Both the position numbers and the translations under genes were made by a program. This document shows positions 1 to 64,000 of a stretch of DNA of 64,000 nucleotides, piece after piece (position 1 is the stretch's first letter; each line of letters starts with the position of its first letter). The stretch lies in NCBI GenBank assembly GCA_947561715.1, contig OX387199.1:19969001-20033000 (forward strand), read 5' to 3'. The notes under the pieces are model-generated. The model had not been told where the DNA came from. It saw only the letters and a program-made list of their open reading frames with translations, and searched no databases. This DNA is from Ascidia mentula (taxonomy: Eukaryota > Chordata > Ascidiacea > Phlebobranchia > Ascidiidae).

Positions 1-3000
1 ATTAGTGGGCACCAAATGTACCAAAGTAGTTGTTATGTTCTGTATCCATTGTGCGTCATGCACCCAAAAATGTCTTAAGCGTATGACAAATGCAATAATT
101 AATTTCTACGGTAAAAATTTAAACACAAATGGGGAACAAGGATTCCCTTCACAAAAAAATGGGGAAATGAGAGAAAAAGGGTTAAGAACAACCACATTAT
201 AATGCTGATCGCCCAGATGAACCAAATCTCTATTTTATTTGAGAGTAGGCTAATTAGTGTACCTGGTGGAACCATTTTAGTGGCAAAAACCATTGCGAAA
301 TGGACAGGACTAATTTGTTCTTTGAAAGTGGCTTCCGACCATAATAAATGAACAAAGAAACACACATCAAATATTGCAAAACGTGATTCATGTGCGATTG
401 CCAAAGTTACCGGCAAAACGCTAATTTACAATCAACGGTTTTCCTTTGTCCTTCTGTTTTGTAATGTGACTTAAACGAGTGAACAACACCGCTGTATTGT
501 TTGCCAAACTTCGGAGAACTAATAACATAACTTTTTTAAACATAGGAGGCGATTGAACAATACCGTCTGTGAGTCATATATGCGTATTTTATGACGTGTT
601 GATATTTTTTAACTCACTGTGCCATGGACAAACATGATGGCGTATGACACAAATGTACCGCCTACATGTAAAGCCAGACAAGATCAACGTATGGATGACA
701 AGGTTCCTAAATCAAAACGTTACTTATTTAACCATGTTCGTTTGCAGAAGATTCAGTAATGTTCGCATTGCTTATTTCAAGACAAAGTGCGCTATTTAAT
801 CCACGTATTCCTTAAAACAAGCAACAAGAGTTGCTAATAGGCAGTCATGCTTAGCCAAAACAGACTGAAGTCCAACAAATATCGATACATCAACAATTCT
901 GTCTCAGAAATTAGTCCACTGTGGATTGATGTTTCGCATCTTGAATGGCGTTGGACAGAAACCGTAGCAAAACTGCAAAAAGAAAAGTTATGAACAAAAT
1001 GATGATTTCATCTTTTGTAAAGGAAGGTGCTGATATGGTGTGTGTAGTTCATGTTCTATGTGTCATCGGGTAAATCCTCGCGTCGGTCTTGAGGTTTTGC
1101 AGCATTAACATGATGTCAGAAGGTGGTCCATTGAGGGTTTTTGGTGTCTTTTTTATGAGATTACTACACAACTTTCGATATCGCCAACAACCGTGTTGGA
1201 TTCGCAACATTGGCACCAGTTTCAAAGTGATGGTTATCAAGCCCAACCTGAGCAGCAATAATTTAAAAGCTCTGTCGTTGAAATACAAATGAAAAGAAAT
1301 AAAGAAATATATAAAATCAAGTGTAAATAATACATTTCCATTGCAAGTGATTTTTCTTAAATAACTCCAACCATTACTATATTGTTAGAACACTATTCTT
1401 TATCGCACGCATTCATTACTGACTCAAATTTAGACATTTAAAGTCAGATGAAGAAAATATCCACAGAAGTTGGTGGTAGAATCGCGCGGATTAAACAGTC
1501 GGTGAGTATTGTGTTGACTTTTTCTCTTCAAAAGGATGTAGCGTTACGTATGAAGAATTTGTGCAAAATTTAATTTTAACCTTTGGCGGAGTTCCCGCTC
1601 CGCTTTCCCGCAGATTTTTGTTTCAACACTCGGTCTCCCTCTTCAACAGCGTGACGACTGATTTCCTGCTCAGCGTTCAAATATTTCCATAATCATGACG
1701 ATGAAACAATGGTTGCAAGTTGATTGACAGCTTCGTGCGCGGTGCTCCTCGCCTGCCAGTCTGGCAAATTTAATGTTGGCTTCTTGACTGGATAACCAGT
1801 ATGGTTTTATCGGTGCCCATGACATTTATATTTATTGTTTATGTTCAAGTACTTTTGTGCAAAATTAAAATGATTCGGTGAATATTCGTGTTTGGATGAA
1901 TATTAAAACATTCGGCGAATCCCGGACTTACAGAATACCCGAAAAACTATGTGGGATAAAAATGATTACGGACAATCTTGCTGAACGTGGGCAAGTTTTG
2001 AAACTGCCAAAAAGTTTTGCTGCGCAGATAAAATAGCTGCGTGTGCAAGAAAAGGTAATGGTTTCGTTCGATGTGTTTTTCTCTTCACCAACGTACTGGT
2101 AATGTTGGCCGCGAACGTAGCAGCAGAAAGATTACGAAACGACTTAACATTGGAACAACGTTGCTCGTTGCTGTCACACATTGTAGATGTCTTCGTTTGG
2201 TCCTGAATGCCACCTACCTTTGTCTCAGAGGTGATCCTTTACGGCAATATGATCTCCCCTTTCCGTTGCAGTTGCGAACTTCATCATGGTCGGTTGAACA
2301 TTGGACAACGTTAGTCAGCCCTCCTCAGTTTTGGAGACGTTTTGTTGGTGACTCATTCGTTGTCAAGCAACGAGATGACGTGCAGTCGCTGCTCTCACAT
2401 CTCTGTTGAACCAAGTTCACAATGGAGTGCGAGCAAGGCAGTAGATTGTCTTTATTCGATGTTTTTGTTCGAAGAGAAGAGCGGACAACCCTTTCCACAA
2501 GTGTATGCAACAAATAACTCATTCCGACAGATATTTGTCGTTCGGCTCGGCGCACCCGATCGCCAAAAGGCGCGATTTTTTTACCACACTGAAGCTGAAT
2601 TATTAATAACAAATGGCGTGAAGCGACAACAAGAGATGGGTTACGCTGTAGAACGCAAACAAATATTCCCGTTTTTTCTCGAACGTAACCATGCCTTGTC
2701 GAGGAGGTGTGTTGAGGGCGAAATACGGGTGCAGTTGCTCAGCGATCAAACACAGGAAAGAACCTGTTTTATTTTCGTCATGACGACAATTCAAACAAGA
2801 ACCAACTCATACAGGTGAGGAATTCCTCAACAAACTTATGAAGTGTGGTTGGAACTCGTTCCCCATCAGAAGTCACAAGTTCAAGAATACACACTCTTTT
2901 ACCCTCTCAACACTGTGTTTATTGATAACAACAACAAGTAGCATAAAATATGCGCAAGCAGCAAACATTCAACAAAACGATTAAATTTTGGTGAAAGTTT

Positions 3001-3786
3001 AAATTAGCCGCGAACGAATTATGATTTGATTTACACAGAAAGTTTGTCCTGCCAAAAATTTTACGACATCTTTTTTTGCATTAAAATATAATTATCAATG
3101 ATATACAAAATACACAGGGCTAGGTTTATGTACAAAGCGTGTGAGAGGAGGTTTTGAGGGGATGTTTTCAACTTTTTTTGGTGATATTTAAAGGTAGCAG
3201 ACTATATTTTCATGAGCCAATGGTTTGTATTCCATGAGTTGATTACATGGAATGTTTTCAACATCATATTTACAAGTAAACGTTGATCCAGAAACAAAAC
3301 GTAGTAGGGAAGTCAGTGGAAGCAAGGGGAATCATAGTTTTGTCCAAAATAATTCTACCCAAGTTGATGTCAAGCTTTCCAACACTCACACATGATAAGA
3401 GTGTCCATGTGTTGGATGACGTGTGAACGTGGACGACGAGTCCGATCAACTCAACACGTGACTCAAACCATAGTACATAAAAGGAAGAACCACCACATAC
3501 AACCAATAAACAAAACTAAGCAAACGGAGTGCGTACATCAACCCAAATTCACGTATTTTCGTTCTTTTGTTTGGGTCTCTCGTCAAATATGTTACTTTGT
3601 CCTACTTGTGAGATTTTTAAATGGAAAGTTGTAACTTGGAATATCAATTTTGTGTTGTAGTAACTTTGCCATCACAAACTAAATATTATTCTACACATGG
3701 AAGGTACGCGTGACGTCAAAAAAATATTCGGTTCTATCCATTCGATGCCAGGAAAAAAACACATTTTGCACGAACTGAATGCAAGG
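1..3786. other. Intergenic region 3' of gene A
   Basis: No host gene recognised. It holds a plus-strand Penelope-like relic (about 1,930-2,580). The remainder is AT-rich sequence with only short frames. A frame on the minus strand at 99-416 is open in units 1-3, but its differences between units are almost all amino-acid changing, so it does not look selected. Confidence 0.6.
1930..2580 (+). mobile_element. Penelope-like element relic, reverse-transcriptase part (unit 1)
   Basis: Pieces in more than one frame recall Penelope-like reverse transcriptases: ERGQVLKLPKSFA, MVSFDVF, LAANVAAERLR, LEQRCSLLSHIVD and NATYLCLRGD. The reading is degenerate in this copy. It lies opposite in strand to the receptor genes, and homologous copies lie at the same place in every unit, so it inserted before the duplications. 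Confidence 0.6.
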
Positions 3787-3792
3787 TTTATT
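3787..3792 (-). terminator. Poly(A) signal of gene A overlapping the stop codon
   Basis: On the minus strand the stop TAA runs directly into ATAAA, so a canonical AATAAA shares its first base with the last base of the stop codon. If used, the 3' UTR would be only some 15-30 nt. Confidence 0.7.
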
Positions 3793-6700
3793 TACAGATC
3801 AGTTTCTGCTTCAACCACATGTAAGTTTTCTCGGTTAGCAACCACACCCACATTTTCCTGTTGCTCTTCCTGTGGTTGGCGTCTGAAAACGGTACGTAGG
3901 CCATCCCGGACTCTATCATAAAGCAGTTTCGGTGCGTTGGAATAGATGAGGGGATTTAGAGAGCTGTTTATGGGAAGCAGGATGATTGCTGACACAGCGT
4001 ACATCACTGGAGGCATAGGGACTCCACCGATGTTTACAAATGACATAATGGAAATTGGAACCCAGCAGAGAAAATCGGTAACTATCAGTCGGATGATTTT
4101 CTTTTGTATTTCTGCCGAAACAGCTTTAATGGTATAATATGTCTGCAAATACGAATGTGCTTACCTTTGTTTTGTCTTGCCGCCCTTCCACTTCTTAGTC
4201 TCTTGTTCACTTGCCTGGCACTGGCAGTTGGCTTCTTGTAAATCCAAATATACGTAATTGCAACGAACATGAAGGCCAGGAAGTTAAGAGTAATAATAGC
4301 GATTGAATATCCCCATGCCTTGTCGTTGGTTGTTACATACAGTTTGCTGATGCAAACACTGCTGCTGCTGTAATATCTACACATAAACAATTTTGTTGAT
4401 AAAAAATTCAAATTTTGCACAATTAAAACACAAACCCCAAATATCCAGAAATATCAAATAGCCCAGTGTAATTGTAATCCTCAAGAATATCCATAAAATC
4501 CATCCAGGAATTAGCATCATTTACTCGCATGAGGGCAGTGTTGAGTTCTTGGGAATCATTGCTTGTGAAGTTGTGTTGGAAAGTTACAAATCGATCCATG
4601 AAGTTATTCATACCTGTATACGCAACGTTATAGTGTGATTCGAAACTGGTATCACCACCAACATCAACAACAATTTCTTACTAGAAAAGTCGACTGCAAC
4701 ATTGTCATAAAACGGATTCTCATTCATCCAAGCTTTGGTTTCAAACAAATGTTGAAGTTGAGTTGTGAGTGGAATAAAAGCAATTGTACACGAGAATGCC
4801 CAGGAGAGGATAATGGAAAGGATGACAGTTTTCAATTCCGGTTTCAAGGATGCATCGTGTGGCTGAAACAAAAGAGAACATTAACCTGTTTTCATTAAAA
4901 GCAATAAGTTTGCAAGCTGGGCGTTCCTTTCAATTCGAAGGACGGGGAATGTAGTTGTCAGTTCGAATTCCATCGGACTGAAATTGCTACCTCTTTCTTT
5001 ACCCACTTTCCGGAGATAAAAGATTTCCAAAGAGAAAGTTGTCATAAAGTTTTGGAACGGCCCGGCACCGGTTCAACGAAGTTGGCTATAGCTGACTTAA
5101 CCAAATACAATTGTTTCACTTACATTTTTCACAGCAAACAGTCGGAATATGGTCAACAGAACCATTGTGAACACCGATGTTTCGCTAGTAAGCAAAGCCA
5201 ATACCCCCATGGTGGTGCAACTTCCGCTTGATCTCCAAATAAGGTCATTGGCACAATAATTTCCAGAGTATCTGACACCAGCGGCTCCCAGCATGATGAG
5301 ATAAACTCCCATGAGTAGATCGGAAACGGATAGATTCAAAACGAGCAGATGGTTTGTGCGAAATGCAGAAGATTGTGATTGTGTCGTCGCCAACGTTTTG
5401 CCTTCCATCACCATGACAACCTCAAAACAAATTGTAGGAATATAACACGTGTTCTTATTGCGCAACAAAGACAAAACTTAGTTTAATTTACCAAATTTCC
5501 GGCAATGGCGAGCATCCCCATTATCCACACAATGGCTCGTAGAAATGGGTTCGCAATCAACTCGTATCGTGATGAAAATATGTTTTCGTTCATCACTTTT
5601 GTATTTGTTGGGCACTCGTCTGACCAATCAGAGCAGTCGCCGACTCCATTGAATTTCTATGTAAAGTATATGAATTTAAGAAAACTTTGTAGTTAAGTTG
5701 GTCATATTGGTGTCCGTAAACAACATAATGCGAAATTACTATTTCGTATGTAATTGGTGAACAACGGATCTATGAAAATTGGATAAAAAATGTGAACTGC
5801 TATATACATCTGTAGTTTTGTGTACGTGGAAGGCGTGTGACGCGATAATTGGCCAGAAATCTGGCGACAACAATAAGAATAAATTTGTAAACTGGCTGCC
5901 AACGTTAAGGTGTGCTTGTGTGATTAGGTGTAAAGAACATGATTTGTGAAGTGGGTCGTAATTAAATTAATGTTGTTTGGTGTTGGTTCTTTTAACATTA
6001 GGTGTTTCTATATAATTTTTTACTTTGACGTCAGTTTATTTAATTATAAAAGTAGCCACCTATATAGTTTGGCTCCCAACTTTTGTTTTGGCGGTGAGCC
6101 GTTAGTGCAGGGTGAACTGAGCGTTTACTATGGTTGGGGTTGGAGGCCCGGGTTAGTACATGGATCAGATTGGGAGTAAACGGTTGGTTTACATCAGAGA
6201 TACACAAATATTTTTAGTGCTAAATTAGAAACCTTAAGTTCAAAAGGCTTTTTTCAGACCTATTTTGTGACCGAATCGCACATTTTAATCCCGCGAAGAT
6301 CAACTTTAAATGTTTGGCGCCAAAAAAACGGAGAAAAGGTCTTCCTAAATCGGTTCAAAAACTTCCATACCCGGCATCCCAATAACTTTTGTCCTAATTC
6401 GGGATCGCTGAATTAATTTCGGTCACAACAGTAACATGCACGGAATCAAAACATCTTTGCCACAGGACACAAAACTTTAAATATTGTTTACATGTGTTTA
6501 CCTTCTCCTTCTTAACGAACAATGGATCTTTATTTTCGCAGTAAAACCTTCCGTCATTTCTGCAGTTTATTTCGTCACTTTGATCATCGCAGTTAATTGT
6601 GAGGTCACAAACATCCGATTTGTTGACAGAAATCTGTCGCAAAAGTCTGTAAAATACTTAAACCGTCTTTGTGGTTAACTGTGTGCGAAAGATTCAACAA

Positions 6701-9700
6701 AGGGCATTATGACAAACAATACTGAACAAAAGACACCGATACCTATTTGCTTTTTATAGTTGAAATAACGCTTCGAAGTGATTTTTTTCCCAACTCTTGT
6801 AATTAAGGTCTTAATTTTTTTTTGGTTTTTTATGACATCAAATAACTTTACTTTGGCTCCATTTAACGTTGGACAGTAGAATCTTCCTTCCTTTGAGCAC
6901 AATTCATCTGGATATTCGTCACTTTCATCCTTGCAATCGATGAAACCGTCGCATACTTTGGACATAGGAATATTGAGAAGTCCGTCTTTTGTGTCGCAGT
7001 GTTTCCGATGTTTGCAAAGTTGAGGATCTTCATCGTGGTCGAATGATTGACCAGTGTCAAGATTATACATCCGAAAATCGCAATCTCGCCTCCCATCGCA
7101 CAGTAGTTTGTTGTCGAACAACCTCCCCCAACCCCGCAACACTCCATCCTGTGTAAAACACATCACGTGCGAACGATTTGTTGCTCATGCTGGAAGGAAT
7201 ATTTTTGTTATTATTTTAAACGAATCTTTTTTTAGTTGTTGTCAGGCTTGTCGGGATTTCCTGGCTGTTACATTAGGTTTTATCATAAGTTTTGAAGCAG
7301 GTATCGCCATAAAATCTGTGAATATGGTGGCGACAGACCAGCAGGGACCGTAAACTTTTGTTACAAACTCAATTTGTCAGGTAACAGTCCCCATGTGGGA
7401 CACCTAGAAACGTCCAACGACACATCGACAGCAACAGACGTCATGGCAGCAAACTTGTTCGAGACTTTTATACCTGGGAATGTGATCACTATGTGATTGT
7501 CATGCATTACAAGATGTTTATTTTTTAAGTTTTGTTAAAGTTTTTACAATCAGGTATAAAAACATAGAAAATAGCAAAATAAGCTTGACGAACAAATACA
7601 ATTTGTGACGAAAGCGAGAATTAACTCTTAAACGTGTGGCGACGAAAATTGACTTTTCACGCCGCTCCCCTTGCAAAATCTCGTTGGAAAGGTTTCGCAG
7701 TTTTCTCAGCATTTTACAATTTTCTTTCTGCCGTGGTCGCAGTACTTTGAGTATCCACAAAAGGGATATGTTTGCTGGTATTTTGTGCCAATTGTTAAAA
7801 ATGTGGGTATTACATATCAGTACTACATGCCGTGTTGGGTGGTTTAGTGCAACCCAAATACCACATAAATTCCAGCCATTTCAACGTTGCACAGGAAACG
7901 TCTGGGGAACTCGGTACAAACACGAGTTCCAAATGTTAACGACCTTGAAGGTATTTCTTTAGTAATGTAATAGGATTTTGTAAATAATTATTATCACGTA
8001 TAATTGAAGTCTTGCACGGCGAAAGCCATATCCACCCTAGAGAAGCCGAATGCCACGCGCTTTGAAGGAATTAGTTGAACAATGTGTTTTGTAGCAACGA
8101 AGTAGGTGTAGTGTGGTTATTGTGCATGATGTCACTGAATGTTCCTCACCAGTATGTAACAACTTCTGTACAACGTAATCTTTGCACAAGCACTTAAAGT
8201 GCATATGAACACGGTCATGGCAACTTTGCGTAAAACTACTACAACCAACTTATATCCAAAGTTTTTCGGTTCTACGTCAACTTAACAATGTAGAAAACTA
8301 CACGAAAACTGGCGGCGACTAAAAATCGTAAACCTTTTGCACTGTGGCGAAATTAACATCATACAAGGCACTCGCGTCGAAAAAATGCATTGTTTAGATA
8401 GGAGAAGGCGCCTTTTATTGCAGATATCAAATAGTTTCAAACATAGAAGAATAAACAGATTACGTTACGTCAAAGGTCAGGACAGGGTTTTACATCACAC
8501 AAAAATATGTCACTGTGACGTTACAAACCAAAGGATTTATTGTCCCTAATTATCTGAAGACCAAAGGGTATAGCAGCAACGACATTACTCTGTACATCGA
8601 TGAGACGGGGTTGGTGCGTTTTTTTGCTCAGTGACATTACATGACGCCATTTTTTGGTAACTTTAACTTTCCTCTTTGCATTGACTTTAATTTGAAAATG
8701 ATTCCAGCATCATTTCTAGTTTTTGTGGTTGATTGTGGCGAATTAAATGAATCATTTATGACTCTTTTGGTCGGCCTTTCCTGGCGGTAGTTTAGAAAAC
8801 AACAGAAACCAAACCTTTGAGGTAACAAATATTCACGTTTGGCGAAATAAGCCAAAATCTTTGTAAGTTGCTGTAATAATTACGTTTGACTGCGTAAACA
8901 TTGTTGTAAACTTTTGGTTAAACTGGAATTTGTCCAGCAAGTGAGTAAGTACATTGTGTTGGTAAGAACCTACAAATGTACGTAAACATCTAAACCATTT
9001 TCATTAAGTCTGGTAAACTTATTTTCGACTAAACAATAAGTTATGCATTCTCACTTACACACCACCACTCCCCCTGTATGTAGTTGGTTGTTGTTGTTGT
9101 TGAACAGTCGTTCTTCACTTCCTCATCCACACTGAAAATATTTGAATGTTTCGCGTTTATTTTGTAATTAAAAACTCCAATTGAATGCAGATGACGTTTA
9201 CTTGCGACTCCTGTAGTAATTAAATATAAGTTTATAAAACCCATACACGGGAATTCAACTCAGAACTGACCCAAAATTACTAAAAGACGCTTAACCTCCA
9301 AACACGTACTGCAGGGTAGCTGAGGAACAGACAAACATATTGAAACCACTTTAACCCAACAACAAAAACTGTCAATTTGATAATATGCAAATTTCCTATG
9401 GTTGGTCGCCCATTATTGAAACACTGTTGCGCCACAAAGGTTGCTCGCTTGTAGTGCCCAGATATGCGATGACTTGCATTTAAAGTCTTTTTCGACTGCA
9501 ATACTTTGTATTCAAGGTCTAAAACGCCTATATGATGTCATGACAGTAAAGGAAAGGGTATTTTCCTGCAGCGGCGAAATACATCATTTTAAACTGCATT
9601 ATTCATGAGTCATGCCAATGAAAACCAGTCAGGCCAATGAAAACAAGTCATGTTGTAATTACAGACACTTAACAAACTTTACACTTTTGCAAGTCATAGA

Positions 9701-12700
9701 ATTCTGGTGACGCATTTGATGTCAATGGTTTTAATTCAAAGAATAAACTAATGCTTTATCACTTACTAATGAAACTTGCCACAATCTTTAGTTTTCCCAG
9801 GTTGACAAAAACATTCGTCACTTTTGTCGGGACAGTCGATGACGTCATCACAAACACGTGACCTTGAGATGATCATAGGGTCATTTGTACATTGGAAGCA
9901 TGAACGATGATTAAAGGTCCCCAAACTTCGAATGTCTCTGCAAATGACACAAGTCAATTCCGTCTTATCTCAGCGAAAGGTATTTTCAACCAACCACAAC
10001 AGTTCACAAATACCTGACATCTCCATTTTCCGAGGTGTAACACAAATCAGATTTATCATCACAATCTGCAATGCCGTCCCATAGAAACATCTGCGGAAGA
10101 TTGCAATTCCTGCCATTCCGAACACATTTGAATCCATGTCCATTATTCCAGTGTTGGAAAGCTGGACAGTCATTGCAAGGATCGCCATCACAAACAGTCG
10201 AACGTTTCCAACAAGCTGAATTTGGACACTGGAAGTGGGAGGGGCAGAGGTACTCACATGGGTAATTCCCCAGACAATGAGCAAGCTTGTCGCAGATTTC
10301 ATTTTTTGAGTTACAGGAAAAGTTGGCTGCATCCAATGTGTTATAGCAGACTCCATTATTGTCGAAACAATTACAACGTGATTTTGAACTAAATAAAATT
10401 AATAGTTATTAGCATCAACGAAATAAAAGGTATTTTCAAAACTACAAAAATACCCTATATTGTTGTTGCTACATTGCTGATGGAATTTCCCATTACAACT
10501 GGCTTCATCACTCATATCAGGGCAATCTATGACGTCATCACAAACACTTGACCTTGAGATGATCATAGGGTCATTTGTACATTGGAAACACAGTCGTTCG
10601 TTCAGCGATGAAGAAGTACGAATATCTCTGCAATAACAAATTTGTTTATAGATGCCATACTTTGCCCATAGGCAGGCAGGTAAAGCTGTTTATTTTATTA
10701 TTTATAACCATTAATATAAACAGCAAAGCTCATATGACTAAAATTATATTTTACTCTAAAACGTTTCTTTTTTTTCGTTTTCACTTCAATAGGAAGAATG
10801 ACGCCAGTAGAAACACTGATCCAATGGCGTTAAAAGAAAATATGATATATAGTAAGATAAGAAACACATTGGGAGAGGGAAGTCTGGGGCAATGCTGGCA
10901 AGTACGCATATGCAAAACACAATCAAAAACAAAATACCTGACATCTCCATTCTCCGAGTTGTAACACAAATCAGATTTATCATCACAATCAGAAATGTCA
11001 TCCCATAGAAACATTTGCGGAAGATTGCAATTCCTTCCATTCCGAACACATTTGAATCCATGTCCATTATTCCAGTGTTGGAAAGCTGGAATGTCATTGC
11101 AAAGATCCCCATCACAAACAGTCGAACGACACTGGGAGTGTAAGGGGCAGATGTCACACAGTGTTTTGCCAACACATTGGATTATTCCTTTGCAAAACTC
11201 TTCCACTCTTAGGGCGCATACTTTGTTTGAATCCCAGTAGTCAAAGTTGTTGTCGCAACTGTAACAAAAGTAAAGTATTACATCATATAACAAAAGTTTC
11301 GGGAGATTTGTGTTAGTTATTGTTTAGACATGAAGAGTCGTCATGGCTGATAATCAGTAAATGTTAGGTTTGGTTTAAATAAACCAGATTAATGCCAATT
11401 AGTCATGCACGACTGGGTATGCAGATATGTGAATAACAATACACAGCCTACAACTTTACAATAATTTTGCCTTACATCTGCTGAAAAATAACTAATAGAT
11501 AGTAAATTGGAGCAAATATTATAAATTCTGTGACCTGCAAACAGTTCACCATCCGGTCAGGCAAATACTTCTACTTTGTGGTGACGATACAGCCACCGTC
11601 ATCCGTTGGGCACCAAACTAGGTGCATCCATACGGAGAACAAGGTGGAGAAAACTATTGGAATCAGGTAATTATTCGTGTCTAGAACTCTGTCAAGCAAT
11701 GCCAAATTTATCAAATCTTTCGCGAAGATTTCTATTCCTTTGAAAGGATTTCGACAAATGTCAATGAACGAATAGCAGACGCAGGTGTAAAACCACAGCA
11801 AAACCGTAGATAAGAGCAAGACAGACGCCTGACCCGTATCTTAACCTGGGTTCAAATCCCGGTGTGGTAAAAAACGATACCGCCCAGGGGTTCCTACTGA
11901 AGCACCCACGCAACCAGTTGCCACAAGTCAACTATGCGGGACGACGGCATTACCGAAATGCGGTCCCACAAACGGAAGAAAACATCGTACTGCCACACTA
12001 CATACGCAACAGCATGCGTGCAACTTAAATGTCTATGTGGCAAAGTACATTCAAAATACCGCTGCTCCGAATGAAGTCCATGCCGTTGTAACAACACAAA
12101 CTACCAGTGTTTCTAGATTAGTTGTACATGCGGCACATGTTATAATCTTATGCTCGGAGGGAAGGTTATGTATAACTATAAGGCAATAGTACCAAATGAC
12201 TTCAACACAAACTGTGTTTAGCAAGCCAATATCTTGTACTTATGTTATTGTTTTTGACAATGGCGCCTATACTTCGTACACACGTGTGTGCATTTAGAAC
12301 TTCCGGTCCCATCCTCTTAAACTCGGTGCCGCTGCAGGGATTGGTTGTTACGGCGCGGTCAACATCCCCCTCTTTGCTGACTTCTCACCTCTCTCTCCTT
12401 TTAAAACAATATTACAATTCCCGCATATACTGGAAACCCCCACAACACACAAACTATCCCTCATTGAATATAACCTTGAAATTCCCTGAATTACTCGACC
12501 TTTGAATTAGAAACACGCACTTCTTAATATGAACACCACCTACTTTGACACCGCTGCACACCTAAACTTTCCCAAACTCCCACAACCTAATACACCCTAC
12601 GCCACAACCCTTACAGCCCTTCTGGACACCTCTATGTTGCCATACCATTTGAAAAACCCGTAACTGAATCCGCAGTGACCCTTGCCCTTCGAACAACATC

Positions 12701-14743
12701 CCCCAACACCTCATCAAGTCCCTCAAACAGTCCATAAACTTTAAGCTCACTATCCAGCGGAACAGGGACAACACCTTTCCTAAAGGCGTCCTGGCCGATG
12801 TCAAACATTCTATAAATATAAATTAATCAACCTTCTTGCTAGTGGGTTGTGTATAACATAAGCAGCGCCTGCTAAAAATCTTTGCCATGAAACTTGCTAG
12901 TGGGTATACACTTTTCGTGCGCTACAATAGTCAATTCCTTAACACAAAGTTTTAGAAGTAAATGCATCATGATTGTAACGTATTTATGCCACCTACAATA
13001 TCAAAAATATTTTAACTTTCGTTTTGCGCCAAAAATGTTTTCCTGAGGAAACCTGATACTGGTAATAAAGGCACAGAGTGTTGCTCCTTTTTATTACCGA
13101 ACAATTCCACATGTTTGATCATAATGCCACGTGTTGCGCAACATTGCCACGTGTTTGGTAACAATGCTCAATTTAAGAACAATATGTTAAAAAGGCGAAG
13201 ATGAAACGTTTGGTTTTCTCGGTAAATTAGGCAAAAAGATTGACGATTACGTTTATTTAAAATTTTGTAAATTCAGCGCAAACAGTGATGCGATCGACGT
13301 GTTGGCCAACCCTGATATAAACCTTTACTAATCTTAGATTCACTCTTTGCGCCACCCACTGGCCACTTCTTACCTCAACAATATTATTGTTACGTGTGAG
13401 TGTTTCGCAATCAATAATTCCCTTGCAATATTGAAAACACTTCTGAACGCGTGGGGTTTTGAAACTTTTTTATTTGACTCGACTTTATTATAAACTGTTC
13501 AAATTCATTATTTTAACAAAAGTCAAACCCTGATAACATCGTCTATTGGTTGGTCAACACTAATATAACGAAAGTAGGGAACATATTTAAGTGCTTTCAC
13601 CTCATGTAAGGACTGGTGAGGTTTTCAGGATAAGTGGAATAATTGGCTGGTTTCTCATCACTTCCGTCCCAGCAAACGGGACCACGACCATCACAAAACC
13701 ACCCAGCCCTCACCTCCCTCCCATCATCGCAAGTGAACTCTGCACAAAACACATGAACGTAAATCGATTTGAAATCCATCAAAATCTGTATAACGAACCA
13801 ATATATTAACTTAATTGAGAGTTTATGATTTGTAAAAAAATACTTACTTTCGCTGAGTCTACGCCGTGCTGAAGCAATTGTGATGAAGGAGAGCAGGATT
13901 CCAACCACCTTCAACCAATACCTGATAAAAACACAAAGAGTTTATATCTTGCAATGATATGTTTCTCTATATCAGGGGAATGACGTCATCGTGGATTTTA
14001 GTTTTACAAACTTTAAGTCCAAGGAACACTGCAATGTTATTTAAGTTAACTGGCAATCGCCAAAATTTCAATGGCTTTTTAGATAAACTGTCGTCACTTT
14101 TTTCTCTTTGTTTATATTCTCATCCGCTTGTTGCCCAAACGCCTAGAAAAAATATATAGTAGTTTTCGCCAAATCTCGACAGCTCACGGAACCATTCATA
14201 TTTTTGGTAAAGCTTATTCAAAGGGTTTTATTGTCATTTTTGGAAAACAAAAGTTTAATCTCCACACTGGTTCAACCATATGTCTGATTTAAATACTTTA
14301 AACCACGTTTAGTTTACTCCAGCCGATCCTTCGGGATTCCATCGCTTACAAAAAGCGGGCAAATATTGTAAGCGACCGTTTATAACCAGCTATCAGATTA
14401 TGACCAGGCATAATTTTTGTGCGATATTAAGAAACCAAAATTTCGTCCCGGGCTCACAATGCGCCTGGAGAAGCGTGAGACACCGTGCAAGTCAATAACA
14501 CCTGTTAACTCGATCACAGACCAGACCGAGTTTAACCTCACTCAAAAACCGTAGCCCCAACCATGCTGAGACTTGCATAGAAATAACAGACTAAAATTTA
14601 AACGTCCACGCTTAGACATGGTAGATATTTATGTTCATTATTATCCCGCGCCAAAAATAAGCCTATTTATTGTTTTTCCGACAAAAATGTGGCTATATTT
14701 TACCATGTTAAGAATTTAAATAGCTCACAAACCTTGCTCCCAT
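3792..14743 (-). CDS. Gene A: LDLa-repeat, LGR-like seven-transmembrane receptor (16 exons, 1039 aa)
   Basis: Probable plasma-membrane G-protein-coupled receptor with a Ca-binding LDLa ectodomain; ligand unknown. Exons 5' to 3' on the minus strand: 14733-14743, 13848-13921, 13601-13739, 10938-11258, 10454-10627, 10014-10388, 9767-9937, 9059-9131, 6852-7148, 6502-6633, 5492-5656, 5124-5420, 4682-4862, 4436-4613, 4165-4376, 3792-4111. They sum to 3120 nt with agreeing phases and GT-AG borders. The start is the ATG of MGAR, opening a signal peptide with core VVGILLSFITIASA. About nine LDLa or LDLa-like modules follow (e.g. VCDGFIDCKDESDE, NCDDQSDEINC, DCSDWSDEC). A hinge of about 20 residues leads to TM1 (GN near its end); TM2 has NLSVSDLLMG, TM3 has FRL in place of D/E-R-Y, TM6 has FLCWVPI, TM7 has NPLIY. 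No leucine-rich repeats are visible. ECL2 is about 95 residues. The tail ends ETDL. Family placement is by motif only; related mollusc GRL101-type receptors are known. Confidence 0.85.
4911..5050. repeat. Possible tRNA-derived SINE fragment in the TM3-TM4 intron
   Basis: The 261-nt intron contains a segment with a B-box-like core (AGTTCGAATYCC near 4960), the T-arm signature of tRNA-derived SINEs. No clear A box or tail was found. The same segment sits in the introns of gene B (near 24,500) and gene C (near 43,415), so it predates the duplications. Weak evidence. Confidence 0.3.
5492..5656 (-). other. Exon of gene A joining the last LDLa half-module to TM1
   Basis: This exon fixes the domain layout. 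It starts in phase 0 with KFNGVGDCSDWSDEC (end of an LDLa module), continues through about 20 hinge residues including NPFLRAIVW, and ends in TM1 at AGNL, whose next residues VVMVME come from the following exon. Glycoprotein-hormone and relaxin receptors place leucine-rich repeats here; this gene has none. Equivalent exons: 25032-25196, 44362-44526, 63546-63710. Confidence 0.85.
7149..9058. other. Large intron of gene A (1.9 kb)
   Basis: Lies between the Thr-rich exon (9059-9131) and the LDLa exon (6852-7148), which join in phase 0. I see no exon with consistent splice sites inside it. It contains AT-rich sequence shared with units 2 and 3, of which roughly 0.6 kb is missing here relative to those units after about 8,765. 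A further exon cannot be excluded by eye. Confidence 0.5.
11560..12030. repeat. Composite interspersed repeat with a tRNA-like T-arm (unit 1)
   Basis: In the intron between the first LDLa exon and the first large Cys-rich exon. At 11846-11862 a 5-bp stem closes a seven-base loop TTCAAAT, the form of a tRNA T-arm, but no complete cloverleaf surrounds it. The left part shares words (TTGGGCACCAAAC, CTTCCACTTTG) with the palindromic element in unit 3. Homologues lie at about 31,650-32,225 and 49,870-50,425, so it is old. Best read as a SINE joined to or nested in a non-autonomous DNA element. Confidence 0.45.
12240..12830. repeat. Degraded C-rich repeat of unknown class in a gene A intron
   Basis: A pyrimidine-rich stretch on the plus strand with an open minus-strand frame at 12,562-12,804 (related frame at 32,763-33,005). 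Another minus frame in unit 2 reads VTADSVTGFPNGMAT, which looks coding-derived, but I recognise no family. Probably a decayed mobile element; unclassified. Confidence 0.3.
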
Positions 14744-14975
14744 TTTTCGTCTGTCGGACCCTGCCCTGATCCGTCTCAAATCCTCCCTCTGATCAACCAA
14801 CGACTTTTGCAGCAACACAAAATGTTTTGAGTTGTTATAGTTTAAGAAATCCTCGCAAAGTGACCAGAATTAAACGACTTTATCTGATATAATAATACTG
14901 TTCCCTTAGTTTTTTCCGAATCTAGCCCTCTGGTTGGCATTGTTTACTAATCAGCGACACCAATCTCCTATTTAG

Positions 14976-15211
14976 TATTAAGAATTCAATGAAACTAGCA
15001 GAAGTTTCGAATTGAGTCAGCTAATTTTTATGTTATATTTTATTTTAATTTATTTTATTCTTGGATTTATTTACCGTATAGCTTTCTGTGTTTTATTTGC
15101 AAATTCGAATTTGCAGAAACTGAGGATGCCAGTTCAGGCGAAATCGATTTTTTACTAATAAATCAGCTGACTCAATTCGAAACTTCTGCTAGTTTCATTG
15201 AATTCTTAATA
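14976..15211. mobile_element. Palindromic MITE, unit 1 only
   Basis: Two near-perfect terminal inverted repeats of about 45 bp (14,976-15,022 and about 15,175-15,211, sharing TCAATGAAACTAGCAGAAG and its complement) flank a short AT-rich core. The larger insertion containing it is bounded by a 12-bp direct repeat ATCTGATATAAT, and units 2 and 3 have an uninterrupted site there. It is therefore younger than the duplication. Confidence 0.75.
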
Positions 15212-16003
15212 TCTGATATAATGTTTGTTGACGTGGATTCGCAACAACCAATCTACGCATACCTGTATAAGGTTGAAAAATTGTTGGCAAATTAGCTAGC
15301 CTAGATCACAGCTAAATATCCATCTCCAACGAAAAATTTTCCCTAGGGAAATACCAATATATCAATGTATATTGTTAAGTATGATGCCCAGTCTATATTC
15401 ATGCAACATTATTATTGTCCTTAGATTTGCTTTCGTACTAAACATCGCCAGCGATTAAATATAGACAGGCATTGTTACGCAAACAATATGGATATTCTGC
15501 ATTGTTCCTTTTACCTCCCTATTCATTATGACGATATTTGTTTTTTCTTTGCACTTCCTGTTGTCCCAACACGAGACTGAGGCTAGGGCACAAGGGCCAC
15601 ACGGTCGGGCATTGCGCGGCTTCCATACGATTGTCTTTCTACAAACTAATATCACGTGACGCAATATTTATTCACGGCGTAATTGTGTTTTGCTTACTTA
15701 CGAACGCATCTCTGCCTCACAAATAAGAAACTTCTTACTTCAAGTAAATGGGACTGAACTTGGGGACACAAGTCATGTTTGTTTCCCTTCGGGCTAAACT
15801 TGGACTTCGTCTGGGACAATTTGGATTTATTCCATAAATGGTTTCATCGACTCATGATATTTTGTGTTCATATTTGTTGTTCAACAGCGTAGTTAGCGCA
15901 AAAAATAAAAATGTTGGGATTTGTGAATATTTAGTGATGCTGCAACTTTCATGATTCAGTTAAAAATGTAATCGTGCAAGATATTGTGTATATTTGATTA
16001 AAC

Positions 16004-16666
16004 AAGTGGTTCCCAAAATGGGCGCAATCGTACGGGGGGCGCTGGAGACCAAATGGGCGATTGGGGAGCGCTAGGAAATAAATGAGCGCTTTGTGACAGG
16101 GCAAATTTTCTCTTATAGCGTAAGTCAGTGTTTCCCAACCGGTGGTACGTGTACAACTAGTAGTACGCGACCGCATTCCAGGTGGTACGTGAGCATCTTT
16201 CCGTAATTTGCGGGTATAGTTCGAATTTAATAAAACGTAACTGATTTCAAAATTTTGGATAGTTCATCCCCTATGTTACTTTGTAACACTCAATTAGGTG
16301 GTACACAACGAAATTGTTTTACCTCCAAGTTGTACGCAACCACAAAAAGGTTGGGAATCACTGGCCCAAATGATTCAGTTCAATCTTTGTATAATTTATG
16401 CTACCGCAAAAAGGTCTTTTCTCGCATGCTGAACTAGACGTCAAAATGAGGATTTTCGGTGGTATGGTTTACTTGTTGTTAACTAGAGTTTGGTATTCAA
16501 ATATTAGAAATCAGACGAAATTGGTGTCATTCCACCAACGTCACCCATCGCATTAATTGACAAGCAACAAATAAATTCGCTATGTTTTTTGTCTGTTCTG
16601 TTGGGCGTTGTTAAATGACTAAGGTGTTTGTGGGGCGGTACTAAAAAAAAAGTTTGAGAAACACTG
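16004..16666. mobile_element. hAT-type non-autonomous element with 8-bp target duplication (unit 1)
   Basis: The 663-bp element is flanked on both sides by GATTAAAC. Its ends (AAGTGGTTCCCAAA at left, TTTGAGAAACACTG at right) resemble the imperfect CAGTG-type ends of hAT elements. A second pair of similar ends (CAGTGTTTCCCAACC at 16,126 and GGTTGGGAATCACTG ending at 16,363) lies inside, so it is probably a nest of two. Homologous copies with the same flanks occur in units 2 and 3. No transposase is visible. Confidence 0.75.
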
Positions 16667-17199
16667 GATTAAACAAATCGCTTGCAATGTCAATGAACAT
16701 ATGTTTAACTCAATGCACGCTGGTAAAAACCAATCAAATTGTTTTACGGCCATCAAATCCAATATTTTTTTTAATGACCACGTGCGGTCAACAACCTGAT
16801 GGCGTAATATAACGTCGTTATGTCAAACGACTGCATATATGTAGGCTGCATTAAATAACTCCAACCATTACTATAATGTTGAAGCAGTATTATTCATCAT
16901 AATACATTACGTCGTTATGTTGAAAATGCGAATATCTTTATGTGAAGCCCTTGGCAATAGCGCGCCCTGTGGTGTTAACACCTGTATAAAGTACAAAGAT
17001 AATGTTGCTGTTCCTATCAGGCATATTATATTTTAATAGTTCGTTTTTCACATAAAACCGTAACTTATAATCACCGACGCTTCGCTTGCTATCCAGCTAA
17101 GCTTTCATAGGCTAATGGTTCAGCACACAACCAACACGAAAAGATAACGCTAACACCGCTTATGATATCACGTGATGTTATAAAAAGGGCTGGAAACAA

Positions 17200-18235
17200 C
17201 AGTTACAGCAAGTTGTTGTAAAGCACCAGGAAATATACGCACTGTTTCCTACCATTAACACAGCGCTTGTTCTTGTGGATATGGATCGCTTCTAGAAAAC
17301 GGCGCTTTGTATGATCCACCTCCCTTTCAAGAACCTCGTCCTTGTCGAAGGCAATCCGATGACCTTTTAAGGCAGCATGCTTGCTCAACGCTGTCTTCCT
17401 TGTGACTTTGATGCAACGTCGCGGCGGTGCTTCTTAATTCTGGTTTTCAGGGCTCTTCCGCTATCCCTGAAGTAGACCCCCTCGCACTCTCCACATGGAA
17501 TTGAGTAAACCACTCATTTTTGTTCCGCTGCTTCCGTAGTAATGAGGTGCGACAATAATCTACGGAATGTTGTGTGGGGCCTAATGTAGACCCTAATGTC
17601 ATAATCGGTCAGCATCCGCTGTAAAATCTCGGTGAGTGTGGGGACATAGGAAAGAACCACCGAACCGAAGGTTGGCGTCGGGTCATTCGATGTGACGCCC
17701 GACCTTCTACGTGATATCCACGAGGGGTACGAGTTTTCCCGCAGCTCGTGTCGAATGATATTGATCTCTTCGTCATGATCTTCTTCGCTTGAGTTCAAAA
17801 TATCAGCTCTTGCTATAAGGGACTTCAGAACCGCCTTTTTGTGTTGTAATAGATGCGCCGACTAGAAGGAAAGGTAGCGGTTTTCGTGAGTCGGCTTACG
17901 GTAGACGCGAGTGCCGATTTTGCCACCCACGTTTCGGTATATTTCCACATCCAAGAATGGTAGTTTCTTATCAATTTCTTCCTCTAGAGTAAACTTTATA
18001 GAATCGCCAATGCCGTTCAGGTGGGCAAGGAAGGACTTGAGGACCGAAATATCGATAATGCAATGCGTATCATCAACTCAAGGCCTCCAAAAACGAGGAA
18101 GATGTGCAAATGTTGCAAGCGCCCTATTTTCAATCGTCTCCATTACCGCATTGGCAATCACCCATCGCCATTCCAAATACCTGTTGGTTAGAAATCCCTC
18201 AAAAAGAGAAGTAGGTCGCGTTTAAGCATAAATTA
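17200..18235 (-). mobile_element. Penelope-like element relic with GIY-YIG endonuclease part (unit 1)
   Basis: Minus-strand homologue of the better-preserved copy at 55,568-56,600: end of the reverse transcriptase (FLDVE, YRKPTHA-type motifs) followed by the GIY-YIG region and a C-terminal basic tail. It is 5' truncated, as most copies of this class are. It lies upstream of gene A on the same strand and is orthologous to the unit 3 copy. Confidence 0.65.
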
Positions 18236-19033
18236 AGCCCTTCTGCAATGTCCTCGCGAGACAATAGCTTTCGCTCTTCAAGATTTTCGTCTTTTTGTAA
18301 ACAGTCCATGAGGTTTTTTTTAATTTACAATGATTTAAAGTTAGAGGCTCTTTAACATATGCAGATATGTTCCCAGCAAAATTGGTGGTCTAATGGTTTT
18401 GATGTTGTCGTTTGTGGCACACGCTTTTATTGCAACTACCTATTATCTGCTTTTACAGATGATTGCAACAGAAGCAAATCAACCTTTCTTGTCCAGATTT
18501 TACTGCCCACAGTAATATTTTTGTGAGAAGTGGAGCCTACATTGATAGCACATGTGATAATAAACAACGGTGACAAGTGTTTGTTAAAATGTTGCAGAAC
18601 AAACGTGTTTGAGCGCTTGTATGAATATACTGCAATATTCCACAAAACGTTTTCTGCTTGTATTTCATTAACCTAAGTATTTTTCATGAGTCTCCATTTA
18701 AATACCTGATAAATATAGGCTATCATATTTTTGCAAAGTTGTAGAAATGACGTAGTTTATAGCAACCACTTTGCATGAACAGAATTAGTCCATACACACA
18801 GGGTTTTTTACTTCCAAATGCTTTGCAAGATTTATCATATAGATGACGTAATGAAAAAACGCTGGAATAATGTTCACTCAAAATACAAACAGCAAGGTCT
18901 TCTTCCAAATGGAAATTGTGAGGTTATACACAAATGATATCCAAGCTGCGCTATAGGCATCCTGTTTCTGTGAATACAGTATTATGTTCTTATTGATTAC
19001 TTCCCGTACGTCTGGTGAATAAGTTTCAAATGA

Positions 19034-19207
19034 TTACAGGCATGGCTTTCGTTCGGCGAAAACTGCGAGTTCCAAGCGGAGACAGGCGAGTCGATCTTCC
19101 AGGTTTTTCGGGTAAATTGCGGCATTTGGAAGGAATTCAACCATCTTTCTCACGTTGAAGATTGCATTGACCACGATGTCCTCGTAGTAAAGAACGAGTT
19201 TTGTTTT
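19034..19207 (-). pseudogene. Coding-looking fragment of unknown origin
   Basis: A minus-strand frame of about 57 codons ending in TAA contains EDIVVNAIFNVRKMVEFLP and LEDRLACLRLELAVFAE. Its composition and amphipathic pattern look protein-coding rather than random. I recognise no family. Unit 3 keeps only the last part (about 57,340-57,405) before homology breaks, and unit 2 lacks it. It may be a stranded exon of a neighbouring gene or part of a mobile element. Confidence 0.3.
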
Positions 19208-21539
19208 TTTGCTTCACAACATTCTCTGGTGGCATGCTTTGAAAACTCCCTGGTATGCAGATATTTCCTAAAAGAATTCATTTGGAACACAAAACTAATA
19301 AATATATATCCATTGTACTTGTGACTGTAGACAAAAAAGGTTGGAGACAATATTTTTGTTTGTTTTAGGTGACCAACTGTATGCGAAGAAGTAACTTTTT
19401 GTTATACTTCTGCATCTTAAATTGTAGCAAATATGTTTGCTTGCAAGCTAATTTTTTTCCAAATCTTCAACACCTAAAAATACAAATGCGTTTTACCTGT
19501 GGGAAAGTTCCCATTAGTGGGAAATTATATGGTGTTTGTGGGTAATTAGTGGGCACCAAGTGTACGAAGGTAGTTGTTATGTTCTGTATCCACCTAAAAA
19601 TGTCTAAAGTGTATTACAGATATAGCGCAAATGCAATAATTAAATTCTATGGTAAAAATTTAAACACAAGTGGGAAAAAAGGATTCCCTTCACAAAAAAA
19701 TGGGGAAATGAGAGAAAAAAGGTTAAGAACAACCACTCTATTATAATGCTGATCGCCCAGATGAACCAAACCTTTATTTTATTTGAGAGTGGGCCAATTA
19801 GTGTACCTGGTGGAACCATTTTAGTGGCAAAAACCATTGCGAAATTGACAGGAATAATTTGTTCTTTGAAAGTGGCTTGCGACCATAATAAATGAACAAA
19901 GAAACACACATCAAATATTGCAAAACGTGATTCATGTGCGATTGCCAAAGTTACCAGCAAAACGCTAATTTACAATCAACGGTTTTCCTTTGTCATTCTG
20001 TTTTGTAATGTGACTAAAAATGTGACTTAAACGAGTGAACAACACCGCTGTATTGTTTGCCAAACTTCGGAGAACTAATAACATAACTGTTTTAAACATA
20101 GGAGGCGATTGAACAATACCGCCTGTGAGTCATATGGGCGTATTTTATGACGTGTTGATATTTTTTGACTCACTGTGCCATGGACAAACATGATGGCGTA
20201 TGACACAAATGTACCGCCTACATGTAAAGCCAGACAAGATCAACGTATGGGTGACAAGGTTCTTAAATCAAAACGTTACTTATTTAACCATGTTCGTTTG
20301 CAGAAGAGTCAATAATTTTCACATTGCTTATTTCAGGACAAAGTGCGCTATTTAATCCACGTATTCCTTAAACAAGCAACAAGAGTTGCTAACAGGCAGC
20401 CACGCTTGGCCGAAACAGACGGAAGTCCAACAAATATCGATACATCAACAATTCTGTCTCAGAAATTAGTCCACTGTGGATTGATGTTTCGCATCTTGAA
20501 TGGCGTTGGACAGAAACCGTAGCAAAACTGCAAAAAGAAAAGTTATGAACAAAATGATGATTTCATTATTTATAAAGGAAGGTACTGATATGGTGTGTGT
20601 AGTTCATGTTCTATGTCTCATCGGGTAAATCCTCGCGTCGGTCTTGAGGTTTTGCAGCATTAACATGATGTCAGAAGGTGGTCCATTGATGGTTTTTGGT
20701 GTCTTTTTTGTGAGATTTCTACACAAGTTTCGATATCGCCAACAACCGTGTTGGATTCGCAACATTGGCGCCGGTTTCAAAGTGATCAAGCCTAACATGA
20801 GCAGCAGTAACCACTTGAAAGCTTTGTCGTTGATACACAAATGAAAAGAAATATATAATCAAATGTAAATAATAGATTTTCATTCCAAGTAATTTTTCTG
20901 CATCAAATAACTCCTACCATTACTATATTGTTAGAACGCTATTCTTTATCATAATACATTTTATATGAGGTTATAAAATACGAATATCTTTATCTGAAGC
21001 CCATCTCGTTCGTAATATTTGCATATTGGGATGCCCGCATTAATTACTGACTCAAATTTGGACATTTAAAGTCAGATGAAGAAAATATCCACTGGAGTTG
21101 GTGATAGAATCGCGCGGATTAAACAGTCTGTGAGTATTGTGTTGACTTCTTACCCCCTAAAGGATGTTTGAGAATTTGTGCAAAATTAAATTTTTACCTT
21201 GCCGGAGTTCCCGCTTCGTTTTCCCGCAGATATTAATTTGAACACTCGGCCTCCCTCTTCAACGGCCTGACGACTGATTTCCTGCTCAGCGTTTAAATAT
21301 TTCCATAATTATGACGATGAAACAATGGTTGCAAGTTGATTGACAGCTTCGTGCGCAGCGCTCCTCGCCTGCCAGTCTGGCAAATTTAATGTTGGCTTCT
21401 TGACAGGATAACCCTTATGGTTTTATCGGTGCCCATGACATTTATATTGATTGTTTATGTTCAAGTACTTTTGTGCAAAATTAAAATGATTCGGTCAACA
21501 TTCGGGTTTGGATGAATATTAAAACATTCGGCGAATCCC

Positions 21540-22000
21540 GGACTTACAGAATACCCGAAAAACTATGTGAGATAAACATGATTACGGAAAATTTTGCTGA
21601 ACGTGGGCAAGTTTTGAAACTGTCAAAAAGTTTTGCTATGCAGATGAAAGAGCTGTGTGTGCAAGAAAAGTTAATGGTTTCGTTCGATGTGTTTTCCTGT
21701 TCTCCAACGTACCGGAAATGTTGGCCGCGAACGTTGCAGCAGAAAGATTACGAAGCGACGGAACATTGGAACAACGTTGCTCGTTGCTGTCACACATTGT
21801 AGATGTCTTCGTTTGGTCCTCGATGCCACCTACCTTTGTTTCAGAGTTGATCTTTACGGGAATATGGTCTCCTCTCTCCGTTGCTGTTGCCAACTTCATG
21901 ATCGGGCAACCCTTTCCACATGTGTCTGCAACAAATTTACTCATTTCGACCGATATTTGTCGTTTGGCTCGGCGCACTCGATCGCCCACAGGCGCGAGTT
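21540..22000 (+). mobile_element. Penelope-like element relic, reverse-transcriptase part (unit 2)
   Basis: Clearer than the unit 1 copy. Motifs across frames are ERGQVLKLSKSFA, MVSFDVFS, LAANVAAERLRSDGTLEQRC, WSPLSVAVANFM and, close to the end, HFDRYLSFGSAHSIAH, in the order expected for Penelope-like reverse transcriptases. Degenerate; no intact product is expected. Confidence 0.7.
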
Positions 22001-23328
22001 TTTTTTACCACACTGAAGCTAAATCATTCATAAAAAATGACTTAAAGCGACAACAAGAGATGGGTTACATTGATGTAACGCAAACAATTATCCCCGCTTT
22101 TTTTCTCGAACGTAACCATGGCTTGTCGAGGAGGTGTGTTGAGGGCGAAACACGGGTGTAGTTGCTTAGCGATCAAGCACAGGAAAGAACCTGTTTTGTT
22201 TTCGTCACAATAACAATTCAAACAAGAACCAACTCAAACAGGTGAGGAATTCCTCAACAAACTTATGAAGTGTGGTTGAAACTTAAACCTCATCAGAATC
22301 CACAAGTTTAAGAATACACACACTTTTACCCTCTCAACACTGTGTTTATTGGTAACAACAACAAGTATCAGTAAATATGCGCAATCAGCAAACATTCAAC
22401 AAAACGATTGAATTTTTGTGGAAGTTTAAATTAGCCGCGAACGAACCAGTTGATATTGAATGCCAAACAGTAATTGATCGTTAGAAAAATAACTTTAAAC
22501 AAAAATCTTGCTGCTGAACATTTGATGCAAAGTTGACGGTGGAATGTGAATTGTGATGCGATTTACACAGAGAGTTTGTCCTGCCAAGAATTTTACGACA
22601 TTTTTTCTTTGCAATAAAATATAATTATCAATGATATACAAAATACACAGGACGAGGTTTATGTACAAGGCGTGCGAGAGGGGGTTTTGAGGGGGTGTTT
22701 TAAACATTTTTTTGGTGATGTTTGAAGGTAGCAGACTATATTTTCATGAGCCAATGGTTTGTATTCCATGAGTTGATTACATGGAATGTTTCCAACATCA
22801 TATTTGCAAGTAAACGTTGATCCAGAAACAAAACGTAGTAGGGAAGTCAGTGGAAGCAAGGGGAATCACCGCATCATAGTTTTGTCCAAAATGATTCTAC
22901 CCAAGTTGATGTCAAGCATTCCAACACTCACACATGATAAGAGTGTCCATGTGTTGGATGACGTGTGAACGTGGACGACGATTCCGATCAACTCAACACG
23001 TGACTCAAACCATGGTACATAAAAGGAAGAACCACCACATACGACCAATAAACAAAACTAAGCAAACGGAGTGCGTACATCAACCAAAATTCACGTAGTT
23101 TCGTTCTTTTGTTTGGGTCTGTCGTCAAAGATGTTACTTTGTCCTACTTGTGAGATTTTTAAATGGAAAGTTGTAACTTGGAATATCAATTTTGTGTTGT
23201 AGTAACTTTGCCATCACAAACTAAATATTATTCTACACATGGAAGGTACGCGTGACGTCAAAAAAATATTTGGTTCTATCCATTCGATGCCAGGAAAAAA
23301 ACACATTTTGCACAAACTGAATGCAAGG

Positions 23329-23334
23329 TTTATT
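23329..23334 (-). terminator. Poly(A) signal of gene B overlapping the stop codon
   Basis: Same arrangement as gene A: AATAAA begins on the last base of the TAA stop codon. No other AATAAA lies closer to the coding end. Confidence 0.7.
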
Positions 23335-26300
23335 TACAGATCGGTTTCTGCTTCAACCACATGTAAGTTTTCTCGGTTAACAAACACAACCACATTTTCT
23401 TGTTGCTCTTCCTGTGGTTGACGTCTGAAAACGGTACGTAGGCCATCCCGGACTCTATCATAAAGCAGTTTCGGTGCGTTGGAATAGATGAGGGGATTTA
23501 GAGAGCTGTTAATGGGAAGCAGGATGATTGCTGACACAGCGTACATCACTGGAGGCATAGGGACTCCACCGAAGTTTACAAATGCCATAATGGAAATTGG
23601 AACCCAGCAGAGAAAATCGGTAACTATCAGTCGGATGATTTTCTTTTGTATTTCTGCCGAAACAGCATTAATGGTATAATATGTCTGTAAATACGAATGT
23701 GCTTACCTTTTTCTTGTCTTGCCGCCCTTCTACTTCTTAGTCTCTCGTTCACTTGCCTGGCACTGGCAGTTGACTTCTTGTAAATCCAAATATACGTAAT
23801 TGCAACGAACACGAAGGCCAGGAAGTTAAGAGTAATAATAGCGATTGAATATCCCCATGCCTTGTCGTTGGTTGTTACATACAGTTTGCTGATGCAAACA
23901 CTGCTGCTGCTGTAATATCTACACATAAACAATTTTGTGGATACAAAATTAAAATTTTGCGCAAATAAAACACAAACCCCAAATATCCAGAAATATCAAA
24001 TAGCTCAGTGTAATTGTAATCCTCAAGAATATCCATAAAATCCATCCAGGGATTAGCATCATTTATTCGCATGAGGGCAGTGTTGAGTTCTTGGGAATCA
24101 CTGCTTGTGAAGTTGTGTTGAAAAGTTACAAATCGATCCATGAAGTTATTCATACCTGTATACGCAACGCTAGTGTCGTTCGAAACTGGTTTCACCACCA
24201 ACATCAATGATAATATCTTACTAGAAAAGTCGACTGCAACATTGTCATAAAACGGATTCTCATTCATCCAAGCTTTGGTTTCAAACAAATGTTGAAGTTG
24301 AGTTGTGAGTGGAATAAAAGCAATTGTAAACGAGAATGCCCAGGATAGGATAATGGAAAGGATGACAGTTTTCAATTCCGGTTTCAAGGATGCATCGAGT
24401 GGCTGAAACAAAAGAGAAAATTAACGTGTTTTCATTAAAAGCAATAAGTTTGCAAGCTGGGCGTTCCTTTCAATTCGAAGCACGGGGAATGTAGTTGTCA
24501 GTTCGAATCCCATCGGACTGAAATTGCTACCTCTTTCTTTACCCACTTTCCGGAGATAGAAGATTTCCAAAGAGAAAGTTGTCATAAAGTTTTGGAACGG
24601 CCCGGCACCGGTTTAACGAAGCTGGCAATAGCTGATTTAACCAAATACAATTGTTTCACTTACATTCTTCACAGCAAACAGTCGGAATATGGTCAACAAA
24701 ACCATTGTAAACACCGATGTTTCGCTTGAAAGCAAAACCAATACCCCCATAGTGGTGCAATTTCCGCTTGATCTCCAAATAAGGTCATTGGCACAATAAT
24801 TTCCGGAGTATCTGACACCAGCGGCTCCCAGCATGATCAGATAAACTCCCATGAGTAGATCGGAAACGGATAGATTCAAAACGAGCAGATGGTTTGTGCG
24901 AAATGCAGCAGATTGTGATTGTGTCGTCGCCAACGTTTTGCCTTCCATCACCATGACAACCTCAAAACAAATTGGAGGAATGTAACACGTGTTCTTATTG
25001 CGCAACAAAGACAAAACTTAGTTTAATTTACCAAATTTCCGGCAATGGCGAGCATCCCCATTATCCACACAACGGCTCGTAGAAATGGGTTCGCAATCAA
25101 CTCGTATCGTGATGAAAATATGTTTTCGTTGATCACTTTTGTATTTGTTGGGCACTCGTCTGACCAATCAGAGCAGTCTCCGACTCCATTGAATTTCTAT
25201 GTGGAGTAAATTAAAGAAAATTTTGTAGTTAAGTTGGTCATATTGGCGTCTGTAAACAACATAATGCGAAATTACTGTTTTGTATGTAATTGGTGAACAA
25301 CGGGACTGTTGAAATTGGATAAACAAAAGTGTACTGCAATATGCACGTGTAGTTTTGTGTACGTGGAAGGCGTGTGACGCGCTAATTGACCAGAAATCTT
25401 GCGACAACAATAAGAATAAATTTGGTAAACTGGCAGTTCTCATCTGGTGGCAAACGTTAAGGTGTGCTTGTGTGATTAGGTGTCAAGAACATGATTTGTG
25501 AAGTGGGTCGTAATTAAATTAATGTTGTTTGGTGTTAGTCCTTTTAACATTGGGTGTTTCTATATAATTGTTTAATTTGACGTCAGTTTATTTAATTATA
25601 AAAGTAGCCACCTGTGTAGTTCGGCTCCCAGCTTTTGTGTTGACGGTGAGCCGTTAGTGCAGGGTGAACTGAGCGTTTACTATGGTTGGGGTTGGAGGCC
25701 CGGGTTAGTACATGGATCAGATTGGGAGTAAACGGTTGGTTTACATCAGAGATACTCAAACATTTTTAGTGCTAAATTAGAAACCTTAAGTTCATATGGC
25801 TTTATTCAGACCTATTTTGTGACCGAAACGCACATTTTAATCCCGCGAAGATCAACTTCAAAAGTTTGGCGCCAAAAAAACGGAGAAAAGGTCTTCCTAA
25901 ATCGGTTCTAAAACTTCCATACCCGCCCTCCCAATAACTTTCGTCCTAATTCGGGAAAACTGAATTAATTTCGGTCACAATAGTAACAAACTACACGGAA
26001 TCAAAACATCTTTGCCACAGGACACAAAACTTTGCTTATTATTAACATGTGTTTACCTTCTCCTTCTTAACGAACAGTAGATCTTTGTTTTCGCAATAAA
26101 ACCTTCCGTCATTTGTGCAGTTTATTTCGTCACTTTGATCATCGCAGTTAATTGTGAGGTCACAAACATCCGATTTGTTGACAGAAATCTGTCGCAAAAG
26201 TCTGTGAAATACTTAAACCGTCTTTGTGGTTAACTGTGTGCGAAAGATTCAACAAAGGGCATTATGACAAACAATACTGAATAACAGACACCGATACCTA

Positions 26301-29300
26301 TTTGCCTTTTATAGTTAAAATACACCTTCGAAGTGATTTTTTTCCAAACTCTTGTAATTAAGGTCTCAATTTTTTTGTGGTTTTGTTGACAAGAAATAAC
26401 TTTACTTTGGCTCCATTTAACGTTGGACAGTAGAATCTTCCTTCCTTTGTGCACAATTCTTCTGGATATTCGTCACTTTCATCCTTGCAATCGATGAAAC
26501 CGTCGCATACTTTGGACATAGGAATATTGAGAAGTCCGTCTTTTGTGTTGCAGTGTTTCCGATGTTTGCAAAGTTGAGGATCTTCATCGTGGTGGAAGTA
26601 ATGACGTGTGTCAGAATTATAGATCCAACCACTGCAATCCCGCCACCCATTGCACAGTGGTTTGTTGTCGAACGACCTCCCCCATACCCCTAACACTCCA
26701 TCCTGTGTAAAACACATCACGTGGTTTCTGGTATATTTTTGTGCAAACGATTTGTCGCTTTGAAGGAATATTTTTGTTATTATTTTAAACGAATCTTTTT
26801 TTATTTATTGTAAGGCTTGTCGGGATTTCCTGGCTGTTACATTAGGTTTTATCATAAGTTTTGAAGCAGGTATCGCCACAAAATCTGTGAATCAGGTAGC
26901 GACAGACCAGCAGGGACCGTAAACTTTTGTTACAAACTCAATTTGTCAGGTAACAGTGCCCATGTGGGACACCTAGAAACGTCCAACGACACATCGACAG
27001 CAACAGATGTCATGACAGCAAACTTGTTCGAGACTTTTATACATGGGAATGTAATCACTATGTGATTGTCATGCATTAAGATGTTTATTTTTTTAAAGTT
27101 TTGAGAAAGTTTTTACATTAACCAGGTAGGAAACAAAGAAAATAGCAAAATAAGCTTGACGAATATAATTTGTGACCAAACTCTTTAACGTGTGGAATGT
27201 GACGACGAAATTGACTTTTCACGCGACACCTCTTCCAAACTCTTGTTGGAAAGGTTTCGCAGTTTTCTCAACATTTTACAATATTCTTTCCGCCGTGGTC
27301 ACAGTACTTTGAGTATCCACAAAAGGGATATGTCTGCTGTTATTTTTGTGCCAATTGTTAAAAATGTGGGTATTACATATTAGTATACTGTACTATAGTA
27401 CATGCCGTGTTGGGTGGTTTAGTGCAACCCAAATACCACATAAATTCGACGCATTTCAACGTTGCACAGGAAACGTCTGGGAGTTCCAAATGTTAACGAC
27501 CTTGAAGGTATTTCTTTAGTAATGTAATAGGATTTTGTAAATAATTATTATCACGTATAATTGAAGTCTTGCACGGCGAAAGCCATATCCACTGCAGAGA
27601 AGCCGAATGCCACGCGTTTTGCAGGAATTAGTTAAACCCTGTGTTTTGTAGCAACGAAGTAGGTGTAGTGTGGTTATTGTGCATGATGTCACTGAATGTT
27701 CCCCACCAGTATATAACAACTTTTGTACAACGTAATCTTTGCACAAGCACTTAAAGTGCATATGACACGGTCATGGCAACTTTGCGTAAAACTACTACAA
27801 CCAACTTATATCCAAAGTTTTTCGGTTCTATGTCAACTAAACAATGTTGAAAACTGCACGAAAACTGGCGACGACCAAAAATCGTAAACCTTTTGCACTG
27901 TGGCAAAATTGACATCAGACAAGGCACTCGCGTCGAAAAAATGCATTGTTTAGATAGGAGAAGGCGCCTTGTATTGCAGATATCAAATAGTTTCAAACAT
28001 AGGAGAATCCACAGATTACGTTACGTCAACGGTCAGGACAGGGTTTTACATCACACAAAAATATGTCACTGTGACGTTACAAACCAAAGGATTATTTGTC
28101 CCTAATTATCTGAAGACCAAAGGGTATAGCAGCAACGACATTACTCTGTACTTCGATGAGACGGGGTTGGTGCGTTTCTTTGCTCAGTGACATTACATGA
28201 CGCCATTTTTTGGTAACTTTAACTTTCCTCTTTGCATTGACTTTAATTTGAAAATGATTCCAGCATCATTTCTAGTTTTAGTGGTTGATTGTGGCGAATT
28301 AAATGAATCATTTATGACTCGAACTCGTAGGCAACGCTACTGCAACGCAAAACGTGGTACTATGACAGAATCACAGCTAATTTGGTCGGCCTTTCCTGGC
28401 GGTTTTTGCCAGCCTCAAAATTCAATTAACCTACTTCTATCTTTTGCTGTGAGTGGACAAAACGACAATGCTAAACAGACGGTTTGTCTCACTCGTGTTT
28501 TCAAAAGTTCATGCATCACGTTAGCGATCATCAATGCCTATAACAACAAGAACACCCAGTCCCAATAACTGTTTTATTATTACACAACTAAATAAGACAT
28601 AATAGGTCTAAATAGCGGCCATCTTTCTGCAGCTGAAATTAACATCAAAATCCGTTTGTTGCACTTTAAAATTATGAACATCTCTTAGTTTAATTATTTA
28701 CATGTTTGATTTTTCCGTGTCACATGCACTTTAAACTTCTGCGCAGTGTGACGTTCTGTGATCATATAAGAATGAAGCATTTTATTAAAAAATCTTTTCA
28801 TTGTGCTTCGTGGATTAGTTCGCTTTGAAACGAACAAGTAAAATTGCAAAACCACAACATTGGTTGTAACTCGCTTCATGTCTCTGATTGTTGGTTTGTT
28901 CCACAGTAGTTCAGAAAACAACAGAAACCAAACCATTGAGGTAACAAATATTCACGTTTGGCGAAGTAAGCCAAAATCTTTTTAAGTTCGTATAATAATT
29001 ACGTTCGACTGCGTAAACATTGTTGCAAACGTTTGTTTAAACTGGAGTTTGTCCAGCAAGTGAGTAAGTAGCCTGCATTGTGTTGGTAAGAACCTACAAA
29101 TGTACGTAAACATCTAAACCATTTTCATTAAGTCTGGTAAACTTTTTTTCGACTGAACAATAAGTTATGTATTCTCACTTACGTAACACGTCCACTCCCC
29201 CTGTATGTAGTTGGTTGTTGTTGTTGTTGAGCAGTCGTTCTTCACTTCCTCATCCACACTGAAAATATTTGAATGTTTTGCGTTTATTTTATAATTAAAA

Positions 29301-32300
29301 AACTCCAATTGAATTCAGATGAAATTTACATGCGACTCCTGTAGTAATTAAACAAACGTTTTTAAAACCCATACATGGGAATTCAGCTCAGAACTGACCC
29401 TAAATTACGAAAAGACGCTTAACCTCCAAACACGTACTGCAGGGCAGCTGAGGAACAGACAAACATATTGAAACCACTTTAACCCAACAACTAAAACTGT
29501 CAATTTGATAATATGCAAATTTCCTATGGTTGGTCGCCCATTATTGAAACACTGTTGCGTCACCAAGTTTGCCCGCTTGTAGTGCCCAGATATGCGATGA
29601 CTTGCATTTAAAGTCTTTTTCGACTACTTTGTATTCAAGGTCTAAAACGCCTTTATGATGCCATGACAGCAAAGGAATGGGTATTTTCCTACAGCGGCGA
29701 AATACATCAGTTTAAACTGCATTATTCATGAGTCATGCCAATGAAAACAAGTCATGCCAGTGGAAACAAGTCATGTAGTATTTACAGACACTTAACACAC
29801 CTTACACTATTGCAAGTCATAGATTTCTGGTGACGCTTTGGATGTTAGTGGTTTCAATCCAAAGAATAAACTAATGCTTTATAACTTACTAATGAAACTT
29901 GCCACAATCTTTGGTTTTCCCAGGTTGACAAAAACATTCGTCACTTTTATCAGGACAGTCGATGACGTCATCACACACACTTGACCTTGAGATGATCATA
30001 GGGTCATTTGTGCATTGGAAGCATGAACGATGATTAAAGGTCCCCAAACTTCGAATGTCTCTGCAAATGACACAAGTCAATTCCGTCTTATCTCAACGAA
30101 AGGAATTTTCAACCAACCACAACAGTTCACAAATACCTGACATCTCCATTCTCCGGGGTGTAACACAAATCAGATTTATCATCACAATCAGAAATGTCAT
30201 CCCATAGAAACATCTGAGGAAGATTGCAATTCCTGCCATTCCGAACACATTTGAATCCATGTCCATTATTCCAGTGATGGAAAGCTGGACAGTCATTGCA
30301 AGGATCGCCATCACAAACAGTCGAACGTTTCCAACAAGCTGAATTTGGACACTGGAAGTGGGAGGGGCAGAGGTACTCACATGAGGAATTCCCCTGACAA
30401 TGAGCGAGCTTGTCGCAGATTTCATTTCTTGAGTTACAGGAAAAGTTGTCTGGATAAATTTTGTTGTAACAGACTGCATTATTGTCGAAACAATCACAAC
30501 GTGGTTTTGAACTAAATAAAATTAATAGTTATTTGCATCAACGAAATAAAAGGTATTTTCATAACTACAAAAATACCATATATTGTTGTTGCTGCACTGC
30601 TGATGGAATTTCCCATTACAACTGGCTTCATCACTCATATCAGGGCAATCTATGACGTCATCACAAACACTTGACCTTGAGATGATCATAGGGTCATTTG
30701 TACATTGGAAACACAATCGTTCGTTCAGCGATGAAGAAATACGAATATCTCTGCAATAACAAATTTGTTTATAGATGCCATACTTTGCCCATAAGCAGGC
30801 AGTTAAAGGTGTTTATTTTATTATCATAACCATTAATATAAACAACAAAGTTCATATGACTAAAATATTATTTTACTCTAAAACGTTTCTTTTTTTTTGT
30901 TTTCACTTCAATAGGAAGAATGACGCCAGTAGAAACACCGATCCAATGGCGTTAAAAGAAAAAATGATATATAGTAAGATAAGGAACACATTGGGAGAGG
31001 GAAGTCTGGGGCAGTGCTGGCAAGTATGCATATGCAAAACACAATCAAAAACGAAATACCTGACATCTCCATTCTCCGAGGTGTAACACAAATCAGATTT
31101 ATCATCACAATCGGCAATGCCGTCCCATAGAAACATCTGCGGAAGATCGCAATTCCTGCCATTCCGAACACATTTGAATCCATGGCCATTATTCCAGTGT
31201 TGGAAAGCTGGACAGTCATTGCAAGGATCGCCATCACAAACAGTCGAACGTTTCCAACAAGATGAATTCAGACACTGGAAGTGGGAAGGGCATCCACCGT
31301 CACAAGGTGTTTTTCCAACACATTGGATTATTCCTTTGCAAAACTCCTTCACTCTTAGGGCGCATACTTTGTTTGTATTAAAGGCGTCAAACTTGTTTTC
31401 GCAACTGCAACAAAGTAATGTATTACGTCATATAACAATAGTTTCGCGCCGTATTGTTTTTATAAATGACTGACAATCTGTATATATTAGGTTTGGTTTT
31501 AAATAAACCAGCTTAATGCCATTTAGTCATGCACGACTGGGTATGCAGATATAACAAAACACAACCTACGACTTCACAATAATTTCGCGTGACATCTGCT
31601 GCAAAAAACTAATAGAAAGCATATTGGAGCCAATATTATAAATTCTGTGAGCTGCAAACAGTTGACCATTGTTTCGACCTATAAGGTGTCATCAGTGCAG
31701 CTTGGTGCGACTGATGCTGACGATCATGCCGACCATCCGGTCAGGCAAATACTTCCACTTTCTGGTGACTACACGTCATCCGTTGGGCACCAAACACGTA
31801 GGTGCATCCATACGTAGAAAACAAGGTGGAGAAAACTATTGGAATCAGGTAATTATTCGTGTCTAGAACTCTGTCAAGCAATGCTAAATTTATCAAATCT
31901 TTCGCGAAGATTTCTATTCCCTAGAAAGGATTTCGACAAATGTCAATGAACGAAAAGCAGCTGCAAACGAGACAGCAGACGCAAAACCACCGCAAATCGT
32001 AGATAAGAGCAAGACAGATGCCTGACCCGTATCTTAACCTGGGTTCAAATCCCGGTGTGGTAAAAAACGATACCGCCCTGGGGTTCCTTCTGAAGCACCC
32101 ACGCAACCAGTTGTCACAAGTCAACCATGCGGGACGACGGCTTTACCGAAATGCGGTCCCACAAACGGAAGAAAACATCGTACTGCCCCACTACATACGC
32201 ATCATCAGGCAAGCATCTTAAATGTCTGTGTGACAAAGTACATTCAAAATACCGCTGTTACGACCGCTGCTCCGGATGAAGCCCATCCCGTTGTTACAAC

Positions 32301-35300
32301 ACAAACTACCAGTGTTTATAGATTAGTTGTACATGTGGCACATGTTATATTCTAATGCCCGGAGAGAAGGTTATGTATAACTATAAGGCAATAATACCAA
32401 ATGACTTCAAAACAAACTGTTTTTAGCAAGCCAATATCTTGTACTTATGTTATTGTTTTTGACAATGGCGCCTACTTCGTACATACGTATGTGCATGTAG
32501 GACTTCCGGTCCCATCCTCTTAAACTCGGTGCCTCTGCAGGGATTGGTTGTTATGAGATGGTCAACATCCCCCTCTTTGCTGACCTCTCACTTCTCTCTT
32601 CTTTTAAAACAATATTACAAACCCCGCATACTGAAAACCCCCACAACACCCCAACTTTCCCTCATTGAATACAACCTTGAAATCCCCTAAATTACTCGAC
32701 CTTCGAATTAGAAACACGCACTTCTTAATATGAACACCACCTACTTTGACACCGCTGCACACCTAAACTTTTCCAAACTCCCACAATCTAATACACCCTA
32801 CGCCACAACCCTTACTGTCCTTCTGAACACCTCTATGTTGCCATACCATTTGGAAAACCCGTAACTGAATCCGCAGTGACCCCCGCCCTTTGAACAAGAC
32901 CCCCCAACACCTCATCCAATCCCTTAAACAGTCCATAAACTTTGAGTTCGTAATCCAGCGGAACAGAGACAACACCTTTCCTGAAGGCGTCTTGGCCGAT
33001 GTCAAACATTGTATAAATATAAATTAATTAACCTTCTCTCCACCCCATTCTTACATCCGTAAAACTTAATCCTGTACCATTGCTTAATTTGTTTTTTTTG
33101 CTATTCACGTTTAACATAGCTTACTTTTTTCTGACGTTTTTTTTCTCTTATTCTCATTACTCTTCTCCCACATTTTTCTTTTAATACGTTTTTTTCTTTT
33201 TTTGCCATCGTTTATATTATTTCTGTTTCCATTGCTTTGTGTAAATTTTTGTGTGATATTCGTTGTGGCGGATCAGTTTTCCAGAATACAAAAATACACA
33301 GTGGCCATCTGTCTGCAGCTCACAGCATTCATATTATTGGCTTCACTTTGCTTGTGTATAAGATAAGCAACGCCTGCTAAAAATCTTTAACATGAAACTT
33401 GCTAGTGGGTATACACTTTTCGTGCGCTATAATAGTCAATTCCTCAATACGACGTTTCAAAAGTAAGTGCATTATGATTGTAACGTATTTATACCACCTA
33501 CAATATCAAAAATATTTTAACTTACGTTCTGCGCCTAAAATGTTTTACTGAGGTAACCTGATACTGGTAATAAAGGCAAAGAGTGCAGGTTTCTTTTATT
33601 GGAAACAATTCCACATGTTTGGTAATAATGCCACGTTTTACATAACAATGCCACGTTTTTGGTAATAATGCCACGTGTTGCGTTGCCACGTGTTTGGTAA
33701 CAATGTTCAATTTAAAAACAATGTGTTAAATTGGCAAACATTAATGAAACTTTTACGTATCACGGCAAATTATGCAAAAAGATTGACGATTACGTTTATT
33801 TAAAATTTTGTAAAGTCAACGCAAACTGTGATGCGATCGACGTGTTGGCCCCTCTGATATAAACCTTTACTAATCCTAGATTCACTCTTTGCGCCTCCCA
33901 CTGGCCACTTCTTACCTCAACAATATTATTGTTACGTGTGAGTGTTCCGCAATCAATAATTCCCTTGAAATATTGAAAACACTTCTAAACGCGTGGGGTT
34001 TTGAAACTTTCTTATTTGACCCGACTTTATTATGAACTGTTCTAAATTCGTTATTTTAACAAAAGTCCAACCCTGATAACATCGTCTATTGGTTGGTCAA
34101 CACTAATACAACGAATGTAGGGAACATATTTAAGTGCTTTCACCTCATGTAAGGACTGGTGAGGTTTTCAAGATAGGTGGAAAAGTTGGCCGGTTTCTCA
34201 TCACTTCCGTCACTGCAACCGCCATATACACCATTACAAAACCACGCAGCCCACACCTCCTCCCCATCATCGCAAGTGAACTCTGCACAAAACACATGAA
34301 CGTAAATCGAATTGAAATCCATCAAAATCTGTAAAACGAACCAATATATTAAATTAATTGAGAGTTTATGATTTGTAACAAAATACTTACTTTCGCTAAG
34401 TTTATACCCTGCTGAAGCAATTGTGATGAAGGAGAGCAGGATTCCAACCTCCTTCAACCAATACCTGACAAAAACACAAAGAGTTTATATCTCGCAATGA
34501 TATATTTCTCTTATTCAGGGGATTAACGTCATGATGGAATTTAGTGGAGTTTTACAAACTTTATGTCCAAGGAACACTGCAAGGTTATTTAAGCTAACTG
34601 GTAATCTCCAAAATTTCATTGGCTTTTTATATAAACTGTCGTCACTTTCTTCTGTTTGTTTTAATTCTCATCCGCTTGTTGCCCAAACGCTTAGAATAAA
34701 TATTCAGTAGTTTTCGCCAAATCTTGACAGCTCACGGAACCATTCGTATTTTTTGATAAAGCTTATTCAAAGGGTTTTATTGTCATTTTTGGAAAACAAA
34801 AGTTTAATCTCCACACTGGTTCAACCATATGTCTGATTTAAATGCTTTAAACCACGTTTAGTTTACTCCAGCCGATCCGTCGGGATTCCATCGCTTACAA
34901 AAAGCGGGCAAATATTGTGAGCGACCGTTTATAACCAGCTGTCAGATTATGACCTGGCATAATTTTTGTGCGATATTATCGGACCAACATTTCGTTCTGG
35001 GCTCACAATGCGCCTGGAGAAGCGTGAGACACCGTGTAAGTTCATAACACCTGTTAACTCGATCACAGACTAGACCGAGTTTAACCTCACTCTATAAACC
35101 GTAATAACAAACTAAAATTTAAACTTGTATATAAGCTGCACTGATGAGATCTTTTAGGTCGAAACAGTGGCCATCTATCTGCAGTTTATACACTATTCAC
35201 ACGATTGGCTCCAAATTGCTCAATATAAAATTTAAACGTCCACGCTTTAGACATGGTAAATATTTATGTTCATTTTTATCCCGCGCAAAAATTATGCTTA

Positions 35301-35378
35301 TTTATTGTTTTTTCGACAAAAATGTGGCTATATTTCACCATGTTAAGAATTTAAATAACTCACAAACCTTGCTCCCAT
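23334..35378 (-). CDS. Gene B: LDLa-repeat, LGR-like seven-transmembrane receptor (16 exons, 1048 aa)
   Basis: Second tandem copy, same architecture as gene A. Exons 5' to 3': 35368-35378, 34391-34464, 34144-34282, 31060-31404, 30577-30750, 30137-30511, 29890-30060, 29183-29258, 26406-26702, 26057-26188, 25032-25196, 24664-24960, 24222-24402, 23978-24155, 23707-23918, 23334-23653; total 3147 nt, phases agree. Compared with A it has eight more residues in the first Cys-rich exon (an added SSCWKR-like segment, making it resemble the second Cys-rich exon) and one more in the Thr-rich exon. The 66-nt intron in ECL2 (24156-24221) is a multiple of three without a stop, so the genomic frame reads through it; copies A and D show it is an intron. 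The ectodomain carries substitutions near LDLa cores (LCNGWRDC for LCDGRRDC of A), so some Ca sites may differ. The 7TM core and ETDL end are nearly unchanged. Probably a functional paralogue. Confidence 0.85.
31650..32225. repeat. Composite interspersed repeat with a tRNA-like T-arm (unit 2)
   Basis: Homologue of the unit 1 repeat, with the T-arm-like hairpin at 32039-32055. The left end here keeps the sequence GTTTCGACCTATAAGG followed by CATCAGTGCAGC, matching the terminal repeat of the palindromic element in gene C and linking the two families. Confidence 0.45.
35130..35240. mobile_element. Fragment of the palindromic MITE family, unit 2 only
   Basis: Sequence in the first intron of gene B reads GCTGCACTGATGAG then GGTCGAAACAGTG, the inverted terminal motif of the gene C element, followed by a GGCCATCTATCTGCAG tail. 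Units 1 and 3 lack it here, so it arrived after duplication or was lost twice. Confidence 0.5.
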
Positions 35379-35518
35379 TTTTAGTCTGTCGGACCCTGCC
35401 CTGATCCGTCTCAAATCCTCCCTCTGATCAACCAACGACTTTTGCAGCAACACAAAATGTTTTGAGTTGTTACAGTTTAAGAAATCCTCGCAAAGTAACC
35501 AGAATTCAATAACTTTGT
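35368..35518 (-). other. Possible 5' extension of gene B's first exon (RGS-like helix plus coiled coil)
   Basis: Upstream of the MGAR start the frame stays open for 151 nt back to a possible acceptor. It reads VIEFWLLCEDFL, then a charged helical stretch (LLQKSLVDQREDLRRI) leading into MGAR. The first motif resembles the helix of RGS domains that usually reads NIEFWLACEDFK, but the rest of an RGS fold is not seen. Gene C has the same open segment at 53207-53357. In gene A the corresponding frame has a stop just before FW. Because the ATG of MGAR is shared by all three and opens a good signal peptide, I prefer that start; this segment may be 5' UTR, an alternative exon or decayed coding sequence. 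Confidence 0.3.
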
Positions 35519-36294
35519 CTTATATATTGTTTGTTGACGTGGATTCGTAACAGCCAATCTACACATACCGCTAAATAAGGTTAAAAAATTTGTTTGCAAA
35601 TGAGCTAAATATCCCAACTCCGCAACGAAAAAATTTTCCCTAGAGAAATACCAATACATCAATGTATATTGTTAAGTAGATGCCCAGTCTATATTCATGC
35701 TACCTTACTATTGTCCTTACATTTGCCTTCGCACTAAACATCGCCAGCGATCATATATAGAAAGGCATTGTTACGCAAATAATATGGATATTCTGCATTG
35801 TTCCTTTTACCGTCCCTATTCATTATGACGATATTTGTTTTTTCTTTGCACTTCCTATTGTCCCAACACGAGACAAGGGCACAAGGGCCACACGGGCGGG
35901 CATTGCGCGGCTTCCATACGATTGTCCTTCTACAAACTAATATCACGTGACGCAATATTTATTCACGGCGTAATTGTGTTTTGCTTACTTACGAACGCAA
36001 CTCTGCCTCACTAATAAGAAACTTCTTACTTCAAGTAAATGGGACTGAACTTGGGGTCACAAGTCATGTTTGTTACCCTTCGGGCTAAACTTGGACTTCG
36101 TCTGGGACAATTTGGATTTATTCCATCAATTGTTTCATCGACCCGTGATATTTTGTGTTCATATTTGTTGTTCAACAGCGTAGTTAGCTCAAAAAATAAA
36201 AATGATGGGATTTGTGAATATTTAGTGATGCTGCAACTTTCATGATTCAGGTAAAAATGTAATCGTGCAAGATATTGTGTATATTTGATTAAAC

Positions 36295-36955
36295 AAGTGG
36301 TTCCCAAAGAGGGCGCAATCGTACGGGGGGCGCTGGAGACCGAATGAGCGATTGGGGGGCGCTAGGAAATAAATGAGCGCTTTGTGACAGGGCAAATTTT
36401 ATCTTATAGCGTAAGTCAGTGTTTCCCAACCGGTGGTACGTGAACAACTAGTAGTACGCGACCGCATTCCAGGTGGTACGTGAGCATCTTTCCGTAATTT
36501 GCGGGTATAGTTCGAATTTAATAAATCGTAACTGATTTCAAAATTTCGGATAGTTCATCCCCTATGTTACTTTGTAACACTCAATTAGGTGGTACACAAC
36601 GAAATTGTTTTACTTCCAATTGGTACGCAACCACAAAAAGGTTGGGAATCACTGACCCAAATGATTCAGTCCAATCTTTGTATAATTTATGCTAATGCAA
36701 AAAGGGCTTTTCTCGCATGCTGAACTAGAAGTAAAAATGAGGATTTTCGGTGGTGTGGTTTACTCGTTGTTAACTAGAGTTTGGTATTCAAATATTAGAA
36801 ATCAGACGAAATTGGTGTCATTCCACCAACGTCACCCATCGCATTAATTGACAAGCAACAAATAAATTCGTTATGTTTTTTGTCTGTTCTGTTGGCGTTG
36901 TTAAATGACTAATGTGTTTGAAGGGCGGTACTTAAAAAAAGTTTGAGAAACACTG
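36295..36955. mobile_element. hAT-type non-autonomous element (unit 2)
   Basis: Flanked by the same GATTAAAC direct repeats as the unit 1 copy, at 36,287-36,294 and from 36,956. It was present in the ancestral unit. Confidence 0.75.
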
Positions 36956-37689
36956 GATTAAACAAATCGCTTGCAATGTCAATGAACATATGTTTAACTC
37001 AATGCACGCTGGTAAAAACCAATCAAATTGTTTGACGGCCATCGGATCCAATATTTTTTTTAATGACCACGTGCGGTCAACAACCTGATGGCGTAATATA
37101 ACGTCGTTGTGTTAAACGACTGCATATATGTAGGCTGCAAAATAAATAAATACGAATATTTTTTACGGAGGCCCACCTCGCTCGTATACTAGAGTGCTGT
37201 AATATTTGCATATTGAGACGCACGCATCAACTACTGACTCAAATTAGACAATTAAACGGATGTTTCAAGTTAATTTGCAATAGAGGCACAGCCAGGAAAT
37301 GGTCGAACGGGCCAAATTATTGAAATAACTTGCCATTATTCCTTTGATGATCTAAAACATAAGATTGTTAGATTCAAAACAATGTTTAATTACGGACGAC
37401 GCTTGGAATATAGTTTCCAAATTTTCGGTCAAAATTAACCTGCGCGCCATTGGCAATAGCGCGCCCTGTGGTGGGAACACCGGTATAAACTACGAAGATA
37501 ATGTTGCTGTTCCTGCCAGGCATATTATATTTAAATAGTTCGTTTTTCACATAAAACTGTAACTTATATTCACCGACGCTTCGCTTGCTATCCAGCTAAG
37601 CTTTCATAGGCTGATGGTTCAGCACCAACACCAAGAAAGCGTACCAACACGAAAAAATAACGCTAACACCGCTTATCATATCACGTGAT

Positions 37690-37866
37690 GTTATAAAAAG
37701 GGTTGGAAACAACAGTTACAGCAAGTTGTTTTAAGCACCGGGAAATATACGCACTGTTTCCTATCATTAACACAGCGGTTGTTCTTGTTGGTATGGATCG
37801 CTTCTAGAAAAAGGCGCTTTGTGTGATCCACCTCCCTTTCAAGAACCTCGTCCTTGTCGAAGGCAA
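37690..37866 (-). mobile_element. Penelope-like element remnant (unit 2)
   Basis: Only the C-terminal end (FDKDEVLEREVDHTKRLFLE and downstream) is left. The upstream part is replaced by sequence that in unit 3 lies about 1.5 kb further on, indicating a deletion specific to unit 2. Confidence 0.6.
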
Positions 37867-40459
37867 ATTTTTGACGAATTAAATTTGACGGAAGCTTTTC
37901 TGACAAACTAAATTGTATATTTGTTAAAATACCAGAATCACAAATATGTTTGTAATTCCACAAAAAAAGTAAACAGAAACAAACATAATTGCGGCAATTT
38001 TTTGTGTGCTTTTGTTCGTTTACAGACCGCCCAAAATCCATCCCACATCCACCTTTGGGGTTCATGAGCAGCATTTGAATTTTTAAGTTTTCCCTCAAAT
38101 TTTTTCAAAAAATATTTCGGTCATTGATAAATTTCTTCCTCTTAGGTCATTCAATATTTTCTTTTTCTTTATTGATTCATGGTGGCATGATTTGAAACTT
38201 CCCTGTCATGCAGATATTTCCTGAAGGAATTCATTTGGCACACGAAACGAGTAAATTTAAATATGTCCATTGTACTTGTGACTGTAGACAAAAAAGGTTG
38301 GAGACAATATTTTTGTTTTGTTTCAGGTGACCAATTGTTGGCAAGAAGTAACTTTTTGTTAAACTTCTGCAGCTTAAATAGTAGCAAATGTGTTTGCTTG
38401 CAAGCTAATCTTTTTCCAAATCTACAACACCCAAAAATACAAATGCGTTTTACCTGTGGGAAAGTTCCCATTAGTGGGAAATTATACGGTTGTTGGTGGG
38501 TAATTAGTGGGCACCAAATGTACGAAAGTAGTTGTTTTGTTCTGTATCCACCTAAAAATGTCTGAAGTGCATAACAGATATAGCGCAAATGCAATAATTA
38601 AATTCTACGGTAAAAATTTAAACACAAGTGGGAAAAAAGGTTCCCCCTCACAAAACATGGGGAAATGAGAGAAAAAAAGTTAAGAACAACCACATTTTAA
38701 TGTTGATCGCCCAGATGAACCAAATCTTTATTTTATTTGAGAGTGGGCTAATTAGTGTACCTGGTGGAACCATTTTAGTGGCAAAAACCATTGCGAAATG
38801 GACAGGATTAATTTGTTCTTTGAAAGTGGCTTGCGACCATAATAAATGAACAAAGAAACACATATCAAATATTGCAACACGTGATTCATATGCGATTGCC
38901 AAAGTTACCGGCAAAACGCTAATTTACAATCAACGGTTTTCCTTTGTCATTCTGTTTTGTAATGTGACTTAAACGAGTGAACAACACCGCTGTATTGTTT
39001 GCCAAACTTCGGAGAACTAATAACAACCTTTTTAAACATAGGAAGCGATTGAACAATACCGCCTGTGAGTCATATAGGCGTATTTTATGACGTGTTGATA
39101 TTTTATAACTCACTGTGTAATGGACAAACATGATGGCGTATGACACAAATGTACCGCCTACATGTAAAGCCAGACAGGATCAACGTATGGGTGACAAGGG
39201 ACTTAAATCAAAACGTTACTTATTTAACCATGTTCGTTTGCACAAGAGTCAATTATTTTCACATTGCTTATTTCAGGACAAAGTGCGCTATTTAATCCAC
39301 GTATTCCTTAAACAAGCAACAAGAGTTGCTAACAGGCAGCCACGCTTGGCCGAAACAGACGGAAGTCCAACAAATATCGATACATCAACAATTCTGTCTC
39401 AGAAATTAGTCCACTGTGGATTGATGTTTCGCATCTTGAATGGCGTTGGACAGAAACCGTAGCAAAACTGCAAAAAGAAAAGTTATAAACAAAATGATGA
39501 TTTCATTATTTATAAAGGAAGGTGCTGATATGGTGTGTGTAGTTCATGTTCTATGTGTCATCGGGTAAATCCTCGCGTCGGTCTTGAGGTTTTGCAGCAT
39601 TAACATGATGTCAGAAGGTGGTCCATTGAGGGTTTTTGGTGTCTTTTTTATGAGATTACTACACAACTTTCGATATCGCCAACAACCGTGTTGGATTCGC
39701 AACATTGGCGCCGGTTTCAAAGTGATCAAGCCTAACATGAGCAGCAGTAACCACTTGAAAGCTTTGTCGTTGATACACAAATGAAAAGAAATATATAATC
39801 AAGTGTAAATAATAGATTTTCATTCCAAGTAATTTTTCTGCATCAAATAACGCCTACCATTACTATATTGTTAGAACGCTATTCTTTATCATAATACATT
39901 TTATATGAGGTTATAAAATACGAATATCTTTATCTGAAGCCCATCTCGTTCGTAATATTTGCATATTGGGATGCCCGCATTAATTACTGACTCAAATTTG
40001 GACATTTAAAGTCAGATGAAGAAAATATCCACTGGAGTTGGTGATAGAATCGCGCGGATTAAACAGTCTGTGAGTATTGTGTTGACTTCTTACCCCCTAA
40101 AGGATGTTTGAGAATTTGTGCAAAATTAAATTTTTACCTTGCCGGAGTTCCCGCTTCGTTTTCCCGCAGATTTTTATTTCAACACTCGGCCTCCCTCTTC
40201 AAAGGCTTGACGACTGATATTTCCATAATTATGACGATGAAACAATGGTTGCAAGTTGATTGACAGCTTCGTGCGCGGCGCTCCTCGCTTTCCAGTCTGG
40301 CAAATTTAATGTTGGCTTCTTGACAGGATAACCCTTATGGTTTTATCGGTGCCCATGACATTTATATTGATTGTTTATGTTCAAGTACTTTTGTGCAAAA
40401 TTAAAATGATTCGGTCAACATTCGGATTTGGATGAATATTAAAACATTCGGCGAATCCC

Positions 40460-40920
40460 GGACTTACAGAATACCCGAAAAACTATGTGAGATAAACATG
40501 ATTACGGAAAATTTTGCTGAACGTGGGCAAGTTTTGAAACTGTCAAAAAGTTTTGCTATGCAGATGAAAGAGCTGTGTGTGCAAGAAAAGTTAATGGTTT
40601 CGTTCGATGTGTTTTCCTGTTCTCCAACGTACCGGAAATGTTGGCCGCGAACGTTGCAGCAGAAAGATTACGAAGCGACGGAACATTGGAACAACGTTGC
40701 TCGTTGCTGTCACACATTGTAGATGTCTTCGTTTGGTCCTCGATGCCACCTACCTTTGTTTCAGAGGTGATCTTTACGGGAATATGGTCTCCTCTCTCCG
40801 TTGCTGTTGCCAACTTCATGATCGGGCAACCCTTTCCACATGTGTCTGCAACAAATTAACTCATTTCGACCGATATTTGTCGTTTGGCTCGGCGCACTCG
40901 ATCGCCCACAGGCGCGAGTT
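40460..40920 (+). mobile_element. Penelope-like element relic, reverse-transcriptase part (unit 3)
   Basis: Almost identical to the unit 2 relic, including a shared 96-codon open frame beginning 28 bp upstream. The near-identity contrasts with the more diverged unit 1 and unit 4 copies. Confidence 0.7.
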
Positions 40921-42245
40921 TTTTTTACCACACTGAAGCTAAATGATTCATAAAAAATGACGTAAAGCGACAACAAGAGATGGGTTACATTGATGTAACG
41001 CAAACAATTATCCCCGCTTTTTTTCTCGAACGTAACCATGGCTTGTCGAGGAGGTGTGTTGAGGGCGAAACACGGGTGTAGTTGCTTAGCGATCAAGCAC
41101 AGGAAAAAACCTGTTTTGTTTTCGTCACAATAACAATTCAAACAAGAACCAACTCAAACAGGTGAGGAATTCCTCAACAAACTTATGAAGTGTGGTTGAA
41201 ACTTAAACCTCATCAGAATCCACAAGTTTAAGAATACACACAATTTTACACTCTCAGCACTGTGTTTATTGATAACAACAACAAGTATCAGTAAATATGC
41301 GCAATCAGCAAACATTCAACAAAACGATTGAATTTTTGTGGAAGTTTAAATTAGCCGCGAACGAACCAGTTGATATTGAATGCCAAACAGTAATTGATCG
41401 TTAGAAAAATAACTTTAAACAAAAATCTTGCTGCTGAACATTTGATGCAAAGTTGACGGTGGAATGTGAATTGTGATGCGATTTACACAGAGAGTTTGTC
41501 CTGCCAAGAATTTTACGACATATTTCTTGCATTAAAATATACTTATCAATGATATACAAAATACACAGGGCGAGGTTTATGTACAAGGGGTGCGAGATGG
41601 GGTTTTGAGGGGGTGTTTTAAACTTTTTTTTGGTGATATTTGAAGGTAGCAGACTATATTTTCATGAGCCAATGGTTTGTATTCCATAAGTTGATTACAT
41701 GTGATGTTTCCAACATCATATTTAAGTAAACGTTGATCCAGAAACAAAACGTAGTAGGGAAGTCAGTGGAAGCAAGGGGAATCACCTCATCATAGTTTTG
41801 TCCAAAATGATTCTACCCAAGTTGATGTCAAGCTTTCCAACACTCACACATGATAAGAGTCTCCATGTGTTGGATGACGTGTGAACGTGGACGACGATTC
41901 CGATCAACTCAACACGTGACTCAAACCATGGTACATAAAAGGTAGAACCACCACATACGACCCATAAACAAAACTAAGCAAACGGAGTGCGTACATCAAC
42001 CAAAATTCACGTAGTTTCGTTCTTTTGTTTGGGTCTGTCGTCAAAGATGTTACTTTGTCCTACTTGTGAGATTTTTGAATGGAAAGTTGTAACTTGGAAT
42101 ATCAATTTTGTGTTGTAGTAACTTTGCCATCACAAACTAAATATTATTCTACACATGGAAGGTACGCGTGACGTCAAAAACAAGATTCGGTTCTATCCAT
42201 TCGATGCCAGGAAAAATACACATTTTGCACAAACTGAATGCAAGG

Positions 42246-42251
42246 TTTATT
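42246..42251 (-). terminator. Poly(A) signal of gene C overlapping the stop codon
   Basis: AATAAA overlaps the TAA stop by one base, as in the other copies, implying a very short 3' UTR. Confidence 0.7.
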
Positions 42252-45200
42252 TACAGATCAGTTTCTGCTTCAACCACATGTAAGTTTTCTCGGTTAGCAA
42301 CCACAACCACATTTTCCTGTTGCTCTTCCTGTGGTTGACGTCTGAAAACGGTACGTAGGCCATCCCGGACTCTATCATAAAGCAGTTTCGGTGCGTTGGA
42401 ATAGATGAGGGGATTTAGAGAGCTGTTTATGGGAAGCAGGATGATTGCTGACACAGCGTACATCACTGGAGGCATAGGGACTCCACCGATGTTTACAAAT
42501 GACATAATGGAAATTGGAACCCAGCAGAGAAAATCGGTAATTATCAGTCTGATGATTTTCTTTTGTATTTCTGCCGAAACAGCTTTAATGGTATAATATG
42601 TCTGTAAATACGAATGTGCTTACCTTTGTCTTGTCTTGCCGCCCTTCCACTTCTTAGTCTCTCGTTCACTTGCCTGGCAATGGCAGTTGACTTCTTGTAA
42701 ATCCAAATATACGTAATTGCAACGAACATGAAGGCCAGGAAGTTAAGAGTAATAATAGCGATTGAATATCCCCATGCCTTGTCGTTGGTTGTTACATACA
42801 GTTTGCTGATGCAAACACTGCTGCTGCTGTAATATCTACACATAAACAATTTTGTGGATACAAAATTAAAATTTTGCACAAATAAAACACAAACCCCAAA
42901 TATCCAGAAATATCAAAAAGCACAGTGTAATTGTAATCGTCAAGAATATCCATAAAATCCATCCAGGAATTAGCATCATTTACTCGCATGAGGGCAGTGT
43001 TGAGTTCTTGGGAATCATTGCTTGTGAAGTTGTGTTGAAAAGTTACAAATCGATCCATGAAGTTATTCATGCCTGTATACGCAACGCTAGTGTCGTTCGA
43101 AACTGGTTTCACCACCAACATCAATGACAATAACTTACTAGAAAAGTCGACTGCAACATTGTTATAAAACGGATTCTCATTCATCCAAGCTTTGGTTTCA
43201 AACAAATGTTGAAGTTGAGTTGTGAGTGGAATAAAAGCAATTGTAAACGAGAATGCCCAGGAGAGGATAATGGAAAGGATGACAGTTTTCAATTCCGGTT
43301 TCAAGGATGCATCGTGTGGCTGAAACAAAAGAGAACATTAACGTGTTTTCATTAAAAGCAATAAGTTTGCAAGCTGGGCGTTCCTTTCAATTCGAAGGAC
43401 GGGGAATGTAGTTGTCAGTTCGAATCCCATCGGACTGAAATTGCTACCTCTTTCTTTACCCACTTTCTGGAGATAATAGATTTCCAAAGATAAAGTTGTC
43501 GTAAAATTTTGGCACGGGCCGTCACCGGTTCAACGAAGTTGGCAATAGCTGACTTAACCAAATACAATTGTTTCACTTACGTTTTTCACAGCATACAGTC
43601 GGAATATGGTCAACAGAACCATTGTAAACACCGATGTTTCGCTTGAAAGCAAAACCAATACCCCCATTGTGGTGCAACTTCCGCTTGATCTCCAAATAAG
43701 GTCATTGGCACAATAATTTCCGGAATATCTGACACCAGCGGCTCCCAACATGATCAGATAAAATCCCATGAGTAGATCGGAAACGGATAGATTCAAAACG
43801 AGCAGATGGTTTGTGCGAAATGCAGCAGATTGTGATTTTGTCGTTGCCAACGTTTTACTTTCTATCACCATGACAACCTGAAAACAAATTAAATGAAAAT
43901 GTGAACGAGTGTTCTTATTTTTGCACAAGGAAAACAAAACAAACTTAGTTAATGAGAGCTGCATACAGGGTGTGTGCACGCACTGTTTCGACCTGTAAGG
44001 TCTCATCAGTGCAGCTGTTGAAGTGGCACTGTGCTAGCTGGTAGACTAGCAGACACACATATTTCCACTTTGTGGTACCTTTCGGTCAATGGTCGATGTG
44101 TTGGGTACCAAACCAGGTAACAATCAACATAGACGAACCACCGTGGAGCGCACTATGGCCAAAACAACTGTTTGGGATCCAATAGCTCTATCGGCTCGGC
44201 TTTCACCCAAATCATATTATATAGTCTACCAGCTAGCACAGTGCCACTTCAACAGCCGCACTATTGAGACCTTACAGGTCGAAACAGTGCGTGTACACAC
44301 AATGTCTGCAGCTTTATTGACTATTATGGCCCTTTGGGCATATAAACTTAGTTAAATTTACCAAATTGCCGGCAATAGCGAGCATCCCCATTATCCACAC
44401 AATGGCTCGTAGAAATGGGTTTGCAATCAACTCGTATCGTGATGAAAATATGTTTTCGTTGATCACTTTTGTATTTGTTGGGCACTCGTCTGACCAATCA
44501 GAGCAGTCGCCGACTCCATTGAATTTCTGTGTGGAGTAAATTAAAGAAAACTTTGTAGTTAAGTTGGCCACATTGGTGTCCGTAAACAACACATTGTGAA
44601 ATTACTGTCTTGCATATAATTTGCGAACATCGGAACTATGGAAATTTGACAAAAAATATGTACTGCAAGATGCATGTGTAGTTTTGTGTACGTGGAAGGC
44701 GTGTGACGCGCTAATTGACCAGAAAGCTGGCGACAAAAATAAGAAGTTAATTGGTAAACTGGCAGTTCTCATCTGGTGGCAAACGTTGAGGTGTGCTTGT
44801 GTGACTAGGTGTAAAGAAGATGATTTGTGAAGTGGGTCGTTATTAAATTAATGTTGTTAGCGTTTACTATGGTTGGGGTTGGAGGTCCGCGTTAGTACAT
44901 GGATCAGGTTGGGAGTAAACGGTTGGTTTAGATCAGAGATTCTCAAACTTTTTTAGTGCTAAATTAGAAACCTTCAGTTCATAAGGCTTTATTTAGACCT
45001 ATTTTGTGACCGAATCGCACATTTTAATCCCGCGAAGATCAACTCTAAACGTTTGGTGCCAAAAAAACGGAGAAATGGTCTTCCTAAATCGGTTCTAAAA
45101 CTTCCATACCCGCCCTCCCAACAACTTTTGTCCTAATTCGGGATCGCTGAATTAATTTCGGTTACAACAGTAACATCAAAACATCTTTGCCACAGGACAC

Positions 45201-48200
45201 AAAACTTAAAATATTGTTAACATGTGTTTACCTTCTCCTTTTTAACGAACAATGGATCTTTGTTTTCGCAATAAAACCTTCCGTCATTTGTGCAGTTTAT
45301 TTCGTCACTTTGATCATCGCAGTTAATTGTGAGGTCACAAACATCCGATTTGTTGACAGAAATCTGTCGCAAAAGTCTGTAAAATACTTAAACCGCCTTT
45401 GTGGTTAACTGTGTGCGAAAGATTCAACAAAAGGCATTGTGACAAACAATACTGAACAACAGACACCGATACCTATTTGCTTTTCACAGTTAAAATACAG
45501 CTTCGAAGTGATTTTTTTCCAAACTCTTGTAATTAAGGTCTCAATTTTTTTGTGGTTTTGTTGACAACAAATAACTTTACTTTGGCTCCATTTAACGCTG
45601 GACAGTAGAATCTTCCTTCCTTTGTGCACAATTCTTCTGGATATTCGTCACTTCTATTATTGCAATCGATGAAACCGTCGCATACTTTGGACATAGGAAT
45701 ATTGAGAAGTCCGTCTTTTGCGTCGCAGTGTTTCCGATGTTTGCAAAGTTGAGGATCTTCATCGTGGTCGAAGCCTCGAACTGTGTCAGAAGTGTAGATC
45801 CGACCACTGCAATCCCGCCTCCCATCGCACAGTAGTTTGTTGTCGAACCTCCCCCAAATCCACCCATCCTGTGTAAAACACATCACGTGGTTCTTGGTAT
45901 GTTTTTGTGCGAACGATTTGTTGCTCATGCTAGAAGGAATATTTTTGTTATTATTTTAAACGAATCTTTTTTTAGTTGTTGTAAGGTTTGTTGGGATTTC
46001 CTGGCTGTTTTTTAAGGTTTTTTTAGGTAAAACATTAGGTTTTATCATAAGTTTTGAAGCAGGTATCGCCACAAAATCTGTGAATCAGGTAGCGACACAC
46101 CAGCAGGGACAGTAAACTTTTGTTACAAACTCAATTTGTCAGGTAACAGTGCCCATGTGGGACACTTAGAAACGTCCAACGACACATCGACAGCAACAGA
46201 CGTCAAAACAACTTGTTCGAGACTTTTATACATAGGAATGTGATCACTATGTTATTGTCATGCATTAAGATGTTTATTTTTTAAGTTTAGGTAAAGTTTT
46301 TACATCAACCAGGTAAAAAACAAAGAAAATAGCAAAATAAGCTTGACGAACAAAAATAATTTGTGACCAAACTCTTAAACGTGTGGAATTAGACGACGAA
46401 ATTGACTTTTCACGCGACTTTTTCCGCCTTTGTCGCAGTACTTTGAGTACCCACAAAAGGGATATGTCTGCTGGCATTTTGTGCCAATTGTTAAAAATGT
46501 GGGTATTACACATGAGTACTACATGCCGTGTTGGGTGGTTTAGTGCAACCCAAACACCACATAAATTCCAGCCATTTCAACGTTGCACAGGAAACGTCTG
46601 GGGAACTCGGTACAAACACGAGTTCCAAATGTTAACGACCTTAAAGGCATTTCTTTATTAATGTAATAGGATTTTGTAAATAATTATTATCACGAATAAT
46701 TGAAGTCTTGCACGGCGAAAGCCATATCCACCCCAGAGAAGCCGAATGCCACGCGATTTGCAGGAATTAGTTGAACCCTGTGTTTTGTAGCAACGAAGTA
46801 GGTGTAGTGTGGTTATTGTGTATGATGTCACTGAATATTCCCCACCAGTATATAACAACTTCTGTACAACGTAATATTTGCACAAGCACATAAAGTGCAT
46901 ATGACACGGTCATGGCAACTTTGCGTAAAACTACTACAACCAACTTATATCCAAAGTTTTTCGGTTCTACGTCAACTAAACAATGTAGAAAACTGCACGA
47001 AAACTGGCGCCGACCAAAAATCGTAAACCTTTTGCACTGTGGCGAAATTGACATCATACAAGGCACTAGCGTCGAAAAAATGCATTGTTTAGATAAGGAG
47101 AAGGCGCCTTGTATTGCAGATATCAAATAGTTTCAAACATAGAACAATCCTCAGATTACGTTACGTCAAAGGTCAGGACAGGGTTTTACATCACACAAAA
47201 ATATGTCACTGTGACGTTACAAACCAAATGATTATTTGTCCCTAATTACCTGAAGATCAAAGGGTATAGCAGCAACGACATTACCCTGTACTTCGATGAG
47301 ACGGGGTTGGTGCGTTTCATTGCTCAGTGACATTACATGACGCCATTTTTTGGTAACTTTAACTTTCCTCTTTGCATTGACTTTAATTTGAAAATGATTC
47401 CAGCATCATTTCTAGTTTTAGTGGTTGATTGTGGCGAATTAAATGAATCATTTATGACTCGAACTCGTAGGCAACACTACTGGAACGCAAAAAGTGGTAC
47501 TATGACAGAATAACTGTTTTGCATAATCAGTTAATTTGGTCGGCCTTTCCTGGCGGTTTTTGCCAGCCTCAAAATTCAATTAACCTACTTCTATCTTTTG
47601 CTGTGATTGGACAAAACGACAATGCTAAACTGACGGTTTGTCTCTGTCGTGTTTTCAAAAGTTCATGTATCACGTTAACGATCATAAATGCTGTAACAAC
47701 AAGAACACCCTGTCCCAGTAACTGTTTTGTTATTACACAACTAAAAAAGACATAATAGGTCTAAATAGCGGCCATCTTTCTGCAGCTCAAATTAACATCA
47801 AAATCCGTTTGTTGCACTTTAAAGTTATGAACATCTCCTAGTTTAATCATTTACATGTTTGATTTTTCCGTGTCACATGCACTTTAAACTTCTGCGCAGT
47901 GTGACGTTCTTTGATCATATAAGAATAAAGAATCGTATTATAAATCTTTCCATTGTGCTTCGTGGATTAGTTCGCTTTGAAACGAACAAGTGAAATTGCA
48001 AAACCACAACATTGGTTGTAACTCGTTTCATGTCTCTGAGTGTTTGTTCCACAGTAATTCGGAACACTACAGAAACCAAACCATTGAGGTAACAAATATT
48101 CACGTTTGGCGAAGTAAGTGAAAATCTTTGTAAGTTCGTGTAATAATTACGTTCGACTGCGTAAACATTGTTGCAAACGTTTGCTTAAACTGGAGTTTGT

Positions 48201-51200
48201 CCAGCAAGTGAGTAAGTTCATTGCTTGGTAAGAACCTACAAATGTACGTAAACATCTAAACCATTTTAATTAAGTCTGGTAAACTTATTTCCCACAAAAC
48301 ACTAAGTTATGTATTCTCACTTACGAAACACCTCCACCTCCCCTGTATGTAGTTTGTTGTGGTTGTTGAGCAGTTGTTCTTCACTTCCTCATCAACACTG
48401 AAAATATTTGAATGTTTCGCGTTTATTTTATATTTAAAAACTCCAATTGAATGCAGATGATATTTACTTGCGACTCCTGTAGTAATTAAACAAACGTCTT
48501 TAAAACCCATACATGAGAATTCAGCTCAGAACTGACCTAAAATTACGAAAATACGCTTAACCTACAAACACGTACTGCAGGGTAGCTGAGGAACAGACAA
48601 ACATATTGAAACCACTTTAACACAACAACTAAGACTGTCAATTTGATAATATGCAAATTTCCTATGGTTGGTCGCCCATTATTGAAACACTGTTGCGTCA
48701 CCAAGGTTGCCCGCTTGTGGTGCCCAGATATGCGATGACTTGCATTTAAATTCTTTTTCGACTACAATACTTTGTATTCAAGGTCTAAAACGCCTTTATG
48801 ATGTCATGACAGTAAAGGAATGGGTATTTTCCTACAGCGGCGAAATACATCATTTTAAACTGCATTATTCATGAGTCATGCCAATGAAAACAAGTCATGT
48901 ATAGTATTTACAGACACTTAACACACCTTACACTTTTGCAAGTCATAGAATTCTGGTGACGCATTGGATGTCAGTGGTTTTAATCCGAAGAATAAACTAA
49001 TGCTTTATCACTTACTAATGAAACTTGCCACAATCTTTTGTTTTCGTAATTTGACAAAAACATTCGTCACTTTTGTCGGGACAGTCGATGACGTCATCAC
49101 ATACACGTGACCTTGAGATGATCATAGGGTCATTTGTACATTGGAAGCATGAACGATGATTAAAGGTCCCCAAACTTCGAATGTCTCTGCAAATAACACA
49201 AGTCAATTCCGTCTTATCTCCACGAAAGGAATTTTCAACCAGCCACAACACTTCTCAAATACCTGACATCTCCATTCTCCGAGGCGTAACACAAATCAGA
49301 TTTATCATCACAATCTGCAATGCCGTCCCATAGAAACATCTGCGGAAGATCGCAATTCCTTCCATTCCGAACACATTTGAATCCACATCCATTATTCCAG
49401 TGTTGGAAAGCTGGAATGTCATTGCAAATATCGCCATCGCAAACAGTCGAGCGACACTGGGAGTGGAAGGGGCAGATGTCACACAGTGTTTTGCCAACAC
49501 ATTGGATTATTCCTTTGCAAAACTCTTCCACTCTTAGGGCGCATACTTTGTTTGAAGCCCAGTAGTCAAGCTTGTTGTCGCAACTGTAACAAAAGTAAAG
49601 TATTACGTCATACAACAAAAGTTTCGGGAGATTTGTGTTAGTTAATGTTTAAACATGGAAGAGTCGTCATGGTTGATAATCAGTAAATGTTATGTTTGGT
49701 TTTAATAAACCAGATAAATGCCAATTAGTCATGCACGACTGGGTATGCAGATATGTGAATAACAATACACAACCTACGACTTTACAATAATTTTTCCTTA
49801 CATCTGCTGAAAAATAACTTTTAGAAAGTAAATTGGAGCCAATATTATAAATTGCAAACAGTTGATCACTGTTTCGTCTCTTTGTAAGGTCTCCACAGTG
49901 CAGCTTGGTGCGACTGATGCTGACGATCATGCCGACCATCCGGTCAGGCAAATACTTCCACTTCGTCGTGACTATACAGCCACCGTCATCCGTTGGGCAC
50001 CAAACTAGGTGCATCCATACGGAGAAAACAAGGTGGAGAAAACTATTGGAAACAGGTAATTATTCGTGTAACTCTGTCAAGCAATGCTAAATTTATCAAA
50101 TCTTTCGCGAAGATTTCTATTTCTTCGAAAGGATTTCGACAAATGTCAATGAACGAAAAGCAGCTGCAAACGAGGCAGCAGACGCAAAACCACCGCAAAC
50201 CGTAGATAAGAGCAAGACAGATGCCTGACCCGTATCTTAACCTGGGTTCGAATCCCGGTGTGGTAAAAACCGATACCGCCCTGGGGTTCCTACTGAAGCA
50301 CCCACGCAACCAGTTGCCACAAGTCAACTATGCGGGACGACGGCATTACCGAAATGCGGTCCCACAAACGGAAGAAAACATCTTACGGCCACACTACATA
50401 CGCAACATCAGGCAAGCAATTTAAATGTCTATGTGGCGAAGTACATTCAAAATACCGCTGCTCCGAATGAAGTCCATGCCGTTGTGACAACACAAACTAC
50501 CAGTGTTTATAGATTAGTTGTACATGTGGCACATGTTATGATCTTATGCCCGGAGAGAAGGTTATGTATAACTATAAGGCAATAATACCAAATGACTTCA
50601 ACACAAACTGTTTTTAGCAAGCCAATATCTTGTACTTATGTTATTGTTTTTGACAATGGCGCCTACTTCGTACATACGTGTGTGCATTGAGGACTTCCGG
50701 TCCCATCCTCTTAAACTCGGTGCCGCTACAGGGATTGGTTGTTACGGCGCGGTCAACATTCCCCTCTTTTCTGACCTCTCACCTCTCTCTCCTTTTAAAA
50801 CAATATTACAAACCCCGCATATACTGGAAACCCCCGCAACACACCAACTATCCCTCATTGAATACAACCTTGAAATTCCCTAAATTACTCGACCTTCGAA
50901 TTAGAAACACGCACTTCTTCATATGAACACCACCTGCTTTGACACCGCTGCACACCTAAACTTTCCCAAACTCCCACAACCTACTACACCCTTACTCCAC
51001 AACCCTTACAGCCCTTTTGAACACCTCTATGTTGCCATACCATTTAAAAATCCGTAACTGAATCCGCAATGACCCTTGCCCTTCGAACAACATCCCCCAA
51101 CACCTCATCCAATCCCTAAAACAGTCTATAAACTTTAAGCTCGTGATCCAGCGGAACAGGAAATCACCTTTCTTGAAGGCGTCCTGGCCGATGTGTCAAA

Positions 51201-53217
51201 TATTTTATAAATATAAATTAATTAACCTTCTCTCCACCCCATTCTTACATCAACAAAACTTAATCCTGTACCATTGCTTAATTTTTTTTTTTTTTGCAAT
51301 TCACGTTTAACATAGCTTACTTTTTCTGACGTTTTTTTCTCTTATCCTCTTTACTCTTCTCCCACATTTTTCTTTTAATACGATTTTTTCTTTTTTTGCC
51401 ATCGTTTATATTATTTCTGTTTCCATTGCTTTGTGTAAATTTTTGTGTGATATTCGTTGTGGCAGATTAGTTTTCCAGAATACAAAAATACACAGTGGCC
51501 ATCTGTCTGCAGCTCACAGCATTCATATTATTGGCCCCACTTTGCTTGTGTATAAGATAAGCAACGCCTGCTAAAAATCTTTAACATGAAACTTGCTAGT
51601 GGGTATACACTTTTCGTGCGCTATAATAGTCAATTCCTCAATACGACGTTTCAAAAGTAAATGTATTATGATTGTAACGTATTTACACGTGTTTGGTAAT
51701 AATGCCACGTTTTACGTAACATTGCCACGTGTTTGGTAACAATGCTCAATTTAAAAACAATGTGTTAAACAGGCGAACATTAATGAAACTTTTACTTATC
51801 ACGGCAAATTATGCAAAAAGATTAACGATTACGTTTATTTAAAATTTTCAACAACATTATTGTTACGTTTGAGTGTTTCGCATTCAATAAATCCCTTGAA
51901 ATATTGAATACACTTCTAAACGCGTGGGGTTTTGAAACTATCTTATTTAACCCTCTTTATTATAAACTGTTCAAAATTCGTTATTTTAATAAAAGTCAAA
52001 CCCTGATAACATCGTCTATTGGTTGGTCAACACTAATACAATGAATGTAGGAAACATATTTAAGTGCTTTCACCTCATGTAAGAACTGGTTGGGTTTTCA
52101 GGATAAGTGAAAAAATTGGCCAGTTTCTCATCACTTCCGCCCCTGCAATCGGGACCACCATCACAAAACGATTGAGCCCACATCTCCATCCCATCATCGC
52201 AAGTGAACACTGCACAAAACACATGAACGTAAATCGATTTGAAATCCATTAAAATCTGTGTAACGAAGCAATATATTAAATTAATTGAAAGTTTATGTTT
52301 TGTAAAAAAATACTTACTTTCGCTAGGTTTATACAGTGCTGAAGCAATTGTGATGAAGGAGAGCAGGATTCCAACCACCTTCATCCAATACCTGATAAAA
52401 ACACAAAGAGTTTATATCTTGTAATAATATGTTTCTTTAACTCTGGGGAATGACATCATCATGGATTTTAGTTTTACAAACTTTAAGTCCAAGGAACACT
52501 GCAATGTTATTTAAGTTAACTGGTAATCTTCAAAATTTCAATGGCTTTTTATATAAACTGTCGTCACTTTTTTCTGTTTGTTTTTATTCTCATCCGCTTG
52601 TTGCCCAAAGGCTTAGAATAAATATTCAGTAGTTTTCGCCAAATCTCGACAGCTCACGGAACCCTTCATATTTTTTGATGAAACTTTCATTGAAAGGGTT
52701 TTATTGTCATTTTTAATAAACAAAAGTTTAACCTCCACACTGGTTCAACTATATGTCTGATTTAAATACTTTAAACCACGTTTAGTTTACTCCAGCCGAT
52801 CCGTCGGGTTTCCATCGCTTACAAAAAGCGGGCAAATATTGTAAGCGACCGTTTATAACCAGCTGTCAGATTATGACCAGGCATAATTTTTGTGCGATAT
52901 TAAGGAACCAACATTTCGTCCCGGGCTCACAATGCGCCTGGAGAAGCGTGAGACACCGTGTAAGTTAATAACACCTGTTAACTAGATCACAGGCCAGACC
53001 GAGTTTAACCTCACTCTATAAACCGTAGCCCCAACCATGCTAAGACTTGCAAAGAAATAACAAATTAAAATTTAAACCTCCACGCTTAGACATGGTAAAT
53101 ATTTACGTTCATTTTTATCCCGCGCAAAAATTATGCTTATTTATTGTTTTTCCGACAAAAATGTGTCAATATTTTACCATGAACAGAATTTAAATAGCTC
53201 ACAAACCTTGCTCCCAT
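42251..53217 (-). CDS. Gene C: shorter LDLa-repeat, LGR-like seven-transmembrane receptor (14 exons, 852 aa)
   Basis: Third tandem copy. Exons 5' to 3': 53207-53217, 52318-52391, 52074-52209, 49263-49583, 49016-49186, 48325-48397, 45581-45868, 45232-45363, 44362-44526, 43581-43877, 43139-43319, 42895-43072, 42624-42835, 42251-42570; total 2559 nt, phases agree. It lacks the 174-nt LDLa exon and one of the two large Cys-rich exons of A and B, removing 183 residues without a frame change because the lost exons are symmetric (phase 2/2). The remaining large exon looks chimeric: its 5' half matches the first, its 3' half and the following intron match the second. The first LDLa module has GGSDE in place of DGSDE, and a later exon is nine nucleotides shorter. 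A 391-bp palindromic element sits in the TM1-TM2 intron (484 nt against 71 in other copies). The 7TM core, NPLIY and ETDL end are intact. Confidence 0.85.
43953..44343. mobile_element. Palindromic MITE inserted in the TM1-TM2 intron of gene C
   Basis: The 391-bp insertion is bounded by a 12-bp direct repeat AAACTTAGTTAA (43,941-43,952 and 44,344-44,355). Its ends form inverted repeats of about 90 bp, sharing CACTGTTTCGACCTGTAAGG and the word GGCACTGTGCTAGCTGG. No transposase is encoded. Genes A, B and D have an empty 71-nt intron here. Related fragments occur elsewhere in the window. Confidence 0.85.
49870..50425. repeat. Composite interspersed repeat with a tRNA-like T-arm (unit 3)
   Basis: Homologue of the repeats in units 1 and 2, here with loop TTCGAAT in the T-arm hairpin at 50242-50258, closest to the tRNA consensus. 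No complete tRNA fold is present. Confidence 0.45.
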
Positions 53218-54140
53218 TTTTAGTCTGTCGGACTCTTCCCTGATCTGTCTCAAATCCTCTCTCTGATCAACCAATGACTTCTGCAGCAACACAAAATGTT
53301 TTGAGTTGTTACAGTTTAACAAATCCTCGCAAAGTAACCAGAATTCAATAACTTTATCTGATGTAATGTTTGTTGACGTGGATTCGTTTCAACAACCAAT
53401 CTACACATACCTGTATCAGGTTGAAAAGTTGTTGGCATATAAGCTAGCCTAGATCACAGTGAAATATCCAACTCCCCTAGGGAAATACCAATATATCAAT
53501 GTACATTTTTAAATAAATGCCCAGTCTATATTCATGCAACCTTTCTATTGTCCTTAGGTTTGCCTTCGCACTAAACATCGCCAGCGATTAAATATAGACA
53601 GGCGTTGTTACGCAAATAATATGGATATTCTGCATTGTTCCTTTTACCGTCCCTGTTCATTATGACGATATCTGTTTTATCTTAGCACTTCCTATTGTCC
53701 CAACACGAGACTGAGGCTAGGGCACAAGGGCCACACGGGCGGGCATTGCGCGGCTTCCATACGATTGTCCTTCTACAAACTAATATCACGTGACGCAATA
53801 TTTATTCACGGCGTAATTGTGTTTTGCTTACTTACGAACGCAACTCTGCCTCACTAATAAGAAACTTCTTACTTCAAGTAAATGCGACTGAACTTGAGGT
53901 CACAAGTCATGTTTGTTACCCTTCGGGCTAAACTTGGACTTCGTCTGGGACAATTTGGATTTATTCCATCAATGGTTTCATCGACCCATGATATTTTGTG
54001 TTCATATTTGTTGTTCAACAGCGTAGTAGCGTAGCACGAAAAATAAAATTATGGGATTTGTGAATATTTAGTGATGCTGCAACTTTCATGATTCAGTTAA
54101 AAATGTAATTGTGCAAGATATTGTGTATATTTGATTAAAC

Positions 54141-54797
54141 AAGTGGTTCCCAAAGTGGGCGCAATCGTACGTGGGGCGCTGGAGACCAAATGGGCGATTG
54201 GGGGCGCTAGGAAATAAATGAGCGCTTTGTGACAGGGCAAATTTTCTGTTATAGCGTAAGTCAGTGTTTCCCAACCGGTGGTACGTGTACAACTAGTAGT
54301 ACGCGACCGCATTCCAGGTGGTACGTGAGCACCTTTACGTAATTTGCGGGTATAGTTCGAATTTAATAAATCGTAACTGATTTCAAAATTTTGGATAGTT
54401 CATCCCCTATGTTACTTTGTAACACTCAACTAGGTGGTACACAACGAAATTGTTTTACCTCCAAGTTGTACGCAACCACAAAAAGGTTGGGAATCACTGG
54501 CCCAAATGATTCAGTCCAATCTTTGTATAATTTATGCTACTGCAAAAAGGGCTTTTCTCGCATGCTGAACTAGAAGTAAAAATGAGGATATTCGGTGGTA
54601 TGGTATATTTGTTGTTAACTAGAGTTAGAGTTTGGTATTGAAATATTAGAAATCAGACGAAATGGTGTCATTGCACCCATCGCATTAATTGACAAGCAAC
54701 AAATAAATTCGTTATTTTTTTTGTCTGTTCTGTTGGGCGTTGTTAAATGACTAAGGTGTTTGAAGGGCGGTACTTAAAAAAAGTTTGAGAAACACTG
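54141..54797. mobile_element. hAT-type non-autonomous element (unit 3)
   Basis: Same insertion as in units 1 and 2, with GATTAAAC on both sides (54,133-54,140 and from 54,798). Confidence 0.75.
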
Positions 54798-55567
54798 GAT
54801 TAAACAAATCGCTTGCAATGTCAATGAACATATGTTTAACTCAATGCACGCTGGTAAAAACCAATCAAATTATTTGACGACCATCGGATCCAATATTTTT
54901 GTTAATGACCACGTGCGGTCAACAACCTGATGGCGGAATAAAACGTCGTTGTGTCAAACGACTGCATTTATGTAGGCTGCAAAATAAAGAAATACGAATA
55001 TTTTTTTGCGGAGGCCCACCTCGCTCGTATACTAGAGTGCTGTAATATTTGCATATTGAGACGCACGCATCAACTACTGACTCAAATTAGACAATTAAAC
55101 GGATGTTTCAAGTTAATTTGCAATAGAGGCACAGCCAGGAAGTGGTCGAACGGGCCAAATTATTGAAATAACTTGCCATTGTTCCTTTGATGATCTAAAA
55201 CATAAGATTGTTGGATTCAAAACAATGTTTAATTACGGACGACGCTTGGAATATAGTTTCCAAATTTTCGGTCAAAATTAACCTGCGCGCCATTTTCAAG
55301 GCAATATAGCGCGCCCTGTGGTGTGAACACCTGTATAAAGTACGAAGATAATGTTGCTGTTCCTGTCAGGCATATTATATTTGAATAGTTCGTTTTTCAC
55401 ATAAAACCGAAACCCATATTCACCGACGCTTCGCTTGCCATCCAGCTAAGCTTTCATAGGCTAATGGTTCAGCACACAACCAACACCAGTAAAACGTACC
55501 AACACGAAAAAATAACGCTAACACCGCTTATGATATCACGTGATGTTATAAAAAGGGCTGGAAATAA

Positions 55568-56600
55568 CAGTTACAGCAAGTTGTTGTAAAGCACCAGGAA
55601 ATATACGCACTGTTTCCTATCATTAACACAGCGATTGTTCTCGTGGATATGGATCGCTTCTAGAAAAAGGCGTTTTGTATGATCCACCTCCTTTTCAAGA
55701 ACCTCGTCCTTGTCGAAGGCAATCCGATCACCTTTTAAGGCAGCATGCTTGGTCAACGCTCTCTTCCTTGCGACTTTTGATGCAACGTCGCGACGGTGCT
55801 CCTTAATTCTGGTTTTCAGGGCTCTTCCGGTATCCCTGAAGTAGACCCCCTCGCACTCTCCACATGGAATTGAGTAAACCACTCCTTTTGGTTCCGCTGC
55901 TTCCGTAGTAATGAGGTGCGACAATAATCTACGGAATGTTGTGTGGGGTCTAATGTAGACCCCAATGTCATAATCGGTCAGCATCCGCTGTAAAATCTCG
56001 GTGAGTGTGGGGACATGGGAAAGAACCACTGAACCGAAGGTTGGCGTCGGGTCATTTGATGTGACGGCCGACCTTCTACGTGATATCCACGAGGGGTACA
56101 GGTTTTCCCGCAGCTCGTGTCGAATGATATTGATCTCTTGGTCATGATCTTCTTCGCTTGAGACCAAAACATCAGCTCTTGCTATAAGGGACTTCACAAC
56201 CGCCTTTTTGTGTTGTAATGGATGCGCCGACTAGAAGGAAAGGTAGCGGTTTGCGTGAGTCGGCTTACGGTAGACGCGAGTGCCGATTTTGCCGTCCACG
56301 TTCCGGTGCACTTCCACATCCAAGAATGGTAGTTTCTTATCAATTTCTTCCTCTAGAGTAAACTTTATAGAATCGCCAATGCCGTTCAGGTGGGCAAGGA
56401 AGGAATGGAGGACCGATACATCGATAATGCAAAACGTATCATCAACTCAAGGCCTCCAAAAACGAGGAAGATGTGCAAATGTTGCAAGCGCCCTATTTTC
56501 AATCGTCTCCATTACCACATTGGCAATCACCAATCGCCGTTCCAAATACCTGTTGGTTAGAAATCTCTCAAAAAGAGAAGTAGGTCGCGTTTAAGCATAA
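55568..56600 (-). mobile_element. Penelope-like element relic: end of reverse transcriptase plus GIY-YIG endonuclease
   Basis: Best-preserved mobile-element coding sequence here. A 208-codon frame (55,571-56,197) carries at about residues 103-135 the GIY-YIG signature in the form VVYSIPCGECEGVYF, then DTGRALKTRIKEHRRD. C-terminal to it lies a basic region ending in CVYFLVLYNNLL. Upstream in the same orientation are the late RT motifs RVYRKPTHANRYLSF and RNVDGKIGTRVYR. The GIY-YIG nuclease is the typical C-terminal partner of Penelope-like reverse transcriptases. The 5' part is missing, so the element is not autonomous. Confidence 0.75.
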
Positions 56601-57727
56601 ATTAAGCCCTTCTGCAATGTCCTCGCGAGACAGTAGCTTTCGCTCTTCAAGATTTTCGTCTTTTTGTAAACGGTCCATGAAGTTTTTTTAATTTACAATG
56701 ATTTAAAGTTAGAGGCTCTTCAACATATGCAGATGTGTTCCCAGCAAACATGGTGGCCTAATGGTTTTAATGTTCACGTTTGTGGCACACGCTTTTATTG
56801 CAATTACCGATTATCTGCTTTTGCAGATAATTGCAACAGAAGCAAATCAACTTTTCTCAAAAGCAAACTTGTCCACTGCCCACAATAATATTTGAAGTCG
56901 GCCTACATTGATAGCACATGTGATAATAAATAACGGTCACAAAACGTTTTCTGCTTGTATTTTATTAACCCAAGTACTTATTATGAGTCTCCATTTAAAT
57001 ACCTGATAAATATATCATATTTTTGCAAAGTTGTAGAAATGACGTAGTTTATAGCAACCACTTTGCATAAACAGAATTAGTCCATACACACAGGGTTTTT
57101 TACTTCCCAATGCTTTGCAAGTTTTATCATATAGATGACGTAATGAAAAAACGCTGGGACAATGTTCACTCAAAATACAAACACCAAGGTCTTCTTCCAA
57201 ATGGACATTTTGAGGTTATACACAAATGGAATCCAAGCTGCGCCATAGGCATCCTATTTCTGTGAATACAGTATTATGTTCTTATTGATTACTTCCCGTA
57301 CGTCTGGTGAATAAATTACAAATGATTACAGGCATGGCTTTCGTTTGGCAAAACCTGCGAGTTCCAAGCGGAGACAGGCGAGTCGATCTCTCAGGTTTTT
57401 CGGGTGAAGTGCGGTATATTTGTTAAAATACCAGAATCACAAATATGTTTGTAATTCCATAAAAAAAGTAAACAGAAACAAACATAATTTTGCGGCAAAT
57501 TTTTGTGTGCTTTTATTCGTTTACAGACTGCCCAAAATCCATCCCACATCCCCCTTTAGGGTTCATGAGCAACGTTTGAATTTTAAAGTTTTCCCTCAAA
57601 TTTTTGCAAAAAATATTTCGGTCATCGATAAATTTTCTTCTTCTTAGGTCATTCGTTATTTTCTTGTTCTTTAATGAGTCATGGCGGCATGCTTTAAACT
57701 TCCCTGTCATGCAGATATTTCCTAAAG

Positions 57728-58011
57728 CAGTATTTTTCAACCTTTATGAGCCACGGAAGACTTTTTTTATTGAAATAATCTTGCGGAACACCTAACTGTT
57801 GGAAGTATTGCAGCATTATACTTCACCAGCATCAGGCTCGCACAAATACATTGATTACTTTCATAAAGCTATTTACGCCCTTCGTGATAAACAAGTGATT
57901 TCCGACCCGTGTTCCACGGAATATTAGTGAAACTAATAAATTTCTTGCGGAACACCTGACGATCTTTCAGGGAACACTGGTGTTCCGCGGAACACCGGTT
58001 GAATATCACTG
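57728..58011. mobile_element. hAT-like MITE with 8-bp target duplication, unit 3 only
   Basis: The 284-bp element starts CAGTATTTTTCAACC and ends GGTTGAATATCACTG, an inverted pair of hAT type, and is flanked by TCCTAAAG on both sides (57,720-57,727 and 58,012-58,019). Units 1 and 2 have uninterrupted sequence at this point. Confidence 0.85.
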
Positions 58012-58881
58012 TCCTAAAGCAACTCATTTGGCACACGAAACTAATCAATTTAAATATATCTATTGTACTTGTGACTGTAGACAAAAAAGGTTGGAGACAA
58101 TATTTTTTCTGTTTTATGTGACCAATTGTAGGCAAGAAGTAACTTTTTGTTATATTTTCGCAGCTTAAATAGTAGCAAATATTGCAAAACGTGATTCATA
58201 TGCGATTGCCAAAGTTACCAGCAAAACGCTAATTTACAATCAACGGTTTTCCTTTGTCATTCTGTTTTGTAATGTGACTAAAAATGTGAATTAAACGAAT
58301 GAACAACACCGCTGTATTGTTTGCTAAACTTCGGAGAACTAATAACATAACTTTTTTAAACATAGGAGGCGATTGAACAATACCGCCTGTGAGTCATATA
58401 GGCGTATTTTATGACGTGTTGATATTTTATAACTCACTGTGCAATGGACAAACATGATGGCGTATGAGACAAATGTACCGCCTACATGTAAAGCCAGACA
58501 AGATCAACGTATGGGTGACAAAAGGGTCTTAAATCAAAACGTTACTTATTTGCCCATGTTAGTTTGCAGAAGATTCAGTAATGTTTACATTGCTTATTTC
58601 AGGACAAAGTGCGCGATTTAATCCACGTATTCCTTAAACAAGCAACAAGAGTTGCTAACAGGCAGTCATGCTTGGCCAAAACAGACTGAAGTCCAGCAAA
58701 AAACAATTTGGCCAACAATTCGATACATCAACAAATTCTGTTTCAGGAATTACTCCACTGTGGATTGATGTTTCGCATCTTGAATGGCGTTGACCAGAAA
58801 CTGTAGCAAAACTGCAAAAAGAAAAGTTATGAACAAAATGATGATTTCATTATTTATAAAGGAAGGTGATATGGTGTGCGT

Positions 58882-59337
58882 TGTAAGGTTTGAACCTCAC
58901 CAGCAAACCGTTGTATCCGAATAAACAGTTTATTATCAGGCTGTGGGAATAAATCCCAAGCCGGCGAATAGCTTGTAGAGTCTCAGTAATAATAGCAGTG
59001 TAACAGTAATACGATAAAACAAGTAGAATCAAATAGAATGAATTTACACATACACACTGGGCTTTAAAGCTCTCCGTACTAAGAGCTGATTGGTCAATAA
59101 TGTCACGTGATATCTTGAGGCGCTTGAAGTAATATAATACAAGAACATAGGTGTGGTGTGACATAAGCATAGGAGAACATTTTATGTGGTAAACAGGATG
59201 TTGAATGAATCACTTTACTCGAGAATATTCGATGGCTAAATCATTTGGGTCACATTGTGGGATTATGCAGCACATGTGCAAAGCTGCACACAAAACATTA
59301 CGCAATATAAACACTGGTTTCTGTGACGTATGTTACA
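58882..59337. mobile_element. Solo-LTR-like insertion, unit 4 only
   Basis: A 456-bp insertion absent from units 1-3. It begins TGTAA and ends TTACA, flanked by GCGT on both sides, as expected for an LTR element with a short target duplication. No internal coding region is present. Family not recognised. It is younger than the duplication that made unit 4. Confidence 0.5.
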
Positions 59338-60189
59338 GCGTAGTTCATGTTCTATGTGTCATCGGGTATAACCTCGCGTCGGTCTTGAGGTTTTACAGCA
59401 TTAAATTCATGTCAGACGATGGTCCATTGTAGATCTTTGGTGTCATGTTTATGAGAAATTACTACACAACTTTCGATATCGCCAACAACCATGTTGGATT
59501 CGCAACATTGGCACCGGTTTCTAAGTGATGATTATCAAACCCAACATGAGGAGCAGTAACCACTTGAAAGCTGTGTCGTTGATATACAAATAAAACGAAA
59601 TATAATCAATTGTAAGAAATAGATTTCCATTGCAAGTGATTTTTCTGCAATAAATACCGACTACTCAAATTAGACCTTTAAAGTCAAACGCAGAAAATAT
59701 TTACAGGAGTTGGTGATAGAATGGCGCGGATTAAACAGTCGGTGAGTGTGGTGTTGACTTCTTACCTTCAAAAGGATGTAGCGTTACGTTGAAGAATTTG
59801 TGCAAAATTAAACTTTACCCTTTGCCAGAGTTCCCGCTCCGCTTTCCCGCAGATTTTTATTTCAACACTTGGTCTCCCTCTTCAACAGCGTGACGACTGA
59901 TTTCCTGCTCAGCGTTCAAATATTTCCATAATCATGACGTTGCAACCATGGCTGCAAGTTGATTGACAGCTTCGTGCGCGGCGCTCCTCGCCTGCCAGTC
60001 TGGCAAGTTTAATGTTGGCTTCTTGACAGGATAACCCGCATGGTTTTTATCGGAGTCCATGGCATTTATATTGATTGTTTATGTTCAAGTACTTTTGTGC
60101 AAAATTAAAATGAATCGGTCAACGTTCTGGTTTGGTTTCGGTCATTCCGGTTTAATGAATATTTAATTATTCGGCGAATCACGGACTTA

Positions 60190-60840
60190 CAGATTACCCG
60201 AAAAACTATGTGAGATAAACATGATTACAGACAATCTTGCTGAACGTGACCAAGTTTTGAAACTGTCGAAAAGTTTTGCTGCGCAGATAAAAGAGCTGTG
60301 TGTGCAAGAAGAGATAATGGTTTCGTTCGATGTGTTTTCCTGTTCACCAACGTACCGGTAATGTTGGCCGCGAACGTAGCAGCAGAATGATTACGAAACG
60401 ACGGAACATTGGAACAACGTTGCTCGTTGCTGTCACACATTGTAGATGTATTCGTTTGGTCCTGAATGCCACCTACCTTTGTCTCAGAGGTGATCCTTTT
60501 GAAAAGATTTTTGGTACTGCAATTTGGTCTCCTCTTTCCGTTGCTGTTGCGAACTTCATGATGGTCGGTTGAACATTGGACAACGTTAGTCAGCCCCTCT
60601 CAGTTTTGGAGACGTTATGTTGATGACTCATTCGGATGACGTGCAGTCGCTGCTCTCGCATCTCTGTTCTGTTGAACCAAGTCCACAATGGAGTGCGAGC
60701 AAGGCAGTAGGTTGTCTTGTTTCGATGTTTTTGTTCGAAGAGAAGAGCGGACAACCCTTTCCACAAGAGTATGCCAAAAATTAACTCATTCCGACAGATA
60801 TTTGTCGTTCGGTTCGGCGCGCGATCGCCCACAGGCGGAA
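60190..60840 (+). mobile_element. Penelope-like element relic, reverse-transcriptase part (unit 4)
   Basis: Homologue of the relics in units 1-3. This copy best preserves IFGTAIWSPLSVAVANFMM, the RT region with the catalytic-site neighbourhood, but is degenerate overall. Confidence 0.65.
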
Positions 60841-61743
60841 GGGAACTCGTTCCCCATCAGGATTCACAAGTTTAAGAATACACACACTTTTACCCTCTCA
60901 ACACTGTGTTTATTGGTAACAACAACAAGTATCAGTAAATATGCGCAATCAGCAAACATTCAACAAAACGATTGAATTTTCGTGGAAGTTTAAATTAGCC
61001 GCGAACGAACCAGTTGATATTGAATGCCAAACAGTAATTGATCGTTAGAAAAATAACTTTAAACAAAAATATTGCTGCTGAACATTTGATGCAATGTTAA
61101 CGATGGAATGAGATTTATGATGCGATTTACACAGATAGTTTGTCCTGCCAAGAATTTTACGACATCTTGTTTGCATTAAAATATAATTATCAATGATATA
61201 CAAAATACACAGGGCGAGGTTTATGTACAAGGCGTGCGAGAGGGGGTTTTGAGGGGGTGTTTTGAACTTTTTTTGGTGATATTTGAAGGTAGCAGATTAT
61301 ATTTTCATCTGTCGATAGTTTGTATTTCATGAGTTGGTTGCATGGAATGTTTCCAACATCATAACATCATATTTACAAGTAAGCGTTGATCCAGAGACAA
61401 AATGTAGTAGGGAAGTCCCTTGTATCAAGGGGAATCACCCGCATCATTGTAATGTCCAATACATAAAAGGAAGAACTACCACATACAACCAAAAAGCAAA
61501 ACTAAGCAAACTGAGTGCGTACACCAACCAAAATTCACGTATTTTTGTTCATTTGTTTGGATCTGACGTCAAATATGTTACTTTGTCCTACTTGTGAGGT
61601 TTTTGAATGGAAAGTTAAAACTTGATATATCAATCAAATGTTGTGATTACTTTTCCATCACAAACTAAATAGGATTCTACACACAGAAGGTACGCGTGAC
61701 GTCAAAAAAAAACAAACACATTTTGCACAAACTCAATGCAAGG

Positions 61744-61749
61744 TTTATT
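61744..61749 (-). terminator. Poly(A) signal of gene D overlapping the stop codon
   Basis: AATAAA overlaps the TAA stop by one base. It is kept although the sequence immediately 3' of this gene has diverged more than in the other units. Confidence 0.7.
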
Positions 61750-63710
61750 TATAGATCGGTTTCTGCTTCAACCACATGTAAGTTTTCTCGGTTAGCAACC
61801 ACAACAACATTTTCCTGTTGCTCTTCCTGTGGTTGACGCCTGAAAATGGCACGTAGGCCATCCCGGACTCTATCATAAAGCAGTTTCGGGGCGTTGGAGT
61901 AGATGAGGGGATTTAGAGAGCTGTTGATGGGGAGCAGGATAATTGCTGACACAGCGTACATCACTGGAGGCATAGGGACTCCACCGATGTTTACAAATGC
62001 CATGATGGAAATTGGAACCCAGCAGAGAAAATCGGTAATTATCAGTCGAAGGATTTTCGTTTGCATTTCTGCCGAAACAAACGGCATTAATGGTATAATA
62101 TATCTGCAAATACGAATGTGCTTACCTTTGTTTTGTGTTGCCGCCCTTTCATCTCGTGGCCTCTCGTTCACTTGCCTGGCACTGGCAGTTGACTTCTTGT
62201 AAATCCAAAAGTACGTAATTGCCACGAACATGAAGGCCAGGAAGTTTAGAATAATAATAGCGATTGAATATCCCCATGCCTTGTCGTTGATCGTTACATA
62301 CAGTTTGCTGATGCAAACACTGCTGCTGCTGTAATATCTACACATAAACAATTTTGTGGCGAAAAAATTGAAGATTTTGCGCAAATAAAAACGAACCCCA
62401 AATATCCAGAAATATCAAATAACTCAGTGTAATTGTAATCCTCTAGAATATCCATAAAATCCATCCAGGAATTAGCATCATATACTCGCATAAGGGCAGT
62501 GTTGAGTACTTGGGAATCGTTGCTTGTAAAGTTGTGTTGGAAAGTTACAAATCGATCCATGAAGTTATTCATGCCTGTATACGCAAAGCTAGTTTAATTC
62601 AAAATTGGTTTCAACACCTACATCTACGACAATTTCTTACTAGAGAAGTCGACTGCAACATTGTCAAAAAACGGATTCTCATTCATCCAAGCTTTGGTTT
62701 CGAACAAATGTTGTAGTTGAGTTGTGAGTGGAATAAAAGCAATTGTAAACGAGAATGCCCAGGATAGGATAATGGAAAGGATGACAGTTTTCAATTCCGG
62801 TTTCATGGATGCATCGAAAGGCTGAAACAAAAGAGAACATTAACGTGTTTTCATTAAAAACAATAAGTTTGCAAGCTCGGTGGTTATTTCAAATCGAAAG
62901 ATGGGGAATGTAGTTGTCAGCTAGAATCCCATCGGACTGGAAATTGTTTTCTCTAACTGTAGTTCCCAAATTGGGCAAAACTGCGTCATTTTAATAATAT
63001 AAGTTTTACTTTCGTTTCTCATGTCAGGCTTTAATTCCAGCGATAGCTGTGAGAGTGATAATAAATACGTTATAATAGAAAAAAAAATAATAGAAAGTTA
63101 TCATAAACTTTTGAAAAGGGACGTCACCTGTTCAACGAAGTTGGCAATAGCTGACAAAATACAATTGTTTCACTTACGTTTTTCACAGCATACAGTCGGA
63201 ATATGGTCAACAGAACCATTGTAAACACCGATGTTTCGCTTGAAAGCAAAACCAATACCCCCATAGTGGTGCAACTTCCGCTTGATCTCCAAATAAGGTC
63301 ATTGGCACAATAATTTCCAGAGTATCTGACACCAGCGGCTCCCAGCATGATCAGATAGACTCCCATGAGTAGATCGGAAACGGATAGATTCAAAACGAGC
63401 AGATGGTTTGTGCGAAATGCAGCAGATTGTGATTGTGTCGTCGCCAACGTTTTGCCTTCCATCACCATGACAACCTCAAAACAAATTGGAGCAATATGTA
63501 AACACGTGTTCTTATTGCGCCAAGACAAAACTTAGTTTAATTTACCAAATTTCCGACAATGGCGAGCATCCCCATTATCCACACAATGGCTCGTAGAATT
63601 GGGTTCGCAATCAACTCGTATCGTGATGAAAATATGTTTTCGTTGATCACTTTTGTATTTGTTGGGCACTCGTCTGACCAATCAGAGCAGTCGCCGACTC
63701 CATTGAATTT
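61749..63710 (-). CDS. Gene D (partial): 7TM exons of a fourth LDLa-type receptor; 5' part beyond the window
   Basis: Six 3' exons of a fourth copy are visible: 63546-63710, 63178-63474, 62641-62821, 62397-62574, 62126-62337, 61749-62068, totalling 1353 nt (450 codons plus stop). They encode the last half-LDLa module (DCSDWSDEC), the hinge, all seven TM helices and the ETDL tail. The bases from 63711 to the window end belong to the next intron, so the ectodomain is outside. In-frame stops at about 62613-62630 lie in the 66-nt ECL2 intron (62575-62640), not in coding sequence. The TM5-TM6 intron is 57 nt here against 53 in A-C, a multiple of three and open, so the genomic frame reads straight across it. 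The donor after the ECL2 exon is GTTCGT instead of GTTTGT, somewhat weaker. The TM3-TM4 intron is about 95 nt longer than in the other copies. Confidence 0.8.
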
Positions 63711-64000
63711 CTATATGGAGTAAATTAAAGAAAACTTTGTAGTTAAGTTGGTCATATTGGCGTCCGTAAACAACACATTGCGAAATTACTGTCTTGCATA
63801 TAATTTGCGAACATCGAAACTATGGAAATTTGACAAAAAATATGTACTGCAAGATGCATGTGTAGTTTTGTGTACGTGGAAGGCGTGTGACGCGCTAATT
63901 GGCCAGAAAGCTGTCGACAAAAAAAAAATTGATTGGTAAACCGGCAGTTTTCATCTGGTGGCAAACGTTAAGGTGTGCTTTTGTGATTAGGTGTCAAGAA

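What the first reader, a model, noticed from the sequence alone, without database searches (positions are those of the whole stretch)
1..64000. Tandem array of four giant LDLa-GPCR genes without leucine-rich repeats
Four paralogues stand head to tail in 64 kb. Each couples 7-9 LDLa or LDLa-like modules directly to an LGR/GRL101-type 7TM domain with a hinge of about 20 residues. Known relatives (relaxin receptors, mollusc GRL101) carry leucine-rich repeats in this place. The array looks like a lineage-specific family of large surface receptors that varies its ectodomain and keeps its signalling core, as expected for sensing or recognition. The ligand and role are unknown.
Basis: partly seen in the sequence, partly recalled or inferred. 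Interest (0 to 1): 0.8.

Follow-up and report, generated by a model that had tools for sequence, protein, structure and literature searches.

The report
Sea squirt LDLa-receptor family, hugely expanded
The window holds neighbouring copies of a cell-surface receptor type already described in another sea squirt, but in this species the family appears to have grown to about two hundred genes whose outer, ligand-facing part gains and loses modules while the signalling part is kept, as one would expect of receptors that recognise many different things.

Summary
The core observation holds. The window matches Ascidia mentula (a tunicate) chromosome 3, 19.969-20.033 Mb. Three gene copies and the TM part of a fourth lie head to tail on the minus strand, about 19 kb apart. 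Each complete one joins LDLa modules directly to a relaxin-receptor-like 7TM domain through a hinge of about 21 residues; no leucine-rich repeat was found. In 4 of 23 members the Ea-TM1 intron is only 55-61 bp. Corrections: copy 1 carries a frameshifting 20-bp deletion, copy 4's ectodomain lies outside the window, and the genes are not giant (about 10 kb; 844 and 1037 aa). The architecture is known: Ciona 'LDLRR-GPCRs' (Kamesh 2008). New is scale and turnover: 226 exact matches to the family's TM6 motif (reversed control 0) against 28 Ciona genes. LDLa exon pairs are phase-symmetric, vary from one to three, and copy 3 is a recombinant between two pairs. Exons L1 and Eb evolve faster (dN/dS 0.6-0.9) than the 7TM core (0.22); the A, B and Ea exons do not stand out. 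Best guess at function: recognition receptors, perhaps on haemocytes. No ligand or expression data were available.

The parts
3792..13921 (-). Copy 1, from signal exon to stop codon; exons sig 13921-13848, L1 13739-13601, A1 11258-10938, B1 10627-10454, A2 10388-10014, B2 9937-9767, Eb 7189-6852, Ea 6633-6502, TM1 5656-5492, TM2-3 5420-5124, TM4 4862-4682, ECL2 4613-4436, TM5 4376-4165, TM6-7 4111-3792
   Evidence: Exon boundaries with AG/GT and consistent phases; exon Eb carries a 20-bp deletion relative to copy 3 and no in-phase acceptor with an open frame was found: probably a broken copy
23334..34464 (-). Copy 2, signal exon to stop; two A-B LDLa exon pairs; Eb 26757-26406; 1037 aa from the signal exon on, no internal stop
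   Evidence: Pfam 7tm_1 3.3e-18 and Ldl_recept_a 4.5e-15
42251..52391 (-). Copy 3, signal exon to stop; one A-B pair; 844 aa from the signal exon on, no internal stop
   Evidence: Pfam 7tm_1 7.5e-17 and Ldl_recept_a 5.3e-10
61749..63710 (-). Copy 4, exons TM1 to TM6-7 only; the ectodomain lies beyond the window's end
   Evidence: six TM exons open with AG/GT
49263..49583 (-). Exon A of copy 3: recombinant, 5' part like A1 and 3' part (continuing into B) like A2-B2; exchange within about 49450-49200
   Evidence: 50-bp bins from 49850 to 49451 are 92-100% identical to copy 1 A1 (the first bin, 49900-49851, 83%); bins from 49200 down are 90-100% identical to copy 1 A2-B2; between them both match
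5492..6633 (-). Last two LDLa modules (exons Ea and TM1), hinge of about 21 residues and TM1 in copy 1; no LRR found in between
   Evidence: the same junction has only 55-61 bp of intron in L009, L014, L027, L028
4436..4613 (-). Separate exon for most of an enlarged second extracellular loop (about 80 residues more than in relaxin receptor 1)
   Evidence: the RXFP1 alignment of the copy 3 TM part leaves query residues 189-271 without a counterpart

Best explanation
The window is a slice of a very large, recently duplicating tunicate family of LDLRR-GPCRs. Each gene encodes a single-chain receptor: signal peptide, LDLa modules (L1, then one to three A-B exon pairs, then Eb and Ea), a hinge of about 21 residues, and a relaxin-receptor-type 7TM, in most members read with an enlarged second extracellular loop. 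Shown: architecture, direct LDLa-7TM coupling, tandem duplication, A-B copy-number change by recombination between near-identical exons, faster change in L1 and Eb than in the core. Inferred: the LDLa array binds extracellular protein or particle ligands; binding moves the membrane-proximal LDLa, hinge and ECL2 against the 7TM, as the LDLa module of RXFP1 is needed for activation; the conserved core signals through a common G-protein route. The most likely role is recognition of non-self or altered self by haemocytes. The confidence below is for the whole statement; identity and architecture alone are about 0.95.
For: Architecture. 7TM kinship to RXFP1. Scale: 226 TM6-motif matches, 0 in the reversed control; 160 distinct TM2-3 places compiled from three capped searches, 98 on chromosome 3, same strand in 58 of 70 neighbour pairs under 60 kb apart. 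Core kept: 149 of 150 scored TM2-3 exons without a stop in each of two searches; 71 of 75 TM exons of window-type copies on the expected splice bases, three of the other four cut by the end of the stretch; dN/dS 0.22 for TM1-TM5. Ectodomain: first part of Eb 0.89, L1 0.72, recombinant exon A. Ciona LDLRR-GPCR ESTs are mostly from blood and haemocytes (PMC2396169 section 14 read). A cluster of 12 GRL101-like receptors lies in a snail region tied to schistosome resistance (PMC12297450, passages). LDLa is essential for RXFP1 activation (PMC4837482, start of abstract).
Against: No expression, ligand or population data for Ascidia. dN/dS of A (0.34-0.45), B (0.14-0.24) and Ea (0.34) is not clearly above single TM exons (0.14-0.36), and no region exceeds 1 except the 24-codon signal exon (1.86, n=5, too short to weigh). 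Eb could be read as open in 8 of 12 window-type copies, so a third may be broken. No start codon was found: ATG stands at the expected codon in 2 of 76 signal exons. In the snail locus the validated and top variants lie in a neighbouring non-receptor gene.
Confidence: 0.45

Rival explanations
1. Chemosensory receptors: a large rhodopsin-class family used to sense waterborne proteins or peptides (food, larvae, gametes).
For: Large, tandem, lineage-specific class A GPCR family. A GRL101-like receptor with six LDLa motifs is more expressed in starfish sensory tentacles than in tube feet, though not exclusive to them (PMC6267866, passages).
Against: The large cysteine-rich ectodomain suits proteins or particles rather than small odorants (inference). 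Ciona ESTs point to blood.
Confidence: 0.25
2. Self/non-self or gamete recognition: members are polymorphic and used in self-sterility or allorecognition.
For: Ectodomain turnover by exon recombination and array expansion.
Against: No polymorphism data. One paper search on allorecognition with tunicate, LDL receptor and GPCR (listing only, 6 papers) brought up nothing that links this family to it.
Confidence: 0.12
3. Hormone receptors (relaxin/insulin-like ligands) amplified without new specificities.
For: 7TM nearest to RXFP1.
Against: No LRR domain, the part to which relaxin is thought to bind with high affinity in RXFP1 (PMC4837482, start of abstract), was found; about 200 copies exceed any plausible hormone set.
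Confidence: 0.06
4. Mostly neutral segmental amplification, driven by repeats and mobile elements, with few working genes.
For: Copy 1 frameshift; 4 of 12 Eb exons not readable as open with an in-phase acceptor; similar mobile-element-like ORF remnants in the three spacers (resemblance recalled).
Against: 149 of 150 TM2-3 exons without stops; 71 of 75 window-type TM exons on the expected bases and no stop in any modelled TM exon match; TM dN/dS 0.22; subfamilies at 45-75% TM2-3 identity still open.
Confidence: 0.1

Closest known systems
Ciona intestinalis LDLRR-GPCRs (Kamesh et al. 2008, PMC2396169)
   Same: LDL-A repeats (1-10), no LRR, INSL3/relaxin-receptor-like TM region, lineage-specific expansion in a tunicate
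   Different: 14 confirmed plus 14 'unclassified LGR-like' in its text (15 and 14 in its table) against 226 TM6-motif matches here; exon-pair recombination, enlarged ECL2 and long tandem arrays are not mentioned in the passages and section I saw
Relaxin receptors RXFP1/RXFP2 (type C LGRs)
   Same: 7TM sequence kinship; LDLa in the ectodomain
   Different: RXFPs have one LDLa followed by leucine-rich repeats; here several LDLa, no LRR found, and about 80 more residues in ECL2
GRL101 (Lymnaea) and GRL101-like receptors of snails and ambulacrarians
   Same: LDLa modules on an LGR-type 7TM; in Biomphalaria sudanica also a cluster of 12 genes
   Different: GRL101 keeps leucine-rich repeats, and in the Biomphalaria cluster a C-type lectin domain

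Membership tests
Tunicate LDLRR-GPCR | One or more LDL-A repeats in the N-terminal region | tested here: met
   Pfam Ldl_recept_a above cut-off in 3 of 3 spliced members: copies 2, 3 and L014
Tunicate LDLRR-GPCR | No leucine-rich repeats | tested here: met
   No LRR model in 9 of 9 frames between Ea and TM1 of copies 1-3 or in 3 of 3 frames of copy 3's ectodomain region, without a positive control; Ea-TM1 gap of 55-61 bp in 4 of 23 members
Tunicate LDLRR-GPCR | TM region similar to INSL3/relaxin receptors | tested here: met
   Best PDB match RXFP1, E 3.6e-27
Tunicate LDLRR-GPCR | Clusters with the Ciona members in a TM tree | not testable with these tools
   No Ciona protein or genome in the collections offered; no tree was built
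RXFP / type C LGR | Leucine-rich repeats between LDLa and 7TM | tested here: not met
RXFP / type C LGR | LGR-type 7TM | tested here: met
GRL101 | LDLa array plus leucine-rich repeats | tested here: not met
   LDLa present, LRR not found

The most novel reading that the evidence does not exclude
Ascidia mentula has a receptor repertoire of about two hundred genes in which recombination between phase-matched LDLa exon pairs makes new ectodomains on a fixed relaxin-receptor-type signalling core, so that individuals carry different repertoires: a GPCR-based recognition system of haemocytes in an invertebrate chordate.
Probability: 0.2. Interest if true: 0.85.

Novelty: new member of a known kind. 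Interest (0 to 1): 0.47.

Why it matters
If size and turnover hold, this is a very large expansion of a class A GPCR family with a big modular ectodomain, in the sister group of vertebrates. It gives an orphan receptor class, known since 2008 from Ciona with blood-derived ESTs, a species in which recombination, birth and death of the ligand-facing part can be read off the genome and tested by resequencing and haemocyte RNA-seq.

Tried and rejected
Start codon: a conserved upstream ATG exon, phase-matched to the signal exon, was sought within 1.2 kb upstream of copy 1 in 10 other copies. The best candidate fits 7 of 10 but would encode one residue with a weak donor, so it is not convincing. A start codon split as AT|G over an intron was not found in the same range. 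Left open.

Counting: the 226 matches were checked for specificity. Of the 100 places listed, 77 have a family TM2-3 exon just upstream; of the other 23, two were fetched and both show the LDLa-GPCR architecture; 21 were not looked at. Of 86 TM2-3 places in the listed range, 9 lack the exact motif. So 226 is an estimate. The union of 160 places was compiled by eye. In one search, whose query reached into the introns, many rows show a stop; with exon-limited queries nearly all of these vanish.

Gene models: outside the window-type copies, 44 of 61 TM exons have both ends on the expected bases and 59 of 61 the start; the caller failed on some exons, for example the TM4 donor of L011 and L012, L1 of L009, L016, L027 and L028, one A of L028 and Eb of L017. 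I did not look into the Eb defects of L015, L020 and L023. L010 spliced automatically gave 19 stops, I think because the caller took a spurious extra L1 exon; it is used only for its three A-B pairs. One search's 'one/two pairs' lists place L015 and L020 as one-pair genes although their first pair is cut by the end of the stretch, so its 'one' rates are not used. No structure was predicted and no tree built. NCBIfam on five spacer ORFs gave two chance-level hits only. A paper search for RXFP1 with ECL2 terms returned nothing, so the role of ECL2 is recalled.

Full report
Where the window lies. The window is G000:C52:19969001-20033000 of a 195.8-Mb genome in 79 contigs. Six contig lengths (27.92, 19.88, 23.17, 22.34, 21.17 and 19.87 Mb) correspond to chromosomes 1, 2, 3, 5, 6 and 7 of Ascidia mentula kaAscMent1.1 in table 2 of PMC11109543 (passages), which gives 22.35 for the fourth and 197.0 Mb in all; the 1.2-Mb difference in total is unexplained. 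The Clavelina genome note holds none of the five lengths searched. COX1 on contig C79 is broken under codes 1 and 2 and open under codes 5, 9, 13 and 14; of the codes tried, only code 13 (ascidian) reads AGR as glycine, which falls at places I recall as conserved glycines. A spliced-leader pattern recalled from Ciona has 1,830 exact matches and none in the reversed control. I take the window to be chromosome 3, 19.969-20.033 Mb, of this phlebobranch tunicate.

What is there. The window repeats with a period of about 19 kb; aligned pieces over 200 bp are 85-97% identical. Each unit carries one gene on the minus strand. The exons in order are: signal peptide, L1, pairs A-B, Eb, Ea, TM1, TM2-3, TM4, ECL2, TM5, TM6-7. 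Mapping copy 1's exons to copies 2-4 finds AG/GT boundaries and open frames in each exon that could be mapped, with net length changes in multiples of three except in Eb; Eb of copy 2 was modelled separately, and copy 3 lacks one A-B pair. From the signal exon to the stop, copies 2 and 3 give 1037 and 844 residues. Copy 1 has a 20-bp deletion near the start of Eb that leaves no in-phase open exon. Copy 4 shows its six TM exons; the rest is beyond the window.

Domains. Pfam finds 7tm_1 and Ldl_recept_a above the cut-offs in 3 of 3 spliced members: copies 2 and 3, and L014 from chromosome 5. Acidic LDLa boxes number 8 in copy 2 and 6 in copy 3; Pfam counts 5 and 4 stretches; by eye, degenerate modules raise this to about 11 and 8. 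Several modules lack cysteines. The closest solved 7TM is relaxin receptor 1 (E 3.6e-27), then an entry named only as a family-1 GPCR (8w1z), LHCGR, FSHR, TSHR and LGR4. Query residues 189-271 have no counterpart in RXFP1: an enlarged ECL2, mostly one exon. That exon was found by similarity in 17 of the 23 modelled loci with both TM4 and TM5; the other 6 belong to the more divergent subfamilies.

No leucine-rich repeats found. Pfam at E up to 10 finds no LRR in the three minus-strand frames between Ea and TM1 of copies 1, 2 and 3 (9 of 9), nor at E up to 1 in the ectodomain region of copy 3 (3 of 3 frames). There was no positive control, and the LDLa exons, which are there, reached only E 0.21, so a lone LRR exon could be missed. 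Stronger: across 23 members the Ea-TM1 gap is 55-1551 bp, and in L009, L014, L027 and L028 only 55-61 bp, too short to hide an LRR exon; a crude LRR motif had no match in any of the 23 gaps.

How many. A 23-letter pattern for the TM6 stretch TDF[L/C]CW[V/I]P (wider by degeneracy) has 226 exact matches genome-wide and 0 in the reversed control. Three TM2-3 protein searches, each capped at 150 scored of 333-338 candidates, give a union, compiled by eye, of 160 places: 98 on chromosome 3, 27 on 7, 17 on 2, 13 on 5, and 5 elsewhere. Of the 100 TM6 places listed, 77 have one of these exons just upstream; of the other 23, the two fetched (L041, L042) also have the LDLa-GPCR architecture. Of 86 TM2-3 places in the listed range, 9 lack the exact motif. 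So 226 is an estimate. The window lies in a run of 28 places between 19.82 and 20.56 Mb. On chromosome 3, 58 of 70 neighbours under 60 kb apart share a strand.

Are they working genes. With exon-limited queries, 149 of 150 scored TM2-3 exons have no stop in each of two searches; these lists are the best-scoring part of the candidates. In 13 window-type copies, 71 of 75 TM exons sit on the expected splice bases and are open; three of the other four are cut by the end of the stretch and one is shifted by 3 nt. In the 11 other loci, 44 of 61 have both ends and 59 of 61 the start on the expected base; no TM exon match contains a stop. The weak point is Eb: of 12 window-type copies with Eb in range, 8 are open; W1, L015, L020 and L023 are not. 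A start codon was not found: at the codon where copy 3 has ATG, 2 of 76 signal exons have ATG, the rest TTG, TTA or TTT, and no convincing upstream exon was found. In L009, L012 and L024, of other subfamilies, the exon that looks homologous has an ATG (by eye).

How the ectodomain varies. In the window copies exons A and B begin and end in phase 2 with lengths divisible by three, so pairs can be gained or lost without a frame change. Copies 1 and 2 have two pairs, copy 3 one, L010 three. A1 and A2 share 223-239 bp at 93-95% identity within a gene. Copy 3's single A exon is A1-like upstream of about 49450 and A2-B2-like downstream of about 49200, so it arose by exchange inside that shared stretch. 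Nei-Gojobori ratios of means among window-type copies: TM1-TM5 concatenated 0.22 (12 sequences, 66 pairs, none with dN above dS); single TM exons 0.14-0.36; first part of Eb 0.89 (8 sequences, 11 of 28 pairs with dN above dS); rest of Eb 0.60 (10 of 28); L1 0.72 (5 sequences); A 0.34-0.45; B 0.14-0.24; Ea 0.34. So L1 and Eb are fast, and the first part of Eb also varies in length, while the A, B and Ea exons are constrained much like the core. This does not prove positive selection.

What it most likely does. In RXFP1 the LDLa module is essential for activation (PMC4837482, start of abstract). By inference, here the LDLa array replaces the LRR as the binding part, and the membrane-proximal LDLa, hinge and large ECL2 pass the signal on. 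Kamesh et al. speculated that lipoproteins or large protein complexes are the ligands and found Ciona ESTs mostly from blood and haemocytes (section 14 read). In Biomphalaria sudanica a cluster of 12 GRL101-like receptors lies in a region associated with schistosome resistance, although the validated and top variants lie in a neighbouring gene (passages). In crown-of-thorns starfish a GRL101-like receptor with six LDLa is more expressed in sensory tentacles than in tube feet (passages). I favour recognition by haemocytes over chemosensation, at modest confidence.

What is known and what is new. The architecture is known: Kamesh et al. 2008 describe 14 Ciona LDLRR-GPCRs and 14 more without recognisable N-terminal domains (passages). 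The searches for further reports (listings) brought up no paper on this family in Ascidia among those listed; none of the 15 listed of 2,829 contains the species name. Most subscription journals and all bioRxiv preprints are outside the library. New here are the size of the family, the exon-level recombination and the rate contrast for L1 and Eb. I file it as a new member of a known kind.

Noticed in passing
window 17514-17861, 37691-38104, 55571-56230 (minus): ORFs in the three spacers share stretches of sequence and resemble, from recall, the end of a Penelope-like reverse transcriptase with a GIY-YIG-type part (Pfam found nothing for 55571-56230). The insertion probably predates the duplications.
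   Followed up: partly
window 13921-13848, 34464-34391, 52391-52318 (minus): Signal-peptide exon with TTG, TTG and ATG at the same codon; genome-wide 2 of 76 such exons have ATG there. Start codon unexplained.
   Followed up: partly
L029-L031; contig C1:15.24-15.32 Mb: Recalled spliced-leader pattern in a long tandem array with a 719-720 bp period; 1,830 exact matches in the genome.
   Followed up: no
C2:8233447-8269055: Six TM6-motif places about 7.1 kb apart, a compact array of a more divergent subfamily; one member read (L041).
   Followed up: partly
window 4164-4112 (minus): Predicted intron of 53 nt between the TM5 and TM6-7 exons; two other TM introns (4681-4614, 4435-4377) are 68 and 59 nt.
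   Followed up: no
window 12001-16000, 32001-36000, 48001-52000: GC skew of -0.15 to -0.19 recurs once per unit, around the first exons.
   Followed up: no
L017:249-2627: A further set of TM exons (TM2-3 to TM6-7) just upstream of the gene that was fetched, near 17.60 Mb of chromosome 3.
   Followed up: no
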